Shown here piece by piece: positions 1 through 64,000 of a stretch of 64,000 bases of DNA. The stretch is from contig NZ_CP044532.1 in the NCBI RefSeq assembly GCF_026427775.1, positions 2,232,001-2,296,000 of the forward strand, written 5' to 3'. The notes under the pieces were generated by a model, which did not search any database, was not told the origin of the DNA, and saw only the letters and a list, made by a program, of their open reading frames with translations. The translations under genes were made by a program, and so were the position numbers. Each line of letters starts with the position of its first letter. Within the stretch, counting starts at the first letter, position 1. This stretch comes from Arthrobacter sp. CDRTa11 (GTDB taxonomy: Bacteria; Actinomycetota; Actinomycetes; Actinomycetales; Micrococcaceae).

Positions 1-1
1 G

Positions 2-724
2 AGCGTGCTCAGCCACGCTCGCGGCGGCAGGGTGAGGTGGCGGACCGGCCTGATCTTCGGCGCGGCGGGCATGGCCGGCGCATTCGTCGGCGGGCTGCTC
101 GGCGGACAGATCCCCGGCGAGGTCCTGCTCATCGCCTTTGCCATTATGATGGTGGGGACCTCCGTGGCCATGCTTCGCGGACGGAAAATAAAGAACGACG
201 ACGGAGGCGCGCCAGCCCAGCACGAGCTACCCCTTGCCAGGGTGCTGCTGGACGGGGCAGTCGTCGGGCTCATCACGGGCCTGGTCGGCGCAGGCGGAGG
301 ATTCCTCGTGGTCCCGGCCCTGGCACTCCTGGGCGGCCTGCCGATGTCCGTCGCCGTGGGCACCTCCCTGGTGGTCATCGCGATGAAGTCCTTCGCGGGG
401 CTCGCCGGATACCTCTCCACCGTCCAGCTGGACTGGGGCATCACCCTCGGCGTGACCGCCGCCGCCATTGTGGGCACCCTTGCCGGTGCCAAGCTGGCAG
501 GTCGCATCCCGGAAGCCGCATTGCGCAAAGCCTTCGGCTGGTTCGTCATGGCCATGGGAACCTTCGTCCTCATCCAGCAGGCCCCGGCCGACCTGCGCTG
601 GTTCATAGCCGCCGGAATCGCAGCTCTCACCGCAGCCACCGCCGGAATCTGCTGGTTCTTCATCAGTTCCTGCCCCCTGCGCAACCGCAGCGGCCGCCGC
701 AGCAGCGTCCCCTCACCTGCCTGA
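2..724 (+). CDS. TauE/SafE family sulfite/anion exporter, 5'-truncated by the window edge
   Basis: Multipass membrane protein of the TauE/SafE (DUF81) family, thought to export sulfite or other sulfur oxyanions. The reading frame is open to the window edge, and the first visible residues (SVLSHARGGRVRW) are the family's cytoplasmic loop after the first transmembrane helices, so the true start lies upstream. Alternating hydrophobic helices and the glycine-rich GLVGAGGGFLVVPAL segment, the second copy of the family's internal repeat, are visible. It is followed 28 bp downstream by a rhodanese, then a decayed rhodanese, a thioredoxin and a persulfide-dioxygenase-like protein, all on the same strand. 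This suggests a sulfane-sulfur detoxification operon in which the exporter disposes of sulfite made by the dioxygenase. Family call is firm; substrate is inferred from context. Confidence 0.85.
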   Translation, partial: SVLSHARGGRVRWRTGLIFGAAGMAGAFVGGLLGGQIPGEVLLIAFAIMMVGTSVAMLRGRKIKNDDGGAPAQHELPLARVLLDGAVVGLITGLVGAGGGFLVVPALALLGGLPMSVAVGTSLVVIAMKSFAGLAGYLSTVQLDWGITLGVTAAAIVGTLAGAKLAGRIPEAALRKAFGWFVMAMGTFVLIQQAPADLRWFIAAGIAALTAATAGICWFFISSCPLRNRSGRRSSVPSPA

Positions 725-751
725 CCCGCAACACTCATCAAGGAGAACACC

Positions 752-1093
752 ATGAGCCTCATCGGCTCCCTGAAGAAGGCCTTTAGCAAGCCCTACAAAA
801 CAGTCTCAGTCGCTGAGGCAAAGGACCTCCTGTCCTCGGGCGCCTCGCTGATCGACGTCCGCTCCGCGCAGGAATGGCGCTCCGGCCGGGCACCCCAGGC
901 AAAACACATCCCGCTGGACCGGCTGCAGACCAACACCGCTGGAATCAACAAAAACCGCCCCGTGATCGCGATGTGCCAGTCCGGTGTCCGCTCCGCTTCA
1001 GCGGCCCGGCTCCTCGCTACCCAGGGTTACGAGGCCTACACCCTGCGCGGCGGCATGAGCGCCTGGCGCCAGGCCGGCGAACCCGTCCGCTAA
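752..1093 (+). CDS. Single-domain rhodanese (sulfurtransferase)
   Basis: A 113-residue cytoplasmic single-domain rhodanese that would carry sulfane sulfur as a cysteine persulfide. The domain spans roughly residues 17-112. The LIDVRSAQEW segment marks the start of the fold, and the active-site loop is CQSGVRSA with catalytic Cys75. The ATG is preceded by AAGGAG at a good distance. There is no signal peptide. It sits between the TauE-type exporter and a broken rhodanese, in line with thioredoxin and the persulfide-dioxygenase-like gene, so it probably moves sulfur between thiols and the dioxygenase. The donor and acceptor cannot be read from sequence. Confidence 0.92.
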   Translation: MSLIGSLKKAFSKPYKTVSVAEAKDLLSSGASLIDVRSAQEWRSGRAPQAKHIPLDRLQTNTAGINKNRPVIAMCQSGVRSASAARLLATQGYEAYTLRGGMSAWRQAGEPVR

Positions 1094-1125
1094 CAACACC
1101 CCACACTATTTCGAGAGAGAAACCC

Positions 1126-1410
1126 GTGGCTGAAATCACCGTCACTGAAGCGAAGAGCGGCGCTCCACCGCCCGCATCCTCGATGTCCGCGAAGAATTCG
1201 AGATCGAAGAGGGCATGAGCCGCGGTGCCCTGCAATCCGCAGCGGCAACCGTAGTGCCGCCGTGGCCGACACCCTCAACGGCGCAGGCTATTCGGCGGAC
1301 ACAATGACCGGCGGCACGATCGCTTGGACCCGCGCCGGCCTCCCCCCCCACCTGAACCCGGCAGCCCCGCCACCAACCAAGACAAAAGCCCGAAAGGACC
1401 CAAAAGACAA
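1126..1410 (+). pseudogene. Frameshifted remnant of a second rhodanese gene
   Basis: Translated fragments of a rhodanese occur in three successive frames. A GTG start near 1126 gives VAEITVTEAKSG; the frame containing 1173 then gives RILDVREEFEIEEGM; the frame containing 1262 gives VADTLNGAGYSADTMTGG. Just before 1262 a CxxGxR-like loop survives as RSGNRSAAVADT, but its catalytic cysteine codon and the preceding 30 or so residues are gone. At least two frameshifts and internal deletions therefore separate it from a working gene. It lies between an intact rhodanese and thioredoxin, so it is probably a decayed tandem copy. A sequencing error would not explain the missing segments. Confidence 0.75.
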
Positions 1411-1772
1411 TGGAAACCATCGACATTACCCAACAGAGCTTCGGCCAGACCCTGGAGAACAACGAGATCGTCTTCGTGGATTTCTGGGCGGCCTGGTGCG
1501 GTCCCTGCCGTATGTTCGCCCCCACCTACGGAGCCGCCGCTGAGAGGCACCCGGATATCACCTTCGCCAAGGTCGACACCGAAGCAGAACAGGCCCTCGC
1601 CGCAGCCGCAAGCATCACCTCCATCCCGACCCTGATGGCCTTCAAGGACAAAACACTGGTGTTCTCCCAGCCCGGAGCCCTTAATGCCACCGGACTCGAG
1701 GAAGTCATCCAGGCCGTGAAAAACCTGGACATGGACAAGCTCCGCGCCGACGCCGCACAGCAACAGCCCTAA
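1410..1772 (+). CDS. trxA: Thioredoxin
   Basis: A 120-residue thioredoxin with the classical WCGPC redox motif (Cys30 and Cys33), the upstream FVDFWA strand, the cis-proline segment SIPTLM and a C-terminal extension of about ten residues. It is cytoplasmic, with no signal peptide or membrane helix. Placement between the rhodanese genes and the metallo-beta-lactamase/rhodanese protein suggests it reduces persulfides formed on those enzymes, rather than being the cell's main thioredoxin. The symbol describes the fold; other trx genes are probably present elsewhere in the genome. Confidence 0.92.
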   Translation: METIDITQQSFGQTLENNEIVFVDFWAAWCGPCRMFAPTYGAAAERHPDITFAKVDTEAEQALAAAASITSIPTLMAFKDKTLVFSQPGALNATGLEEVIQAVKNLDMDKLRADAAQQQP

Positions 1773-1858
1773 CACCCACAGCAAAAATCCGCCCCAGCAC
1801 TGCGGAGTGAAGAAAGACCAACTACCCTCCACGCCTCATCCAAAGGAGCTCACCCAAG

Positions 1859-3259
1859 ATGCTTATCGAGCGCATTTACGACGAAGACCTCGCCCAGGCC
1901 AGCTACCTGATCGGCTGCCAGGCCAACGGCACCGCCGTTGTTGTTGACAGCCGCCGCGACATCGCGGTCTACCAGGAACTGGCTGAGAAGAACGGCATGA
2001 AAATCGTGGCCGTCACCGAAACCCACATCCACGCCGACTACCTCTCCGGCACCCGCGAACTCGCAGCAACCACCGGCGCGAAGATCTACGTCTCCGGCGA
2101 GGGCGGACCGGACTGGCAGTACGAATTCGACGCCGAACGCCTCTATGACGGCGATAAGATCACCATCGGCAACATCAGCATCCAGGCCCTGCACACCCCG
2201 GGCCACACCCCCGAGCACCTGTCCTTCCTGGTCACCGACGGCGCCTTCAGCGACCGGCCCGGCTACCTGCTCTCGGGTGACTTCGTTTTCTCCGGCGACC
2301 TGGGCCGGCCGGACCTGCTGGACGAGGCAGCGGGCGGCACCGACACCCGCTTCGACGGCGCCAGGCAGCTCTTCGCCAGCCTCCGGGACAAGTTTCTCAT
2401 CCTTCCCGACTACGTCCAGGTCCACCCCGCCCACGGCGCAGGCAGCGCCTGCGGCAAGGCCCTCGGCGCCATCCCGTCCTCCACGGTTGGCTACGAGCGG
2501 CTCTACTCCTGGTGGGGCCCCTACCTCGCCGCCAACGACGAGCAGGGCTTCATCGACGAACTCCTCGACGGCCAGCCCGACGCCCACGCCTACTTCGGCC
2601 GAATGAAACGCGAAAACCGTGAAGGCCCTGCAGTCATGGGCAAGCGCACACCACTGCCCGAACTCGCAGCCGGCATAGTTGCTGCAGGCCTGGCGGCGGA
2701 CACCCTGACCTTCATCGACACCCGCCCCAACAGCGAGGTCCACGGAGGCAGCGTAACCCGATCCCTGAATGTACCGGCCGGCAAGTCAGTGGCCAGCTAC
2801 GGGGCCTGGGTAGTTAACCCGGAAACGGACAAGAACCCGCTGGTGCTGCTGGCCCAGGACCAGGAAGCCGCGCAGGACATATGGGACCACTTGGTGAGAG
2901 TGGGAATTGACAACGTCGCCGGCTACGTCACCAGCATCGAAGGGCTCCCCACCTTCACACCGAAGCTGATCCAGCCCAAGGAACTCGACAAATTCGATCC
3001 CGCCGCGGTGCTGGATGTCCGCAACAAAACCGAGCACACCGCCGGGCACATCCCGGGCTCGTACCAGCTCAGTGGCGGCCGCCTGATGTGGCACCTCGAC
3101 GAACTGCCCGCCGAAGGAGCTATTGTGACCTACTGCCAGTCCGGGGTACGGAACTCGGTTGCGGCCAGCGCCCTGCGCCGGGCGGGGTACGACGTGGTCG
3201 AACTCGACGGCAGCTACGCCGGCTGGAGCGCTTGGCGGAACTCCGTTCCCGCAGCCTAA
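1859..3259 (+). CDS. Metallo-beta-lactamase fold / rhodanese fusion, persulfide-dioxygenase-like
   Basis: A 466-residue protein with an N-terminal metallo-beta-lactamase domain (about 1-240) and two rhodanese-like domains (about 270-355 and 370-465). The metal site is visible as THIHADYLSG (55-64) and HTPGHTPEHLSF (from 112), typical of the ETHE1/persulfide dioxygenase and glyoxalase II branch. The last rhodanese domain keeps the active-site loop CQSGVRNS with Cys426; the middle one has no clear cysteine loop and is probably structural. A GGAG-type ribosome site (AAAGGAGC) precedes the ATG. Related enzymes oxidise glutathione or other low-molecular-weight persulfide to sulfite, which the upstream TauE-type protein could export. 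In actinobacteria the thiol partner may be mycothiol or bacillithiol rather than glutathione; that is inference. Confidence 0.9.
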   Translation: MLIERIYDEDLAQASYLIGCQANGTAVVVDSRRDIAVYQELAEKNGMKIVAVTETHIHADYLSGTRELAATTGAKIYVSGEGGPDWQYEFDAERLYDGDKITIGNISIQALHTPGHTPEHLSFLVTDGAFSDRPGYLLSGDFVFSGDLGRPDLLDEAAGGTDTRFDGARQLFASLRDKFLILPDYVQVHPAHGAGSACGKALGAIPSSTVGYERLYSWWGPYLAANDEQGFIDELLDGQPDAHAYFGRMKRENREGPAVMGKRTPLPELAAGIVAAGLAADTLTFIDTRPNSEVHGGSVTRSLNVPAGKSVASYGAWVVNPETDKNPLVLLAQDQEAAQDIWDHLVRVGIDNVAGYVTSIEGLPTFTPKLIQPKELDKFDPAAVLDVRNKTEHTAGHIPGSYQLSGGRLMWHLDELPAEGAIVTYCQSGVRNSVAASALRRAGYDVVELDGSYAGWSAWRNSVPAA

Positions 3260-3276
3260 CCAACCATGCCCTCAGA

Positions 3277-3308
3277 CCGCCCGGGCACGCCCCCTGCGGC
3301 TCGGGCGG
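3277..3308. terminator. GC-rich hairpin between convergent genes
   Basis: Arms CCGCCCG (3277-3283) and CGGGCGG (3302-3308) lie in the short gap between the convergent persulfide-dioxygenase-like gene and the CGNR regulator. It could act as a bidirectional terminator. There is no clear U-tract, so the call is tentative. Confidence 0.4.
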
Positions 3309-3344
3309 CCCTGCCTATCCCGGTTTGACCTACAGCGGCTTTGG

Positions 3345-3941
3345 TCATCCTGCCGAAGCCTTGTCGTGTTTGCGGGCGTAGGCGCGGTTTGCTCTTTGTC
3401 TGGCGCCGCATCGTTCGGAGCACCACTGCCGCCTTGAGTGGGTCCGAATCAAAAATCGATCGCAGGGCGTGGAAGCGCACTGGGCGATGCGATGCGCATC
3501 CGGGCCCGTCAACAAGGAAGCGGCGTCCTCGGTGATATTCGCCAGGGCGTGATCTACCAGTTGTGTTAGCGGATGGATCGGAATTCGGGAAAGCCCTTCG
3601 GCGGGGTCGTAACGCAGCGGCGCTGCGTTAGGCACCGCGGTCAGCGCATGATTGATGCCGTCCAGGGATAAGGAGTCCGGAGCGACGCCCTTGGTCTGCG
3701 AATCCAGGACGTCCCGGAGGTGCCCCCGCAGGTCGGTGAGTTGTAGCTGGCAGTATTCCAGCAGCCCGGTGCCTTCGGGCACGAGTTCCTGCGTTACCAG
3801 CCATGCGGTGGCTTTTTCCGGGCTGTCGAGTTCATCGACCCGTTGCCCGCCGGGAAGAGTGACGATGGTGTTGACCAGCGCCAGGCAGGGGTGTTCGCCA
3901 GTTCCTGGGGCGGGAGGTAGTGGGATCTTCATGCTTCTCAC
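3345..3941 (-). CDS. CGNR-type zinc-finger transcriptional regulator (ABATE domain)
   Basis: A 198-residue protein with the layout of the actinobacterial CGNR regulators: an N-terminal ABATE-like ligand-binding region (about 1-145) and a C-terminal treble-clef zinc finger. The finger shows CASTPCDRFLI, then RRQWCSERCGAR, with four cysteines in place. The family signature CGNR reads CGAR here, a conservative departure. An alternative start three codons downstream (MKI) is possible. It is divergent from a luciferase-like monooxygenase with an 85-bp gap that holds repeated CACGCTA/TAGYGTG half sites, so it probably controls itself and that neighbour. No ligand can be named. Confidence 0.85.
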   Translation of the reverse strand: MRSMKIPLPPAPGTGEHPCLALVNTIVTLPGGQRVDELDSPEKATAWLVTQELVPEGTGLLEYCQLQLTDLRGHLRDVLDSQTKGVAPDSLSLDGINHALTAVPNAAPLRYDPAEGLSRIPIHPLTQLVDHALANITEDAASLLTGPDAHRIAQCASTPCDRFLIRTHSRRQWCSERCGARQRANRAYARKHDKASAG

Positions 3942-3992
3942 GCTACCAGCTGGAGTTTGACGTGAGAATCCCGTAGTGTGGTTATCACGCTA
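3935..3992. promoter_or_regulatory. Inverted-repeat operator region between the CGNR regulator and the LLM oxidoreductase
   Basis: Two overlapping symmetric elements are visible. TTCTCACG (3935-3942) pairs with CGTGAGAA (3961-3968), and TAGTGTG (3974-3980) faces CACGCTA (3986-3992) across a 5-bp centre. A further CACGCTA copy lies at 3939-3945, over the regulator's start codon. Three related half sites in the gap between divergent genes are the usual layout of an autoregulated operator. Binding by the CGNR protein is inferred. Confidence 0.5.
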
Positions 3993-4026
3993 AAAGCAAC
4001 TTTTTTCCGTTATGTGAGGTACTTTT

Positions 4027-5109
4027 GTGACTAGTTCGCGCTCTTGCGGCACCGCCCCGTTCGTCTTGTCTGTACTGGACAATGCCTTTACCGGTGTCGG
4101 CAACTCTGTGCAGGAAACCTATGATGAGATCATCAAGCTGGCGCAGCTGGCCGACCGGCGCGGCTTCCAGCGTTTCTGGATGTCGGAGCACCATGCAATG
4201 CCCGGAGCTTCCATACCTTCCCCGCAGCTGATGGTGGCGCGGCTGACCGGCGAGACCGAGCGCATCAGGCTCGGGGCGGGCGGAATCATGCTGCCCAACC
4301 ACGTGCCCCTGGTCGTCGCCGAGCAAATCGGCATGCTCGACGCGCTGGCCCCTGGACGGATCGATCTAGGGTTGGGACGGGCTCCCGGCACCGACGGGGC
4401 AACCGCTTCAGCCCTGCGTCGTCACCACACCGCGAACGATGAATTTCCCGAGCAAGTCGCAGAACTGCTGGGCTTTCTGGGCAACGATTTTCCACAAGAT
4501 CACCCCTACCGCGACGTTCATGCGGTGCCCGGACCCTGGCAGTCAGAGCAGAACCGCATACCGCAACCCGAAACCAGCGCTGATGTCTGGATACTGGGGT
4601 CATCGATCTACTCCGCGCAGGTCGCCGCCCGGCTCGGCCGACCCTATGCCTTCGCCCTGCAGTTCGGCAGCGCCGACGTTCTCAACGCCATGCGGATTTA
4701 CCGCCAAAGATTCCGCCCATCGCGCTTCCTTGCCGAACCCTACAGTCTGGTCAGCGTCGGGGCGATCGCTGATGAAGATCCCGCAGAGGCCCGTCGTCAA
4801 TCAGCTTCCACCGCGATGGCAATGCTGAGGATGTTCCAACGCAAGTCCTTCGCACTGCTCCCGCCCGAGGAAGTGGAAGCCTACCAAGCCAACGGCCAGG
4901 AACAACAGGTTATTGAGGAATACACCGACCGGGCACTTCATGGAACCCCTGCCCAGGTTGCAGCCGGCTTGGAGGAGCTTCACCATCAAACAGGCGTCAA
5001 CGAGGTGATGCTGGTTGTCCAAGGCTATTCGCGCCGCGCTCAAGCACACACCCTTGAACTGATTGCAGACCACTACGGCATGCCGACTGGGAACTCTGAA
5101 CCATCCTGA
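4027..5109 (+). CDS. Luciferase-like (LLM class) flavin-dependent oxidoreductase
   Basis: A 360-residue bacterial-luciferase-fold protein beginning at GTG. It shows the family's N-terminal strand FVLSVLDN, the helix and strand GFQRFWMSEHHAMP, the flavin-side segment RIRLGAGGIMLPNH and APGRIDLGLGRAPG, features of the MsnO8 subgroup that includes many oxidoreductases of unknown substrate. It would use reduced FMN or F420 and act in the cytoplasm. It stands alone, divergent from the CGNR regulator, and does not carry the 30-bp operator found further right, so it is probably a separate unit. The cofactor cannot be decided from sequence alone. Confidence 0.85.
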   Translation: MTSSRSCGTAPFVLSVLDNAFTGVGNSVQETYDEIIKLAQLADRRGFQRFWMSEHHAMPGASIPSPQLMVARLTGETERIRLGAGGIMLPNHVPLVVAEQIGMLDALAPGRIDLGLGRAPGTDGATASALRRHHTANDEFPEQVAELLGFLGNDFPQDHPYRDVHAVPGPWQSEQNRIPQPETSADVWILGSSIYSAQVAARLGRPYAFALQFGSADVLNAMRIYRQRFRPSRFLAEPYSLVSVGAIADEDPAEARRQSASTAMAMLRMFQRKSFALLPPEEVEAYQANGQEQQVIEEYTDRALHGTPAQVAAGLEELHHQTGVNEVMLVVQGYSRRAQAHTLELIADHYGMPTGNSEPS

Positions 5110-5456
5110 GGTTTTATGAAATGTCAGGTCGTTAGGGCTTACGCCCGGCATGGCTTTGTTCGCGGGGAAGGTCATTCGCTTTTCACCTGCTGTCGTGTAG
5201 CCCAAGATTGACTGCGGTGGGGGTGCTCGTGGACCCCACCCGTTCGGCGCCATCTTGCCCTTCCGTTCCGGCAGGGCTGCTACAGGCGGCGGCGCAGAAC
5301 TCGGGCTCAGTCAACCAAAACGGTTCTTTTATCCTGTCGTTCCGGCACGCGGATGAAGGCCGAGCACCGCAAACGAGTTGTTGTTAGGCCCGAAAATCTG
5401 CAGTCAGCAACCGTGGCCCTCGCCCGCAATTCGGCATGGACTGGTAAATTGCAATT
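5110..5456. other. Intergenic stretch without a recognisable gene
   Basis: No open frame here shows a known domain or actinobacterial codon bias. The part just upstream of the TetR gene at 5457 has no Shine-Dalgarno sequence, which would fit a leaderless start for that gene. Confidence 0.4.
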
Positions 5457-6104
5457 GTGTCTCTTATATCTGACGGCCCCCTGACTCTACGCGAGCGGAA
5501 GAAGCGCCAGACCATGGAAAGCGTTTTGGCTGTCGCTCGTGAAATGCTCTCCGAAAAGGAGTACGACAGCATCACGACCAAGGAACTGGCCGCCAGGGCC
5601 GGCATCGGCGAGGCAACGCTCTTCCGGTACGTGGTCAACAAAAAGAACCTCTTCCTCCTCATCTACGAGGAGTTCTTCAACGACGTGCTGCAAGCCTGCC
5701 TGGACGAGGACGCCAAAGACACCACCGAACATGGCACGGCCCAGTACTACATCGACAGAATCACAGCAATGTACACATCCCTTGCCGGGCTCTACAAACG
5801 GGACCCCGACAGCGGCTACGTGTACGTGCGGGACTCCTTCAGCCCCGAAGACTTCGGCCAACGCGGCCTGGAACAGGGCGACCGCTGGCACGCCCTCGTC
5901 GAACGGGTCATCCGCAAAGGCCAGGACGCCGGCGTCCTCCGCCCGTCGCCGCCGCGCCTCATTGCCCAAAACGTCCACGCCATCTATGTCCACGAAGTGC
6001 TCGCCACACACGCCCGCCGCCGGGACCCTAAGACAATAGATGCCAGGCTCGCCAGCCGTTTGGAAGCCCTGCTTGAACCCCTGAACATAACTGCAGCGCA
6101 GTAG
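5457..6104 (+). CDS. TetR/AcrR family regulator, copy 1
   Basis: A 215-residue TetR-type repressor. The N-terminal helix-turn-helix is clear: SITTKELAARAGIGEATLFR followed by YVVNKKNLFLLI. The rest is a helical ligand-binding domain. The GTG start has no ribosome site upstream, so a leaderless message is possible. It is a close paralogue of the regulator at 29625-30260. The central part (about 5589-5930) is almost identical at the nucleotide level, while both ends differ clearly. Each copy is followed by a flavin reductase gene whose promoter carries the 30-bp tandem operator. It is therefore the leading candidate, with its twin, for the repressor of that regulon; this is inferred from position. 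Confidence 0.92.
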   Translation: MSLISDGPLTLRERKKRQTMESVLAVAREMLSEKEYDSITTKELAARAGIGEATLFRYVVNKKNLFLLIYEEFFNDVLQACLDEDAKDTTEHGTAQYYIDRITAMYTSLAGLYKRDPDSGYVYVRDSFSPEDFGQRGLEQGDRWHALVERVIRKGQDAGVLRPSPPRLIAQNVHAIYVHEVLATHARRRDPKTIDARLASRLEALLEPLNITAAQ

Positions 6105-6470
6105 GTAACCGTCTCTTCTGACTCATGTCTCATGACCTCGTGACAGATGATGTCTCAGGAGTGTGTGGACACTGTTCGTTTGGGCTTCGGCGTGGCGTCG
6201 GTCTTGCACGGGTAGTGCTTACGCTCGCGGCGGGCGCGGGCGGGCTCAGCCGCTGCGTCTGAGAGATTGCTATTGCCAACTTATGGGGTCTGGGATGGCT
6301 GATGATCTGCTCCCCAGGGGTTCCAAGCAGACGGCGGTTGTTTCAGTTAGTGCGGATAGCTCGGCCGATGTATTAGTTGCCCATCACGAGTGCGTCCTGA
6401 GACTCCACAAGCCCTCGCCTTGTACAAGGTCATCACACACTTGCAACGGCGAGACTTTTACTTACTGCCC
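6105..6470. other. Intergenic stretch upstream of flavin reductase 1
   Basis: About 365 bp without a convincing gene. An open frame from 6163 has an odd composition (HTCNGETFTYCPC) and no ribosome site, and I do not accept it. The promoter of the flavin reductase begins at the right-hand end. Confidence 0.5.
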
Positions 6471-6529
6471 TTGTGTCCCCTCTCACAAAGTGATCTAATG
6501 AAAGTGCACTCCGAAAGGATGACACTTTC
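6471..6529 (+). promoter_or_regulatory. Promoter and 30-bp tandem operator of flavin reductase 1
   Basis: Predicted -35 TTGTGT (6471-6476), 17-bp spacer and -10 TCTAAT (6494-6499). The operator occupies 6500-6529, directly after the -10 box: GAAAGTGCACTCC, then GAAA, then GGATGACACTTTC. The 13 + 4 + 13 layout recurs at six other promoters in this window. Its position over the transcription start suggests repression. Confidence 0.75.
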
Positions 6530-6557
6530 AAATTAGCTCCAAGACCGAAGGAAAGCT

Positions 6558-7061
6558 ATGACTACGCTCGCTATCACTGAATCATTGGACCTCAAAGAGG
6601 TTTTCTCAAAGTTTCCGACGGGGGTAGCTGCAATCAGCGCGATGGTACAAGGGGTTCCTAAGGGGCTTGTTGCCTCCTCGTTCACGGTAGGAGTCTCCAT
6701 GGACCCACCCCTGGTTTCCTTTTCGGCTCAACATACCTCCACTACGTGGCCTGTTCTCCGTAATGCCGAAAGGATCGGTGTCTCCATCTTGGGATCGGAG
6801 CAGCAGCAGACGTGTCTCAGGATGGCATCGCGCAGGCCTGACAAGTTCGATGACATCCTTTATCGCGTCAACGATCAGGGAGCCATCGTTGTCCCTGGCT
6901 GTTCCCTGTGGTTGGAGTGCTCCGTCTTTGCAGAACTTCCCGCCGGAGATCATTCGGTGGTACTCCTCAAAGTGGAATCCGCCCAAGCCTATTCTGACAA
7001 GAGTCCCATCATCCTCCACGAGTCCCTGTTCAAGTTTCTAGAAGCCCCGCAGGCAGTCTAA
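6558..7061 (+). CDS. Flavin reductase domain protein, copy 1 (two-component monooxygenase partner)
   Basis: A 167-residue short flavin reductase of the HpaC/FMN-binding split-barrel type. Visible features are FPTGVAAISA near the start, GLVASSFTVGVSMDPPLVSF for flavin binding, and RIGVSILGSEQQ. Such proteins supply reduced FMN or FAD to a separate monooxygenase. Here the candidate is the NtaA/SnaA-type enzyme at 26883, whose promoter carries the same operator. GAAGGAA precedes the ATG. The paralogue at 30445 has the same length and roughly 60 percent amino-acid identity by eye, so the duplication is not recent. Confidence 0.9.
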   Translation: MTTLAITESLDLKEVFSKFPTGVAAISAMVQGVPKGLVASSFTVGVSMDPPLVSFSAQHTSTTWPVLRNAERIGVSILGSEQQQTCLRMASRRPDKFDDILYRVNDQGAIVVPGCSLWLECSVFAELPAGDHSVVLLKVESAQAYSDKSPIILHESLFKFLEAPQAV

Positions 7062-7329
7062 GCCCGGCCTCTTCGATAATACTGACGTCGAACGTTGCCA
7101 TGCTGCACCGGGCAGCCCGCGAATCTCGCCCACTTACGGAGACGCTTCCGATCATCCGGTCGGGCTGCGTTTCACTGAAAGGGGCGGGAACGCCTTCCCT
7201 CCAGTTCTTGGATGATTAAGTCCTAGTGGATGCCAACAGCGCCCGGTTTACCGGTGGCACCATGTCCGCGTCCGAGGACTTACCTTGCGGTGACCTGGCG
7301 CATCCTCTGCCTGTAACGGGTTTTTGCTT

Positions 7330-8056
7330 ATATTGGTGACTAGTAATTTCCGCCACCTGCGCACCGGAAGCGCTGCCGCCCCGGCCACTGCCGCGGCGGC
7401 CCTTGACCTGCTGGGAGAGGTTTTGCCGGGTCTCGAGTATGGCCTGATTGGCCAGCGAGATCTAGTGGAAATGATCAACCGCGACCGCGGTGTGGGCCAG
7501 CCACATCCGCAACTCTTTGCGGAACGCCGCCGGGGGATCGATCGAGACGACCTGCACGGCCAGGCGCTATTGAAGGCGCAGGGCGAACATCCAGTCCCCT
7601 GACCTTGTGATCGCGGCCGTCGACCACGCCAAGGACCTACCCGGTGTTCCAAAATCCACGATGGTTGTCATCCACGGCTCGAACCGTATCCACGCCCAGG
7701 TTGACGTGTCCTAAATTAGCGAACAGACCGGAGCCAGTGTTCATCAATGCCGAGCATCAGCCGGACTGAGCTTGTCCACATCGGGCAGCTGCAGTTGGCA
7801 GGCCACGGTTGCGGCCCGGACCATTGACCACGAAGTACCGCAGATTGCAAAAGCTGAGGTAACCGGGGCGTGGGTGGCAGCCAGAAGGATGCTTGGGCGG
7901 TGAGCCGTCTACGGCTAGAGATTCGAGCTTCAAGCCCTGCTTGACCTGTACGGTTCCAACGGCGAGAGCCGTTCGAGGCTGACCGCCAGCTGCACACCGG
8001 ACGTCCTTCATCGCCGGAGCAACACCAGTTTCTCCATGATCAGCAAAGGATCTCAC
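7330..8056 (-). pseudogene. Decayed ISL3-family transposase
   Basis: Reading the minus strand across two or three frames reconstructs much of an ISL3-type DDE transposase. MLGIDEHWLRSVR lies near 7730-7760 (complement). EPWMTTIVDFGTPG and SGDWMFALRLQ, a stop, then RLAVQVVSIDPPAAFRKELR follow, and AVAVDHFH before LANQAILETRQNLSQQVKGRRG. These match the family's RMLGIDE, VVAIDPSAAFRKAL and VDAFHLVKLAN blocks as I remember them. Frameshifts, internal stops and the missing C-terminal third show it is dead. No terminal inverted repeats could be delimited. The remnant lies near the left end of the monooxygenase cluster. Confidence 0.75.
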
Positions 8057-8448
8057 TACTTGGTGAAGGCATGCTCATCATCAGTCCCTTCTGAAATACC
8101 CGCACTCATTCCTCTGGGCAGCGCTTGCTGTTGGTCCGGATCTGTCCGGGCCCTACACTTCCATACCGTTATTAGTATGAAAAAATGATTTCGTAGCCAC
8201 GCCGTTAGCGGCTATCCGTATCCCAGACCGTCCGGCACATCAGCCACCACCCCTCGCCGGACCAAGGTGTCGCCACCACGGATACTAACGCCGTCGCCTA
8301 TGCGGCACGCCCGCCACGCCTCTGCAATCCGAAGGTGATAGGCAGTGGGTTGTGGTGAATGACCTGATGCGGGGTCGTCCAGGTTGGAACGACCAAGGAA
8401 ATGACCCATGATGCCGTCCTAGGTATGGATGGGCGCTGCCGGTCGCAG
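8057..8448. other. Intergenic stretch between the ISL3 remnant and pdxS
   Basis: No accepted gene. A 65-codon open frame on the minus strand (8212-8409) has no recognisable domain and no ribosome site. The stretch may be more insertion-sequence debris. Confidence 0.4.
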
Positions 8449-9363
8449 TTACCAGCCGCGTTCGGCGAGGCGGTGAGGTTGTGGGATTTCGTCGACGTTG
8501 ATGCCCGCTATGGCTTCGCCCAGGCCGCGGGAGGCCTTGGCGATAACGTCCGGGTCATCAAAGAAGGTGGTGGCCTTCACCACGGCGGCCGCGCGCTGGG
8601 CCGGGTTGCCGGACTTGAAGATGCCCGAGCCGACGAACACGCCGTCAGCGCCGAGCTGCATCATCATCGCCGCGTCCGCAGGGGTGGCGATGCCGCCGGC
8701 AGTGAACAGCACCACCGGAAGCTTGCCCGTGAGCGCAACTTCCTTGACCAGTTCGTACGGGGCCTGCAGTTCCTTCGCGGCAACGTACAGCTCGTCCTCG
8801 GGCAGCGAGGAGAGCCGGCGCAGCTCGGCACGGATCTGGCGCATGTGCGTGGTGGCGTTGGAAACATCTCCGGTGCCGGCCTCGCCCTTGGACCGGATCA
8901 TCGCCGCGCCCTCGTTGATCCGGCGCAGCGCCTCACCAAGGTTGGTGGCACCACAGACGAAGGGAACGGTGAATTCCCACTTGTCGATGTGGTTGGCATA
9001 GTCGGCCGGGGTCAGGACCTCGGACTCGTCAATGTAGTCAACGCCCAGGGACTGCAGGATCTGCGCCTCAACAAAGTGGCCGATCCTGGCCTTGGCCATG
9101 ACCGGCACGGACACGGCCTCGATGATCTTGTCGATCATGTCCGGATCCGACATCCGGGACACGCCGCCCTGGGCGCGGATATCAGCCGGCACACGTTCCA
9201 GCGCCATCACTGCAACGGCACCGGCATCTTCGGCGATGCGGGCCTGCTCGACGTTGACGACGTCCATGATGACGCCGCCCTTGAGCATCTCAGCCATACC
9301 GCGCTTCACGCGGCGGCTTCCAGCACCGGAGCTGAGACCACTTACGTGGCTGCTGTTCACCAA
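8449..9363 (-). CDS. pdxS: Pyridoxal 5'-phosphate synthase lyase subunit PdxS
   Basis: A 304-residue (beta/alpha)8 enzyme that makes pyridoxal phosphate from ribose 5-phosphate, glyceraldehyde 3-phosphate and ammonia. Family landmarks are [23 protein letters not shown] with the active-site lysine, [22 protein letters not shown] and [19 protein letters not shown]. Length is normal. The glutaminase partner pdxT is not adjacent, unlike the usual pdxST arrangement, so this is either a second, solitary copy or its partner lies elsewhere. It lies downstream of the aminotransferase on the same strand, and PLP enzymes (two aminotransferases and metY) are frequent in the window, which suggests cofactor supply. 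An inverted repeat at 9567-9615 probably separates it from the aminotransferase transcript. Confidence 0.95.
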
Positions 9364-9566
9364 TAATTCCTCTATGTTTTGGAAATCAAACTCCTAACGG
9401 GACATGTCCGCTAGTTCGCTGGATCGGGTGACCCTGCCGTTAGAAGTTCTGTCTACTGAGTGACAAATCCTGACGGAATATCTCTGCGTTGCTATTTTTC
9501 ATCTACTGCCGGTTCTGCCTCAGGATCAGCGTTGCTTGCAAAAGGTGAACTCGCTGTATTTGCCGA

Positions 9567-9615
9567 CCCGAGCGGGCTCACGCGCAACAGGCATTGCGCG
9601 CGAGCCCGCTTCGGG
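9567..9615 (-). terminator. Strong inverted repeat downstream of the aminotransferase
   Basis: Arms CCCGAGCGGGCTCACGCGCAA (9567 onward) and a near-complement ending at 9615 form a long GC-rich stem with a short loop. It lies after the aminotransferase stop and before pdxS, both leftward genes, so it fits an intrinsic terminator. The U-tract is poor. Confidence 0.5.
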
Positions 9616-9729
9616 TTACGCGCAAAGCTGCCTCGCACGTGAACTCAATTCAGTCTGACTGCCGGGCCTTTGGCCCGTCTCTTCCAGCAGGGCAGCGACC
9701 GCTGGCCGGCAGGATTTCCGTCTCGCGCT

Positions 9730-11166
9730 TTAGGCTCTGGTGCCCGCAAGGGCGCTTTCGGCTTCCTTCAGCACCGCGGCTACGCTGGCAACCAGCCAGT
9801 CAATTTCGTCGCGGTTGAGGATGAGAGGCGGGGAGAATTGGATAAGAGGGGCGCCGCCCTGGTCTACAGCTGCCCGGCAGAGGACACCTGCCGACAGCAA
9901 CCCGGGGGCCAGATGATTTGCTACAAAATCGGCAGCATCTACCGGGTCGGCCCATGTGCGCTTTTCCTTGTCGGTGGCCAGCTCAAGGGTCCAGTGATAA
10001 CCGGCGCCTCGAACGTCTCCAACCAGGGCAAGCGAGCCCAGATCGGCCATGCGGGTTCGGAAGTAATCTTCGTTATGCCTGACGTTGCCCAGAACGTCTT
10101 CGCGTTCCATAATCGCCAGGTTGGCCAGCCCTGCGGCGCAGGCGGAAGGATTCCCTCCGTAAGTGAGGCCGTGCAGGTACATCCCTGCAGGACCATTGAG
10201 CACGGTATCGACCACGTCACTGGTGGCGATCATTGCGCCCAGCGGGACGTAGGCGGAAGCTATTCCCTTGGCGCAGGTGATGATGTCTGGTTTGAGGCCA
10301 AAACGCGTCGATGCAAACCATTCCCCGAGGCGGCCGAACCCGGTGATGACTTCATCCGCTACCAGCAAAATGCCGTATTTGTCGCAAATCGCCCTGACGC
10401 CTTCGCAGTATCCGCGGGGTGGGGTTACTGAACCGGCCGCGTTCTGAAGGGGTTCGATGAAGATGGCAGCTACTGTGTCCGGTCCTTCTTGGCGGATCAA
10501 TTCCTCAAGCTCGTGGAGCAGGAAGTCGGTGAACTGCTCCTCGGTCTCGTTGATCGGCCGCCTGTAACGGTTGGTATTCGAGAAATGGCGGGCACCATGC
10601 ATGAGCGGCTCGAATGGCTTCCGAAAGTTTGTCATGCCATTGATGGACAAAGCCGCAAACGATGTGCCGTGGTAGGCGTTCCTTCTGGCCAGGAACTTCA
10701 TCCGGGAACCTTCACCCTTGGCCTGATGGTACTGGCGAATGAGCTTGATGGCAGCTTCGTTGCTTTCGCTGCCGCCGGAGGTGAGGAAAACCCGGTCCAG
10801 GCCCTCAGGTGCGATCTCGGCGACCTTTGCGGCGAGCCGGACGGCGGGGGGGTGGGCATAGCCCCAGTTGGTGTAGTACGGCAGGTCAGTCATCTGGGCT
10901 TTGACTGCCTCCCCGATCTCCTCGCCGTGGCTGTAGCCGATTTGAACGCAGTACAAGCCAGCAAGAGCGTCGAGGTAACGGTTGCCCTTCTCGTCCTCCA
11001 GCCAGCACCCCTCGCCTTTGACCATGATGGCAGGAGGGGCCTCCGTGTAAGTATGGGCTCCGGTGAAGTGCATCAGGAGGTGCTTTTGGGCAAGGTCCTG
11101 CAGTTCCGAGGACTCCCGGGCTGCTGCGGACGTCTCGGGGGCAATGGTTTCGGTTGGCGTTGACAT
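9730..11166 (-). CDS. Class III PLP aminotransferase, probably amine/omega-amino acid:pyruvate transaminase
   Basis: A 478-residue class III (omega) aminotransferase of the putrescine/beta-alanine:pyruvate type. Visible are the N-terminal LDALAGLYCVQIGYSH, the phosphate-binding TSGGSESNEAAIKL, YHGTSFAALSI, the cofactor aspartate in LVADEVITGFGR, and the Schiff-base lysine in ITCAKGIAS. The ATG at 11166 (MSTPTE) follows AAAGAGAG and is preferred over the longer open frame, whose first 56 residues look non-coding. It lies 100 bp after the APC permease and shares that gene's operator-controlled promoter. The permease may import the amine or amino acid this enzyme deaminates. With alanine dehydrogenase at 16663 it could form a pyruvate/alanine cycle. 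Substrate is not resolved. Confidence 0.9.
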   Translation of the reverse strand: MSTPTETIAPETSAAARESSELQDLAQKHLLMHFTGAHTYTEAPPAIMVKGEGCWLEDEKGNRYLDALAGLYCVQIGYSHGEEIGEAVKAQMTDLPYYTNWGYAHPPAVRLAAKVAEIAPEGLDRVFLTSGGSESNEAAIKLIRQYHQAKGEGSRMKFLARRNAYHGTSFAALSINGMTNFRKPFEPLMHGARHFSNTNRYRRPINETEEQFTDFLLHELEELIRQEGPDTVAAIFIEPLQNAAGSVTPPRGYCEGVRAICDKYGILLVADEVITGFGRLGEWFASTRFGLKPDIITCAKGIASAYVPLGAMIATSDVVDTVLNGPAGMYLHGLTYGGNPSACAAGLANLAIMEREDVLGNVRHNEDYFRTRMADLGSLALVGDVRGAGYHWTLELATDKEKRTWADPVDAADFVANHLAPGLLSAGVLCRAAVDQGGAPLIQFSPPLILNRDEIDWLVASVAAVLKEAESALAGTRA

Positions 11167-11266
11167 GGCGGTTCTCTCTTTCTTGTGAATCCCACCTGCC
11201 CGGTGCAAGGGACAAGCGGACAGGCGGTGGCGGGCACCAACTGGTGCCACACTCAGGTTCTGAGGG

Positions 11267-12682
11267 TCAGGGGTTTCCCGCTGTTGCTTCCTGGCTGGTG
11301 CGTACAGGGAGCTCTGGTGTTTCGATCTCCTCAAAGGTGACCTCGGGCAGCGGGCGGCGGAACATCCTGGTCAGGGACAACAGCCAGACCAAGCCGAGAC
11401 CGATCCAAATAAAGCCCACCCAAAAGGCGACTTCCGTGAGCTGGGTCCAGAGCCATAATGTAAGGGCAACACCAATGCCTGGCACGACGGCATAGCGGAG
11501 GATTGCGCGCGCACCACGATTGCCCTTGTCGATTACGTAGTGCTTGATGACGGTTAGATTCACGAAGGTGAAGGCGGAAAGGGCGCCGAAGCTGATCAGT
11601 GCCGCAGCAGTCGTGCCGTCAATGAACAGCGCGGTGAGGCCGAATGCACCTGAAATTACTGTGGCATTGACGGGGGTGCTGAAGCGCGTGTTCATTTGCC
11701 CGAAGACCCGCTTCGGCAACGCAGCGTCGCGCCCCATCGCGTAGAGGATGCGTGAAACGCTTGCCTGAGAGGCCATTGCGCAGGCAAAAAGGCCGGCGCA
11801 GTAGGCGGCGGTGAAGAACACGGACAGCCATTCCCCGCCTGCGTGAGTCATGACCTCCAGCGTCGCGGCGTCGACGTTTTCGAATGTGTAGCCGGGGAAG
11901 ACCATCTGCGCGGTGTAAGCGATTCCGATGTAGAGGCCTCCACCGATCAAAGTGCAAAGCAGGATGGCCCGGGGAATTTTCACCCTCGGATTATCTGTCT
12001 CTTCGGCCAGCGTGGACACCGCATCGAAGCCCAGGAAAGAAAGGCATAGCATTGCAGCGCCGGCGATCACTCCTCCGATGGGCATATCGGGGGAGAAGAA
12101 CGGTGTGATAGGTGATGGTAGGTCCTGGCCGCCCATAGTCTGAACTGAGGCCAGAATAAAGACCGCGATGAAGACAAGCTGGAACCCGACCATGACCAGG
12201 TTCATTTTAGCCACCATCTTAATGCCCAAAATGTTCAGCCCTGTGACGAGGACAACAGCGCCGACGATCCAGACGGCGACAGGCACCTCCGGAGTGTATG
12301 GCTGCAGATAGATGCCCAAAAACAGGTAGCAGATCATCGGCAGCAGAATGTAGTCGAGCAACAAGGCCCAGCCCACGACGAAGCTGGTGTTAGCACCAAA
12401 TGTCCGCCGGACGAACGTGTAGGTCGAACCCGAGCTAGGGTGCGCCTTCACCATCGCACCGTAGCTGGTTGCCGTGAACAGCATCGCAATCAGGGTCACG
12501 ATGTATGCCGCTGCAACATGTCCCTCGCTCATGACGCTCACATAGCCAAAAGTTGTGAATACCGTCAACGGAACCATGTAGGCCAATCCAAAGAGGACCA
12601 GTGCGGGCAAGCCCAGCACGCGCTTATAGCGTGGGGATGCAGCCGCTTCCGATGGGGCGGTTTGGGAAGTGGAAGAATTCAT
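11267..12682 (-). CDS. APC family amino acid/amine permease
   Basis: A 471-residue membrane transporter with about twelve hydrophobic helices and the amino acid-polyamine-organocation signature near the N-terminus (VLGLPALVLFGLAYMVPLTVF) plus SSGSTYTFVRRTFG. It resembles PuuP-type and other amine or amino acid uptake carriers. The ATG at 12682 is well placed. It is the first gene of a leftward unit with the class III aminotransferase and is divergent from the Tmm-like monooxygenase; each side has its own copy of the operator in the gap. Likely role: import of the amine or amino acid feeding the pathway, powered by a proton or sodium gradient. Confidence 0.9.
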   Translation of the reverse strand: MNSSTSQTAPSEAAASPRYKRVLGLPALVLFGLAYMVPLTVFTTFGYVSVMSEGHVAAAYIVTLIAMLFTATSYGAMVKAHPSSGSTYTFVRRTFGANTSFVVGWALLLDYILLPMICYLFLGIYLQPYTPEVPVAVWIVGAVVLVTGLNILGIKMVAKMNLVMVGFQLVFIAVFILASVQTMGGQDLPSPITPFFSPDMPIGGVIAGAAMLCLSFLGFDAVSTLAEETDNPRVKIPRAILLCTLIGGGLYIGIAYTAQMVFPGYTFENVDAATLEVMTHAGGEWLSVFFTAAYCAGLFACAMASQASVSRILYAMGRDAALPKRVFGQMNTRFSTPVNATVISGAFGLTALFIDGTTAAALISFGALSAFTFVNLTVIKHYVIDKGNRGARAILRYAVVPGIGVALTLWLWTQLTEVAFWVGFIWIGLGLVWLLSLTRMFRRPLPEVTFEEIETPELPVRTSQEATAGNP

Positions 12683-12909
12683 GTTGGGCCACTTTCTTTA
12701 CTGTTCTGAGGGATGGCCGACGCATCGACCAGCCAACAGTGTTTCCACCATAGTGGATAACTTCCACTGACGGTGGTGTTATTTAAGTTGATTGGCACCG
12801 TCCCGCTGATGTCGGGCCGGCGGCTTGCGCCCGGATCACGCCGTAGGGATACGGGCGGCATGGAAGCGAAAAAGCCTTTTGGTTCTCACCAAGGTAGGAG
12901 CGATGTTAT

Positions 12910-12968
12910 GAGCGTGCACTCCGATCGAAGCGTACGTTCAGTAAAGCATGACTTTTTCAGCATGTGAA
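12910..12968 (-). promoter_or_regulatory. Promoter and 30-bp tandem operator of the permease-aminotransferase unit
   Basis: On the minus strand: -35 TTCACA (12968-12963), 17-bp spacer, -10 TTTACT (12945-12940), then the operator directly adjoining at 12939-12910. Its halves are GAACGTACGCTTC and GGAGTGCACGCTC, joined by GATC. The same -35, -10 and GATC linker are found at the promoter of the NtaA/SnaA-type monooxygenase. Confidence 0.75.
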
Positions 12969-12991
12969 GTGGAGCACCAAACTTTTCACGC

Positions 12992-13053
12992 TTGTGTCGC
13001 AGGCCACTCCGTGCTCTACTTTTGCGAGTGAGCTTCTAACGGAGTGCACTCCC
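12992..13053 (+). promoter_or_regulatory. Promoter and 30-bp tandem operator of the Tmm-like monooxygenase
   Basis: -35 TTGTGT (12992-12997), 17-bp spacer, -10 TCTACT (13015-13020), operator 13024-13053 with halves GCGAGTGAGCTTC and GGAGTGCACTCCC joined by TAAC. The second half contains the perfect 12-bp palindrome GGAGTGCACTCC (13041-13052), the most symmetric site seen. Confidence 0.75.
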
Positions 13054-13184
13054 TTTTATCTACAGGCGTAGAACGACAGCCGTGTAGAAGGGCCGGGGTC
13101 CCGCTTCCGGTTGCGACGTGACCCTGCTTGCCTGGATCGATCGGGCTTGCCGATCTGCCCCTTTTTGTAACTAAGGAGACTTGG

Positions 13185-14549
13185 ATGAATAAACGCATCG
13201 CCATTATTGGGGCCGGCCCCAGCGGAATGGCTCAGTTGAGGGCCTTCGAATCCGCCCGGGCAAAGGGCGTGGATGTGCCGGAGGTGGTTTGCTTTGAAAA
13301 GCAGCGCGACTGGGGTGGCCAATGGAATTACACCTGGCGCACAGGCTTGGATGAGTACGGAGAGCCGGTTCATTCAAGTATGTACCGGCATCTGTGGTCC
13401 AACGCGCCCAAAGAATGTCTGGAGTTCGCGGAGTACACCTTTGACGAGCACTTCGGCCACCCCGTCTCGTCATACCCCCCACGGCAGGTCCTGTGGGACT
13501 ACATTCAGGGGCGGGCACTGCAGAGCAATGTCCGCCAGTACGTACGCTTCGAGACCTCAGTACGTGCAGTGCAGTATTTGGCCGCGGAAGATGCTTTTGC
13601 CGTCACGAGTGTTCACCTCCCGACAGGTGAAACAACCACCGACCTCTACACCGAGGTGGTCGTTGCCAACGGACACTTTTCCACACCCAACATGCCTGCT
13701 TTCCCAGGCATTGAGACCTTTCCCGGACGCATCTGTCACGCCCATGACTTCCGTGGTGCTGAGGACCTGGGGGGTAAGGATGTGCTGCTTATCGGAAGCT
13801 CATATTCCGCTGAGGACATCGGGATCCAGGCCCACAAAATGGGCGCCAGAAGCGTAACTTTCAGCTACCGGACCCGCCCCATGGGCTTCGGATGGCCGGA
13901 CGGGGCTCGGGAGTTGCCCTTAGTGCAACGCTTTGAGGGGCGGCGTGCATACTTTGCGAACGGCGAGTCGCACGAGTTTGACGCAGTGTTCCTATGCACG
14001 GGTTACAAGCACCATTTCCCTTTTCTTCCCAGCGACCTTGCTTTGAAGACCCAAAACTGCCTTTATCCGGACCACCTCTATAAAGGTGTTGTTTCGGAGG
14101 CAAACCAGCGGCTGTTCTTCCTGGGAATGCAGGATCAATGGTTCACCTTCAACATGTTTGATGCCCAGGCCTGGTATGTCCGCGATGTCATCCTCGGCCA
14201 GGCGAGCCTTCCCTCCCCGCATCAGCGACGAGCGGAGATCGATACGTGGCGGGAACGCCAGGAAAGCCTCTCCGGCGACAAGGACGAGGTGCAGTTTCAG
14301 GCCGATTACATAAAGGACCTTATCGAAGCAACTGATTATCCGATGTTTGACCTCGAAGAAGTTGTGGCTACTTTCCTGGCTTGGCAAGAGGACAAGAAAG
14401 CCGACATCCTTCGCTATCGTGACGTGTGCTACAGATCCATCATGACGTGTACGTTGGCCACGCCGCACCACACGCGTTGGCTCGATGCCATGGACGACTC
14501 ATTCGATACCTATCTTGGCCCCGCCCTCGCCGAGGCAGCCCCACGTTAA
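13185..14549 (+). CDS. Flavin-containing monooxygenase resembling trimethylamine monooxygenase
   Basis: A 454-residue class B flavoprotein monooxygenase. The FAD Rossmann motif GAGPSG is at residues 9-14, the FMO signature FPGRICHAHDF (FxGxxxHxxxF) follows, and LLIGSSYSAED begins the NADPH-binding domain. Beyond these, WNYTWRTGLDEYGEPVHSSM, LWSNAPKE, CTGYKHHFPFLP and GMQDQWFTFNMFDAQAW look, from memory, very like bacterial trimethylamine monooxygenase (Tmm), so an N-oxygenation of a small amine is likely. The ATG at 13185 has AAGGAG upstream and gives the usual N-terminus. It is a single-gene unit controlled by the shared operator and closed by a hairpin at 14564. I leave the symbol blank because the substrate may differ from trimethylamine. 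Confidence 0.88.
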   Translation: MNKRIAIIGAGPSGMAQLRAFESARAKGVDVPEVVCFEKQRDWGGQWNYTWRTGLDEYGEPVHSSMYRHLWSNAPKECLEFAEYTFDEHFGHPVSSYPPRQVLWDYIQGRALQSNVRQYVRFETSVRAVQYLAAEDAFAVTSVHLPTGETTTDLYTEVVVANGHFSTPNMPAFPGIETFPGRICHAHDFRGAEDLGGKDVLLIGSSYSAEDIGIQAHKMGARSVTFSYRTRPMGFGWPDGARELPLVQRFEGRRAYFANGESHEFDAVFLCTGYKHHFPFLPSDLALKTQNCLYPDHLYKGVVSEANQRLFFLGMQDQWFTFNMFDAQAWYVRDVILGQASLPSPHQRRAEIDTWRERQESLSGDKDEVQFQADYIKDLIEATDYPMFDLEEVVATFLAWQEDKKADILRYRDVCYRSIMTCTLATPHHTRWLDAMDDSFDTYLGPALAEAAPR

Positions 14550-14563
14550 GTCCTACCTGCATG

Positions 14564-14604
14564 CCTCGGCAGGAAGGCTCCCGTGAGGAGCCATCCTGCC
14601 GAGG
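14564..14604 (+). terminator. Intrinsic terminator of the Tmm-like gene
   Basis: An 18-bp stem with one mismatch: arms start CCTCGGCAGGAAGG (14564) and end CATCCTGCCGAGG (14604), with loop CGTGA, followed by TTTGCT. Confidence 0.8.
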
Positions 14605-14755
14605 TTTGCTCTAGGTACAGCGAGAGGCGGGGTTGCCATGCCTGACGAGAAGCCGCGCGAGTTTGCGTTCTTCCCGAGCCAGCACCATGACAATCTCAAA
14701 CGCTGTTCCTGAAGGCTGAATGCATCTGCAGTTCTTTGGTTCCCATAGTTTCCGC

Positions 14756-14816
14756 TTGTGCCGCAGGTCACGAACATGCTCTAATTAGAAGTGAGCTCCT
14801 AACGGAGTACACTTTC
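14756..14816 (+). promoter_or_regulatory. Promoter and 30-bp tandem operator of the aldehyde dehydrogenase
   Basis: -35 TTGTGC (14756-14761), 18-bp spacer, -10 TCTAAT (14780-14785), operator 14787-14816 with halves AGAAGTGAGCTCC and GGAGTACACTTTC joined by TAAC. The whole segment from the -35 onward closely resembles the promoters at 12992 and 26755. Confidence 0.75.
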
Positions 14817-14900
14817 ACTTGGTGGGTCGGTAAGCAAGCATCGGCCCTGCCCTAGGTAACGTCTAGCGGCCCTTGCAAGCCGCTCAGGATGGAGTCGTAG

Positions 14901-16262
14901 ATGTACCAGATCGTCAATCCAGCAACAGGTTTGTTGGTAGAAGAGTTTCCAACAGCAACCAACGAGCAGGTGAGCGCGGCTGTCGGCCGCTCACATGACG
15001 CTTACCGGCTGTGGCGGGAGCGGCCGGTCGAAGACCGGGTCTTGGCGGTGAAGCGTGCAGGCGAGCTCTTTCGCGAACGGAGCGAAGAACTTGCAGCCAT
15101 CATTGCCCAAGAGATGGGCAAGAGGATTGACGAGGGCAAGGGCGAACTGCAACTTGTGTCAGACATCTTCGCCTATTATGCCGAGAACGGGCCGGCGCTG
15201 CTTTCCGACGAGCAGCTGGAGATCAAAGGCGGAAAGGCGCTGATCCAGAAGCGCCCCGTGGGTTCACTAATCGGTGTTATGCCGTGGAACTACCCGTATT
15301 ACCAGGTTGCCCGCTTTGTTGCCCCAAATCTGGTTCTCGGTAATACCATCCTGCTCAAGCACGCACGGAACTGCCCCCGTTCCGCCGCCGCCATCGAGCA
15401 GCTCCTCCATGACGCGGGCGTCCCTGAAGATGCTTACATCAACATCTACGCCACGAGCGACCAAATCGCCTGGATGCTTTCCGATGACCGGATCCAAGGC
15501 ATCTCTCTGACTGGAAGCGAACGGGCTGGTGCGGCGGTGGGTGCCACAGCCGGACGCAACCTTAAAAAATGCGTTCTGGAACTCGGCGGATCCGACCCCC
15601 TGATCGTGCTCGATACCGCCGACATGGACAACACCGTTGACACCGTCGTCAGCGCAAGAATGGGCAACAATGGCCAGGCCTGCAACTCACCCAAGCGGAT
15701 CATCGTGATGGACGACCTCTTCGAAGAGTTCGTTGAAAAGGTAACGGCCCGTATGTCCTACTACAAACCAGGTGACCCCGCCGATCCGCAGACGACGCTC
15801 GCCCCGCTCTCTTCCCAGCAAGCCGCCGACGAGCTGATCGAACAGATCCAGGACGCCGTCGACAAGGGTGCCTCCCTGCTGACCGGCGGAAGGCACATTG
15901 ACAGACCAGGGGCGTTCGTCGAACCAGCAGTCCTGACCGGGGTGACGAAGGACATGCGCGCGTACTACGAGGAGCTCTTCGGCCCCGCCATCGTGATCTA
16001 CCGCGCCGCCAGCGAGGATGAAGCCATCGCTTTGGCCAACGACTCGGTTTACGGCCTTGGCGCCAGCGTCTTCAGTGCAGACCCCACACGTGCCCAGCGG
16101 GTCGGTGACAGGCTCGAATCAGGCATGATCACGGTTAACACCCCACCGGGTTCACTGCCTGACGTACCGTTCGGAGGTATCAAGCGTTCAGGCATCGGCC
16201 GCGAACTTGGCCCTCTCGGCATTGAGGAATTCATGAACAAGAGGGCCGTCCGCCTGCCTTAG
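14901..16262 (+). CDS. NAD(P)-dependent aldehyde dehydrogenase (succinate-semialdehyde dehydrogenase-like)
   Basis: A 453-residue aldehyde dehydrogenase, slightly short at the N-terminus as in the YneI/Sad-type subfamily. Catalytic features are present: PWNYPYYQ and LKHARN for the cofactor site, the glutamate in VLELGGSDPLIVL, the nucleophile in NGQACNSPKRI, and the C-terminal PFGGIKRSGIGRELG. It is controlled by the shared operator and so belongs to the same regulon as the monooxygenases and the aminotransferase. The likely role is oxidation of an aldehyde released by N-dealkylation or transamination. Its natural aldehyde is not known; a second, different family member lies at 21451. Confidence 0.92.
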   Translation: MYQIVNPATGLLVEEFPTATNEQVSAAVGRSHDAYRLWRERPVEDRVLAVKRAGELFRERSEELAAIIAQEMGKRIDEGKGELQLVSDIFAYYAENGPALLSDEQLEIKGGKALIQKRPVGSLIGVMPWNYPYYQVARFVAPNLVLGNTILLKHARNCPRSAAAIEQLLHDAGVPEDAYINIYATSDQIAWMLSDDRIQGISLTGSERAGAAVGATAGRNLKKCVLELGGSDPLIVLDTADMDNTVDTVVSARMGNNGQACNSPKRIIVMDDLFEEFVEKVTARMSYYKPGDPADPQTTLAPLSSQQAADELIEQIQDAVDKGASLLTGGRHIDRPGAFVEPAVLTGVTKDMRAYYEELFGPAIVIYRAASEDEAIALANDSVYGLGASVFSADPTRAQRVGDRLESGMITVNTPPGSLPDVPFGGIKRSGIGRELGPLGIEEFMNKRAVRLP

Positions 16263-16662
16263 CGCAAGCTTGCCAAGCACGTGCATCGGGACCAAGATAC
16301 TCGTCTTGCCACCAGGGTGTGTGTCCCTGGCCAGCTTCACGGACGTACCTACATGTTCGAACTCGTTGCCAGTCCATCAGACCCCTAACGAATGCATTTC
16401 CGATGAGCACCCCGGTATTGGGGCGGGATGTTCATTTGCATGTACTCCGAGTACTCCGCCGCATGCCCAGGTTCGAATACCTCAAACAACGTTTCGGGTA
16501 ACAGCCGGATCCTGGCGATGCTCGCATGTATTCCGGAACTTCCGAATTTGCGTCTACTACGCACGCGAACGACTGGCTTCATCACCTGTGGATGTGCTTA
16601 GTAGCTTCAGCTTTTTCTGCCACCGCCCCTAATAACAACCCATCTATTTGAAGGTAACCGAC
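16263..16662. other. Intergenic stretch ahead of alanine dehydrogenase
   Basis: No gene accepted. A near-palindrome ATTCCGGAACTTCCGAAT (16530-16547) lies about 115 bp before the alanine dehydrogenase start and may be an operator. The 30-bp operator of the neighbouring regulon is not present. Confidence 0.45.
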
Positions 16663-17778
16663 ATGATCGTCTCCATCCCTAAAGAAATCAAAAACAACGA
16701 GTTTCGTGTGGCCATCACTGCAGCTGGTGTGCACGAACTCAAAACCAACGGGCACCAGGTTCTCATCGAGTCCGGTGCCGGTGATGGCTCGGGCATCAGC
16801 GATCAGGAGTACATGCTCGCTGGGGCGGAGATAGTTCAGTATGTGGACGAGCTGTGGGCCAGGGCGGACATGGTTTTGAAGGTCAAGGAACCTATTTCGT
16901 CCGAATACCGTCACTTCCGAGAGGGGCTAACGCTCTTCACGTACTTGCACCTTGCAGCCGAGCCGGCACTGACGGAAGCATTGCTAGCCTCTGGCGTTAC
17001 TGCCATCGCTTATGAAACCGTCCAGGCAGGACGTTTCTTGCCGCTTCTGGCTCCAATGAGTGAGGTGGCGGGCCGGCTGGCGGTAACTGTTGGCGCGAAC
17101 TCTCTCATGGCTCCTGCCGGCGGGAAGGGCGTGCTTCTGGGTGGTGTTCCGGGCGTGCGCCCCGCAAAGGTCACGATTCTGGGCGCTGGAGTCGCTGGAA
17201 CCAACGCTGCTGCCATGGCCGTGGGCCTCGGCGCAGATGTTTCCATCCTGGACATCAATGTCTCCCGGCTTCGGGAACTTGATGCCCAGTATGCTGGCCG
17301 GCTCAAAACCATTGCCTCGAACAGTCTCGAGATTGAACGTTCCGTAACTGATGCGGATCTGGTGATTGGATCGGTGCTCATCCCCGGTGCCAAGGCTCCC
17401 AAGCTTGTGAGCAATGATTTGGTTTCTCGAATGAAGCCCGGGAGCGTCCTTGTGGACATCGCTGTCGATCAGGGGGGCTGCTTCGAGGACACGCGGCCCA
17501 CTACGCACGAGGAACCTACGTTCCGCGTACACGATACGGTGTTCTATTGTGTCGCCAATATGCCAGGTGCGGTTCCCAGCACTTCCACCTACGCGCTGAC
17601 GAACGTCACGCTGCCGTACGCCATCGCCTTGGCAAACCTGGGCGTCAAAAAGGCCCTCGAAAAGGACGCGGCACTGGCCGCCGGGCTCAATATCGCAGCA
17701 GGCAAGGTCACGAACAATTCGGTGAGCGACGCCCATGGGCTTGAGCTCGCTCCTTGGTCGGAACTCGTCAACGCCTAA
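16663..17778 (+). CDS. ald: Alanine dehydrogenase
   Basis: A 371-residue NAD-dependent L-alanine dehydrogenase that interconverts L-alanine with pyruvate, ammonia and NADH. With the start at ATG 16663 (MIVSIPKEIK, behind TTGAAGG), the substrate lysine in LKVKEP is residue 75 and the catalytic histidine in FTYLHLA is residue 96, matching the numbering of characterised enzymes. The NAD Rossmann motif GAGVAGTNAA and the segment VDIAVDQGGC are also present. It is followed by a strong hairpin terminator and is probably monocistronic. Set among an amine permease and a pyruvate-type aminotransferase, it may regenerate pyruvate and release nitrogen as ammonia; that link is inferred, and its promoter lacks the shared operator. 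Confidence 0.95.
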   Translation: MIVSIPKEIKNNEFRVAITAAGVHELKTNGHQVLIESGAGDGSGISDQEYMLAGAEIVQYVDELWARADMVLKVKEPISSEYRHFREGLTLFTYLHLAAEPALTEALLASGVTAIAYETVQAGRFLPLLAPMSEVAGRLAVTVGANSLMAPAGGKGVLLGGVPGVRPAKVTILGAGVAGTNAAAMAVGLGADVSILDINVSRLRELDAQYAGRLKTIASNSLEIERSVTDADLVIGSVLIPGAKAPKLVSNDLVSRMKPGSVLVDIAVDQGGCFEDTRPTTHEEPTFRVHDTVFYCVANMPGAVPSTSTYALTNVTLPYAIALANLGVKKALEKDAALAAGLNIAAGKVTNNSVSDAHGLELAPWSELVNA

Positions 17779-17789
17779 CGCTTTTCTTG

Positions 17790-17829
17790 GTCGCCTGCCC
17801 CGCCCCGCACGAGGGGGTGGGCAGGCGAC
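17790..17829 (+). terminator. Terminator of alanine dehydrogenase
   Basis: An 11-bp perfect stem: GTCGCCTGCCC (17790-17800) pairs with GGGCAGGCGAC (17819-17829), directly after the stop codon and after a CTTTTCTT stretch. Confidence 0.75.
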
Positions 17830-18258
17830 TCCGGCTGGCAGGGCTGATGTAACGACAAGGCCATACTGCTCCTCGCTACCAAATGCCCTCATACATGATT
17901 CTGAGGTGAGCCCCTGCAATAGGCTGGTTCCGCTATTGGCGCTTACGGTTTGAACGCAGATTTGGTTGCCCAGATGCAGCGACGTGCGTAGGGCAGCGAG
18001 GTTTTGAACTGGGCTACGAGCAGTGTCACATAGCCACCTTTTTTGGGGCTGTCTGACAGCAAAACCGTGGCGCGCTCCGAAACAGGGCTCTGCCCCTTCT
18101 TCTGGCGTAGGCCTGGTTCGCTGGGTTCCGTCCGGACTAACCGGTTGCCTGGGCTGGCCCAAGTTGACTACCCGCGGCGGCCGTAATTCTTCCCTTCCCG
18201 CCTGGCGCATCTGACCTAACCAACGTATCGATCACCACCAAGATAAGGACTCTTTCCC
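17830..18258. other. Intergenic stretch without a recognisable gene
   Basis: About 430 bp between alanine dehydrogenase and a small gene. Open frames on both strands lack ribosome sites and known domains. Nothing else was recognised. Confidence 0.4.
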
Positions 18259-18477
18259 ATGAACGCAGCAGGCGGACGTCTCGTTGTAGACGTTCAAACC
18301 CGAAAGGAATTGGACTCTGCCCTGGATCAAGCGGTGGACCGCCTGAAGCCGGCGGCCATGTCTGAACGCATTGGCATTTCGGTGACTCGGCTCGCTCCGG
18401 GCCGCTATGAAGCGCGTCTGAGTTGCGACGTCCCCCCCGGCGTGATTATCGAAAGGTGGGGGAGCCCGCTGCAATAA
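18259..18477 (+). CDS. Small hypothetical protein
   Basis: A 72-residue open frame starting at ATG, 8 bp after AAGGAC. The sequence (RLVVDVQTRKELDSALDQAVDRLKP, then ISVTRLAPGRYEARLS) has a plausible beta-alpha-beta pattern and coding-like GC bias at third positions. It has no signal peptide, membrane helix or recognisable family. It stands alone between alanine dehydrogenase and the metY riboswitch. Its reality rests on the start context and composition only. Confidence 0.5.
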   Translation: MNAAGGRLVVDVQTRKELDSALDQAVDRLKPAAMSERIGISVTRLAPGRYEARLSCDVPPGVIIERWGSPLQ

Positions 18478-18850
18478 GCGGGTGGCAGAAAGTGTCGCAG
18501 TTGCGCCGGTCAGCGGTCTGTTGAATATCATCTCCCCGGTGCCTGAAGTACCGTGCACACCGTCTGACGGCGAGACCAGCGCGAAGCCTGCGGCAACCTT
18601 CGCCAGAAGTGGCAGTGGCGCAGACGTCAGCCCCGTCAACCATTCTTGATGGCGAAGGGGCAGATAAAAGGCTGGCGAAAGCAACGCGATGGCGGAACTT
18701 GAGGCATTTATGCGCCCCTTCCGGAGGAGAAGGCGGGGCGTCGTGGCATTTCAGATGCTTTCGGATTTACCGCACCCACAACAACTAGATCTGCAAGGTC
18801 ATATCCGTCGTAGCCGTCCCCGAAACAGTCCGGTGTTCCTACACTGGGGA
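18478..18850. other. Intergenic stretch upstream of the metY riboswitch
   Basis: No convincing gene. It should contain the metY promoter, since the aptamer begins at about 18851, but I could not pick out -35 and -10 boxes with confidence. Confidence 0.4.
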
Positions 18851-18970
18851 CAGGTTATGAGCGCCAGCGCCAAGCCCCGGCTCGCTGGCCGGCAACCCTC
18901 CATCCGCGGTGGGGTGCCCCGGGTGAGGACCTGGCTGTCCGGCAATGGCCGGATGGCAAGCGCGGCCCGT
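18851..18970 (+). ncRNA. SAM-IV riboswitch upstream of metY
   Basis: The segment resembles the actinobacterial SAM-IV aptamer closely. GCCAGC (18863 region) pairs with GCTGGC around CAAGCCCCGGCTC. The conserved core CGGCAACCCTCC, CCGCGGTGGGGTGCCCCGGG and GTGAGGACCTGGC follows, and it ends with GGCAAGCGCGG. It lies about 45 bp ahead of the O-acetylhomoserine sulfhydrylase start, the usual place, and would switch off expression when S-adenosylmethionine is plentiful. Identified from remembered family sequence; a covariance-model scan would settle it. Confidence 0.85.
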
Positions 18971-19013
18971 GGTGCTCCCAGCATGCCCCGGGCCCATGTC
19001 ATAGGAGCCTTGA

Positions 19014-20339
19014 ATGTCCAACGGATGGTCCTTCGAAACCCGCCAGATCCACGCCGGGCAGGAGCCGGATTCTGCCACTGGCGCCCGGGCATTGCCCATT
19101 TACCAGACCACGTCCTTCGTGTTTCCCAGCGCCGAGAGCGCGGCCAACCGTTTTGCCCTGGCCGAACTGGCGCCGATCTATACGCGCATCGGCAACCCCA
19201 CCCAGGATGCGGTGGAGCAGCGGATCGCCAGCCTCGAAGGAGGCCTGGCAGCGCTGCTGCTCAGCTCCGGCCAGGCGGCGGAGACATACGCGGTCCTGAA
19301 CATCGCCGAAGCCGGGGACCACATCGTGGCCAGCCCCAGCCTCTACGGCGGCACCTACAACCTCTTCGCGCACACGCTGAAGAAGTTCGGCATTACTGTC
19401 ACGTTCGTGGCGGACCCGGACAACCTGGACCAGTGGCGTGACGCTGTGCAGCCGAACACCAAGCTCTTCTTCGCCGAGGTGGTGTCCAACCCCCGCCAGG
19501 ATGTCCTGGACATTGAGGGCGTCTCCGAGGCCGCCCATGAGGCAGGCGTGCCGCTGATCGTCGACAACACGCTGTCCACGCCGTACCTGATCCGGCCGCT
19601 GGAATGGGGCGCGGACGTTGTGGTCCATTCGGCCACCAAATACCTGGGCGGCCACGGCGCAGCGATCGCAGGCGTCATCGTGGACTCCGGCAAGTTCGAT
19701 TTCAGCAAGGACCCGGAGCGGTTCCCCGGCTTCAACACCCCGGACCCCACCTACAACGGGCTTGTCTACGGCCGCGACCTCGGCGAGGGCGGCGCCCTGG
19801 GCGCCAACCTGTCCTACATCCTCAAGGCACGCGTCCAGCTCCTGCGGGACCTGGGGGCGGCGGTATCCCCGTTCAATGCCTTCCTCATCGCGCAGGGCCT
19901 GGAGACCCTGAGCCTGCGGGTGGAACGCCACGTGGCCAACGCCGGCGAAGTGGCCCGCTGGCTGGAAGCGCGTGACGACGTCGAATCCGTCGCCTACGCG
20001 GGCCTCCCCTCAAGCCCCTGGTACGAGCGTGGGCGCAAGTACGGCCCCAAGGGGACGGGTGCCATCGTGTCCTTCAATCTTGCCGGCGGCGCCGAGGCGG
20101 GCAAGCGGTTCGTGGACGCGCTGGACCTGCACTCACACGTGGCCAATATCGGGGACGTCCGGTCCCTGGTCATCCATCCGGCCTCCACCACCCACAGTCA
20201 GCTCTCTGCGGAGCAGCAGGCCGTGGCCGGCGTGACCCCGGGACTGGTCCGCCTCTCCGTGGGCATCGAGCACATCGATGACATCCTGGCAGACCTTGAA
20301 GCTGGCTTCCGTGCCGCCAAGGAGGCCAGCGGCGCCTGA
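19014..20339 (+). CDS. metY: O-acetyl-L-homoserine sulfhydrylase (PLP enzyme)
   Basis: A 441-residue Cys/Met-metabolism PLP enzyme that makes homocysteine from O-acetylhomoserine and sulfide. Recognised by FETRQIHAGQEPD, LPIYQTTSFVF, the cofactor segment SSGQAAETYA, the strand VDNTLSTPYL and the Schiff-base lysine in HSATKYLGGHG. Length fits the longer MetY group rather than MetB/MetZ. The SAM-IV riboswitch upstream supports a methionine-synthesis role. It is a housekeeping-type gene lying inside an accessory cluster, and links loosely to the sulfur module at the left edge. Confidence 0.95.
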   Translation: MSNGWSFETRQIHAGQEPDSATGARALPIYQTTSFVFPSAESAANRFALAELAPIYTRIGNPTQDAVEQRIASLEGGLAALLLSSGQAAETYAVLNIAEAGDHIVASPSLYGGTYNLFAHTLKKFGITVTFVADPDNLDQWRDAVQPNTKLFFAEVVSNPRQDVLDIEGVSEAAHEAGVPLIVDNTLSTPYLIRPLEWGADVVVHSATKYLGGHGAAIAGVIVDSGKFDFSKDPERFPGFNTPDPTYNGLVYGRDLGEGGALGANLSYILKARVQLLRDLGAAVSPFNAFLIAQGLETLSLRVERHVANAGEVARWLEARDDVESVAYAGLPSSPWYERGRKYGPKGTGAIVSFNLAGGAEAGKRFVDALDLHSHVANIGDVRSLVIHPASTTHSQLSAEQQAVAGVTPGLVRLSVGIEHIDDILADLEAGFRAAKEASGA

Positions 20340-20541
20340 CCAATGGCCTGTAGCTGGGGCTTTTAGCGGACCTTGCGGGGAGTTCTAGCCGGCATAGAGT
20401 AGAGCCGCTACGCGGTCCGTGCATACCGATTTTGGGAATTCGTGGCGGTCTAGAGTTCAAACCCCGGATAAAGGCGCTAACGAGGCAGATGCAACTCCGG
20501 CCAGTGCTTGTCATGGCGAGCCGCGCAGCAGGCTATGACAA

Positions 20542-21243
20542 TTATTCCTGGTCATCGATACTGAAAGAGTCTGCCTGCGCGCGTCCAAGAGGGTACGCCA
20601 TGTCGTCCCGTGTGCGTTGCGGCAGTGTCTGGGGGCCCGTCATGACCACATATGCGATGCAGGGCTTGTCGCCGATGTTCCTGTAAGCGTGGGTGCAGTC
20701 AGAAGCGAAATATATCGCGTCTCCCGTATCCAAGCGGTGGGATAGTCCGTCAATAGTCATTTCCAGGATGCCGCTTTCGACCACTACATACTCTGACCAA
20801 CCAGGTTGATGGGGCGGATATGTACCGCCGTCAACACCAGCCTCCATTTCGAGCCGGCCCATTTCGAAATTGACGTTCTCAAGTACTGGAGATGTGACCC
20901 TGCGCCAAAAGCCCGGTTTTCGTCCGCGTCGTTCTGGTTCCTGGACGATCTTCTGATCTTGGCGTCGTATAACGGATACTCTGCTCTGCGTCTGACTGGC
21001 CAGAAGACGTGAGACGCTCACTCCCAACGCACTGGCGATTTGGTCCAGGGTCAGGACTGTTGGAATTTTGTCACCCCGCTCGATGGCTGAGAGCATGCTG
21101 CGGCTCGAGCCGCCGCGGGCAGCAAGCTCGTCCAGAGTGAATCCCAGGCGCCGTCGTTCGGCTTTGACCCTTGCCCCGATTTCAAGGGCGAGGTGACGCC
21201 GGCGTGTGCCGCCGGGGGCTTCGTCCTCGTTCGTCATGGTCAC
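20542..21243 (-). CDS. XRE-cupin transcriptional regulator (PuuR-like)
   Basis: A 233-residue regulator with an N-terminal XRE helix-turn-helix (about 30-80: FTLDELAARGGSSRSMLSAI, then ERGDKIPTVLTLDQIASALG) and a C-terminal cupin domain (about 135-215: HQPGWSEYVVVESGILEMTI, LDTGDAIYFASDCTHAYRN). This layout is that of PuuR and relatives, which sense amines or other small acids. It is on the same strand as the succinate-semialdehyde dehydrogenase-like gene and lies downstream of it, separated by a hairpin terminator at 21352-21402, so it has its own promoter. Control of the neighbouring dehydrogenase is plausible but not shown. Confidence 0.9.
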   Translation of the reverse strand: MTMTNEDEAPGGTRRRHLALEIGARVKAERRRLGFTLDELAARGGSSRSMLSAIERGDKIPTVLTLDQIASALGVSVSRLLASQTQSRVSVIRRQDQKIVQEPERRGRKPGFWRRVTSPVLENVNFEMGRLEMEAGVDGGTYPPHQPGWSEYVVVESGILEMTIDGLSHRLDTGDAIYFASDCTHAYRNIGDKPCIAYVVMTGPQTLPQRTRDDMAYPLGRAQADSFSIDDQE

Positions 21244-21351
21244 ACCTTACCCAGTCACCTGTGAATCCTTGTTCCGGTGCCGGCGAGGGGATGTAGTCCG
21301 GCAATAGGGTTGCTGCAATCCTGCGGTTATCGCATCGCGCGGGGACGGCCT

Positions 21352-21402
21352 GTGGGCCCTCCTCAGAAGCGAACGAGGTTCACGTTTCTTGGGAGGGCCC
21401 AC
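21352..21402 (-). terminator. Terminator downstream of the succinate-semialdehyde dehydrogenase-like gene
   Basis: GTGGGCCCTCC (21352-21362) pairs perfectly with GGAGGGCCCAC (21392-21402). The 29-nt interior can form a second helix (AAGCGAACG with CGTTTCTT). It lies 49 bp past the stop codon. Confidence 0.7.
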
Positions 21403-21450
21403 CGCTTTGCCAACCGTTCCTGTTGCGAGGGCGGTGGAAAGGTATGAACG

Positions 21451-22956
21451 TCAGTCGGCGTAAGGGTCCGCGATACCTACATATTGGGTGTAGAGGTACT
21501 CTTCAATGCCTTCGGTGCCGCCTTCACGTCCCAGGCCGGACTGCTTGACGCCGCCGAAGGGCGCGGCAGCGTTAGAGATGACGCCGGCGTTCAGGCCGAG
21601 CATGCCGGTTTCCACGCGTTCGCTCACGCGCAGGCCTCGGTTAAGGTCGCTGGTGAAGACGTAGGCCACCAGACCGTACTCGGTGTTGTTCGCGAGGCGG
21701 ATCGCGTCGTCCTCAGTGGAGAACGTGACGATCGGCGCGACTGGGCCGAAGATCTCTTCCTGCAGTATGCGGGCATCGGCAGCGACATTTTTCAATACCG
21801 TGGGCTGGTAGAAGTATCCGGGACCATCGACGGCTGCTCCACCGGTGAGGACCGTCGCCCCTGCTGCAACCGCGTCGGTGACAAGGGCATGGACGCTTTC
21901 GCGAGCCTTGGCATCAATAAGTGGTCCCACGTTGGATTCCGGATCGGTACCGCGGGCGGTGGTCAGGTTACTGATCTTGGCGGCGAACTTCTCGGCAAAG
22001 GTATCGGCGATGGACTCGTGCACGATGAAGCGGTTGGCCGCGGTGCAGGCCTCGCCCATGTTGCGCATCTTTGCCGCGACAGCCGCCTCTACTGCCTTAT
22101 CGAGGTCCGCGTCCTCGAAAACCATGAATGGGGCGTTGCCGCCGAGTTCCATGGAGGTGCGCAGGACCTTGCCAGCGGCCTCGCGGATGAGGGCCTTGCC
22201 CACTGGGGTGGAGCCGGTGAAGGAGATTTTTCGAAGGCGGTCGTCCTTGATCAACGGGCCGGTGACCGCACCTGCGGTGGAGGTTTGGATGACGTTCAGG
22301 ACCCCGTCGGGAAGCCCGGCTTCCTGCATCACCTGGGCGAACAGCAGGCTGGTCAGCGGGGTGAGATTGGCTGGTTTGAGGACCATGGTGCACCCGGCGG
22401 CGACGGCAGGGGCCACTTTGCGGGTGGCCATGGCCAGTGGGAAGTTCCAGGGGGTGATCAGCAGGCACGGGCCTACAGGCTTCTTCTGAACAAGCAGGCG
22501 GTTCTTACCGTCAGGAGCCTGGGAGTAACGCCCGCTGACACGCACAGCTTCCTCGGAAAACCAGCGCAAAAACTCGGCACCGTAGGTGACCTCGCCGCGG
22601 GCTTCAGCCAGAGGTTTGCCCATTTCCAACGTCATGAGCAGGGCGAAGTCCTCGGCGCTTTCGGTGACCAAATCAAAAGCGCGGCGCAGGATCTCACCGC
22701 GTTCCCGTGGCGCGGTACGTGCCCAGTCAGCCTGGGCAGCAGCTGCGGCGTTGAGGGCAGCCGCACCGTCTTCAGGACCGGCATCGGCAATGCTGAGCAG
22801 GACCTTGCCTGTTGCTGGATCCTCGACATCGAAGGTCTTCCCGGAGTGCGCAGGGCGCCACTGACCATTGATCAGCAAACCCGTGGGTACGGAAGACAAC
22901 AATTCACCTTCGCGTGCTTCGGAATTCAGGTCCGGGGCGGTCAGTGATGACAACAT
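21451..22956 (-). CDS. NAD(P)-dependent succinate-semialdehyde dehydrogenase (GabD-like)
   Basis: A 501-residue aldehyde dehydrogenase of the GabD group. Visible are ITPWNFPLAMATRKVAPAVA, LKPANLTPLT, FTGSTPVGKAL, the general-base glutamate in SMELGGNAPFMVF, the nucleophile in NMGEACTAANRF and the C-terminal APFGGVKQSGLGREGG. The start at 22956 (MLSSLTAPD) is preferred; 26 extra residues of the longer open frame look non-coding. The enzyme would oxidise succinic semialdehyde, or a similar short aldehyde acid, to feed the citric acid cycle, for example after GABA transamination. The PuuR-like regulator lies downstream. Its promoter does not carry the 30-bp operator. Confidence 0.92.
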   Translation of the reverse strand: MLSSLTAPDLNSEAREGELLSSVPTGLLINGQWRPAHSGKTFDVEDPATGKVLLSIADAGPEDGAAALNAAAAAQADWARTAPRERGEILRRAFDLVTESAEDFALLMTLEMGKPLAEARGEVTYGAEFLRWFSEEAVRVSGRYSQAPDGKNRLLVQKKPVGPCLLITPWNFPLAMATRKVAPAVAAGCTMVLKPANLTPLTSLLFAQVMQEAGLPDGVLNVIQTSTAGAVTGPLIKDDRLRKISFTGSTPVGKALIREAAGKVLRTSMELGGNAPFMVFEDADLDKAVEAAVAAKMRNMGEACTAANRFIVHESIADTFAEKFAAKISNLTTARGTDPESNVGPLIDAKARESVHALVTDAVAAGATVLTGGAAVDGPGYFYQPTVLKNVAADARILQEEIFGPVAPIVTFSTEDDAIRLANNTEYGLVAYVFTSDLNRGLRVSERVETGMLGLNAGVISNAAAPFGGVKQSGLGREGGTEGIEEYLYTQYVGIADPYAD

Positions 22957-23550
22957 AGCGGATGTTCCAATCGTGTAGATAGTTGTTGGGATTTCAGCCG
23001 GGAGCTGCGTTCCCGGCTGAGGATAACCAGGCACCGGCCCGCGCGGCTTGTGATTTCGGCGCCGGTGGGCATAGATCTCCTGCCGAGGGCAAGGAGCGCG
23101 GGTACTTTCGGCTTATGCAGCATTCACGACTGGCCGGATAGAGCCTGTCGCAGTTCTTGCCCTTCCAGGTAGCCCTGACGTTTTTAGTGGACGTTTGCCG
23201 TTTTCAGGGAATCATGCGCAACGGGTCAACAGTCCCGGGACTGCCTTTGAGGTGATGTCGAATGTTATCGGCCGTTGAAGTTCCGGCGTGAGGCAGCCCG
23301 GAGATACTGCGTTCTCTGGCCTGAGGCGTTGGCGTATGGCCGTCGGAGTTTATTGGCGATGCGATGGATTCGATGAGGCAGCGCCGAATGAGGCGTTTAC
23401 TTAGCCCCGTCCGGCGGGCGAGGACTTGGTGGGTTGGACGACGGCCGGAGCTGATCTCGTCGGCCAACACTGCGTTGACTCGTTGAACGGCCCATACTGG
23501 CATTTTGTGATTGGGCAAGGTTCTCCCTAAGTTCGTGGTGGTGCCGGGAA
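22957..23550. other. Intergenic stretch between the dehydrogenase and the Baeyer-Villiger-type monooxygenase
   Basis: About 590 bp. A 99-codon minus-strand frame (23204-23503, MPVWAVQRVN...) contains RRTGLSKRLIRRCLIES, which could be a helix-turn-helix fragment, but lacks a ribosome site and family support. I treat the stretch as non-coding or debris. Confidence 0.4.
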
Positions 23551-25119
23551 TTATTCGCCGTACATGAAGCTGGACAGGAAACTGTCCAGGTCGGTTCCGC
23601 CGCGACGACTCTCGCCGACGGCAGCACCGGCTTCGACGAGCTCCTGCGCCCCCCGCTCCGAGTCTGTCGTGAAGTCGGATCTGTTCCACGCGGCGATCTT
23701 GCGGTAGTCCTCCACGCTGCCTGACCAGTTGTTGATGATGCGGCCAGCAGGGTTCTTGTACCAGCTGGAGCAGTTAGAGGCGAATGCTGAGTCTTTCAAT
23801 TCTTCCTGCAAGGCGCAGTTGTACAGCTCGAGCGTTGCTGGGGATACCTCGACCCAACTGCCTTCCTCGGCCCTCATCTCGTGCAGCATGTCCGTGACAT
23901 ACTTCTGCTGAATCTCAAGCATGCTGATGATGGAATTGTGATTGAGGTTGGTGTTGGGGCCATAGATCATGAACATGTTCGGGAACCCGTCCACGGTCAT
24001 TCCCAAGTAGGCTTCAGGGCTGTCCCCCCAGCGTTCTGCAAGGTCGACCCCATCCCGTCCGAAGATCCGAAGAGCGCCATGGAACGCCTGGGATTTGAAG
24101 CCTGTTCCAAAAATGATGACATCTCCTTCATGCAGGCTCCCGTCGGCCAGCACCACACCTTCGGGCACTACGCGCGAGATAGGTCCAGTGACCAGCTCGA
24201 CGTTTGGCCGCATCAATGCCGGGTAGTAATCGTCGGAGCGGAGAATTCGCTTGCATCCGAATTCGTAGTCTGGTGTAAGCTTCTGCCGCAGCTCAAGCTC
24301 TGGTACTTGGGCGGCAAGGTGGGCAAGTGCCTGATTCATTCCCTCGAGCTGGGCATCAGAGCCGTGACGTGTCCGCTCAAACCCATGTTCACGTGCCTGA
24401 TGGATGTTGTCCCTGCTTGCCTCAAAAAGGTCAGGGCTTGCTTGGAATGCGTTCAGTTCTTCCTGACTGAAAATCACCTGATTGCGCGGCAGCATCCAGT
24501 TTGCACTGCGCTGGAACACAACAAGTTCCGCTGCCACCTTCGCGACTTCCGGAATATATTGGACTGCACTCGCCGCGGTTCCGATGCTTAGAACGCGTTT
24601 GCCTTTCAATTCCACGCCGTGGTCCCACTGCGCCGAGTGGAAAATACTGCCGGCGAACGATGAAAGGCCGGGATAGCGGGGCGCTGAGGGAAGGTTGAGT
24701 TGGCCCCAGGCCGGAATGAGGAACCGGGCGTAATATACCTGACTGTCTGCGGCTGTCAGGCGCCAGCGGCTTTCGAACTCCTCCCAGCATGCTGTGACGA
24801 CTTCAGTGCCAAGGTGCAGCTGTTCTGAGAAGCTGAAGTAGTCAACCATGCGCTCGAGATAGGCCAGCAGTTCGTCCCGTCCTGCGTACATCCGGCTGAC
24901 AGTGAGATGCGGGAAGAAGCTGTAGTTGTAGATCTGGGCTTCCGTATCGCACGCTGCGCCTGGATAGTCATTGTTTCTCCAGACACCCCCAACGCCGTCA
25001 TTCCTTTCGAGGACGACAAAATCGTCGATACCCGCACGCTTGAGTTGCGCTGCCATGCCGAGTCCACCAAAGCCGGCTCCTAGAATCGCGGCAGTATGAG
25101 TCGTAGGTTCGGGTTGCAT
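23551..25119 (-). CDS. Baeyer-Villiger-type flavin monooxygenase
   Basis: A 522-residue FAD/NADPH monooxygenase. The first Rossmann motif is GAGFGG (14-19). The Baeyer-Villiger fingerprint FAGSIFHSAQW matches FxGxxxHxxxW, and SIGTAASAVQ marks the NADPH-binding fold. The C-terminal half has FGTGFKSQAF and MIYGPNTNLNHNS, usual in this group. The ATG at 25119 follows GAAGGGA and is preferred over an upstream TTG. It is downstream of the MHS-type MFS transporter by 35 bp and probably in its operon, thus under the shared operator. It would insert oxygen next to a carbonyl or oxygenate a heteroatom; substrate unknown. Confidence 0.9.
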   Translation of the reverse strand: MQPEPTTHTAAILGAGFGGLGMAAQLKRAGIDDFVVLERNDGVGGVWRNNDYPGAACDTEAQIYNYSFFPHLTVSRMYAGRDELLAYLERMVDYFSFSEQLHLGTEVVTACWEEFESRWRLTAADSQVYYARFLIPAWGQLNLPSAPRYPGLSSFAGSIFHSAQWDHGVELKGKRVLSIGTAASAVQYIPEVAKVAAELVVFQRSANWMLPRNQVIFSQEELNAFQASPDLFEASRDNIHQAREHGFERTRHGSDAQLEGMNQALAHLAAQVPELELRQKLTPDYEFGCKRILRSDDYYPALMRPNVELVTGPISRVVPEGVVLADGSLHEGDVIIFGTGFKSQAFHGALRIFGRDGVDLAERWGDSPEAYLGMTVDGFPNMFMIYGPNTNLNHNSIISMLEIQQKYVTDMLHEMRAEEGSWVEVSPATLELYNCALQEELKDSAFASNCSSWYKNPAGRIINNWSGSVEDYRKIAAWNRSDFTTDSERGAQELVEAGAAVGESRRGGTDLDSFLSSFMYGE

Positions 25120-25154
25120 AGGGGGATTTCCCTTCAATTCCGTCGAGGGCCTGC

Positions 25155-26522
25155 TCAGTTTGAAGCCGCTGAGGATGGCTGGGGCTGCTCTGAGGGCAGA
25201 GCCGGTTCATGCATGTCCTCATTCAGGTCCATGCCGCTGGTTTCTTTCATTTTGAAGCCGACGATGATGGTCAGTACGGCCAGTGACGCCAGATAGGCGT
25301 AGAAAACAGAGGCCAGGCCAATGCCGGTCAGCCAGGTGTACAGATAGGGTGCCGTGCCCCCGAAGACGCCTGCCGCCAGTGACGTCATCACACCGACGAC
25401 GCGGGCCCGTGCAAAGGTGGGCGCCAGTTCGGCCATCAGTGCCGGGTAGAAGCCAACGGCGAGAGCCCATGCCGTGAGGCCCAGTCCCTGGGCGACGAAG
25501 AGGGTCCAGGGCTGGTCAGTGAGAATCATCTGGATCGGCACGATCAGCAGGATCACGGCGATCCCGAGAGCCATGGTCATGGGGCGGCGTCCCACTTTAT
25601 CCGACAGGTGGCCGAACAGGACGAGGAAGAACAGCACCATGAGCTGGGCCAGCAGACTCGCGATGTAGGCGCCGCCCGGGTCCATGCCCTTCAATGTGAT
25701 TGCGTTTACCGGGGCAAACGTCACCCAGGTGTAGTAGACAACGTTGGTGCAGGAGGAGAGAAGGAAAATGAAAACGCAGGCCTTGTACACCCTTGCACGA
25801 TCCGCCGCTGACATCTTGCTTCCGGTTGGCTTCTGATGCTGCTCGGATTTCTGCTCAGTGAACACATCGGTTTCCTTGGCAAAACGCCGCAGGACAAGAA
25901 CGTACAGGGCGAGCAGACTTCCGAGTCCGAAGCCGACCCGCCAGCCCCATTCAGTCATTACCGCGCTGCCCAAGAGGTTGCTCAACAGGGCGGCCGTGGC
26001 TGTGGCGCCCATGACGCCGATCATCACGCTGACGTAGACGACACTCGTCCAGAGGCCGCGGCGTTCCTTCGGCGCAATTTCAGCAACATAGGTGTAGGAG
26101 ACGCCGGCTTCGCCGCCATGGGCCAAGCCTTGAAGCAGTCGCAGTACCAACAGGATGACCGAGGCCCAGGCCCCGATTTGGTCGTAGGTCGGGACCAGGG
26201 CAACGGCCAGTGTGGTGAACGAAAGAGTCATCATCGTGACCAGCAAGGTAAGCCGTCGTCCAACTCTGTCGCCGAGCCGGCCGAAAAAGAAGCCGCCAAC
26301 TGGACGGGCAATAAAGCCGCCGGCGAAGACGGCCATGGTGGACAGCAACGCGGACGTGGGGTTGCTGTTGTCAAAGAAGTTGGCGGCCAGATAGGTGGAG
26401 AAGATCCCGTAAAGGGTCCAGTCGAACCATTCGAGCATGTTTCCCGCAGCTGCGGCCCGTACAGACCGAAGTCGGTCCTTCATGGACAAGGCCGCGGCCC
26501 CACTCGTATGCAAACTACTCAT
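25155..26522 (-). CDS. MFS transporter, metabolite:H+ symporter type
   Basis: A 455-residue major facilitator of the MHS group. The N-terminus GNMLEWFDWTLYGIFSTYLA and the loop FGRLGDRVGRR are typical of proline/betaine, citrate and shikimate-type carriers, as is FGHLSDKVGRR in the second half. Twelve hydrophobic helices can be counted. It is the first gene of a leftward unit with the Baeyer-Villiger-type enzyme and is transcribed from a promoter carrying the 30-bp operator. It likely brings in a small organic acid or zwitterion that the pathway uses. Confidence 0.92.
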   Translation of the reverse strand: MSSLHTSGAAALSMKDRLRSVRAAAAGNMLEWFDWTLYGIFSTYLAANFFDNSNPTSALLSTMAVFAGGFIARPVGGFFFGRLGDRVGRRLTLLVTMMTLSFTTLAVALVPTYDQIGAWASVILLVLRLLQGLAHGGEAGVSYTYVAEIAPKERRGLWTSVVYVSVMIGVMGATATAALLSNLLGSAVMTEWGWRVGFGLGSLLALYVLVLRRFAKETDVFTEQKSEQHQKPTGSKMSAADRARVYKACVFIFLLSSCTNVVYYTWVTFAPVNAITLKGMDPGGAYIASLLAQLMVLFFLVLFGHLSDKVGRRPMTMALGIAVILLIVPIQMILTDQPWTLFVAQGLGLTAWALAVGFYPALMAELAPTFARARVVGVMTSLAAGVFGGTAPYLYTWLTGIGLASVFYAYLASLAVLTIIVGFKMKETSGMDLNEDMHEPALPSEQPQPSSAASN

Positions 26523-26695
26523 GATTTATCCCAAAGCTAGGGCGAAAACTGGAAGCGTCATCGCAACTGTTATCAGACCTGGAGAGGCAGAGTGTTCACA
26601 CCTCGTCGGCACGCTCGGGGAGCGAGACCTGCACGAGATAAGACCAATTATCTACCTGTACGATCCGGGCCGCATGGACGGCCGAATGAAATACT

Positions 26696-26755
26696 GGAAG
26701 TGCACTTCGTTAGGAGCGCACTTCTAGTAGAGCATGATCGTGACCTGCGGCACAA
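26696..26755 (-). promoter_or_regulatory. Promoter and 30-bp tandem operator of the MFS / Baeyer-Villiger unit
   Basis: On the minus strand: -35 TTGTGC (26755-26750), 18-bp spacer, -10 TCTACT (26731-26726), operator directly adjoining at 26725-26696. Halves AGAAGTGCGCTCC and GAAGTGCACTTCC are joined by TAAC. The segment from the -35 on is nearly the same as that upstream of the aldehyde dehydrogenase at 14901. Confidence 0.75.
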
Positions 26756-26799
26756 GATGCATTCTCGTAAGATTCTTGCGCTTGTTCCCATCCCGCCGC

Positions 26800-26858
26800 T
26801 TCACAGCGAGGCCGATACGTGCTTTACTGAGTGCGTACTTCGATCGGAGTGTCCGATC
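26800..26858 (+). promoter_or_regulatory. Promoter and 30-bp tandem operator of the NtaA/SnaA-type monooxygenase unit
   Basis: -35 TTCACA (26800-26805), 17-bp spacer, -10 TTTACT (26823-26828), operator 26829-26858 directly adjoining. Halves GAGTGCGTACTTC and GGAGTGTCCGATC are joined by GATC. Matches the permease promoter at 12968 in both boxes, spacer length and linker. The second half is the most degenerate of the set. Confidence 0.7.
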
Positions 26859-26882
26859 ACTTTAGGACTCTAGGAGCCGATG

Positions 26883-28268
26883 ATGAGTAAGCGCATCAGT
26901 CTCAATGCATTCAATATGGCGACTCCAGGGCACCAGAGCCCTGGGTTGTGGCGGCATCCCCGAAGCAAGACCGAAAATTACACCCAGCTGGACTATTGGA
27001 CGAACATGGCGAAACTCCTCGAAAAGGGCCGATTCGACGCCCTTTTCCTGGCGGATGTCCTTGGCCCCTACGACGTCTTCGAGGGTTCTGCCGCCCCCAG
27101 CCTGCGCGACGGCGTGCAGATTCCAGCTAATGATCCAACGGTGTATGTCTCTGCGATGGCGGCTGCGACCCAGAATCTGGGATTTGCCGTCACGGCGGCC
27201 GTGACATTCGAAAATCCGTACGCTCTGGCACGCAGGCTCTCCACTCTCGATCACGTGACGGCAGGACGCATCGGCTGGAACGTGGTGTCCTCCTACCTCA
27301 ATAGCGCCGCTCTCAACCATGGAATGTCCGGGCAGATGGCCCACGACCAACGGTATGAGCTGGCCGAGGAATTCATGGAAGTCGTCTACAAGCTCTGGGA
27401 AGGCTCGTGGGAAGACGACGCTGTGGTTCTTGACCGCGAAAGGGGCATTTACGTTGATCCTGAGAAGGTTCACCCCATTGGACATGCCGGTGAATATTTC
27501 AACGTACCGGGCTTCCACATGTGCGAACCGTCTCCACAGCGGTCTCCTGTCATCTATCAGGCCGGCGGTTCACCCCGCGGTCGCGCCTTCGCGGCTAAAC
27601 ATGGCGAAGGGCTCTTCGTTAATGTCCTGAACCCCACGCTCAGCCGTCAGATAACCGGCGACATCCGGGCAACTGCAGAGGCGGAGGGCCGCAACGGCGA
27701 GGACCTGAAGATTTTCTCCCTGCTGACGGCTGTCGTGGCCGATTCGGACGCGGCCGCTGAACGAAAGCTTGCTGAGTACCGCAAGCACGCATCCCACGCG
27801 GGCGCGATGGCCCTCTTTGGCGGGTGGTCAGGCGTTGACTTGAGCAAGTTCCCGCTGCACGAGCCGCTGAAGAACCTGGAATCAAATTCAATCCAGACCG
27901 TAGTGAACCTCTTTACCAAGGCCGACCCGTCGCGCGAGTGGACTCCGGCCGCTATTGCGGAATATCTCAGCATCGGCGGGATGGAACCAGTCATCGCCGG
28001 CAGCCCTGAAACGATTGCCGATGAAATTGAACGCTGGGTCGACGAAGGTGACCTGGACGGCATCAATCTTTCCTATGCTGTTTCACCGGGGGACTACGAA
28101 GACTTTGTGGAACTCGTCGTACCGGAGCTGCAGAAGCGGGGCCGGGTCTGGAAGGACTACGAGGGCTCCACGCTGCGCGAGTACCTCCGTGGGGAAGGCA
28201 ATACCCACGTCTCGGAAACCCATCCCGCCGCCAGCCACTCCATCTCCAGCCGGTTTGCCCCCAGCTAA
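26883..28268 (+). CDS. NtaA/SnaA/DszA-type FMN-dependent monooxygenase
   Basis: A 461-residue flavin monooxygenase of the two-component nitrilotriacetate monooxygenase group. Characteristic parts are ISLNAFNMATPGHQSPGLWR at the start, the MAKLLEKGRFDALFLADVLG helix-strand, VTFENPYALARRLSTLDHVT, and GRIGWNVVSSYLNSAALNHG. AGGAG at 26872 lies 6 bp before the second of two adjacent ATGs, so 26883 is preferred to 26880. It needs reduced FMN from a partner such as the reductases at 6558 or 30445, which share its operator. The family includes C-N, C-S and heteroatom-attacking enzymes, so the substrate is open. It is followed by a 16-bp perfect hairpin and then an MFS transporter gene. Confidence 0.9.
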   Translation: MSKRISLNAFNMATPGHQSPGLWRHPRSKTENYTQLDYWTNMAKLLEKGRFDALFLADVLGPYDVFEGSAAPSLRDGVQIPANDPTVYVSAMAAATQNLGFAVTAAVTFENPYALARRLSTLDHVTAGRIGWNVVSSYLNSAALNHGMSGQMAHDQRYELAEEFMEVVYKLWEGSWEDDAVVLDRERGIYVDPEKVHPIGHAGEYFNVPGFHMCEPSPQRSPVIYQAGGSPRGRAFAAKHGEGLFVNVLNPTLSRQITGDIRATAEAEGRNGEDLKIFSLLTAVVADSDAAAERKLAEYRKHASHAGAMALFGGWSGVDLSKFPLHEPLKNLESNSIQTVVNLFTKADPSREWTPAAIAEYLSIGGMEPVIAGSPETIADEIERWVDEGDLDGINLSYAVSPGDYEDFVELVVPELQKRGRVWKDYEGSTLREYLRGEGNTHVSETHPAASHSISSRFAPS

Positions 28269-28277
28269 GACAGCAGG

Positions 28278-28316
28278 AACTGCAGTGCGGCTGCTACGTG
28301 CAGCCGCACTGCAGTT
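28278..28316 (+). terminator. Perfect 16-bp hairpin between the monooxygenase and the MFS gene
   Basis: AACTGCAGTGCGGCTG (28278-28293) is the exact complement of 28301-28316, with a 7-nt loop. There is no U-tract, so it may be a partial terminator or an mRNA-stabilising hairpin that lowers expression of the downstream MFS and TetR genes. Confidence 0.65.
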
Positions 28317-28365
28317 ACCTGAGCGTCCTCACTAAGCGCGTCGACGGCGCGCCGGAAAGGCCACC

Positions 28366-29634
28366 ATGGCAGGCATAACGACGGTTGCTGCAGTTAGCAC
28401 CACCAGACCTCACACTAAGAGCGCGGTCCTGATTATCTGCGTCGCGACATTGCTCAGCATCAGCGTCTGGTTTTCTGCCTCATTCATCATCAAAGGCATC
28501 TCCGCTCAATGGCAGGTTCCGGAGGCTCAACTCTTCTGGGTGACGTTTGGTGTCCAGGCGGGCTTCATTCTCGGCGCCATCGCGTCCGCGCTCCTGCGCC
28601 TGCCGGATCGGCTTAGCGCTCGGGTACTATACAGTTCCTGCGCGGCGGGCGCCGCGGCGGCCAATCTCCTGCTTCTTGTGTTTCCCGGTTTCGAGGCCGC
28701 CCTCGCACTGAGGCTGGCCACAGGAATCTTCCTGGCAGGCATCTATCCTGTTGCCGTCCGAGAAACCCTAGCCTGGGTAAGCCCCGGACGGCGAGGTTTT
28801 GCTTCCAGCACACTGCTCGCCGCCCTGACCATCGGATCGGCCGCACCCCACCTGATCAACGGTGTCGGAAGTGCGGACTGGCGGGTTGTCATCATCGCCA
28901 CAAGTATCTGCTCTATTGTCGGCGGCCTACTGTTCCTTCTCGTTCCGGGGACCGCCCCATACAGGGACACCGGTACCCGCGTCAGCCTGCGTCAGGGACT
29001 TGCCGTGCTCAGGAACCGCAAAGTCCTGCTTGTAAACCTGACATACTTCAGCCACATGTGGGAGCTCTACGCCATGTGGACATTTGTGGGCGCCCTCTTC
29101 GCCCACCGTATTTCCGGCGGCGCGGCGCCTACTGGTCTGGTTGCGGTGGCTTCCTTCGTCATCATCGCTTCGGGTGCTCTGGGATGTATCGCCGCCGGAC
29201 TCTTAGCCGACCGCTTTGGCAAAATCATGATTTCGCAGATGTTCATGCTGCTTTCAGGCGCGGCGGCGACCCTGGTGGCGATAAGCGCCACCTGGCAACC
29301 AGCGGTGTTACTGTTCTTGTGCGTCCTCTGGGGGATGACCGTTGTCGGAGAATCGGCCCTTCTTTCTGCCCTGCTCCGCGACCACTGCCCTGAAGCCCAT
29401 GTCGGCAGCGCGCTCTCGGTACAGATGGCTGGAGGCTATGCAATCAGCGCCGGCAGCATCGCCCTATTCCCGCTCCTTGCCGGGGCCCTGAGCTGGGAAC
29501 TGGCAGTGCTTGCGCTCGTCCTTGGACCGGTGGTCGGAATCGCACTCCTCCAGTTGCTCAAATCAAGGCCGCGTCCACAACGTGATAATGGCACTGAATC
29601 GTCCATGAATGGCGAGTCTGCATCGTGTCCCTGA
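28366..29634 (+). CDS. MFS transporter
   Basis: A 422-residue major facilitator with about twelve membrane helices, beginning KSAVLIICVATLLSISVWFSASFI. The loop LPDRLSARV and the segment GIFLAGIYPVAVRETLAW resemble CynX/nitrate-nitrite-like and drug-type members. GGAAAGGCC precedes the ATG. Its last 10 nucleotides overlap the GTG of the TetR gene copy 2, so these two are translationally coupled. It probably follows the NtaA/SnaA-type gene in one transcript, read through the hairpin at 28278. It might import the substrate or export a product. Confidence 0.88.
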   Translation: MAGITTVAAVSTTRPHTKSAVLIICVATLLSISVWFSASFIIKGISAQWQVPEAQLFWVTFGVQAGFILGAIASALLRLPDRLSARVLYSSCAAGAAAANLLLLVFPGFEAALALRLATGIFLAGIYPVAVRETLAWVSPGRRGFASSTLLAALTIGSAAPHLINGVGSADWRVVIIATSICSIVGGLLFLLVPGTAPYRDTGTRVSLRQGLAVLRNRKVLLVNLTYFSHMWELYAMWTFVGALFAHRISGGAAPTGLVAVASFVIIASGALGCIAAGLLADRFGKIMISQMFMLLSGAAATLVAISATWQPAVLLFLCVLWGMTVVGESALLSALLRDHCPEAHVGSALSVQMAGGYAISAGSIALFPLLAGALSWELAVLALVLGPVVGIALLQLLKSRPRPQRDNGTESSMNGESASCP

Positions 29635-30260
29635 TAGCAGAGGCCTCCATGACACTGCGCGAACGGAAGAAGCGCCAGACCATGAAAAGCATTTTGGCCG
29701 CCGCTCGCGAGATGCTCTCCGAAAATGAATACGACAGCATCACGACCAAGGAAGTGGCCGCCAGGGCCGGCATCGGCGAGGCAACGCTCTTCCGGTACGT
29801 GGTCAACAAAAAGAACCTCTTCCTCCTCATCTACGAGGAGTTCTTCAACGACGTGCTGCAAGCCTGCCTGGACGAGGACGCCAAAGACACCACCGAACAT
29901 GGCACGGCCCAGTACTACATCGACAGAATCACAACGATGTACACATCCCTTGCCGGGCTCTACAAACGGGACCCCGACAGCGGCTACGTGTACGTGCGGG
30001 ACTCCTTCAGCCCCGAAGACTTCGGCCAACGCGGCCTGGAACAGGGCGACCGCTGGCACGCCCTCGTCGAACGGGTCATCCACAGAGGCCAGGACGCCGG
30101 CGTCCTCCGCCCGTCGCCGCCGCGCCTGATCGCCCAGAACATCCACGCCATCTATGTCCACGAAGTGCTCGCCACACACGCCCGCGGCCGCGACCCCAGA
30201 ACCATAGAGCAACGATTGGCGACGCGCATCTCCGCATTAGCGGGAACACTCACAACCTGA
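29625..30260 (+). CDS. TetR/AcrR family regulator, copy 2
   Basis: A 211-residue TetR-type repressor with helix-turn-helix SITTKEVAARAGIGEATLFR. It is a near-duplicate of the regulator at 5457-6104. The central 320 or so nucleotides match at all but a few positions, but the first 45 codons and last 30 codons diverge, a pattern that suggests gene conversion. The GTG overlaps the MFS stop; an ATG at 29649 (MTLRERKK) is an alternative. If it lies in the operator-controlled monooxygenase transcript, it would be autoregulated, whereas copy 1 lacks an operator of this kind. Confidence 0.92.
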   Translation: MSLIAEASMTLRERKKRQTMKSILAAAREMLSENEYDSITTKEVAARAGIGEATLFRYVVNKKNLFLLIYEEFFNDVLQACLDEDAKDTTEHGTAQYYIDRITTMYTSLAGLYKRDPDSGYVYVRDSFSPEDFGQRGLEQGDRWHALVERVIHRGQDAGVLRPSPPRLIAQNIHAIYVHEVLATHARGRDPRTIEQRLATRISALAGTLTT

Positions 30261-30344
30261 AGCACAACCGAACCTGCCCTATCCCTTGCTCCCAGCCTTG
30301 GCCGGTTCTGGTGTCTGCAGACCAAAAAACTGCCCCGCCAGCTC

Positions 30345-30403
30345 TTGCGAAATCACCTCTGCAATGCTCTAATGAAAGTACACTCCGAAAAAAGCTCGCT
30401 TTC
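30345..30403 (+). promoter_or_regulatory. Promoter and 30-bp tandem operator of flavin reductase 2
   Basis: -35 TTGCGA (30345-30350), 17-bp spacer, -10 TCTAAT (30368-30373), operator 30374-30403 directly adjoining. Halves GAAAGTACACTCC and AAAGCTCGCTTTC are joined by GAAA, the same linker as at flavin reductase 1. Confidence 0.75.
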
Positions 30404-30444
30404 ATAATCGGTGGGTGTCTCAGCCGCCGTCGAAAGGAACGTCA

Positions 30445-30948
30445 ATGTCTGTCATCAACGTCTCTGAATCCCTGGATGTCCGCAAAGCCTTCTCCAACTT
30501 TCCATCCGGCGTTGCCGCCATTTGCGCGATAGTTGACGGAGTGCCCAAAGGCCTGGCCGCGTCGTCGTTCACTGTTGGAGTCTCTCTTGAACCGCCACTG
30601 GTCTCTGTCGCCGTACAGAACAGCTCAACTACCTGGCCGTCCCTCCGCAAGGCAGAAAGAATCGGGGTGTCCATACTTGGCACCGGTCAAGAGCTAACCT
30701 GCCGCCAGCTGGCATCAAAGAATCCGGACAAGTTTGACGACATCTCCTACACTTCGACCGATGGGGGAGCCATACTGATCCCCGGCTGCTCCCTCTGGCT
30801 TGACTGCTCCCTGTTCGCCGAATACCCCGCCGGCGACCACGTCGTAGCCCTCCTGGAGGTCCATGGTGCCGATGTTCATCTCCAGGAAAGCCCAATCATC
30901 TTCCACGATTCCAAGTTCAAGTCTCTCGACCTCGCCCGTTCCCGCTGA
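30445..30948 (+). CDS. Flavin reductase domain protein, copy 2
   Basis: A 167-residue split-barrel flavin reductase, paralogue of the gene at 6558, with FPSGVAAICA, GLAASSFTVGVSLEPPLVSV and RIGVSILGTGQ. The ATG at 30445 (MSVINVSES) has GAAAGGA upstream and gives the same length as copy 1; ten upstream residues of the longer frame are not credible. It would reduce FMN or FAD for a partner monooxygenase. It is followed 90 bp later by a MaoC-type hydratase. Having two reductases under the same operator may mean that two different oxygenases are served, or that one copy is spare. Confidence 0.9.
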   Translation: MSVINVSESLDVRKAFSNFPSGVAAICAIVDGVPKGLAASSFTVGVSLEPPLVSVAVQNSSTTWPSLRKAERIGVSILGTGQELTCRQLASKNPDKFDDISYTSTDGGAILIPGCSLWLDCSLFAEYPAGDHVVALLEVHGADVHLQESPIIFHDSKFKSLDLARSR

Positions 30949-31038
30949 GCCGAAGGTATAGAGACACACAAGCACAACCTGCCTTATGAAGACTAGGGCG
31001 GCGAACTCACCTGCATGGCTCCCAATAAAGGATCAGAG

Positions 31039-31473
31039 ATGACCTCCAACTGGCCGCATAATCGACTTCATGTTGGGCAGACCGCGGAACTGTCGCGCAC
31101 GATCAGCGAGAATGATATTTCGCTGTTTACAGAAATCAGCGGAGACCGGAACCCGCTACATTACGATCTGAACGTGGCAAAGGCGTCCCAGTTCGGCGAG
31201 ATTGTTGTCCAAGGAGGCGTTACCAGCGCCATCCTCAACGCCGTGGTCGCAGAGGAACTGCCTGGACCAGGCACGGTCTTCCTCAACGTTAACTGGAACT
31301 TCAAGGCGCCTGTACGGCCAGGTGACGTCATTACCGGACGGGTAGAAGTAACCCAAGTGCGCGAGGATAAACCAATTACCAACCTCAACACCCAGGTGGT
31401 GCGAGGAGACGGCACTGTAGTACTCGAGGGAACAGCCGTCTGCTACACCATGCACACAGATGAAATTCGGTAA
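31039..31473 (+). CDS. MaoC-family (R)-hydratase
   Basis: A 144-residue single hot-dog domain with the hydratase-2 motif region DRNPLHYDLNVAKASQFGEI and the VVQGGVTSAIL helix, which places the catalytic Asp and His. Such enzymes hydrate or dehydrate acyl-CoA esters, and some act on other enoyl compounds. The ATG at 31039 (MTSNW) has AAAGGA 6 bp upstream; an in-frame ATG at 31015 lacks one. It is probably co-transcribed with flavin reductase 2 and thus part of the operator regulon, suggesting a CoA-linked or enoyl intermediate late in the pathway. Confidence 0.88.
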   Translation: MTSNWPHNRLHVGQTAELSRTISENDISLFTEISGDRNPLHYDLNVAKASQFGEIVVQGGVTSAILNAVVAEELPGPGTVFLNVNWNFKAPVRPGDVITGRVEVTQVREDKPITNLNTQVVRGDGTVVLEGTAVCYTMHTDEIR

Positions 31474-32053
31474 GGCCGACTTGCGCGCTCTGTGGCTATG
31501 TCGCCTCGACCTGAGTTGCCGGCAGCCGCTATAGAGCTCGACACCCATGTGACGTTGTGGACCAGACTTCTGCCGGCGGATCCGGATTTCGCCACGCTCA
31601 CAAAGTTCGTTTAGCTTTGCCGACACCTCAAGCTTCCCGCGTATGCCTTCCTACGTGGCGGTTTGGCCGCTTGCTTCCATCGAAGTTGCGGGTAGTGCGC
31701 GCCACCCACCACCGGCCCCTGACACATGGAGCTAACGTCGAAAAGGCAGATAGCTGGAGCCGCTGGATACACGGGCACGCAGGCGACAGGAGCGGCGGTC
31801 ATTCCCGCTAAGGCGTGAGCATCTCAATGGAATGTGCCAGTGGAGAATTGGGCTGCTGTGCCACGGCTTTTGATTACTCGGGGGCCCCTCCGCTGCAAGT
31901 GCGGTCCGGTTCATTGTTTCTATTCGATAGGCGTAGGTTTTCCCAGCCGTCTTTGACGTCGCCGCAGGAGACAGAGTTCTTTGGGTCCAGGCCATGACGA
32001 ACGAGGCGCACAAATTCCGTCTGGTGGCTGTCGGCCGTGGCCAGCGGGGTACA
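31474..32053. other. Non-coding or decayed stretch
   Basis: No accepted gene on either strand. It adjoins decayed insertion-sequence fragments to the right and is probably more of the same debris, though no family could be named here. Confidence 0.45.
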
Positions 32054-32149
32054 TCATTTGGGGTTTATGTCCCTGACAGGATAGGCAGCAGCCCGATGGA
32101 GCATCTCATTCTCCTGTTCCAACAACCGGTTCCGTTTCGTCAGTGCCAT
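32054..32149 (-). pseudogene. C-terminal end of an IS3-family OrfA
   Basis: A 31-codon minus-strand fragment, MALTKRNRLLEQENEMLHRA then AAYPVRDINPK and a stop. It reads like the leucine-zipper end of an IS3-family OrfA (the KRNRLLEQENEVLRRAAAYF region as I recall). The upstream helix-turn-helix part and OrfB are not recoverable with confidence. It indicates a decayed IS3-type insertion. Confidence 0.6.
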
Positions 32150-32599
32150 CCCCGCCCCTCCAATGCTGCGGGCCGGCCCCAGATTCCTTACGCTCGGCTA
32201 GGGCGAGCCAGCGCATGAGCGGTCGCGATCCAAAGCGCGAAATCCACTGCGATCTGCCCAATGGCGCCTCGACCTTGCGGGCAACACAACACCAATGCCA
32301 TCCTGGGGGAGCTCCGCCCATAAGGCGTGGGTATGGTCATCCTTCATATGTACCTGCTCGTTTTAGTCAAGGAGTCCACAAAACCGTGGGGCATCCGATG
32401 GATGGATCTAATTCTCGTCGAGCCCGCGTCCTGACCATGTGGCCATTAAATGCGTAACTCGCGGGACTGCATCCACCGCGGGATTAGCCGTACCGGCTCA
32501 CGGTTAGGACGTGTAAATGACGGGAGTTTCAGACCCAAGTTAGGCCGCACGCCACTCTTGCGAATATGGTAGTCGGGGTCCTGACAAACACGTGGAACA

Positions 32600-33185
32600 G
32601 CGAGGGCCAGATGTGCATTGCGCTGTGATGTCAGCGCCCGGACGCCTCTCGATCTTGGTTCAAGCCGACCTTCCGAGGCTGCAGGAATCGGACTCGGTGA
32701 CAGAGGCACCGTCTGGGATTTCACGGCCCGCCGACTGACGCCATGAGCGCGATGCCCGGGACATGATCTACATCGACGTGCGGCGGCTGGCCAGCCGGGC
32801 GCCCCAAAGCCCGGCAAGCACTGCACGTCACACCAGAAACTGGGTTTCGTCACGTCGCCGTCGACGGCTACATCCGCTTCGTCTAGGCCAAGGGTTCAGC
32901 CCGATGCGAGAGAGGTCCCACCTTCGCAGGTCTCTTAACCAGAGCTGCGGGCCGCCATGGCAGACTCCCGGGACGCCGGCCAAGCTCGTAAGGGGGCGCC
33001 AACCACGTCCTGATCAAGTCTTGGGATCCTTGGCAACACGGCAAAGCGCGGCGCTCTAAACGCATAGTCCAGGAAGGCTGGGCCTGCCGCCAACACTTCA
33101 ACCTGAACCAAGCACCCAACCCGCAACCACCGACCCCACAGCAGCCTCGGTGGCGAGACTCCCATCAGCACGACCACCCTGCTGG
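32600..33185 (+). pseudogene. Decayed IS481-family transposase
   Basis: Pieces of an IS481 DDE transposase are readable in order on the plus strand: RHERDARDMIYIDVRRLA near 32740-32795, GFRHVAVDGYIRFV and a stop near 32845, then PWQHGKARRSKRIVQEGWA near 33030-33085, and LGGETPISTTTLLGW near 33150-33190. These match the family's RYE..PGDLIHIDVK, HVAVDDHSR, NGKAERFNRTL and ALGG.PPI blocks. Stops, frameshifts and a missing middle show it is inactive. It is on the right border of the monooxygenase cluster. Confidence 0.7.
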
Positions 33186-33196
33186 GCTGGGTGCGA

Positions 33197-34627
33197 CTAG
33201 GCGAGGACTCGCAAATCGTCCCCTGGGGCGTGTTGGGGAGCGCCGACGTGATGTGCGAGGTTGCTCATTGCGGCCTCTCGCCATAGCTTAAGACGAGCTA
33301 TCTCGGCGCTCACCTCGGGCAGGTGCTTTCGCTCGTTGAGGCCCCGGGCTGGATTTAGCCTGGTATTGCTTGACCACGCCGCAATTTCTGCCTGTGCTTC
33401 ACGCCGGGAGGCGCTGGTGAGACTGGCGCTGGTGAAGGAGAGAAGATCATCGACGTGCCCGGTGTAAACCACCGGCAGTGAGAGATAGTTTTTCTCTTCG
33501 TCATCATTTCGGGTCGCTTCTACGACGGCTAAGGTTGCAGCGCTCCAGCAGGCGTATCCAGGGGTGACATATTGCAAAGCCATTCGCCCTGTTTCGAAAA
33601 CAGGTTTTGGCGCGATCGTCCTTAGCCCTGTTGCTGTGCAATCGACGTAGATTTCACTAGGCGGGCGGGCTTCGTGGCCCCGATCAAACTCGATGCCGCC
33701 GCTTCTGATGCGTTGGACGCGGCCGCTACGGGACACGCGCTCGATAGAGGCCAAACGATTGAATTCCGACTTGCTGATTGTTGCACCGCGGAACTGAGTT
33801 GGCTCCACAGTTCGGTCAAGTCGAAGGAAGAGGCCAGCGTCTTCCAGTTGGTATGCAAGGCCGCGACCAGTCGTCACCTTTGCTGCTGCCTGTGCCAAGG
33901 TGCTCTGATATCTGAGGCGGGTGTGTACGAGATCGAGAGGCTGAGTCCACGTGCGATCAATGTACCAACCATCGCGCGAGCGGACCCACGAGATAGAGTT
34001 GGGGTCTACCCCGTGATCGAGTAGCCAGGTGCACACGTCCATTGCAGTTTTGCCTGCACCTATTACAGTGAATCCGGCAGGCGTACTGCCTAGGTTGACC
34101 AACTGATTAGGTGTTACGAGCGTGACGCCCGGGTCGACTTCATACGCCGGTTTCCGCCGTGATGGAATGTCTGGTTCTATGTAGGTGGCATCGACGAGAC
34201 GACGACGAACGCGGACGGTGGTTTCCTTCCCGGTGAGTAGTGAGACGAGCCTGTACTCGCCCGGCCGGTCCTCGTGGAATTCGGTCATACCGAAAAAGCG
34301 AACCTGACCCGAGGGGAGTAACACCCGGTTCAGGACGTCCGAAAAATAGGCGCAAATTTCAGGGGCTGACGAAAGCTCATACATTCCAGCGTTGTGCCCG
34401 GACCCGTCAATACGGTCTTTGCCGAGATCAGTTGAGGAAACCCCATAGCAAGCTGCAGCCTGATGAAGCCTGACGAAGGGGTAGGCATCATGCCAATGGC
34501 CGCCAGGCGAATGGCGCCGATCAACCATGACGACGTCGGCGTCAGAGTGCTCGATGAGGCTATCAACGAAGGCCATGCCCGAGGCGCCCGCCCCGACCAC
34601 CAGATAGTCAGTCTCGATAATGGACAT
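33197..34627 (-). CDS. FAD-dependent NAD(P)-binding oxidoreductase of unknown substrate
   Basis: A 476-residue flavoprotein starting TDYLVVGAGASGMAFVDSLI, a clear FAD Rossmann motif (GAGASG), followed by VVMVDRRHSPGGHW. A second dinucleotide-binding segment appears as GFTVIGAGKTAMDVCTWLL. It lacks the FxGxxxH fingerprint of FMO and Baeyer-Villiger enzymes, so I call it only an oxidoreductase. GGAGGATC precedes the ATG. It lies between IS debris and a putative fucose-catabolism region, with no co-directional partner close by. Its function cannot be inferred from the neighbours. Confidence 0.8.
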   Translation of the reverse strand: MSIIETDYLVVGAGASGMAFVDSLIEHSDADVVMVDRRHSPGGHWHDAYPFVRLHQAAACYGVSSTDLGKDRIDGSGHNAGMYELSSAPEICAYFSDVLNRVLLPSGQVRFFGMTEFHEDRPGEYRLVSLLTGKETTVRVRRRLVDATYIEPDIPSRRKPAYEVDPGVTLVTPNQLVNLGSTPAGFTVIGAGKTAMDVCTWLLDHGVDPNSISWVRSRDGWYIDRTWTQPLDLVHTRLRYQSTLAQAAAKVTTGRGLAYQLEDAGLFLRLDRTVEPTQFRGATISKSEFNRLASIERVSRSGRVQRIRSGGIEFDRGHEARPPSEIYVDCTATGLRTIAPKPVFETGRMALQYVTPGYACWSAATLAVVEATRNDDEEKNYLSLPVVYTGHVDDLLSFTSASLTSASRREAQAEIAAWSSNTRLNPARGLNERKHLPEVSAEIARLKLWREAAMSNLAHHVGAPQHAPGDDLRVLA

Positions 34628-35121
34628 TTTGATCCTCCACTAGAACTACGATGTTCTCCATTGGCTGGTCCGCAAAAATAGCGGATTGCACTATAAATCG
34701 AAGTATGCTCCGTTATCCTATCAGATGTGTCCCGTTTCACTGAACGCGGGGTAGGCTGCCTGTTGCCCTTACGGCCACGTCCAGACTTGTCTGCCCGTGG
34801 CCTCTTGGATTCTCCAGCCATGTCCCTTGGATCGACCCAGATGTCCTGTCCATCCGCCTTGTGATACATCCTTCTTGTCGCTGCTCCAGACGCAAGTGTC
34901 CCGAGAATGCTCCAGTCCTTCGAAAAAGGGTCGAGAGTCCACGGTCCTGCGGGCCGATTTCCGTATCCGAACCAACGTGCTTCCCCAGGCCGGAGTGTAT
35001 GCCAGTCGGTGGACAGCTTGACGAGGTCTTCGGCCACTGAACCAGCTGCTTGGCGGTTCTGCGTCTGCATGTTCTTCGCTTTCGAGGTGGTTCCGGAGGG
35101 GCCCGACGCAATCCTCGCCGG
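34628..35121. other. Gap with a possible broken or unknown small gene
   Basis: A minus-strand frame from 35070 reads TDWHTLRPGEARWFGYGNRP then WTLDPFSKDWSILGTL, which looks coding for about 85 codons, then loses that character and runs into the next gene in the wrong frame. It may be a truncated gene of unknown family. No ribosome site is evident. Confidence 0.35.
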
Positions 35122-36579
35122 TCAGATACACCCGCGGTACGGGAGTTGCCCGAGTGTGGTGATATCGGCTTTTGTGTCATCACCAGAGGTGCAGTAGATG
35201 CCGTCATTGCTGGCAAACAGGGTGAGGGCTTCGTCGTACCGCAGTTCTGCCGGCAATGGCGGTTTGTCGGTCCAGGCGAAGAATTCTCTGGTAAAGGTCG
35301 ATTGGTCTTTTCGTCCGAATATGTTTAGGTCACCAGCGGTGAGTGGGCTCTTGATGCACCAGTGAACGCCTTGCTCGGACCAATAGGCCCGGTCGGTGGT
35401 AAGCACTGACTGACGCTCGAAGGGTGCGAAGACCTCGTCCCATATGCCGGGGTCATCTTCACCGAGGTGGAAGGCGAGGAAAAGCAGGTCGTGGGAGTGC
35501 CAAGCGGTGCTTGGTGCGACATCGGCCTCGTTATGCCATCCGGTTGCTGAAGCGAAGTACCCGGCCGGGGTTTGGTAGTGGGCATAGGTGGCCAAACACT
35601 GGTCAATGAAGCTCTGCAACTCGGCATCCGGCGCTACTCTAACGAGCTCGGAGATGCCATGAAGGGTCAAACCCATTCCAGCGATAAGCATCGGCGAATC
35701 TGTTTTTAGGACCTTGTCCCCGGAAACGTACCAGTAGCGGTGGAAGCGAACCATTCCTTCAGGGTCGATCCAGGCCGAGCGCGCAATGTGGAGTGCCAGG
35801 CGCCGGGCTTCTTCTAGTAATCCTGGGAGTCCGTAGGTCTGCGCGGCGGTGACGAGTGGTGCGATCATCAGCCCGTAGTACTCTGCCGGTTCGAGAATGC
35901 CCCCTCGGGTCCGGTCGGCTGCGGTGCGGAAGGCACCTGACGAGTCCGGGTCCGGCACGCCTGCGTGGTGATGCAGCGAGATGAGAGTATCGAGGTCCTC
36001 TGGAATCTCTTCCTTGTATAGGGGGTCGCCGGTGAGCTCGGTGTAGAGGAGCTTGACCCACACTCGTGCATACTCCTGATTACACGTTCCCTCCTCCGAG
36101 GGCCGCCCACTGCCAAAGGTCTTCATGGCTTCGAGGTTGCCGAGAACGGTCTTCAGAATCTGGTCAACTTCGGAATCGTCGAGAAGTGACCGTCCGTAGC
36201 GCAGCCCCATCAGGAGGCCAAGGCTTCCTGTGGCGTTGTGAATCAGACCAATGGTTGCCGATTCGCCGACCTGAAACCCTACATGACGATACGACCCGTC
36301 ATCCTGCAATGCATGGGACTGGAAGTGCATCATCCGCTTCCACAGTGCCACGGCACGGGGGTCCGGGTTGACCGACAGCATCTTGGCAAGAGCTCCAAGG
36401 GCTGGGGCGGAAAAGGCGGCGTGCCCGCTGGTGAAATCAAGAAATGTGGCCGGGTTGGTGCCCCAAACACTGTGATTGTGGAAGCCATTGATGGCTCCCT
36501 CCTCCGTTACCCAGGTGCTCATCCATCTGACTAGTGCATTCAGGCTGGGCTGGCTGGGTGCCGACGATGCTGTTGACAT
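35122..36579 (-). CDS. Uncharacterised helical protein, possible six-hairpin glycosidase fold
   Basis: A 485-residue soluble protein without signal peptide. Repeated helix pairs, aromatic clusters (GFHNHSVWGTN, LDFTSGHAAFSAPALGAL, RFHRYWYVSGDKVLKTDSPM) and the overall length suggest an (alpha/alpha)6 barrel such as those of six-hairpin glycosidases, but I do not recognise a named family. The start at 36579 (MSTASSAP) removes a 13-residue non-coding extension. It is divergent from the ABC importer at 36712 with a 132-bp gap, which hints at a shared regulatory region and a role in processing an imported or released sugar. Confidence 0.7.
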   Translation of the reverse strand: MSTASSAPSQPSLNALVRWMSTWVTEEGAINGFHNHSVWGTNPATFLDFTSGHAAFSAPALGALAKMLSVNPDPRAVALWKRMMHFQSHALQDDGSYRHVGFQVGESATIGLIHNATGSLGLLMGLRYGRSLLDDSEVDQILKTVLGNLEAMKTFGSGRPSEEGTCNQEYARVWVKLLYTELTGDPLYKEEIPEDLDTLISLHHHAGVPDPDSSGAFRTAADRTRGGILEPAEYYGLMIAPLVTAAQTYGLPGLLEEARRLALHIARSAWIDPEGMVRFHRYWYVSGDKVLKTDSPMLIAGMGLTLHGISELVRVAPDAELQSFIDQCLATYAHYQTPAGYFASATGWHNEADVAPSTAWHSHDLLFLAFHLGEDDPGIWDEVFAPFERQSVLTTDRAYWSEQGVHWCIKSPLTAGDLNIFGRKDQSTFTREFFAWTDKPPLPAELRYDEALTLFASNDGIYCTSGDDTKADITTLGQLPYRGCI

Positions 36580-36711
36580 GAGTTCTGCTTCCGTGTGTGC
36601 TACGAGTAATGACGGCAAAGATAAGACGTGTTATGTTAGTCACCATAGCCGACGGAATGCGCTTCCCAGAACCCTCTGCTACGGCTCACCTATTTCAAGA
36701 TGGAGACAATG

Positions 36712-37986
36712 ATGTTTGCAACTACGAGGCGCCGCGCCACGGCTGTCTTGGCCGCAGGAACAGTTCCCTTCCTCCTGCTGACCGCATGTTCGTCACCCAG
36801 CACTGATTCCGGGAGCGGTGCCACCGCCGGCGGCGAAGTGCGCATGCTCGTCAATTTGACCGATAACCTCACTCAGGATTATTGGAACAAGCTGGTAAAA
36901 CCGTTTGAGGACAAGACCGGGATTGACGTCAAGATTGAAGGGCCCACCGGCAAGTCTGTGGCCGAGACCTTCCCCACGCAGTTGGCCGCAGGCACCGCTC
37001 CGGACGTTATCCAGTCCCTCTTTCCCGACCAGCAGACCGCCCCGGAACTCGTCGATCTCTCCGGTGAGGGCTGGGTGAAGGACACGCCAATGGCCGACAC
37101 CTATGCGATGGAGGGCAAGAACTATGTCGTAGGCGTGGGCTCGCAGGCCCAGTCCCTCGTTTATTACAACAAGTCAGCTTTTGCCGCAGCGGGCATCACC
37201 AAGACCCCCGAAACGTGGGATGAGTTCAACGAAACGCTGCAGAAGCTGAAGACGGCCGGCTTCACTCCGCTCCAGTCAGCTGGCCAGTTCATGACCGGCC
37301 TCCAGCTCCAGCAGCTGTGGCACCCGACGCTGAACATTGAACACCCCAAGTGGCAGTCCTCTGTTACCGATGAGAGCCTGACGGTCGGCCAAGCCTACCA
37401 GCCCATGTTTGAAAAGTACTCCAAGTGGATCGAAGACGGATACATAGCGAAGGACGCTGTTGGTCTTGATCCCTCCGCGGCGGATGCCAATTTCATTGGC
37501 GGCAAGGTAGGTATGTACCCGCTGGGCAGCTGGTTTGTAGCCACGCTGGTAAAAGCCGGGAATCTTCCCTTCGAAGTTGGAGTTTTCTCCCCTCCGGTGG
37601 ACAAGGGACAGGACTACCCGGGACCGCAGGGTGCCACAATGGCCACGCCGTACATGGTCTACCAGGGCAGCAAAAACCTGGATGCCTCCAAGCAGCTGGT
37701 GCAGTACCTGGTCACTGACGAGACGGCCATCAAGACTCAGCTCACGGCAGATGGGGGCTTCCGTGCAGGTTATGACGTTCAGACGTCCGACGCCGGCAAA
37801 GATGTTCAGAAAATTGTAGACAGCGCCCCCAGCCTTGTATCGGTGGGTCAGGGCGCCGGCGACAACCAGCTTCCTGTGGCTGGCTTCAACCCGCGCTTCA
37901 CCCAGGTAGCGCAGAGCCTGTTCACCGGCGCTTCGCCCCAGGACGCTGCAAATTCGATCGACCAGTGGGTTAAAGAGAACCGGTGA
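36712..37986 (+). CDS. ABC transporter extracellular sugar-binding lipoprotein
   Basis: A 424-residue solute-binding protein of the carbohydrate (family 1) type. The N-terminus is a lipoprotein signal: positively charged RRR, a hydrophobic stretch and the lipobox LLTAC with the lipidated cysteine. The mature protein shows TGIDVKIEGPTGKSVAETFP and AAAGITKTPETWDEFNETLQ, typical of the family. GGAG at 36702 lies 6 bp before the third of three in-frame ATGs, so 36712 is preferred. It heads an operon with two permeases. In view of the sugar-acid pathway genes to the right it probably binds a deoxyhexose such as L-fucose or an oligosaccharide; that is inferred. Confidence 0.93.
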   Translation: MFATTRRRATAVLAAGTVPFLLLTACSSPSTDSGSGATAGGEVRMLVNLTDNLTQDYWNKLVKPFEDKTGIDVKIEGPTGKSVAETFPTQLAAGTAPDVIQSLFPDQQTAPELVDLSGEGWVKDTPMADTYAMEGKNYVVGVGSQAQSLVYYNKSAFAAAGITKTPETWDEFNETLQKLKTAGFTPLQSAGQFMTGLQLQQLWHPTLNIEHPKWQSSVTDESLTVGQAYQPMFEKYSKWIEDGYIAKDAVGLDPSAADANFIGGKVGMYPLGSWFVATLVKAGNLPFEVGVFSPPVDKGQDYPGPQGATMATPYMVYQGSKNLDASKQLVQYLVTDETAIKTQLTADGGFRAGYDVQTSDAGKDVQKIVDSAPSLVSVGQGAGDNQLPVAGFNPRFTQVAQSLFTGASPQDAANSIDQWVKENR

Positions 37987-38960
37987 TCCCAGGGATGACA
38001 ACCGTGACAACCGAGACCAGAACCAGCCGGGCTGAACTTAGCCCCAAGCCACCGACCAAGACCAAAAGAAGCAACAAAGCCAAGACCCGTGCTGTCCTGA
38101 CGGAATTCAGCATGGTGGCTCCTGCAGTCCTGGTGTATGTGGGACTACTGGTGGTACCGGTGTTGTTCGCCTTCTACTACAGCCTGACCGATTACAACGG
38201 ATTCCCTTCACAGACACCGAAATTCGTCGGATTCAAAAACTTCGAACGGATCTTTGAATCAGCGGACGTCAAGGGAACGATGGTCTTGACCGGGATTGTC
38301 GCCGCGGTCGGCTCGCTGCTGGTGAACTTCGCGGCACTGGGTATGGCCCTGCTGCTGCAAAAGACGAACCGTTTCAACACCTTTGGACGCGTTGTCATGT
38401 TCTACCCCCATGTGCTCAGCATGCTGGTTGTGGGCTTCCTGTGGGCCGCCATCCTCGGCCCACAGGGAGCGGTCAACACCCTGAGGGAAGTGTTGGGTCA
38501 AGGTGACCTGCCGTTCCTTTCTGACCCCTTATGGGCGCTGTGGACGATGGTAGGTGTCATCGTTTGGGCGCAATTCGGCGTCCAACTGGTCCTGTATCTC
38601 GCCGGTCTGCAAACAATTCCGGCCGAACTCCTGGAAGCAGCGCGGATCGACGGGGCCAACAAATGGCAGCTGTTCAGGTCGGTGACCTGGCCGGCTCTGG
38701 GTCCCACAGCCACCGTAGCCATCATCACCTCAGGCATTTCATTGCTGAAGACCTACGACGTCGTCGTCTCCCTCACCGGAGGCGGCCCCGCCGGATCCAC
38801 CAAAACGCTTGCCTACGAGATCCTGTCGGTCTCATTCCCGGAACGGCGGATTGGACTGGCATCGGCTGAATCCGTGCTGCTGATCATCGCCGCAGCAATA
38901 CTTGCCTTCACCGTTCTTGCCCTGCGGAAAAAGGCTGACGAAGGAGCAGAGAGCGTCTGA
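37983..38960 (+). CDS. ABC sugar permease, MalF type
   Basis: A 325-residue inner-membrane permease with six hydrophobic helices, an N-terminal basic tail (KTKRSNKAKTR) and the EAA loop, the contact for the ATPase: EAARIDGANKWQLFRSVTWP. The GTG overlaps the stop of the binding-protein gene (GTGA), a sign of coupling. An ATG at 37995 is an alternative. No ATP-binding gene is present in the operon, as is common in actinobacterial sugar importers that share one MsiK-type ATPase. Confidence 0.93.
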   Translation: MIPGMTTVTTETRTSRAELSPKPPTKTKRSNKAKTRAVLTEFSMVAPAVLVYVGLLVVPVLFAFYYSLTDYNGFPSQTPKFVGFKNFERIFESADVKGTMVLTGIVAAVGSLLVNFAALGMALLLQKTNRFNTFGRVVMFYPHVLSMLVVGFLWAAILGPQGAVNTLREVLGQGDLPFLSDPLWALWTMVGVIVWAQFGVQLVLYLAGLQTIPAELLEAARIDGANKWQLFRSVTWPALGPTATVAIITSGISLLKTYDVVVSLTGGGPAGSTKTLAYEILSVSFPERRIGLASAESVLLIIAAAILAFTVLALRKKADEGAESV

Positions 38961-39802
38961 TGAGAAAAACAGCAACTATCAGTAATGCGCTGCGGATTAG
39001 CTTTGTAGGCCTGCTATGCCTGGCGATGCTCGTCCCGATGTACCTGCTGATCGTGAATTCCTTCAAAGACCAGCAATCAATCCTCAGTGCTCCGTTTGAA
39101 CTGAATCTGGCCACGGCAACCCCGGATTTCCTTATTCAGGCATGGAACAGCCGCGAGTTCAGCGTGCCCTTCGGATACCTCATCACCTGTGGTTTGGTGA
39201 TTTGCGTCAACATCGTCTCCATCGGCGTGTGCGCCCCTGCCGCCTACGTCATCGCACGTTCCCCGAAGGCGCTCTTCAGGGCAATTCTGTTGTTCTTTAT
39301 CGCTGGGATGTTCATCCCCACGCAAGTGATTCTAATTCCGGTTATCTTCGTGCTCCGAGGGCTGGGATTGATGGGAACGTTCCCCGGACTCGTGCTGTTC
39401 ATGGCCTCTGCAACAGTTCCTTTCACGTTGTTCGTGTTTACGGGTTTCATCCGGCTCCTGCCAAAGGCACTGGACGAAGCCGCGTCAATGGACGGCGCCG
39501 GCCGACTGTACACGCTGTGGAGGATAGTGTTCCCGCTCATGAAGCCCATCGTTGCCACCGTCTTCATTCTCAACGCCCTCGGCGTTTGGAATGACTTCGC
39601 CAGCCCCCAGGTCATCCTCGGGCCAGGCAGCGGCCTGTATACGGTCACCACGGGCGTCTACGCGTCCGTTGGGCAGTATTCGGCCGACTACACCAAGGTG
39701 TTTCCGACCCTGCTTCTGGCAGTGGTTCCGATCCTGCTGATCTTCATCCTGATGCAGCGCTATGTCATGAGCGGCCTGGCCGCAGGCGCTACAAAGGGAT
39801 AG
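38960..39802 (+). CDS. ABC sugar permease, MalG type
   Basis: A 280-residue permease with about six helices and the EAA loop EAASMDGAGRLYTLWRIVFP. The ATG overlaps the previous stop (TGATG), so the three genes form a tight operon ended by the terminator at 39837. It pairs with the preceding MalF-type protein to form the channel for the lipoprotein-bound sugar. Confidence 0.94.
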   Translation: MRKTATISNALRISFVGLLCLAMLVPMYLLIVNSFKDQQSILSAPFELNLATATPDFLIQAWNSREFSVPFGYLITCGLVICVNIVSIGVCAPAAYVIARSPKALFRAILLFFIAGMFIPTQVILIPVIFVLRGLGLMGTFPGLVLFMASATVPFTLFVFTGFIRLLPKALDEAASMDGAGRLYTLWRIVFPLMKPIVATVFILNALGVWNDFASPQVILGPGSGLYTVTTGVYASVGQYSADYTKVFPTLLLAVVPILLIFILMQRYVMSGLAAGATKG

Positions 39803-39836
39803 CCGTCCACCCCGATCCTCTCTATCGTCTGCCCGT

Positions 39837-39886
39837 AATTGCCCCGGCGGGAGAGCCAACACGGTTCTCCCCGCCGGGGCAATTCT
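39837..39886 (+). terminator. Strong intrinsic terminator of the ABC operon
   Basis: AATTGCCCCGGCGGGAGA (39837-39854) pairs with a complement ending at 39884 (one bulged C), followed by CTTTAT. It lies 35 bp after the last permease gene. Confidence 0.88.
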
Positions 39887-40326
39887 TTATGTACTGATCA
39901 GCTGCTCCGGCCACTTGAGCACGAGTAGATATCCGCCGACTCGCGTTTGGCGCCCTCCAACCATCGTCGCGACAGGTTCCTCCTGCTGGACAATTCAAAC
40001 GGGCTGCTTTCGGACGGTCAGGAGTCTCCAAACCGGGAACTCCCGCCGGCAGCGGGTTACACCTCAAACAAGTAGATACAGCCCGCGAATAGGGCTGAGC
40101 TGTGATGGGGATTCCGGCGTCGCCGTGCCTGTCCCAGCATGTTTCGACGCCGGGCCGTCAGGCTGGGCGGCTGGATGAACCGGAACGTCCGGGACATCGG
40201 AGGTCTATCCGGGAATCAAGCCCGGCGACGGGACAATCCTGGCCGATGTCGGACGCCCGTATTTCGGTATCTAGCCTAGTGAGCGTGTTTTGCCTCAGAT
40301 CAGTGCCGACCGGCGACGCGGGTGCC
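39887..40326. other. Intergenic stretch between convergent operons
   Basis: About 440 bp between the ABC operon and the oppositely oriented catabolic operon. No gene, repeat or RNA was recognised. Confidence 0.5.
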
Positions 40327-41406
40327 TTAAGCGCGGTTCTTCGCGACCGCCTCGGTGATCTCGCCGAGCAGGGGCAGTCCGTTGAGGTACCGTTCCACAT
40401 CCGAGATGGCTCCGTCCCCGAGAGCGGTTCTCTCTGATCCGATGCTTCCCGCTGCATGACCGGTGAGGTGGACGTTAGGCAGGGTATACAGCGCGGAGTC
40501 TGGCATCGGCGGTTCGGGCCATGTGACGTCCAATATGGCGAACAGATCTGTCCTTTCGGTCATCACATCCACCAGTGCGTCTTCGTCCACGAGAGCCCCC
40601 CGTGCAGTGTTGATGAAGCTGGCGCCGGGTTTGAGGAGCTGCAGTTGCTCGCGGCCGATGAGCTTGTCGGTGATCCCCGGAATCCAAGGCGCATGGACGC
40701 TGACGACGTCGCTTTCGCGGAATACGTCCTCGAGCGCCACTGCCCTCCGCACACCCGCCCGATTGGCGTCTTCGTCGGTAATTAGGGGGTCCCAGGTGAT
40801 GACGTCGGCGTTGAGCGGGGAGAGCCGGTCGCGGATTTTACGGGCAATGGAGCCGAAGGAGACTAATCCGATGGTGGCGCCGTAGATGCCGTGCGCTGTG
40901 TTCAGCGGCGGCAGGATTCGCTGGGCCCGGAGGATAGCGCTTCTCCTGTGGACGTCTTTGAGGGCCAGCACTATCTCTGCGTAGACGAACTCGCTGACCG
41001 GCTCGTTATTCAACTCGACCATTGAACTGACCCTGATGCCCCGGTCCCACACCGATTGCGATACGAGGTTGCGGATGGATCCCGCCGAGTGAACTATGAC
41101 TTTCAGCGCCGGCATACGTTCGAGGATGCCGGCGTCCAGCTGGGGAGCCCCCCAGCCGGTGACCAGGATTTCGGTTGCCGCGAGATCATCGCGTTCCCTT
41201 AGCGCCTGACCGGAGATCGGGCCATGGGGCAGATCGACTATCTCCTTCAGCCGCGCTAGCGCCGACCCGCTGAAGACCTCGTCCAGCATGACCGTATCCA
41301 TTGCCAGAACTGCGGACACACGTTGTTGACCCGGGCGAGGTTCCTTACCCGGGTTAGTGGCACCGGCGGGTAATGGGGTCGGAGACGGCAAGGAGTCTGG
41401 ATGCAT
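40327..41406 (-). CDS. D-isomer-specific 2-hydroxyacid dehydrogenase
   Basis: A 359-residue NAD-dependent 2-hydroxyacid dehydrogenase. The Rossmann segment GATIGLVSFGSIARKI, the arginine-containing FINTARGALVDEDAL and the histidine end HLTGHAAGSIGSE are in place. The ATG at 41406 (MHPDSLPS) is preferred over the longer frame. It is the last gene of the leftward operon starting at 45593. In a non-phosphorylating deoxysugar pathway the end products are pyruvate and lactate, so reduction or oxidation of a keto or hydroxy acid by this enzyme is plausible, but its substrate is not known. Confidence 0.88.
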   Translation of the reverse strand: MHPDSLPSPTPLPAGATNPGKEPRPGQQRVSAVLAMDTVMLDEVFSGSALARLKEIVDLPHGPISGQALRERDDLAATEILVTGWGAPQLDAGILERMPALKVIVHSAGSIRNLVSQSVWDRGIRVSSMVELNNEPVSEFVYAEIVLALKDVHRRSAILRAQRILPPLNTAHGIYGATIGLVSFGSIARKIRDRLSPLNADVITWDPLITDEDANRAGVRRAVALEDVFRESDVVSVHAPWIPGITDKLIGREQLQLLKPGASFINTARGALVDEDALVDVMTERTDLFAILDVTWPEPPMPDSALYTLPNVHLTGHAAGSIGSERTALGDGAISDVERYLNGLPLLGEITEAVAKNRA

Positions 41407-41462
41407 CTGGAACGGGCTCTTTCCGGAAAATTCTGGTGTGTGAAGTTTGAAACGGGGTTGGA

Positions 41463-42473
41463 CTATGGGAGAGACAGCGGGAGTAAATGCTCGTTCTCTA
41501 ACGCTGACCACAATTCCACGGGTACGTTGGAGCGGTACAGCGCGGTGTTTCGCTCCACCTGTTCCGGCGTGCGCATCCCGAGGGTGACGTTAGCAACGCA
41601 GGGATGGCGCAAGGGGAAAGCGATGGCTGCCTGGGGGAGGCTGATGCCTGCCGCCTCGCACACGTCGGCCAACCGGTTAGCGCGGGCCAGCATTTCGGCA
41701 GGTGCCGGAGCGTAGTTGTAGTGGGCGTCCGCCGGCGGTCTGGGGTTGGCAAGAAGGCCTGAATTAAAGACACCGACTGCGACGATGGATTTGCCGTGTT
41801 TGGTGGCGGCTTCCAGGAGTTCATGGATGCCGTCGGCTTCGAGCAGCGTGAAGCGGCCAGCGAGCATGGCGACGTCGATGGCATCGGCGGCGAACAGTTC
41901 GGCCAGTTGCTCCGCGGAGTTTGTACCGATGCCCCGGGCGCCGATGACCCCGCAGTCCCGAAGCTCGGTCAACGTCTCAGCTGCCTGCCATGCGGAATCG
42001 GGGCAATTCTGGTCCGGGTCATGGGAGTAGAGGACGTCAACCCGGTCTGTGCCCAACCGGTCAAGGCTTGCCTTCAGGGATTTTAGGATCCCGTCCTGGC
42101 TGAAGTCCCACTGACGCCGCAGGTCATCAGGGACGACAAAGTCCCCGTCCTGGCCTAGGGGGTTCTGGTTGGGGACCAAGAGCCTTCCGACTTTAGTGGA
42201 GAGAACGTATTCATCCCGCGGATACTGCTTTAGGGCGGCGCCTATACGGCGTTCGGAAAGGCCGAGACCGTAGTGAGGGGCGGTATCGAAGTACCGGATT
42301 CCGAGGTCCCAGGCCCGCTCGACGGCGTGTTGCGCCTCCGTATCGCTGGTCGCCCGGTAGAGGTTACCCAAGCTGGCGGCCCCGAAGCCGATCTCGGAGA
42401 TCCGTAACCCGGTGGATGCTATGGGCCGGGTGGGCAGGGTCGTTTGGTTCACGGTGTGCGGCTCCACGCTCAT
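41463..42473 (-). CDS. Aldo/keto reductase, probably L-fucose (D-threo-aldose) 1-dehydrogenase
   Basis: A 336-residue aldo/keto reductase. Catalytic tetrad residues are visible: the Asp and Tyr in YFDTAPHYGLGLSERRIG, the Lys in VLSTKVGRLL, and the His in DVLYSHDPDQ. The sequence matches the D-threo-aldose 1-dehydrogenase subgroup, which oxidises L-fucose to L-fuconolactone. Its ATG overlaps the stop of the mutarotase gene by 4 bp. The neighbouring lactonase, dehydratase, SDR and FAH-type hydrolase fit the next steps. The specificity (fucose, rhamnose or galactose) remains inferred. Confidence 0.88.
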   Translation of the reverse strand: MSVEPHTVNQTTLPTRPIASTGLRISEIGFGAASLGNLYRATSDTEAQHAVERAWDLGIRYFDTAPHYGLGLSERRIGAALKQYPRDEYVLSTKVGRLLVPNQNPLGQDGDFVVPDDLRRQWDFSQDGILKSLKASLDRLGTDRVDVLYSHDPDQNCPDSAWQAAETLTELRDCGVIGARGIGTNSAEQLAELFAADAIDVAMLAGRFTLLEADGIHELLEAATKHGKSIVAVGVFNSGLLANPRPPADAHYNYAPAPAEMLARANRLADVCEAAGISLPQAAIAFPLRHPCVANVTLGMRTPEQVERNTALYRSNVPVELWSALENEHLLPLSLP

Positions 42474-42841
42474 GGGAGGTGCCAGACTTCCTGCAGCTCA
42501 GCCCACCGCTCATTGGGGGGAAGGTCAAGGAAAAAGGCGGACTGGCAGGGATCGGTGTGGGTCCACCATTCCCGGGTGATCGGGTCCTCGGCAATTCGCG
42601 CCATGTCGGCGTCGTGGTCCTTGCCGCGGTATTCGTAGTAGGCGAATAGGATCTCGTCCCGAATGAAAATGCTGTAGTTGGTCAAGTTGCAGGCGGTGAG
42701 TGTCGCCTCCACCTGTGGCCAGACGGCGGCGTGGAGTTCGAGGTAGCGTTCCCGCATGCCCGGACGGATTGCCACCACCAGGGCGTGGCGCTCAGGTTCG
42801 CTGATTCTTTCAGTCCCGCAGCGGGGTGCTGGCGATGTCAC
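42470..42841 (-). CDS. L-rhamnose mutarotase family protein
   Basis: A 123-residue mutarotase of the RhaM type, a small dimeric ferredoxin-like alpha/beta fold that interconverts sugar anomers. The family pattern is seen in RPGMRERYLELHAAVWPQVE, NYSIFIRDEILFAYYEY and the C-terminal WWTHTDPCQSAF. The GTG start overlaps the stop of the SDR gene (GTGA) and its own stop overlaps the aldo/keto reductase start, so the three are translationally coupled. In this context it would supply the correct anomer of L-fucose or L-rhamnose to the dehydrogenase. Confidence 0.9.
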   Translation of the reverse strand: MTSPAPRCGTERISEPERHALVVAIRPGMRERYLELHAAVWPQVEATLTACNLTNYSIFIRDEILFAYYEYRGKDHDADMARIAEDPITREWWTHTDPCQSAFFLDLPPNERWAELQEVWHLP

Positions 42842-43584
42842 GGCCGTACCCGGAGGTTGGCCATGCCGCCGTCGACCTCAAGGGCGGTGCCCGTGGTGGA
42901 AGTCGCCGCAGGGTGGGCAAGATGAACGATGGCGTGCGCGACTTCGTCTGTGCTAACCATTCGGCCCGTAGGCTGCCGTGCGTCCAGTGCCGCCCGCTCA
43001 GCGATTGGATCATCGAAGCTTTTGAGGAAGTTAGAAACGAAGGGTGTGTCCACCGTGCCCGGAAGGACCACGTTGACGCGGATGCCTTCCCGGACCACAT
43101 CGGCGGCCATCGCATAGGTAAGGGACAGGACCCCGCCCTTGGAGGCGCTGTACAGGGCGCGGTTGGGCAGGCCGTTCAGTGCGGCCACGGATCCGGTGTT
43201 AACGATGGCTGCATGGTGGGACTTACGCAGCCATGGCATGGCAGCCGCGGATACCCGGGCGATGCCGATGAGGTTTACATCCAGTACCTTCCGCCATTGG
43301 TCTTCGTCGTTCTCTTCCACGGTGCCGATGGCACTGACGCCGGCGTTATTTACTACGATGTCGATCCCGCCGGACCACGTGCCAATTGCATGGATCGCAG
43401 CCCGGACGGATGCAGTCGACGTGACGTCGGCTTTGAACCCGGTGAGCGGTGCCGGCAAAGAGTCGACGTTCCTGTCAAGCACTGCGACCTTGGCGCCTTG
43501 TGATGCCAACAATTGGGCGGTGGTGAGTCCGATTCCGGACGCTCCGCCGGTGACGACGGCAGTGAGTCCTTCAAAATCTCCCAT
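42838..43584 (-). CDS. SDR dehydrogenase, probable 2-keto-3-deoxy-L-fuconate 4-dehydrogenase
   Basis: A 248-residue classical short-chain dehydrogenase. The cofactor motif TGGASGIG, the NNAG strand, the catalytic serine in NTGSVAA and the YSASK pair (Tyr-x-x-x-Lys) are intact. The acidic residue in VAVLDRN favours NAD. In the diketo-hydrolase version of deoxysugar breakdown such an enzyme oxidises 2-keto-3-deoxy-fuconate (or -rhamnonate) at C4, producing the substrate of the adjacent FAH-type hydrolase. Specificity is inferred from the operon. Confidence 0.9.
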   Translation of the reverse strand: MGDFEGLTAVVTGGASGIGLTTAQLLASQGAKVAVLDRNVDSLPAPLTGFKADVTSTASVRAAIHAIGTWSGGIDIVVNNAGVSAIGTVEENDEDQWRKVLDVNLIGIARVSAAAMPWLRKSHHAAIVNTGSVAALNGLPNRALYSASKGGVLSLTYAMAADVVREGIRVNVVLPGTVDTPFVSNFLKSFDDPIAERAALDARQPTGRMVSTDEVAHAIVHLAHPAATSTTGTALEVDGGMANLRVRP

Positions 43585-43601
43585 TGGAGGTGCCTTTCTG
43601 C

Positions 43602-44369
43602 TTAGACGGTATCGAAGACATCTGCGGCGACAAAGGTCTGGCTGCAGGCGCCCAGCCCGTCAATTTCAAGTTCCACGACGTCCCCAGCCGTGAGGTAGGG
43701 CTGACCGGGCAGGCCCAGCGCGACTCCCGCGGGTGTTCCGGTGTTGACCAGATCTCCGGGGCGCAGGACCATGAACTGGCTCAGGTACCACACAATGTGG
43801 GCGACGTTGAAGATTTGGTTGGCGGTGGAACCGTTCTGCCGCATGGTGCCGTTGACCCACTGGCCGCCGCGTTCCAGCTGGAACTCCCGCTCTGAAACGT
43901 CGTGGGAGAGAACGTACCCGGCGATGTAGTCGTGGGCTTCCTCGGGACCGGAGAGGTATCGGGCGGTCTTGCCAATGACGATGCCGAGCTCGACTTCCCA
44001 GTCGGTCTTGACCGACCCGCGGGGGATGGGCACGCTGTCGAACGGGCCGATGATCGTAGAAGGGTCCTTCATGAAAACCACAGGCTCGGTGGGGTATTCG
44101 GCGCCGGTCTCGTCGGCGTGGTCCCGGTAATTCAGGCCCACGCAGACAATTTTGGTCGGCTGCGCGATGGGTGCGCCCACGCGTGCATCCTGGTCCTCCA
44201 GGGGAGCCAGCTTTCCGGCGTCAAGGGCATTTTGGGCCGCTTCGGGGCCGGTGCCGGACAGGAACTTACCATCGATATCCGGGGTGATGCAGGAGATGTC
44301 ATAGGTGGTGTCCCCGATGAGAACGGCAGGGGTTTCGTAGCCCATGGGACTGCGGCGCTGGAACTTCAT
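43602..44369 (-). CDS. Fumarylacetoacetate hydrolase family protein with apparent internal deletion
   Basis: A 255-residue FAH-family protein, shorter than the roughly 285 usual for diketo-deoxysugar-acid hydrolases. KIVCVGLNYRDHADETG, EPVVFMKDPSTIIGP, TDWEVELGIVIGK (metal-binding Glu residues) and NTGTPAGVALG are intact. After SEREFQLERGGQW the sequence jumps straight to VNGTMRQNG. The family normally has about 30 residues here, including the conserved KGKSxDTFxPxGPxLVT stretch with the active-site lysine. The reading frame stays open, so this looks like an in-frame deletion. By position it should cleave 2,4-diketo-3-deoxy-fuconate to pyruvate and lactate, but activity is doubtful. Confidence 0.85.
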   Translation of the reverse strand: MKFQRRSPMGYETPAVLIGDTTYDISCITPDIDGKFLSGTGPEAAQNALDAGKLAPLEDQDARVGAPIAQPTKIVCVGLNYRDHADETGAEYPTEPVVFMKDPSTIIGPFDSVPIPRGSVKTDWEVELGIVIGKTARYLSGPEEAHDYIAGYVLSHDVSEREFQLERGGQWVNGTMRQNGSTANQIFNVAHIVWYLSQFMVLRPGDLVNTGTPAGVALGLPGQPYLTAGDVVELEIDGLGACSQTFVAADVFDTV

Positions 44370-44459
44370 GGATGCTCTTTTCGCTCAGGAGTTTGGCTCT
44401 GGGGAAGTCCGGGACGACGGCACGGTTCCTTCTTCTGTTCTTTGTTGGGGGGTAGGAGT

Positions 44460-45593
44460 TCAGGGGGTCAGCTGCAGGCCGGCACGCGCGGGCCGGACGT
44501 GAGGACCTGCCGGGCTCTTCCAGCCGGACCGTTCGGCGATGGCGGCGATGGCGGCCTCGTCGACTTCGATACCCAGCCCGGGGGCGTCCCCGAGGACGAT
44601 GCCGCCGTCGGCGATGGTTTGGTCGATGGTAAGACCATCCGGGAAGCTGAGGTCCTGGACTTCGGTTGTCAGGTGGTTGGGCACTGCGGCCGCTGCGTGG
44701 GCGACGGGATTGCCGTTGTACCCTACCGGGCTAATGGGCAGGTCCCTGGCGTGCGCAATCGTTGCCACGCGGAGGAAGTGGGTAATGCCCCACACCATGC
44801 CGGTCTGGACCACGTCGACGGCGCCTGCGTCCAGAAGGGGGCGGTATTGCTCAAGCCCAACGAGATTCTCGCCCGTGGCCACAGATGCTTTGACGCCGCG
44901 GGAGACCATGGCCAGGCCCTCGGCATCCCATCGGCGAACGGGTTCTTCGATCCAAGCAAGCGGGATCTGGGACTCCACGTCGCAGACGTAGCGGATGGCC
45001 TGTTTGCGGGTCCACGCCTCATTGGCGTCCAGCATAAGGGCAGGTGTTGGCGAATTCTGCCTCAGGACATCGGCAACGGCGCGAAGCCGGCCGATGTCAG
45101 TCCTGGGATCCCTTCCGCCTTTGATTTTTCCGCTGGAGAAGCCCCGGTCGGCATAACCCTGGTAGACGCGGACAAGTGACTCGTCATCGAGTGCTATGTC
45201 CAGACCGGAGGCGTATCCGGGGACAAAGCGGTCGCGGGCACCGAGGGTGCGCCACAACGGTTCCTCTGCCATCTTGGCCTTTAGGTCCCAGAGGGCCATG
45301 TCCAGGGCACCAATGGTTCCGAAGGTGGTGCCGGCGTGGCCTGACTTGAAGACCCTGGCGATCATGCGGTCGTACAGAGATGTCACAGCGCGGGGGTCTT
45401 CGCCTTCGACGGCAGGAAATACCCGGGCAATGTCCGGGTGGGGACCGAGACCCACGCCCGTAAGGCCAGCGTCGGTGAGGACCAGGAGGACTGGGACCTC
45501 AGTGATTCCTCCTTCGACAAACCCGTTGACGTCCCCCACAGGGCGCCCCCAGTTATGCACGGTCGTCAGGCTTCTGTAGCCGATGATCTTCAT
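44460..45593 (-). CDS. Enolase-superfamily sugar acid dehydratase, probable L-fuconate dehydratase
   Basis: A 377-residue enolase-superfamily protein of the mandelate racemase group. The KxK-type lysine is in SSGKIKGGRD, and the three metal ligands can be placed in MLDANEAW, AWIEEPV and VATGENL. The C-terminal SPVGYNGNPVAHAAAAVPN lies where the His-containing loop is expected. It is the first gene of the leftward operon and is divergent from the GntR/FCD regulator (105-bp gap), which probably controls it. L-fuconate dehydratase is suggested by the neighbours; dehydratases for L-rhamnonate or related acids are similar. Confidence 0.88.
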   Translation of the reverse strand: MKIIGYRSLTTVHNWGRPVGDVNGFVEGGITEVPVLLVLTDAGLTGVGLGPHPDIARVFPAVEGEDPRAVTSLYDRMIARVFKSGHAGTTFGTIGALDMALWDLKAKMAEEPLWRTLGARDRFVPGYASGLDIALDDESLVRVYQGYADRGFSSGKIKGGRDPRTDIGRLRAVADVLRQNSPTPALMLDANEAWTRKQAIRYVCDVESQIPLAWIEEPVRRWDAEGLAMVSRGVKASVATGENLVGLEQYRPLLDAGAVDVVQTGMVWGITHFLRVATIAHARDLPISPVGYNGNPVAHAAAAVPNHLTTEVQDLSFPDGLTIDQTIADGGIVLGDAPGLGIEVDEAAIAAIAERSGWKSPAGPHVRPARAGLQLTP

Positions 45594-45698
45594 TTTGGCC
45601 TTCGCATCTCGTCATTGAATCACTAGGAAAGAGCATACATCATATGTCTGCGAGGGTGAGCAGAGGTAGTACGACATACGTTGACGTAGACTCGATTT
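45594..45698. promoter_or_regulatory. Divergent promoter region of the sugar-acid operon and its GntR regulator
   Basis: Short AT-richer gap between divergent genes. CATACATCATATG (around 45632-45645) is partly symmetric and could be a FadR/GntR-type operator. No single site is convincing by eye. Confidence 0.35.
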
Positions 45699-46487
45699 AT
45701 GACTACCGCAGAACTTTCGGCTCCTTCCGAGGGCCAAGCTGTCGTTTCCATGGGGATCCCTAATCTCGAGACGAAAATGCCGGCTGCCAGGCTCGGTGTC
45801 GCGGTAGTGCGCAGCCTGGTGGATGTGATCGTTACGGGTGTCCTTAAGCCCGGCGATTTGCTGCCCGCAGAAGGGGCGCTGACCGCGCAATTTGGCGTCA
45901 GCCGAACAGTGTTGCGGGAGTCCATAAAGCGCGTCGAGGAAAAAGGGTTGCTCACTGTGTCCCAGGGGCGGGGTACAACAGTGAATCCCACATCCTCATG
46001 GGACGTTGCCGATGAGACAGTCCTGGCTGCGATGATTGACCACGACGACTCGTTGGGCATTTTGGATGAAGTCAGTGCCGTTCGGGCCAGCCTGGAGTCC
46101 CTGATGGCGAGGGACGCAGCAATCCGCGCCTCGGTGGAAGAGGCTGATCAACTGCGGAAAGCCCTGCGTGCCATGGAACTTGCCCTGGATGATCCGTCTG
46201 CCTTCAGGCAGGCGGACATTAATTTTCACCGTCTGGTGATGGCGATTTCCGATAGCCGTCTCGCTGCCAGCATCGCCCATTCGTTGAGTGACCGGGCGGT
46301 CGAGAGCCAGCGATACCATGGCCGCGATCCGGAACGCGCCTTCGAGCTGACCATTGACGAGCACCGCCAGGTCCTGGATGCGATCGCCAGCGGTGACTCA
46401 GCAGGAGCGGAGGCGGCCATGCGCTCCCACATCGAAGGCTCATGGCAGCGGCGGCGTTTGCCCGTGGCCGGGAAAAGCCGGCACTAA
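45699..46487 (+). CDS. FadR/GntR-family (FCD domain) transcriptional regulator
   Basis: A 262-residue regulator. The N-terminal winged helix (about 32-100) reads LKPGDLLPAEGALTAQFGVS then RTVLRESIKRVEEKGLLTVS. The C-terminal all-helical FCD domain includes SAVRASLESLMARDAA, DINFHRLVMAISDSRL and DEHRQVLDAI, with a probable metal site in the latter histidines. FCD regulators of this type usually respond to sugar acids. Divergence from the dehydratase operon suggests that it senses a pathway intermediate such as fuconate or its keto-deoxy derivative. Confidence 0.92.
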   Translation: MTTAELSAPSEGQAVVSMGIPNLETKMPAARLGVAVVRSLVDVIVTGVLKPGDLLPAEGALTAQFGVSRTVLRESIKRVEEKGLLTVSQGRGTTVNPTSSWDVADETVLAAMIDHDDSLGILDEVSAVRASLESLMARDAAIRASVEEADQLRKALRAMELALDDPSAFRQADINFHRLVMAISDSRLAASIAHSLSDRAVESQRYHGRDPERAFELTIDEHRQVLDAIASGDSAGAEAAMRSHIEGSWQRRRLPVAGKSRH

Positions 46488-46551
46488 GAATCGACCGAAT
46501 CGGGGACTCTGGCGCCCATCGGCGGCCGCTAATGTCCTTTCCGGCTTCCCG

Positions 46552-47409
46552 CTATCCAATTCCGTAGGTAGCAGCCGCGGTTCCCCGGTCGAGGGCTTCC
46601 TGCTCGCTCGGGGACAGCGAAGACGACCATTGCAAGTACGTCTCAAGCCACGAATGGTACCCGCCTGTCAGCCGCACGAGAGGCCAGTCCGAACCGAACA
46701 TGAGCCGGTCAGCACCGAAAGCCTCAAGTGCGGTATCCATAACGGCGGCCACCTCCTCATAGGTCCAGGACTTCCAGTTGGCCTCGATGGTAAGTCCGGA
46801 GAGCTTGGCGACGGTATTCGGGCAGTCCGCGAGGGCCCGCAGGTCGGAAGACCAGGCCGACAGGTCGCCGGAGGCGATGGGCGGCTTGCCCAGATGATTG
46901 AGGACGAAGCTGACTTCCGGTTTGGAAGCGATGGCTTTCGATGCGGCGGACAATTGCCAGTGCCTGATAACTACGTCGAACGGCAGGCCATGGTTGCCAA
47001 TGGTAGTCAGGCCGCGGGCGACATCGCTGCGGCCCAGCCAATCTGGGTCCGGATCCAGGTGTGCCAGATGCCGTAGGCCGACCAGCTTCCCGGCTGGATC
47101 CGCACGGCGGCGGTCGAGGACATCGGAAAGGTCATCCGATGCCACATCCACCCACCCCACAACGCCATCAATGCCAGCTTCTGACGCGGCAGCAAGAAGG
47201 TCATCGGTCTCCTGATCGGAGTTGACAGCCTGCACGATGACGGCTTTGCAGACCTGTAGTCCGGCAGATGCCACGCCGGAGAGTGCGGACCGCAGATCCT
47301 CGGCCGAAAAGTCCCGGTTTATCGGCGACATGGATGAATCAATCCACGGTTGGGGATGGCGCGAGCGGTTCCAGACGTGCGTGTGTGAGTCAATGATGTT
47401 GCGCTGCAT
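46552..47409 (-). CDS. Amidohydrolase, probable L-fuconolactonase
   Basis: A 285-residue amidohydrolase_2 family protein. The metal-binding DSHTHVWN near the N-terminus, the histidines in VIRHWQ and VLNHLGKPP, and the aspartate in FGSDWPLV match the L-fucono-1,5-lactonase subgroup of COG3618. It opens the lactone made by the sugar dehydrogenase. It is convergent with the GntR regulator and so is transcribed separately from the main operon, from a promoter near 47410 onward. Specificity for fuconolactone is inferred from its neighbours. Confidence 0.88.
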   Translation of the reverse strand: MQRNIIDSHTHVWNRSRHPQPWIDSSMSPINRDFSAEDLRSALSGVASAGLQVCKAVIVQAVNSDQETDDLLAAASEAGIDGVVGWVDVASDDLSDVLDRRRADPAGKLVGLRHLAHLDPDPDWLGRSDVARGLTTIGNHGLPFDVVIRHWQLSAASKAIASKPEVSFVLNHLGKPPIASGDLSAWSSDLRALADCPNTVAKLSGLTIEANWKSWTYEEVAAVMDTALEAFGADRLMFGSDWPLVRLTGGYHSWLETYLQWSSSLSPSEQEALDRGTAAATYGIG

Positions 47410-47973
47410 GGTTTCGCCTGACTGGTTGTTTTAGGGGCATAACACCTTCCCCTTTTGGCTTGGGGCAGTGTGCGACTGAAGCCTCATTCGCAGCAACGCG
47501 GGATCCTCCGCATAAGACGTCATATGTGTGACCCGCAGCCTATTCTGCGTCCTCCATCACCGTCAATGGTGGTGCCAGAACAACACATATCAGGGCTGCA
47601 GCTGGTTCCGACAACCCCACTGTTCCCCCTTAGCGGAGAATGCTATTCCATTAATGGCCACAGGGATCGGGGATCTGACCGCTGCACATCACCCTGGAAT
47701 CGGGAATATACGTGGCGGCCTGAATATCGCCTTCGACGAATTCCATCGTGAGGTCCGTGTCCCGGCCATTGGTTCGCATGGTGTCCGGCCAGAAAACCAA
47801 AGTAGGACAGCTGTCCCTTCCCTGCAGCGGTGGGCGCAAAATGGCGCTTCTGAAATCGCCATTAAACGTAATACGTAAGATAAGGTATCTTTCACCATGT
47901 TTCATTCGATCGATAGCCTGCTGGTCCCAGCCGTCAACGAAGACGGCACCCTCAGGCGAAAGGGGTATGTCCG
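47410..47973. other. Divergent intergenic region between the lactonase and the beta-helix gene
   Basis: About 560 bp with no accepted gene. Short open frames here lack ribosome sites. CGTCATATGTGTGACC (near 47518) and GTAATACGTAAG (near 47868) are possible regulatory motifs but have no clear match elsewhere. Confidence 0.4.
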
Positions 47974-50703
47974 TTGTTCCTGATCCTTCAATGCTCTGGA
48001 CCTTGGCGAAGATTACTCGGGATGAGTACAGCCTTCATCCTCGCCACCGGAGCTCTTGCCATGACAGAGCTCGTCGAAACAGAACCTGCCAACGCCGCCA
48101 CAAAGATTTCCTTAACGGCGGCCGCGGAGGAAGCTGACCCCGCGGTCGCCCCGGAGCACGTTGTCTTCGTGGCGACAGATGGCGCACCGGATGCGGCGGG
48201 TACCTTCGAAGATCCGGTGTCGTCGATCGCGGAAGCGCGGGATTTACTGGCAGGAGAAACGTCAGCCGCTTCCCCAGGCGTGGTTTATATCCGGGGCGGT
48301 GTATATCAGGTTGAGGAAACGACAAAGCTCAGTGGCATTGAAAACTCCTACGTCACCTACACCTCCTACCGGGGTGAAGAGGTCCAATTCACCGGCGCTC
48401 GTACGTTGAGCACCGACGGCTTCCATAAGTTGGCAGATGTCTCGGGAACCCAGTATTCGTCGGCGTCTCGTCTGCAGGATTCGGTGCGCGACCAAATATA
48501 TGCGCTCGATCTTGACGCAGCTGGGATCGCGCCAGGCGACATTTATAAGAACGGGTTCAACTGGGTGCAACAGCCACTTCCGCCCGAGCTCCTTGTCGAA
48601 GGCGTTACACAAAAGATTGCCCAGTATCCGAATGGCGATGCGAAAATGACTCGCGCTGACCTAACGGTTAAATACGCCCCGCAAGGCGCCCGCGATTTTT
48701 TCTCCGATAAGACGAGTTCTACAAAAACGTACGACGAGATGTTGCAGATGCCGGGACCCATCTTCAATGCGGGTTCCACAGCCGTAAAGGAGCGCTTTCT
48801 AAAGTGGGGTCCTCCGACGACCTGGACGCAGCAGGTCAACCAACCGCCGCACTCCTCCAATGCAGGAGACCCCTACTACGTCGACAACTCGCAGTACGAG
48901 ACGGACGGGTGGCTGAGTGGATTCTTTGGCACAGATTGGGCCACAGAGAACGTTCAGATATATTCCGCCGCCGATGATGGTTACAACCTCCGTAGCAAGT
49001 ACCCCACGATGTACAAAGCGACCAGCTCAGGGGGCGTTTACAGTCTCATTGCTCAAAATGTCTTGTACGAGCTGGATAGCCCAGGCGAGTACTACATCGA
49101 CCGGTGGCAAGACAACAACGTGCTGTACTACCTTCCTGCCGATGGCACAGTAGACGGGAAGTCGATATCGTTGACGTCGCTCAGCGAGCCCTTCTTCAAG
49201 CTCGAGGGAGTGGCCGGTGTATCATTCAATGATTTGAGGTTCGACGGCGGTACAGGTGTAGGGATACAACTGTTTGATTGTGAGTCATGCCGAATTGAAA
49301 ACTCGGAGTTCGCCAACTTTAGCCTCGACGCTATCAGGATTGGCGAAGACAACCAGACGTTGACCGCTCTCGGCGAGTATCAGACCCGCCGCGGTGGGCA
49401 CAATAATCACGTGGCGAACAGCTCCTTCCACGACCTTGGCGGTGGCGGTGTATGGCTCGCCGGTGGCGACCGGAAGAGCTTGGAACGCGGCAATAACATC
49501 GTCAGTCACAACGAGTTCCGGAACATCTCCAAACTCACTCTCGCGAACTACACTCCCGCGATCACCCTGGCCGGAGTGGGCAACACGGCATCGCACAACT
49601 ACATACATGACACGCCCACAATGGCTCTGCAGATCTTCGGCAACGATATGCTCATCACTCACAACCGATTCGAGAACGTCGTGACGGCGGCCGCAGACCA
49701 GGCAGCGATTTACTCTGGCCGAGACTTCACGTACCTGGGCAACGAGATAGCCTACAACACCTTCGCGGACATTGACGGTCCGCGTCGATGGGCGATCTAC
49801 CTCGACGACGGGATGTCGGCCATGAACATCCACCACAACCTCTTCGACTCCGGAACCGAGGCGGTTTACATCAACTCCGGACGTGCGTCCGAGGTGACTG
49901 ACAACGTCTTCCTCGATCACGAGTATGCGGGATTCGAGTTGTCATTCCGTACGAAGCATGGCGCCACGCTGCCGGTGCCAAATCAGAAGGTGCATGTCGA
50001 GCGATTCAACGACATGCTGAAGGCGGGTGACGGCACGGGGTTCACGAATACGCAGGCAAACATCAACACCTGGCTACAGCACTACGCGGAAGACTACCCT
50101 GACCTCGTCAACTGGTACTGGCCATCGAATCCGGATGGCACTGCGTGCCAGAAGATCGACACGAGCTCGTGCACTGTGGAGGCAGCATATGAAAACCCGA
50201 ACTCACTGCTCGTGCCGTCCGGTACCGAAATCGCTCGGAACGTGCTCATCAACACCCCTGACGAGGGCCCGGGAGGAAAGACATGGCCGGAGAACTGGCA
50301 GTTCACCGAATATGACTACGACCACTACAACCCTGACCTCGACAGCATCCAAGTGTCAGTGAGCACTCCCCTGGAGGTGGGATTCGACCGGAATACACAA
50401 ACATTCTCCGACTCAAGCTCGCTGTCAACGACACCAAACTTTGGAGTGGACTGGATCGAGGCTTGGAACAGCGAATTCCCCGGTGCTGTGGTTGGCACGC
50501 AACCAGTGCCGGACAAGACCGCCCTGTGGGTGCAGATCGACGCGGGATGGGCTGTGGACCAGGACGCGCATTCCCCGAAGCGGGTCGAAGCGGTACAAAC
50601 TGCCCTCGCTGAAGCGATCGCGGTGGATGCGAGCGGTCAATCCACGGTCAAGCAGATTGACAAGGCGGAGGCGACCTTGGAAACGAGGCTAAAGAAGCTG
50701 TAG
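47974..50703 (+). CDS. Secreted GH141-like right-handed beta-helix protein with C-terminal FIVAR-like region
   Basis: A 909-residue exported protein. Starting at TTG 47974 (AAAGGGG 8 bp upstream) it has a signal peptide: basic RR, the hydrophobic LLGMSTAFILATGALAM and cleavage after ANA. The N-terminal FVATDGAPDAAGTFEDPVSS and VVYIRGGVYQVEETTKLSG, and the insert with ELLVEGVTQKIAQYPNGD, follow the GH141 layout, which includes alpha-L-fucosidases and xylanases. Parallel beta-helix coils occupy about 400-650 (repeats of the IENSEFANF, NIVSHNEFRN, NIHHNLFDSG type). The end (about 850-909) is a FIVAR-like helical repeat. No LPXTG anchor is present. Next to a fucose-type pathway, it may release L-fucose from polysaccharide; that is inferred. 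Confidence 0.82.
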   Translation: MFLILQCSGPWRRLLGMSTAFILATGALAMTELVETEPANAATKISLTAAAEEADPAVAPEHVVFVATDGAPDAAGTFEDPVSSIAEARDLLAGETSAASPGVVYIRGGVYQVEETTKLSGIENSYVTYTSYRGEEVQFTGARTLSTDGFHKLADVSGTQYSSASRLQDSVRDQIYALDLDAAGIAPGDIYKNGFNWVQQPLPPELLVEGVTQKIAQYPNGDAKMTRADLTVKYAPQGARDFFSDKTSSTKTYDEMLQMPGPIFNAGSTAVKERFLKWGPPTTWTQQVNQPPHSSNAGDPYYVDNSQYETDGWLSGFFGTDWATENVQIYSAADDGYNLRSKYPTMYKATSSGGVYSLIAQNVLYELDSPGEYYIDRWQDNNVLYYLPADGTVDGKSISLTSLSEPFFKLEGVAGVSFNDLRFDGGTGVGIQLFDCESCRIENSEFANFSLDAIRIGEDNQTLTALGEYQTRRGGHNNHVANSSFHDLGGGGVWLAGGDRKSLERGNNIVSHNEFRNISKLTLANYTPAITLAGVGNTASHNYIHDTPTMALQIFGNDMLITHNRFENVVTAAADQAAIYSGRDFTYLGNEIAYNTFADIDGPRRWAIYLDDGMSAMNIHHNLFDSGTEAVYINSGRASEVTDNVFLDHEYAGFELSFRTKHGATLPVPNQKVHVERFNDMLKAGDGTGFTNTQANINTWLQHYAEDYPDLVNWYWPSNPDGTACQKIDTSSCTVEAAYENPNSLLVPSGTEIARNVLINTPDEGPGGKTWPENWQFTEYDYDHYNPDLDSIQVSVSTPLEVGFDRNTQTFSDSSSLSTTPNFGVDWIEAWNSEFPGAVVGTQPVPDKTALWVQIDAGWAVDQDAHSPKRVEAVQTALAEAIAVDASGQSTVKQIDKAEATLETRLKKL

Positions 50704-50721
50704 ACGGAAGTCTGAAGCCGG

Positions 50722-50793
50722 CTGTGGCACAACGCCACAGAAGCTGCATCGGGAGGGTAGAGGGGCGCGCTGCCACTGGAACCCTCCCGATGC
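50722..50793 (+). terminator. Double hairpin after the beta-helix gene
   Basis: CTGTGGC (50722-50728) pairs with GCCACAG (50734-50740), and GCATCGGGAGGGT (50746-50758) pairs with ACCCTCCCGATGC (50781-50793). Two stacked stems right after the stop suggest termination of the gene, though no U-tract is evident. Confidence 0.65.
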
Positions 50794-50984
50794 GACTTCC
50801 CGGGAAATCGCTCCGCTGGAGCTGCTATCAACGCCGACAACAATTACTCCACTCATCTACTCTTGCTCCTTTTAGTATGTTTTCGATCTCATAGTTGAGG
50901 CTGCCAGCGGTACGGGCTGGCAGCTTCAACTGCGAAATTCGATCTCCAGTTATTTCAGCGTGTGGATAGCAAATCCAAAATAGA

Positions 50985-51470
50985 TCAGAGGAAGAACCGG
51001 TCGCCTGGTTCCCATCCGACGTCGTCCCCTGCGGGGAGGGCGCCGAATCCGAGCCGATTGCCACGGACGTACCAGTGAGGCGTCCAGAGGGCGCCGTCCT
51101 TGTCGGAGGTGTGATAGTGAACGTTGGACTCGCCGTTGAAGAGTCCGGGACCGTCGTGGCCTAATTCCAAGATCTGGATTAGGGATGCCAGTGATGAAGT
51201 GGGTGATGGTGCTGCGAGGGCTTGGGTGATGGGCCCGTCAAGTGACCATTCTTTGAGGGTCCAGTACTTTACCGTGCGGGCCGGGACGTCTGTTTCCACG
51301 AAGTCGCCGAAGTGCCGGAGAAAGTTCGGGCCAATGTAGGTGACCGCGAGGCCTCCGATTTTCCGGCCGAGGGTCAGGTATTCCTTCATTTGGAAGCGCT
51401 GGGTGCCTTCGAGGGATACGCTCTCTGCGGTGCTGATATTCAGGTTTGTTTCAGTGGTCAAATCGCTCAT
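50985..51470 (-). CDS. Hypothetical protein in ABC importer operon
   Basis: A 161-residue soluble protein without signal peptide. ATG 51470 (MSDLTTET) has AAAGGA upstream; the longer frame is less likely. Sequence such as TLGRKIGGLAVTYIGPNFLR, SNVHYHTSDKDGALWTPHWY and GALPAGDDVGWEPGDRFFL looks like a compact beta-rich fold, possibly cupin-like, but I do not recognise a family. It is the last gene of the leftward unit cupin-permease-permease-binding protein, so it may process or sense the imported compound. Confidence 0.75.
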   Translation of the reverse strand: MSDLTTETNLNISTAESVSLEGTQRFQMKEYLTLGRKIGGLAVTYIGPNFLRHFGDFVETDVPARTVKYWTLKEWSLDGPITQALAAPSPTSSLASLIQILELGHDGPGLFNGESNVHYHTSDKDGALWTPHWYVRGNRLGFGALPAGDDVGWEPGDRFFL

Positions 51471-51511
51471 ACGGGTTGTTCCTTTCGGGGAGCTGGAAGG
51501 TTGGGGGCTCA

Positions 51512-52807
51512 TTATTTGAGGTACTGTGCGGAATCGGCGATGACTGCGCTGGCTCCGTTGGACACTGACGTTTTTTCGAAGGCGACTTCCTGGCCGATGC
51601 GTGTGAGGGCGGAGTTCAGCTTGTCCGAGCCTTCGGGTTTCAGCGGGACCCTGCGGCGGGGGTGTTCCATTTCGCGCAGGATTTGGTTGACGACGAGCAC
51701 TTGGTCTTCTTTGAGGTTGGGAATCAGCGACTTTGCGACGTCAGGCACGGCGGGTGTTCCCATGCTTATCTGCGTGTGACTGGCTGCTTCCTTGTCGTTG
51801 ATGAAGAAGTTGACCATGTCGGCCGCGGCGTCCGTGTTGCCTGTTTTCGCGCTGACGCATACCAGGATCGGGGTGAAGAACCACCAGTCCTTGCTGGCGT
51901 CGGCCCTTACAGGGTAGCTGTTGAGTCCGATGTTGCCTTGGCGGAGACCCTTGACGACGCCCAGGTGTGATGCGCTGGCCACCCGAATGGCTGCTTTGGA
52001 CTTAACCAGAAGGTCGCTGGTCCAGCCCGCACTATCGGATTCGGTCTGGGTTGTTGCAGGAGGGATGGTTCCTTCTTTGCGCATTTTTGCCCAGTATGCG
52101 AACCAATCGCCCAGGACGGCTGCGTCGAAACCAAGCTTCCCCTCGTCGGTGAACAGTTCAGCACCGCTTTGGCGGACCCAGGCTTCGAAGCTGCGGTGAT
52201 TCGTTCCGAGTGTCGGGTCCAGGAGGCCGTAGTAGCCTTCGGCGCTGTTGGTCATCTGTTTGGCCGCAGCTGCGAGGTCGTCCCAGGTCTTTACTTGGGA
52301 GAATGAGACGCCTTTTGCTGCCAGCGCATCGTTGTCGGTGAGGATTGCCTGGCTGTTGAAATGTGTTGGGAGGCCGAACACGCCCTTAGGGTTGCGGCCA
52401 GCGTCCACGCCGGCGTCCCCGATTCCGTCTTTCTTGATGGAGCCGCCGATGTACTTGTTGAGGTCCATCAGTGCGCCGGCGTCCGCGTATCTGGCGATGT
52501 TTGTATCGGTCATCCAGAAGACGTCGGGCAGGTTGCCGGCAGCTGCCGAGGTGGTGAGACGTTCGAAGTACGGGGCGCTGTCGGCGAACTGGAGGGTTGC
52601 TTGCACGTCAGCGTTGCGCTTGGTGTACAGGTTGATGGCGCTCTGGTAGAGCTTGGCGCGGTCTGCGCCGCCCCAGATGCCGACTTCGAGTTTGCCGGAG
52701 GGCTTGGAGCCCTGTGGTGAGAATCCGGCGCAGCCGGCGACTCCGAACGCGGCGGCGGCGCCGAGTCCGAAGCCGAGGAAACTCCGGCGGGTGACAGTTG
52801 AGGACAT
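51512..52807 (-). CDS. ABC transporter extracellular solute-binding lipoprotein (Tat-type signal)
   Basis: A 431-residue carbohydrate-type solute-binding protein. The N-terminus carries a twin-arginine motif (TRRSFLGFGLGAAAAF) followed by the lipobox VAGC, so it is probably Tat-exported and lipidated. GGAG lies 7 bp before ATG 52807; the longer open frame upstream is non-coding. The mature part has QFADSAPYFERLTTSAAAGN then LPDVFWMTDTNIARYADAGA, usual for this family. It belongs to a leftward operon with two permeases and a cupin. The ligand may be a sugar or sugar acid, given the idonate/gluconate-type dehydrogenases on the other side of the divergent promoter. Confidence 0.92.
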   Translation of the reverse strand: MSSTVTRRSFLGFGLGAAAAFGVAGCAGFSPQGSKPSGKLEVGIWGGADRAKLYQSAINLYTKRNADVQATLQFADSAPYFERLTTSAAAGNLPDVFWMTDTNIARYADAGALMDLNKYIGGSIKKDGIGDAGVDAGRNPKGVFGLPTHFNSQAILTDNDALAAKGVSFSQVKTWDDLAAAAKQMTNSAEGYYGLLDPTLGTNHRSFEAWVRQSGAELFTDEGKLGFDAAVLGDWFAYWAKMRKEGTIPPATTQTESDSAGWTSDLLVKSKAAIRVASASHLGVVKGLRQGNIGLNSYPVRADASKDWWFFTPILVCVSAKTGNTDAAADMVNFFINDKEAASHTQISMGTPAVPDVAKSLIPNLKEDQVLVVNQILREMEHPRRRVPLKPEGSDKLNSALTRIGQEVAFEKTSVSNGASAVIADSAQYLK

Positions 52808-52860
52808 TTCATTCTCCATGGTGCGAGGGGGTGGGTGGTTGGGGTTGGAACAGCCTGTGA

Positions 52861-53757
52861 TCACTTCAGGCCGCTGGTGGCGATGCCTTCGGTGAGGTGT
52901 TTTTGGGAAATGATGAAAATTACGAGGATGGGCAGAACGGACAGAATCGACATGGCGAACAGTGGCCCCCATGCCGAGGCCCCGCCGGAGTCCAAGAATG
53001 CATTCAGGGCCAGGGGCACAGTGAACAGTTCCTGGTCGGTCAGGTAGAGCAGGGGGGTGAGGAAGTCATTCCATGTCCAGATGAATGTGAAGACCGCCGT
53101 GACGGCGAGGGCGGGCCGCATTAGGGGCAGGATGATGCGCCAGAAAACGCCGGCCGCTGAGCACCCATCGACCGTGGCCGCGTCATCCAATTCCTTGGGC
53201 AGGCCCCGGATGAACTGGACCATCAGGAAGATGAAGAAGGCGTCAACGGCTAGGAACTTCGGGATGATCAGCGGAAAGAACGTGTCAGTCATGCCGGCCG
53301 AGTGGAAAAGGATGTACTGCGGAACGAGGACAACGTGGAAGGGAAGCATCAGCGTTGCCAGCATCGCGCCGAACATCACCTTTTTATATCGGAATTCGAG
53401 CCTGGCGAAGGCGTAGGCCGCCAGCGAGCAGGAAACGAGGTTTCCGACAACGGAGAGGACGGCGATCACGGCGGAGTTGGCTACGAAGATTCCGAAGTCG
53501 AGGCCGAGTGCATTCCATCCCTGAACGTAGTTGTCCAGGGTGAAGTTCTCCGGGATAAGGCCCGGTTCCGAAAAGATTGCTTCGGTGGGCTTGAGTGAGC
53601 TGCTCAGCATCCAAATGAGCGGGTAGAGCATCAGCAGCCCCAAGCCGCTCACGATGATGTGTGCACCGAACCTTCTCAGGTAGGTGGGCTTTTTGCGTGC
53701 GCGTCCTGGCGGCTGCAGGAGCGCAACCTTGGGAATCATGTTTGTTTGGCTGGTCAT
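52861..53757 (-). CDS. ABC permease, MalG type
   Basis: A 298-residue permease with six predicted helices and the EAA-type loop DDAATVDGCSAAGVFWRIIL near the C-terminal third. The N-terminal extension (MTSQTNMIPKVALLQPPGRA) is basic and cytoplasmic. It starts 2 bp from the stop of the MalF-type gene, a tight operon. There is no ATP-binding subunit nearby, as with the other importer in the window. Confidence 0.93.
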   Translation of the reverse strand: MTSQTNMIPKVALLQPPGRARKKPTYLRRFGAHIIVSGLGLLMLYPLIWMLSSSLKPTEAIFSEPGLIPENFTLDNYVQGWNALGLDFGIFVANSAVIAVLSVVGNLVSCSLAAYAFARLEFRYKKVMFGAMLATLMLPFHVVLVPQYILFHSAGMTDTFFPLIIPKFLAVDAFFIFLMVQFIRGLPKELDDAATVDGCSAAGVFWRIILPLMRPALAVTAVFTFIWTWNDFLTPLLYLTDQELFTVPLALNAFLDSGGASAWGPLFAMSILSVLPILVIFIISQKHLTEGIATSGLK

Positions 53758-53758
53758 G

Positions 53759-54721
53759 TCACTCTCCGGAGTAGTGGACCCAGTATTTGGAAGTCCCGAA
53801 GGCCAGCCATGTGAAGAGGCCGGTGATGGCGAGGAGAATCCAGGCCATGGCTGAGGCGTATCCCATGTCGAATTCGGTGAAGGCCTTTTGGTAGAGGTAA
53901 AGCGTGTAGAAGAGGGTTGAATCCACGGGTCCTCCGGTTCCGCCGCTGACGATGTAGACCTGGGTGAAGGTCTGGAAGGCGCTGATCATTTGGAGCACCA
54001 GGTTGAAGAACAGGACCGGGCTCAGTAGTGGCAGGGTGATTCGGAAGAACCTACTCACTACCCCTGCTCCGTCCATCGCTGCCGCCTCATGGAGCTCCAC
54101 GGGGACCTGTCGGAGGCCGGCAAGGAAGATCAGCATAGGCGCGCCAAATGTCCAGACGTTGAGGACCATGATTGTTCCCAGCGCCCATTCAGGTGTGGAA
54201 ATCCAGTTGGGCAGGTTGCTGAACCCGAGGAGACCAAGTGCCTGGTTGAAGAGGCCTTCCGCTCCAAATATCTGTCGCCACAGCACGGCGATGGCAACGC
54301 TGCTGCCGAGCAGTGAAGGGAGGTAGTAGGCGGAGCGATAGAAGGAGAGTCCACGCAGGCCCTGGTTCAGCAGGACTGCAAGGCCGAGTGCGAAGGCAAG
54401 CTGCAGCGGAACCGAGATCAGAACGTATTGGGCAGTTACCCACAGTGATGAGATGAAACGGTCATCGTTCGTGAACATCTGCTGGTAGTTCTCAAGACCG
54501 ACAAAGTTCTGCCGTCCGATCAGGTTGTAATCCGTGAGGGACAAGTAGAAGGACGCAATCATCGGCCCGAGGGTGATCACCACCATGCCCAGAAGCCACG
54601 GAAGCAGGAACAGGTAGGCCACGCGCTGTCGCCTGGGCCGCCTGCGCACCTTCGCTGTGGCAGGCATAACCTCGTCGGCGGCGACCATTTTCGAGGGACG
54701 GTGGGCTGCCGGTGCTGTCAT
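53759..54721 (-). CDS. ABC permease, MalF type
   Basis: A 320-residue permease beginning with a basic cytoplasmic tail (KVRRRPRRQR) and the first helix VAYLFLLPWLLGMVVITLGP, typical for this family. The EAA loop is HEAAAMDGAGVVSRFFRITL. Its ATG overlaps the stop of the cupin gene by 4 bp. Together with the MalG-type protein it forms the channel for the ligand bound by the downstream lipoprotein. Confidence 0.93.
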   Translation of the reverse strand: MTAPAAHRPSKMVAADEVMPATAKVRRRPRRQRVAYLFLLPWLLGMVVITLGPMIASFYLSLTDYNLIGRQNFVGLENYQQMFTNDDRFISSLWVTAQYVLISVPLQLAFALGLAVLLNQGLRGLSFYRSAYYLPSLLGSSVAIAVLWRQIFGAEGLFNQALGLLGFSNLPNWISTPEWALGTIMVLNVWTFGAPMLIFLAGLRQVPVELHEAAAMDGAGVVSRFFRITLPLLSPVLFFNLVLQMISAFQTFTQVYIVSGGTGGPVDSTLFYTLYLYQKAFTEFDMGYASAMAWILLAITGLFTWLAFGTSKYWVHYSGE

Positions 54722-55065
54722 CGTGATGGGGTGCAGGCGACTGCGAAGACGAGCCCGGAACTGCCTACTTTGTGTTCGTAGGTGTGTTCCCGGGGAAGAT
54801 ACATGGCGTCTCCCGGGCGGAACTCGTGCGTTGTTCCATCCGGCAGTGTCTGTGTTGAGCTGCCGTGCAGGCAGTAGAGCACGGATTCGTGCTCTCCGTC
54901 CCCCTTGGCAGTGTGCTCAAAATATGGGGCGATGTGCGTGATGTGGAAGGAGAACGAAGAACCGTGCAGTTTTTCGGTGATCAGCCGATGACTGAATTCG
55001 GTTCCTCCTTCCTTCAGTTCAATACGCTCGACGTCCTCGGGGCGGCTCCAGCTTATGGGGTGCAT
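54718..55065 (-). CDS. Small cupin-domain protein
   Basis: A 115-residue single cupin. The two motifs are readable: HITHIAPYFEHTAKGDGEHE then YCLHGSSTQTL, and PGDAMYLPREHTYEHKVG. It has no DNA-binding domain, so it is an enzyme (isomerase, lyase or similar) or a binding protein rather than a regulator. It is the first gene of the importer operon and is divergent from the SDR gene. A role in converting the imported sugar or acid is plausible. Confidence 0.85.
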   Translation of the reverse strand: MHPISWSRPEDVERIELKEGGTEFSHRLITEKLHGSSFSFHITHIAPYFEHTAKGDGEHESVLYCLHGSSTQTLPDGTTHEFRPGDAMYLPREHTYEHKVGSSGLVFAVACTPSR

Positions 55066-55353
55066 GGGGAGTCTCTTTTCTCACTGGCAGTGCTTGGCAA
55101 TGGAAACACGAAGAAATTCTTACTTGAGAAGAGCGTCTCACTGTCAAGTCTTCGTGTCAATGGTTTTTTGTGAAGTAAGTCACTGCTGCCAACGTGAAGA
55201 CCGGCGCGCCGGCGAGCCTGCCTGCAAAACGCGAATCATCTAACAAATGCGAAAAGTTTCTTGCTTTCTGACCCGGACCCTCTTACGCTGGAAACAAGCC
55301 CAACACCCGTAGCGAGGCATCGATGCCGTCGCGAATACGATAAGGAATCCCCC

Positions 55354-56127
55354 ATGGAGTCCAGTCCTTTTGATCTGACGGGCAGCACTGCGCTCGTCAC
55401 CGGTTCAAGTCGCGGCATCGGCAACGCACTGGCCGCGGGGCTTGCTGCCGCCGGTGCTGCCGTCGTCCTCCACGGACTGGATCCGGAGCGCCTGGCGCAG
55501 GCACGCAAGTCATTTATAGCCCGGTTCGGAAGCAAAAAAATCGGGGCCGTCGCCTTTGACATCACCGATGAATCGTCGGTTGCGCGCGGCATTGCCGAGA
55601 TCGAAGAAAACTTTGGTGATGTGGACATCCTCGTCAACAACGCCGGCATCCAGCACCGCGTCCCACTGCTGGAACTGGCCGTAGAAGACTGGAACCGTGT
55701 CATCTCCACGGACCTCACCAGCGCGTTCCTTGTCGGCAGAGAAGTGGCGCGGCGCATGGTGCCTCGGGGACGAGGCAAGATCATCAACATCGGTTCGGTG
55801 CAGTCGGATCTGGCACGTCCTACCATTGGCGCCTATACGGCGGCGAAGGGCGGCATTCGAAACCTCACCAGGGCAATGGCGGCCGAATGGGCGGCCTCGG
55901 GCCTGCAGATCAATGCAGTCGCACCGGGCTACATCCATACGGAGATGACCCAGCCGCTCGTGGACGACGTGGAGTTCAATTCCTGGATTTGCAAGCGCAC
56001 ACCTGCGGGGCGATGGGGGACCGTCGGTGACCTGACGGGGCCGGTGCAATGGCTCGCGTCCCGCGGCTCGGACTACGTGAACGGTCAAACCATCTTCATC
56101 GATGGCGGCATGACGGCGGTGGTCTGA
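55354..56127 (+). CDS. SDR dehydrogenase, gluconate 5-dehydrogenase-like
   Basis: A 257-residue short-chain dehydrogenase starting FDLTGSTALVTGSSRGIGNA, a form typical of gluconate 5-dehydrogenases (IdnO). TGSSRGIG, NNAG, the serine in NIGSVQSD and YTAAK are intact. ATG 55354 has AAGGAA upstream; the longer frame is rejected. Two nucleotides separate its stop from the ATG of the idonate-dehydrogenase-like gene, so the pair is co-transcribed and probably interconverts idonate or a related acid, 5-keto-gluconate and gluconate. No gluconate kinase is in view. Confidence 0.9.
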   Translation: MESSPFDLTGSTALVTGSSRGIGNALAAGLAAAGAAVVLHGLDPERLAQARKSFIARFGSKKIGAVAFDITDESSVARGIAEIEENFGDVDILVNNAGIQHRVPLLELAVEDWNRVISTDLTSAFLVGREVARRMVPRGRGKIINIGSVQSDLARPTIGAYTAAKGGIRNLTRAMAAEWAASGLQINAVAPGYIHTEMTQPLVDDVEFNSWICKRTPAGRWGTVGDLTGPVQWLASRGSDYVNGQTIFIDGGMTAVV

Positions 56128-56129
56128 GG

Positions 56130-57218
56130 ATGACGACCGCTGACGCCACTGCCACCACTAAAGCGACTCACGGCTGCGCACTCGTTGTGCACGGAGTGGG
56201 AGACCTGCGCCTCGATCCAATACAGCCGGCGGAACCGCACCCGGATGAAGCCGTCGTCGAGATCGCCTACGGCGGGATCTGCGGGTCGGATCTGCATTAC
56301 TGGCTTCATGGTGCGGCAGGTGAGTCAGTCCTTCGGCAGCCGTTGATCCTGGGCCATGAGGTCGTGGGCATGGTAAAGGTTGCTGCGGCGAACGGCCACG
56401 GGCCCGCCGCCGGAACGAGAGTCGCCGTCCATCCGGCCACGCCTGGGGGTACGGGCGTGCGCTACCCTGAGGACCGTCCAAACCTGTCACCCGGCTGCAC
56501 ATATTTGGGCAGCGCGGCACGCTACCCCCACACGCAGGGCGCCTTCAGCCAGTTAGCGGTCCTGCCGGCCCGGATGCTTCGCCCGCTGCCCGAAGGACTT
56601 TCGCTCCGGACCGCCGCTTTAGCTGAACCTGCCAGCGTCGCCTGGCATGCCGTCGCCCGCGCCGGAGACGTCGCTGGAAAACGCGCACTTGTCATCGGCA
56701 GCGGACCCATCGGCTCTCTGGCGGTTGCAGTGCTCAAAAGGGCCGGAGCGGCCGAAATCACTGCCGTGGACCTGCATGAAGAGCCCTTGGCAATTGCACG
56801 AAGCGTCGGTGCCACCCACACGATTCTGGCAACTGACTCCGAGGCCATTGCCGCCGTCGAGGCCGACATCACGGTGGAGTCCTCGGGGAACTACCGCGGC
56901 CTTAATTCGGCCATCCGTGGAACCATGCGGGGCGGGAAAGTAGTGATGGTGGGGCTGTTGCCCACCGGAGAACAACCTATTGCCATATCCCTGGCAATCA
57001 CCAGGGAACTCGAACTCCTGGGCTCATTCCGCTTCAATTCCGAAATCGACGACGTTCTAGTTGCCCTTGCCGACGGCAGCCTATTCGTTGATCCAGTGAT
57101 CACCCACGAATACCCCTTCAACGAATCCCTCGAAGCCTTCAGCACGGCCAAGGACTCCCGGCTCTCCGGAAAAGTCCTGATCTCTTTTACACCCAGTGCT
57201 ATGCAGGGAGCTGACTAA
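56130..57218 (+). CDS. Medium-chain zinc-family dehydrogenase, L-idonate 5-dehydrogenase-like
   Basis: A 362-residue MDR dehydrogenase. Catalytic-zinc ligands are in GGICGSDLHYW and LILGHEVVG, and the cofactor fold has VIGSGPIGSLAV. The sequence resembles L-idonate 5-dehydrogenase. The structural-zinc loop, normally four cysteines, is altered: the region HPATPGGTGVRYPEDRPNLS then PGCTYLGS keeps only one cysteine, so the second zinc site is apparently lost. Coupled to the SDR gene upstream, and overlapping the next small gene (TAATG). Substrate is inferred by similarity. Confidence 0.88.
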   Translation: MTTADATATTKATHGCALVVHGVGDLRLDPIQPAEPHPDEAVVEIAYGGICGSDLHYWLHGAAGESVLRQPLILGHEVVGMVKVAAANGHGPAAGTRVAVHPATPGGTGVRYPEDRPNLSPGCTYLGSAARYPHTQGAFSQLAVLPARMLRPLPEGLSLRTAALAEPASVAWHAVARAGDVAGKRALVIGSGPIGSLAVAVLKRAGAAEITAVDLHEEPLAIARSVGATHTILATDSEAIAAVEADITVESSGNYRGLNSAIRGTMRGGKVVMVGLLPTGEQPIAISLAITRELELLGSFRFNSEIDDVLVALADGSLFVDPVITHEYPFNESLEAFSTAKDSRLSGKVLISFTPSAMQGAD

Positions 57219-57448
57219 TGTTGCGTTCCAACCAGCAAGTGACAATACCCCGACAACCCCGTAACCGGCTCACCGCCCGGACGGGAAGCCACTGCCCCTT
57301 GAGCGGGCTTTGGCTACCCGGCGGGGAAGAAGGTCCCCCCTCGCCGGTGCTGGAAGGCAGCCTCATGCCTGCTTACTCGAACGATCCAGTCGAATGGACC
57401 CTGCTCGAACCGTTCGGAAGAATCACAGGCCATGGTGTACAGACTTGA
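57218..57448 (+). CDS. Small protein of unknown function, translationally coupled to the dehydrogenase
   Basis: A 76-residue open frame whose ATG overlaps the preceding stop (TAATG). The body has a GSHCPLSGLWLPGGEE turn followed by LEGSLMPAYSNDPVEWTLLE, a pattern of a short beta-rich domain of the 'CPxSGxW...MP...W' kind that I have seen in small bacterial proteins of unknown role. No membrane helix or signal. Overlap and composition make it likely real. It ends within the start of the next gene. Confidence 0.6.
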   Translation: MLRSNQQVTIPRQPRNRLTARTGSHCPLSGLWLPGGEEGPPSPVLEGSLMPAYSNDPVEWTLLEPFGRITGHGVQT

Positions 57449-57938
57449 GGAGCGACCCCGGCGCCAGCCTGCAGAAAAACGGCGGAGTGACGCGCAACTG
57501 GCAGACGCACGCCGGATGAGGTCAGGCGCCCTCGAACGCCACCTGACGGAGACCCGCACTTCGCTTGCACGCATTGCCAGCGATATCCGCTCGCTCCTCA
57601 TTCGCCGCAATGAGGCGGCCGCAATGGCCCTTGCAGACCGGGTTCCCGCCAGGGCCATCGCCGAAATTACCGGAATGAAGGCCATCGACGTCAAAAGGGT
57701 TGCTGGGAGCATGCTTCATGTCGAGTTCACCGGCACCTCAGCCCGCGTGCATTTGGATCGGCTCGCCGCGATCAATTCCAAGCTGGCCGCTGCTATCGAG
57801 GAGAAAGCACGGGCAGAAAAGCAACTGCTGTTGGCCGCCCAAGAAGCCCTGAAGAACGGCGAATGCGACGTGTTCCGTCTGGCAGCCGCGGCGAATATGA
57901 CAGCTGACCGGTTCCGCGAGCTCCTGCGGCGCGGTTGA
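57432..57938 (+). CDS. Hypothetical helical protein
   Basis: A 168-residue, highly charged, mostly helical protein. The middle section ALADRVPARAIAEITGMKAI then DVKRVAGS could be a helix-turn-helix, and the part from about 110 to 150 (LAAAIEEKARAEKQLLLAAQ) is a possible coiled coil. No known family was recognised. It overlaps the previous small gene by 17 bp and is probably in the same transcript as the SDR and idonate-dehydrogenase-like genes. A DNA-binding role is a guess. Confidence 0.65.
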   Translation: MVYRLEERPRRQPAEKRRSDAQLADARRMRSGALERHLTETRTSLARIASDIRSLLIRRNEAAAMALADRVPARAIAEITGMKAIDVKRVAGSMLHVEFTGTSARVHLDRLAAINSKLAAAIEEKARAEKQLLLAAQEALKNGECDVFRLAAAANMTADRFRELLRRG

Positions 57939-57970
57939 AAAACAGATGTCCGAGTTTTGCGCTCGCTGAC

Positions 57971-58561
57971 TTAGCTTGCCGCTTGCTTGCGGTCCTCACT
58001 CCAGCCAGACATCGCACCCTTAAGAGCCGCAACGAGGCGGTGCGACGCCTGGTCCTTGGTCAGTCCCACGGTGTTGATCAGGTCGAGGATTTCGCGGGGA
58101 TCGAAAAGGATATTCCACAGGAAGAGGGCTTCATCGCCGAGGGGTTCGAAGCCCAGTTCTTCGCAGGTTTCCCGCAGCGGCCGCTCCAGGGCGTCAGCCT
58201 GGACCGTCAGGTAGAAAGTCCCCTTGCGCAGCCGGGCCAGATAGCCCTCGCCGGAACGCGTATACAACATCGCTCCGCCGTGGCGGACCACCAGCTCCAC
58301 CCACTTCCTGCTGACAGCCTCCAGCAAGGCCACTCCGGAAGATTCCTGCTTAAGGCTGAAGTCACGCAGTTTCTCGCCGACGCCGAAGCGGTATTCGGCG
58401 AGGACTTCCTCAACTGAAGCGAAGTGCCTGTAGGCGGTTGCCGTGGATATCTCCGCCTGCTTCGCGACGTCTGTCATGCTGATCGCTCCGCGCCGGGCAG
58501 CGTAGAGCTGCCCGGCAGCTTTGATCAGTTGTCTGCGGTTGCGCTGTGTATCACTACGCAT
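57971..58561 (-). CDS. TetR/AcrR family regulator
   Basis: A 196-residue TetR-type regulator with helix-turn-helix ISMTDVAKQAEISTATAYRH then FASVEEVLAEYRFGVG. It is a paralogue of the next upstream gene (58592-59194): both share LDTQRNR/SDTQRNR starts, STATAYRHFASVE, KWVELVV.HGA and a NILFDPREILDLINTVGLT/NVFFDPREIFDLIDSVGLT block. The two lie in tandem after the aminotransferase, SDR and Pxp genes, so one or both probably control that unit. They are different from the pair at 5457 and 29625. Confidence 0.9.
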   Translation of the reverse strand: MRSDTQRNRRQLIKAAGQLYAARRGAISMTDVAKQAEISTATAYRHFASVEEVLAEYRFGVGEKLRDFSLKQESSGVALLEAVSRKWVELVVRHGGAMLYTRSGEGYLARLRKGTFYLTVQADALERPLRETCEELGFEPLGDEALFLWNILFDPREILDLINTVGLTKDQASHRLVAALKGAMSGWSEDRKQAAS

Positions 58562-58591
58562 GGTTCAGCACCCTTTCGTTACCTCCCTAGT

Positions 58592-59194
58592 TTAGGGGTT
58601 GTCCGGTTTCCAGCCTTGAAGGGCGCCGGTAAAGGTTCTTGTGAGGCGCCGTGCGACCTGATCCGTCGTGAGCCCGACACTGTCGATCAGGTCAAAAATT
58701 TCCCGGGGATCGAAGAAGACGTTCCAAAGAAACAGGCCTTCATCGCCCAAGGGCCCGGTCCCCAGCTCCAGGCAGGCCTCGTCGATTGGTCGCCGCAGGG
58801 CCTCTGCCTGGACTGTCAGGTAGTAGGCTCCATTCCGGATTCTGGCGAGATAGCCGTCGGCGGAGCGGGTGTGGATCATCGAAGCACCATGCTGGACGAC
58901 GAGCTCAACCCATTTACGGCACACACACTGCAGCAGCTCCGATCCATGGACTTCCTGGGCCCCGCTGTAGGCCAGGAGTTCGCGACCTACCTCGAAACGG
59001 TAGGCAGCCAGGACGTCCTCTACCGAGGCGAAGTGCCGGTATGCAGTGGCAGTTGAAATTCCGGCTGCTGCCGCAACCTCCGACATAGTGGCAGTGCCGC
59101 CGGCACCAAAGAGGCGACCGGCGGCACTGACCAAAAGGGAACGGTTGCGCTGAGTGTCGAGTCGTAACCCGGCACTAGGATCCATGACCTGCAT
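58592..59194 (-). CDS. TetR/AcrR family regulator (tandem paralogue)
   Basis: A 200-residue TetR-type regulator with helix-turn-helix ATMSEVAAAAGISTATAYRH. It is related to the gene directly downstream along its whole length, evidence of an old tandem duplication. The start at 59194 gives MQVMDPSAG; the internal ATG (MDPSAG) is an alternative. The aminotransferase ends only 5 bp upstream, so it is probably in the same transcript. Two similar repressors in one unit may form heterodimers or have diverged in ligand. Confidence 0.9.
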   Translation of the reverse strand: MQVMDPSAGLRLDTQRNRSLLVSAAGRLFGAGGTATMSEVAAAAGISTATAYRHFASVEDVLAAYRFEVGRELLAYSGAQEVHGSELLQCVCRKWVELVVQHGASMIHTRSADGYLARIRNGAYYLTVQAEALRRPIDEACLELGTGPLGDEGLFLWNVFFDPREIFDLIDSVGLTTDQVARRLTRTFTGALQGWKPDNP

Positions 59195-59199
59195 GCGCT

Positions 59200-60372
59200 T
59201 TACCTGAGCGCCGTGAGGCCCGCGGCGAGCCGTTCAACGCCCAGCGTGATGGCTTCAGCGCTGGCTGCGTATGACAGGCGCAGGTGGAACTCACCGTTGC
59301 GGCCGAACTCGCTTCCCGGGCGGACTGCTACGCCGAAGGTCCGCAGGTGTGCCACCATCTCTGCCGCCGGCATATCGACGTCGTACTTGGGGAACAGATA
59401 AAACGCGCCCTCCGGCGAGCTCACCGTCAATCCTGGGACGCGGACCAGACCCGCGACCATCAGCTCACGGCGCAAGGAGTAGGAAGCGTGCATCCGCTCA
59501 ATATCAGGGCCGCAGGTCCGCAGGGCCGTGAGCGCTGCGAGCTGCACCGCCGTGTTCATGGACCCGTTAAACGTATTGTGTACGCGGGCCGCTGCCCTGA
59601 TGACGTTGGACGGTCCCCACAGATACCCGACCCGCCAGCCCGTCATGGCATAGCTCTTGGAGAAGGTCTGGCAGTAGATGGTCCGGTCTGCCAGACCGGG
59701 AATTTCCAGGGCCGAGACAAAGGGATCGGAAGTGTAGACCAGGTCGCTGTAGGCCTCATCGGAGAGCACCAGGGTCTCGGTACCTGCGACCATATCCGCC
59801 AGGGTTTCCAGCTCAGCCCTCGAATGAACAATCCCGGTGGGATTGGAAGGGTTGCAGAAGACAAACATCTTGGCTCCCTGAAGAGCTTCGGCCAGCAATG
59901 GCAGGTCCCAATGCAGGTCGTCCGCCAGCGGGACAGGCACGATCGTGCCCCCGGCCATGCTGACCAGGTCGGCGTAGAGGGAGTACGTAGGGTCAGGGAT
60001 GACCACCCTGTCGCCCGGGTTGACGATGCCAAGGATGGCGGCGGCAAGTCCCGCCGTCCCTCCCTGGGTAATCAGCACGTCGCTGGAGCTGGCCACCCCG
60101 CCGAGGAGCCGGCCGATACGGGCAGCCAGCTCCTCGCGGAGTTCCGGCTCGCCGAGCAACGGCGAGTAGTGGGTGTGGCCCTCCTCCAGGGCCTTCACAG
60201 CAGCAGCTCGAACCTGTGCCGGCGTATCGAAGTCCGGCTCGCCCATGGCCAGGGAGACCAGATCCCCCTTTGACTGGGGCTGCTGCACCCGCAGCGACGT
60301 GCGCTGCACGCGCAGCACGGCTTCGGACGGTTGGAAACCGCTGGCAATGGCGGTAACGGGTTCTGTGGTCAT
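59200..60372 (-). CDS. Class I/II PLP aminotransferase
   Basis: A 390-residue fold-type I aminotransferase. LVSLAMGEPDFDTPAQVRAA at the start, QGGTAGLAAAILGIV, CNPSNPTG, the aspartate in LSDEAYSDLVY, the Schiff-base lysine in QTFSKSYAMTGWRVGY and the arginine in FHLRLSYAAS are all present, as in aspartate and related aminotransferases. ATG 60372 (MTTEPV) follows an AGGA site. It lies in a leftward unit with an SDR and the 5-oxoprolinase subunits, so it may act on glutamate or another amino acid made there. Substrate unassigned. Confidence 0.92.
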   Translation of the reverse strand: MTTEPVTAIASGFQPSEAVLRVQRTSLRVQQPQSKGDLVSLAMGEPDFDTPAQVRAAAVKALEEGHTHYSPLLGEPELREELAARIGRLLGGVASSSDVLITQGGTAGLAAAILGIVNPGDRVVIPDPTYSLYADLVSMAGGTIVPVPLADDLHWDLPLLAEALQGAKMFVFCNPSNPTGIVHSRAELETLADMVAGTETLVLSDEAYSDLVYTSDPFVSALEIPGLADRTIYCQTFSKSYAMTGWRVGYLWGPSNVIRAAARVHNTFNGSMNTAVQLAALTALRTCGPDIERMHASYSLRRELMVAGLVRVPGLTVSSPEGAFYLFPKYDVDMPAAEMVAHLRTFGVAVRPGSEFGRNGEFHLRLSYAASAEAITLGVERLAAGLTALR

Positions 60373-60438
60373 GGTTGTCCTGCTCCGAATAGTTGATGAA
60401 AGCCTTGTAGGCAAGTGCTTGGGCTGAGCGGCGGGCCG

Positions 60439-61236
60439 TCAGCCCTTCGGGAGGTCCTCAGCCGGTGCGCCCGTCCACTTGCTGATTTCGAGGTCCCCCG
60501 AAGTGTCCCGCTGCAGGGTGGGGGCGATGATCAGTTCCTGGACCACAGTGCGCTGGGGCATGGTGGCGACCAAGTGAATGGCCCGGGCCACGTCCTCGGG
60601 CTGGACCATGTTGTCGCGCTCCTCCTGCCGGGGCGGACGGGCACGGTTGTCCAGAATCGGGGTCGCCGTTTCGCCTGGAAGGATGGTGATCGCGCGGAGA
60701 CCGTCGTTGCGGAAGGTGTTGTGCAGGTAGGTCATGAAGTTCCGCACTGCGGCCTTGGCTGCCCCATAGGCTGCCCCGCCCAGGAGGTTGGGGTTAACAG
60801 CCGCGAGCGACGACACGGTGATGATGGTTCCCGTGCGACGGCTCAGCATATCCGGCAGGACGGCCTGAGTGAGGAGATATACGGCGTTGAGGTTGACGTT
60901 GAGAACCTCGTTCCATTCTTCCTCGCCTATCCACCGGACATTGAGGACCTTGCTGGCGCTGCCGGCGTTGTTTACGAGAATGTCCACCGGGCCAAGGGTG
61001 CTTCGCACCCAATCGATAAGGTCCTGGACATTGTCTTTAGAGGAGATGTCTGCGGCCTTGGCGTAGGCCTTACCGCCGTTGGCGATGATCTCCTCGGCGA
61101 GTTCCTTCAGGACTGCCTGCCGGCGTCCCACCACGACAACATGGGCGCCTTCGTCGGCCAGAAGTGCTGCTGTGGAGCGGCCCATCCCGGTGCCTGCACC
61201 GGTGATCACGGCTACTTTTCCTTCAAGAAGTCCCAT
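60439..61236 (-). CDS. SDR family oxidoreductase
   Basis: A 265-residue classical SDR with TGAGTGMG for cofactor binding, NNAG, the serine in TVSSLAA and the YGAAK pair. The start is set at 61236 (MGLLEGK) because AGGA lies 9 bp ahead of it, whereas the ATG nine bases upstream has no spacing. It follows the PxpC gene at 61327 by about 90 bp on the same strand. The partner aminotransferase suggests an alcohol or keto acid substrate, but there is no firm basis for one. Confidence 0.88.
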   Translation of the reverse strand: MGLLEGKVAVITGAGTGMGRSTAALLADEGAHVVVVGRRQAVLKELAEEIIANGGKAYAKAADISSKDNVQDLIDWVRSTLGPVDILVNNAGSASKVLNVRWIGEEEWNEVLNVNLNAVYLLTQAVLPDMLSRRTGTIITVSSLAAVNPNLLGGAAYGAAKAAVRNFMTYLHNTFRNDGLRAITILPGETATPILDNRARPPRQEERDNMVQPEDVARAIHLVATMPQRTVVQELIIAPTLQRDTSGDLEISKWTGAPAEDLPKG

Positions 61237-61326
61237 GGTTTCCATTCCTGTAAGAGTGATACATGAATCACATATGCGAAAAGTTTCTCATTTGTGGGGT
61301 ACTCAAGTCAACCCCTGGCTGCAGAA

Positions 61327-62352
61327 TCAGGCCGCTGCAGGCTCGGCAACGGGGGCTGCCTGGAGAGGCAGGCCGACCGCGGAAAAAAGCTTGGCGACAC
61401 GTTCCTCAAGGGCGAGCAGGGCGTTCTGCTGCTCGCGGTAGTCCTGGACTGCGTGCTGTTGGCTGACCCAGTTGAACCGCATCTTTTGCCCTGGTCGGGC
61501 CTGGCCCAGGCGTGGAAGGGCTGCTTTCGTGGCAAAAGCGACGATCGGATATCCGGCGGTCAGGGTCCGGTAGCGGCCCAGGATGATCAGTTCGTCGCCG
61601 TGCGGAATCTCGAAGGCTCCGATGGGTACGCCGTGTGAGACGATCTCGCCGAGGCTTTCGGGGTGGACCACTGGACCGTCAAGGCGCAGGCCGACGTGGT
61701 TTGATGTAGGCGTCACGGTGTATTGGCGGGACGCCAGCAGCTCGCGGATGCCCACAGCGGCGTCCGTCTCCGGGCCCTCAACAATGTCTACGGTCCAGAC
61801 TCCCGGACTGAAGGCAGGAATGGGCACGGGGAGGCGGAACAGGGGCTGGGTCAGATAGGGATGTTCGAAGCCTGCGTAGGCGGTGCGGAGCTCTATCGTC
61901 TGCCCGGCTGTGATCACCTGAGGGAAGCCCATTCGTGCCTCCGGTGCGGCGCTGCCCATGAAGTGCCCCGTGGCAAGGGTGCCACTGAAAGCGAGGTAAT
62001 TGCGCATGCCGTCCCTGGCATTGGCTATGACCACACGCGCTGCACCGGGAACACAGACAGGTTCCCACATCGGGACTGGCTGTCCATTGACGGTGACATC
62101 GGCCGGTGCCCCGGTCACCGAGATCAGCACGGGGCTTTTGGCAACGAATGCAAACCGGCCACCCATGACTTCCACGCATGTAGCGGAACGTTGGTTTCCC
62201 ACCAAGATGTTGGCCACGGAGGCAGAATGCTGGTCGGCGGCCCCGCCGCATGGCACGCCCATGAACTCGGAATGCTCCCGTCCCAGGTCCTGATATGTGG
62301 ATAGCCAGCCGTGTTCGGAAACTTTCAGCGCAACGTCCTGTTCAACCCGCAC
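61327..62352 (-). CDS. pxpC: 5-oxoprolinase subunit C / biotin-dependent carboxyltransferase-like protein
   Basis: A 341-residue protein of the PxpC (KipA/allophanate hydrolase-2) family. Family blocks include YQDLGREHSEFMGVPCGGAA, NILVGN, GNYLAFSG-like RNYLAFSGTL, VDIVEGPETD and HGVPIGAFEIPHGDELIILG. GTG 62352, 9 bp after AAGGAA and overlapping the PxpB stop by 11 bp, is preferred to an ATG at 62388. With PxpA and PxpB it would form the ATP-dependent 5-oxoprolinase that opens 5-oxo-L-proline to glutamate, or a relative acting on a similar lactam. Confidence 0.9.
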   Translation of the reverse strand: MRVEQDVALKVSEHGWLSTYQDLGREHSEFMGVPCGGAADQHSASVANILVGNQRSATCVEVMGGRFAFVAKSPVLISVTGAPADVTVNGQPVPMWEPVCVPGAARVVIANARDGMRNYLAFSGTLATGHFMGSAAPEARMGFPQVITAGQTIELRTAYAGFEHPYLTQPLFRLPVPIPAFSPGVWTVDIVEGPETDAAVGIRELLASRQYTVTPTSNHVGLRLDGPVVHPESLGEIVSHGVPIGAFEIPHGDELIILGRYRTLTAGYPIVAFATKAALPRLGQARPGQKMRFNWVSQQHAVQDYREQQNALLALEERVAKLFSAVGLPLQAAPVAEPAAA

Positions 62353-63145
62353 TTTGGGAGGTTCCTTCCTGGTCCTGTGTGTCCTCATTCGCCGGGTCCG
62401 GCGTGCCCACGGGCCGGAGGAACCGGCCTGTGAGGCGTGCCCATTCGCTGTGCGGCACAACCTTGAATCGCACGCTGTCTCCGGGCTTATAGGAGGTGGC
62501 TGGGTCTTCGCGTATGTCGCAAATTGTCAGCGGTGTCCGCCCTATGACTTTCCAGCCTGTGGGGCCGGGGAACGGCTGGATGATCGCGCTGGTCCCAGCC
62601 ACCATCACTGAGCCGCTGTCAACGTTCGTTCGTGGCTCCCTGCATCGGCTCACCTGCCCCGGGAATCGGACAGTTCCCATCATGGGGGCCATCGCCGAGG
62701 CGAGAAGGTTGATCGAGAGCTCCGATGCCTCGAGCCTGGCCAACACCTCGTCCTGGCTGATGCCCAGTTCATCGGCGACGTCCGGAAGATCCGGGGCGAA
62801 CTCCTCCGTGACGACCATCGGGATAACAAACTGGTTCCCCGCGTGTATTTCGACGCGCCCATCCAGCCCACGCCCAGCCGCCGCCAGCCGAATGGTTTGC
62901 GCCAGCTGTTCGTGGCTTACCTGTAGGCAGTCGAATTCGACCAGCAGTGAATCAATCCCCGCGACGACGTCGACCAATCCATGGGGACGGACGTCGAGCA
63001 AGATTTCGCGAAGCCTGCGGCTGCCGGCCTGCCGTTCATCCGTGCTGACGCCTGCGAGGCTGATCATCAAAGCCGAATCCCCAAAGGGAACGGCCCTGAT
63101 CTCAGGTAAGGAAGGCAGCTCGTGTGGCGGGGGATGCGTACTCAT
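62342..63145 (-). CDS. pxpB: 5-oxoprolinase subunit B (KipI-like)
   Basis: A 267-residue KipI/PxpB-family protein. IRAVPFGDSALMISLAG opens the first domain; the cyclophilin-like second domain includes IPMVVTEEFAPDLPDVADEL and FPGPTGWKVIGRTPLTI. It is longer than the E. coli protein (about 220 residues) through an N-terminal extension and a proline-rich tail. The family's usual GFxPGFAYL block is here LLASAMAPMMG, a notable departure. Adjacent to pxpA upstream and overlapping pxpC downstream. Confidence 0.88.
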   Translation of the reverse strand: MSTHPPPHELPSLPEIRAVPFGDSALMISLAGVSTDERQAGSRRLREILLDVRPHGLVDVVAGIDSLLVEFDCLQVSHEQLAQTIRLAAAGRGLDGRVEIHAGNQFVIPMVVTEEFAPDLPDVADELGISQDEVLARLEASELSINLLASAMAPMMGTVRFPGQVSRCREPRTNVDSGSVMVAGTSAIIQPFPGPTGWKVIGRTPLTICDIREDPATSYKPGDSVRFKVVPHSEWARLTGRFLRPVGTPDPANEDTQDQEGTSQSAG

Positions 63146-63200
63146 GGGGTCCTTGGCTCTCGTGGATTTTCAGGCGCCTGCCGTCGGGGCAGGAAGGGAA

Positions 63201-63998
63201 TCAGACAGCGGCCAGCCGGGCCTTTTCTGCCAGAACCTCCTGGAGACCCGTCGCATTGATTCCGGCCCGGTCCAGGGCTGCTCGGAGCGCTGTGCCGTTT
63301 TCCAGGACCTGCGGATGATCACCGTGAAGCAGGACGACGTCGGCGTCGTGCCCCAGCGGGACGACTTTGCCTGTGACGGCCTTTACTGTGCCCTCGGTGA
63401 CAACCTGGACGACGCGGCGACCGATCTCTTCAGGATCGTGCAGCAACGCTCCCTCGGTGTTGCGGGAGACGGGCATGCCGTCCTCGCCGTAGCCGCGGTC
63501 AGCCAGGAATACGTAGCCAACCTGGAGCCCGCGTTTACGTGATTCCTCGGCGAGCAGGCCCTGCTGGCAAATCACGATGTACGAGGGGTCATAGGCCTTG
63601 ATGGCGTCAGTGATGGCGCGTGCGTGTTTGGCGTCTGTCTGGGCGATGCTGCCCATCCGGCCGTGGGGTGCCACGTGGCTGATCTTTCCGCCGTGAATGC
63701 GGGCAAACCCGTCCAATGCTCCGATCTGGTAGAGCACGTCAGTGCGGATTTCTTCCTCGCTGGCCTCGATGAGCCGTCGGCCGAAGCCCACCAGATCCGG
63801 GTATCCGGGGTGGGCCCCCAGCTCAATGCCGCGTTCGACGCACGACTTGACTGTGGCATCCATAACGCGGGGGTCCCCGGCGTGGAAGCCGCAGGCGATG
63901 TTGGAGGCGGTGACCAGCCCGAGCAGGGCCTCGTCATCACCGATGGTGTAGTTTCCGTAGCTTTCGCCGAGGTCCGCGACGACGGCGACTGAGTTGAT
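63201..63998 (-). CDS. pxpA: 5-oxoprolinase subunit A (LamB/YcsF family), 5' end beyond the window
   Basis: About 265 codons of a YcsF/PxpA protein. The frame is open to the right edge and reads NSVAVVADLGESYGNYTIGD near the start, so the first few codons are missing. ASNIACGFHAGDP, HPGYPDLVGFGRR, FLADRGYGEDG and LLHGDHPQV are family landmarks. Where most members have KPHGALYN this one has APHGRMGS, so a conserved lysine is replaced. It is the first visible gene of the leftward unit pxpA-pxpB-pxpC-SDR-aminotransferase-TetR-TetR. Confidence 0.88.
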   Translation of the reverse strand: MNSVAVVADLGESYGNYTIGDDEALLGLVTASNIACGFHAGDPRVMDATVKSCVERGIELGAHPGYPDLVGFGRRLIEASEEEIRTDVLYQIGALDGFARIHGGKISHVAPHGRMGSIAQTDAKHARAITDAIKAYDPSYIVICQQGLLAEESRKRGLQVGYVFLADRGYGEDGMPVSRNTEGALLHDPEEIGRRVVQVVTEGTVKAVTGKVVPLGHDADVVLLHGDHPQVLENGTALRAALDRAGINATGLQEVLAEKARLAAV

Positions 63999-64000
63999 GC

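Follow-up and report, generated by a model that had tools for sequence, protein, structure and literature searches.

A 30-bp operator of two 14-bp units behind the -10 box in eight promoters of Arthrobacter sp. CDRTa11, probably recognized by paralogous TetR proteins

The analysed window, i.e., the whole stretch of 64,000 nucleotides from Arthrobacter sp. CDRTa11 (contig NZ_CP044532.1, positions 2,232,001 to 2,296,000), contains seven copies of a 30-bp element that lie at a largely fixed place behind the -10 boxes of promoters in a cluster of flavin monooxygenase genes. Together with an eighth copy these are all the places recovered by a genome-wide search, and the element co-occurs with one TetR subfamily in other Actinobacteria. 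It is highly probable (roughly 0.85) that the eight sites are operators of two paralogous TetR proteins encoded in the window, TetR1 (5457..6104, + strand) and TetR2 (29625..30260, + strand; 88% identical to TetR1), that each consists of two 14-bp quasi-palindromes, and that repression takes place at the -10 box.

Operator O1 (6500..6529, +) directly follows the -10 box TCTAAT (6494..6499, +; gap 0) of flavin reductase 1 (6558..7061, +; PF01613), whose start codon is located 28 bp downstream. O2 (12910..12939, -), with the -10 box TTTACT at 12940-12945 (-), serves an amino acid permease (11267..12682, -; PF00324/PF13520) and a class III aminotransferase (9730..11334, -). The next two operators precede a Tmm-like flavin monooxygenase (O3, 13024..13053, +, -10 box TCTACT at 13015-13020; gene 13185..14549, +), with a predicted activity based on the NCBIfam trimethylamine monooxygenase equivalog (735.5 bits versus a cut-off of 675), and an aldehyde dehydrogenase (O4, 14787..14816, +, -10 box TCTAAT at 14780-14785; gene 14901..16262, +, PF00171). 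O5 (26696..26725, -; -10 box TCTACT at 26726-26731, -) is found in front of an MFS transporter (25155..26522, -) and a Baeyer-Villiger-type monooxygenase (23551..25137, -). O6 (26829..26858, +; -10 box TTTACT at 26823-26828) belongs to the promoter of an FMN-dependent monooxygenase of the NtaA/DmoA family (26880..28268, +; TIGR03860, 529.7 versus a cut-off of 279.7 bits; best solved relative DmoA, 6ak1), a second MFS transporter (28366..29634, +), and TetR2. O7 (30374..30403, +; -10 box TCTAAT at 30368-30373) precedes flavin reductase 2 (30445..30948, +; PF01613, 63% identical to flavin reductase 1), which is followed by a MaoC-like protein (31015..31473, +).

All seven sites of the preliminary description were recovered at their positions and far above chance expectation. 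A degenerate form of the 30-bp element gave six matches in the window with up to three mismatches, versus 0.01 expected from 100 dinucleotide shuffles. With a matrix of the seven sites, the weakest member scored 29.3 on its own + strand and the best other window position 10.5, a gap that is circular in that the sites themselves built the matrix. When each site was left out in turn, it ranked 9th to 14th among all window positions on both strands, where the remaining sites, counted on both strands, occupy up to 12 places. A search of the entire genome (5.16 Mb) with a 30-position profile, built from 30 sites that included the strain's own eight, scored 150 of 1077 first-look candidates and yielded eight places, corresponding to 16 strand matches, with E <= 10; nothing else among them reached this value. 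The eighth, which was absent from the preliminary description, is located about 100 kb away (G000:C1:2132077-2132106), directly adjoins a -10 box TTTACT, and precedes flavin reductase 3 and a MaoC gene paralogous to that behind flavin reductase 2. The earlier proposal of a single regulon is supported by this search, with one more member, again in front of a flavin reductase, and wide occurrence of the motif in unrelated promoters was not seen in the genome.

Visual inspection of the seven window promoters agreed with the geometry described before: the operator follows the -10 box without a gap in five cases, after 1 bp at 14787 and after 3 bp at 13024, and the -35 and -10 boxes are spaced by 17 or 18 bp. 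Read along the direction of transcription, the linkers between the half sites are TAAC (13024, 14787, and 26696 on the - strand), GAAA (6500 and 30374), or GATC (12910 on the - strand, and 26829), and the linker class does track promoter sequence, as both GATC promoters have the form TTCACA-17-TTTACT and the three TAAC promoters have TTGTGYCGCAGGYCAC in common. The likeness of the strain's own promoters may in part reflect recent duplication. For a comparison across genera, 36 operators were retained from 39 distinct sites after three had been dropped as chance matches (G371 [L063], G379 [L058], and L043:12308). A -10 box with at least four of six matches to TATAAT occurred at gap 0 in 24 of these 36 operators, versus 0-13 at gaps of 1-44 bp. 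Since this direct contact of operator and -10 box recurs in different genera, repression by blocked initiation is implied.

A further element that had not been noted before, TTGTG-N8-CACAA, covers the -35 box and resembles the CRP/GlxR consensus of the TGTGA-N6-TCACA type (PMC7999487). It is complete upstream of O1 (6471..6488, +; 10/10 matches), where it overlaps the -35 box, and matches at 9/10 positions upstream of O4 (14756-14773) and O5 (26738-26755, -) and at 8/10 upstream of O3 (12992-13009). The best candidate for a CRP homolog of this genome is encoded near G000:C1:4255013. The chances are only slightly below even that the element is merely an unusual -35 region and no CRP/GlxR site at all: centered near -27, it does not occupy one of the usual positions for activation, and four exact matches in the strain's own genome, versus two of the reversed control, do not amount to a clear enrichment. 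Against this stand the 19 of 36 operators that have at least 8/10 matches at this place, compared with 0-3 at each of nine control offsets, and the location of the right half, CACAA, outside the -35 hexamer.

The consensus of the operator is GAKAGTGCACTYCG NN CGRAGTGCACTMTC, with a total length of 30 bp. It had been described as two half sites of 13 bp separated by 4 bp, all of them close to consensus. Several halves deviate clearly from it, such as the right ones of the sites at 6500, 12910, and 30374 and both of the site at 26829, and the element is better represented by two 14-bp quasi-palindromes that are 16 bp apart and related by a central dyad with a 2-bp center, an arrangement absent from the preliminary description. 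A strict pair of identical 13-bp palindromes was rejected, as positions 2 (A, 88%) and 13 (C, 96%) do not pair in the sites of relatives. Some relatives carry two 14-bp units 14, 18, or 19 bp apart beside the TetR gene, in loci without the 16-bp form, and therefore the unit is probably a 14-mer. These variants came from a tandem-unit scan of 12 loci, in which three of the five exceeded the best of 20 shuffles, the variant in L032 merely equaled it, and that in L026 was recognized by eye below the scan threshold; the scan is weak, since even the two 16-bp operators of L023, with scores of 25 and 24, hardly stood out from their best shuffle (24). When 11 loci of absent or weak motif were searched for 30-mers in which 12 or more of the 15 positions are paired, nothing motif-like was revealed.

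Two repressor dimers per operator, as already suggested in the preliminary description, would be the natural reading of this architecture. It is consistent with the spacing variants and with the operator length, which lies above the threshold of about 20 bp for the TetR dimer-of-dimers class (operators of 22-32 bp, according to PMC4150764). Alternatively, a single TetR dimer could bind at the central dyad (ACTYCGNNCGRAGT), with the outer GAKAG arms being accessory. This is unlikely, although toward its ends the overall dyad shows better preservation than the local dyads do (position 14, with G in 80% of the sites from relatives, is mirrored by position 17) and the mismatch between positions 2 and 13 breaks the local dyad. 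The outer arms, with 88-95% at positions 1, 2, 4, and 5, equal the inner ones in conservation, the units of L029 and L038, which are 18 and 19 bp apart, are closer to perfect local palindromes, and the single-dimer operators listed in PMC4150764 measure 15-17 bp. Occupancy by two dimers can be extended to a modular model, in which one dimer would bind each 14-bp GAKAGTG.CACTMTC unit, the distance between units would evolve (14, 16, 18, or 19 bp) while the operator stays behind the -10 box, in many cases together with a CRP/GlxR-like site that covers the -35 box, and one cassette would have been copied in front of changing flavin monooxygenase modules across the Actinobacteria. This broader model is tentative, with the odds somewhat against it.

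Judged from sequence comparisons, TetR1 and TetR2 are the proteins that most likely recognize the sites. Both contain an N-terminal TetR_N helix-turn-helix domain (39.2 and 42.8 bits versus a curated cut-off of 24), and the AlphaFold2 model of TetR2 has ten helices at a mean pLDDT of 90.2, as would be expected for the all-helical fold of the family. In related bacteria, the subfamily is mostly encoded beside oxygen-using degradation enzymes. Of 26 loci of relatives with 31-46% identity (L023-L048), 16 contain the operator as well (score of at least 17.5 with a matrix of the strain's own eight sites); they include Nocardioides, Microtetraspora, Rhodococcus, Cryobacterium, Pseudarthrobacter, Microbacterium, and a Kocuria plasmid. 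On the same 26 loci, 60 column-permuted matrices found a mean of 0.15 loci and at most two. The operator was not found in three distant TetR loci of this set (L031, L037, and L042), and on a Rhodococcus opacus plasmid relatives of NtaA and TetR are encoded about 2 kb apart with a weak best operator score (15.7).

These named relatives were reached via TetR; a TetR-independent motif search was also made. Among 295 genomes of the family, TetR was present in seven, the motif in seven, and both in five, and the reversed control motif in none. Without the strain's own genome, the numbers were six, six, and four of 294 (Fisher p = 7e-7, with the caveat that related loci are not independent). TetR without the motif occurred in G210 (stop inside) and G242 (weak), and the motif without TetR in G371 and G379. 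Among 296 genomes of the class, TetR was found in two, the motif in four (alone in G649 and G689), both in two, and the reversed control in one. With an initial asymmetric pattern that allowed up to two mismatches, 10 of 121 genomes of the genus were matched, versus 5 of 121 with its reversed control; the pattern was too loose and was replaced, and its lone matches are no evidence.

The co-occurrence of subfamily and operator across the Actinobacteria agrees with TetR as the probable binder. That another regulator of the cluster binds, such as the HTH-cupin protein (20542-21243) that is also encoded in the window, with the TetRs controlling something else, is very improbable, as the TetR-independent search found TetR in five of seven motif genomes and a homolog of the HTH-cupin protein was seen in none of the 24 loci compared, only in the two of Arthrobacter sp. 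S39. Equally hard to credit is a duplicated promoter block that spread with gene modules and has no regulator of its own: the linker classes and the paralogous flavin reductase and MaoC units would fit it, but in several families of Actinobacteria the motif is retained near TetRs with 31-46% identity although its flanks differ.

Under the proposed regulation by TetR1 and TetR2, two repressor dimers would most likely occupy the 30-bp operator, on roughly opposite sides of the DNA helix. Since in most promoters no base pair separates it from the -10 box, the operator would cover roughly -6 to +24, and RNA polymerase would be unable to initiate while the repressor is bound. The repressor may be released by a compound of the flavin monooxygenase pathway, either a substrate or an intermediate, which would jointly switch on the transporters, the monooxygenases, the aldehyde dehydrogenase, and the flavin reductases, the latter supplying reduced flavin. 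The stop codon of the MFS gene and the GTG start of TetR2 overlap, and TetR2 is therefore probably transcribed from the O6 promoter; it seems to be part of one of its own target operons, which would result in negative feedback. The similarity to DmoA and Tmm leads us to guess that the pathway substrate is a methylated compound of sulfur or nitrogen, e.g., dimethyl sulfide.

A probable operator sequence can thus be assigned to a TetR subfamily, which allows its target genes to be predicted in Actinobacteria; no description of the subfamily and no paper on this system came up among the open-access papers searched. The assignment ties flavoprotein monooxygenases, the NtaA/DmoA-type enzyme, and flavin reductases to one presumed inducer, whose identification would reveal the pathway substrate. 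The compact promoter with its long, highly specific operator (eight genomic places) could serve as a sensor, and the spacing variants make the tolerance of TetR dimer pairs for spacing directly testable.

In mycobacteria, EthR and EthA are encoded next to each other, and the present cluster resembles this pair in that a Baeyer-Villiger monooxygenase is accompanied by a repressor of the TetR family; no chain named EthR was among the best 60 of 201 PDB matches to the TetR-subfamily profile. The cluster is also similar to the two-component systems of DmoA and NtaA/SnaA/DszA, given the NtaA/DmoA family enzyme at 26880-28268 and flavin reductases under the same operator, but differs in its flavin reductases, of which the window encodes two and another part of the genome a third, all with that operator. 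Long TetR operators are already known, e.g., those of QacR (28 bp), CgmR (32 bp), MS6564 (31 bp), and CprB (22 bp; all from PMC4150764), and the present one would be a further case. It shares with them its length and a TetR-type regulator, and a similar binding mode is predicted. Unlike these operators, it consists of nearly separate 14-bp units with a spacing of 14, 16, 18, or 19 bp among relatives, mostly follows the -10 box without any gap, and has flavin monooxygenases and their helper proteins as predicted targets.

The seven 30-bp sites of the preliminary description, here termed the predicted operators O1 to O7, are all present in the window, at 6500 (+), 12910 (-), 13024 (+), 14787 (+), 26696 (-), 26829 (+) and 30374 (+). 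Their distances to the -10 boxes, their linker classes (TAAC, GAAA and GATC) and the association of linker class with promoter sequence also agree with that description. A degenerate pattern with up to three mismatches matched six times in the window versus a mean of 0.01 matches in 100 dinucleotide shuffles, and in a matrix built from the seven sites the weakest member scored 29.3 (on its + strand) versus 10.5 for the best position elsewhere in the window. In a leave-one-out analysis each site ranked 9th to 14th among all positions of both strands, with up to 12 of the higher places occupied by the other sites.

In the 5.16-Mb genome, the pattern with up to three mismatches, which misses the site at 26829, gave nine matches at seven places, six within the window and one at 2132077-2132106, 100 kb ahead of the window start; a reversed control pattern had no match. 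A sequence-only profile of 30 operators, including the eight of this genome, yielded 16 strand matches at E <= 10, located at these eight places and nowhere else among the 150 of 1,077 first-look candidates that were scored. Since the profile matches are confined to eight places, the wide occurrence in unrelated promoters that had been named as evidence against a common regulon was not seen. The eighth site lies on the minus strand with TTTACT directly ahead, and precedes flavin reductase 3 (78% identical to flavin reductase 2) and a MaoC-like gene (75%) in a window-like order. The surrounding region (L009, G000:C1:2122100-2142000) forms a second monooxygenase cluster, in which the window's genes for the aldehyde dehydrogenase (73%), BVMO (55%), flavin reductase (78%) and MaoC protein (75%) have paralogues, and the operator of the flavin reductase is the only one found in it. 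It also contains an aminotransferase copy (L009:10591-11940; 89% identity to that of the window over 409 residues) whose Pfam match stops at profile position 310 of 403 and which looks like a broken duplicate.

The two TetR proteins of the window, TetR1 (5457..6104, +) and TetR2 (29625..30260, +), are 88% identical. Their subfamily is narrow: among 5.8 billion clustered proteins, TetR2 matched 14 including itself, nine of them with at least 71% identity. Named genomes scanned with the subfamily alignment provided 26 TetR loci, to which two plasmid loci were added (28 in total). The two loci of Arthrobacter sp. S39 (L021 and L022), the named strain that harbours the closest relative of the cluster, both carry near-identical sites and were excluded from the operator test. 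Of the other 26 loci, 16 scored 17.5 or more and 18 scored 15 or more with a matrix of the eight own sites, versus a mean of 0.15 loci (maximum 2) reaching 17.5 with 60 column-permuted symmetric matrices; when 20 kb of the window was shuffled 300 times, the best scores had a mean of 8.5, a 95th percentile of 13.1 and a maximum of 17.9. The loci reaching 17.5 stem from Nocardioides, Microtetraspora, Rhodococcus, Cryobacterium, Pseudarthrobacter, Paeniglutamicibacter, Microbacterium and a Kocuria plasmid, and their TetR proteins share 31-46% identity with those of the window. A large Rhodococcus opacus plasmid, pRho-VOC14-L (L047), whose host strain was obtained from solvent-contaminated soil, encodes an NtaA-type enzyme (68%) and a TetR relative (44%) about 2 kb apart; operator matches at this locus are weak.

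The association was also assessed on the genome level by comparing hits of the TetR profile (E <= 1e-25) and of a symmetric operator pattern. Among 295 genomes of the family, seven contained the TetR, seven the operator and five both, with no match of the reversed pattern; excluding the own genome, the numbers were six, six and four of 294 (Fisher p = 7e-7). Among 296 genomes of the class, two contained the TetR, four the operator and two both, and the reversed pattern matched once. In the five other genomes with TetR and operator, every matched operator was located within 14 kb of the TetR gene. Exceptions were also seen: the TetR occurred without the operator in G210 (with an internal stop) and G242 (a weak match), and the operator without the TetR in G371, G379, G649 and G689. 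An earlier asymmetric pattern had matched ten of 121 genomes of the genus versus five for its control, with several sites per genome only in G000 (the own genome), G004 and G063. Taken together, the shared site is genuine and recurs throughout the regulon, and comparative genomics links it to its TetR.

After three of 39 distinct sites had been dropped as chance matches, the operator set comprised 36 (eight own and 28 from relatives, some near-identical), with the consensus GAKAGTGCACTYCGNNCGRAGTGCACTMTC. The sites show two local quasi-dyads in addition to a central dyad. Among the relatives' sites, local symmetry is kept in the core AGTG/CACT (46-93% of pairs) and lost towards the outside (12% for pair 2-13). 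Eight of the 26 loci had no match of at least 15. Variants were sought as two 14-bp units with free spacing, a scan of limited power: the known L023 operators reached 25 and 24, and the best shuffle also reached 24. Beside the TetR gene, Salinibacterium L029 carries GAGAGTGCACTCCGCTTTGATAGTGTACTATC (unit spacing 18), Leucobacter L038 carries GAGAGTGCACTATCTATTTGATAGTCTACTCTC (spacing 19) and Cryobacterium L044 a two-unit form with spacing 14, each scoring higher than any of 20 shuffles of its own locus. Similar spacing-14 forms in Agrococcus, one equalling the shuffle best (L032) and one below the scan threshold and spotted by eye (L026), are recognised by their location and their resemblance to L044. 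L031, L037 and L042 yielded no operator. In view of these spacing variants, the predicted operator is most readily viewed as a pair of 14-mers, each serving one dimer. Where the units are 16 bp apart, the inner arms are changed to CACTYCG, and the two units would sit on roughly opposite sides of the helix.

A tree of the TetR proteins (29 rows, L032 being absent) split into two halves with full support; the TetRs of the window and all NtaA-linked TetRs fall into one, all BVMO-linked TetRs into the other. The 16-bp operator form occurs in both halves and is therefore probably ancestral. Most loci without it group in a single subclade of weak support, together with two loci that have it.

The hexamer abutting the operator (better of two flanks) matches TATAAT in at least four of six positions at 24 of the 36 sites, versus 0-13, mostly 0-3, at gaps of 1-44 bp, with peaks at gaps 3 (13) and 8 (10). 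Blocking of initiation is established for repressors placed over the start site, and the predicted operator would cover it, which points to repression by this mechanism. The start of TetR2 overlaps the end of the MFS gene that follows the enzyme gene at 26880, and TetR2 is therefore probably under O6; upstream of TetR1 no operator was found within the window. At L033:8684-8713, an operator between divergent genes has a -10-like hexamer at both edges, and two face-to-face promoters may share it.

A second element, TTGTG-N8-CACAA, matches at least eight of ten positions in 19 of the 36 promoters, starting 29-32 bp ahead of the operator, versus 0-3 at nine control offsets. Related loci in these counts are not independent, but the N8 core takes 25 different forms among the 29 flanks whose left half resembles TTGTG. 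Strong matches overlie the -35 box at 6471-6488, 12992-13009, 14756-14773 and 26738-26755 (-), and the element is absent or poor at 12910, 26829, 30374 and the eighth site. The own genome encodes a CRP-type protein. Against a CRP/GlxR site speak the four exact matches in the own genome versus two for the control, and the centre near -27, a position that would suit repression more than activation. The element resembles the GlxR consensus, given in one source as TGTGA-N6-TCACA (PMC7999487), and a CRP/GlxR site is plausible.

The regulon genes encode an amino acid permease, a class III aminotransferase, a Tmm-like monooxygenase, an aldehyde dehydrogenase, two MFS transporters, a BVMO-type enzyme, an NtaA/DmoA-type monooxygenase and flavin reductases. 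Of the 24 distant named loci L023-L046, four have an NtaA-type gene as a neighbour of the TetR gene (68% identity; Nocardioides and Aeromicrobium), 16 have a BVMO homologue there and four have neither (L026, L032, L041 and L043); the contigs of L026 and L032 break off close to the TetR gene. The TetR locus of the Kocuria plasmid is annotated with an NAD(P)/FAD-dependent oxidoreductase and an alpha/beta hydrolase. An FAD-dependent oxidoreductase-like protein of the window without operator (33197-34627) has homologues (60-65%) within 7 kb of the TetR gene in Nocardioides L023 and Aeromicrobium L042. The window further encodes a protein with metallo-beta-lactamase and rhodanese domains (1859-3259), presumably of the persulfide dioxygenase type, and an ORF (5-724) that by eye resembles a membrane transporter; genes of sulfur metabolism may thus adjoin the cluster.

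The open-access literature searched contained, as judged by its listings, no description of this TetR-operator system. Among solved structures, the best relative of the NtaA/DmoA-type enzyme of the window is dimethyl sulfide monooxygenase (590 bits). Excerpts of PMC4150764 give lengths of 22-32 bp for TetR operators bound by two dimers and 15-17 bp for those bound by a single dimer, and the predicted operator belongs to the long kind.
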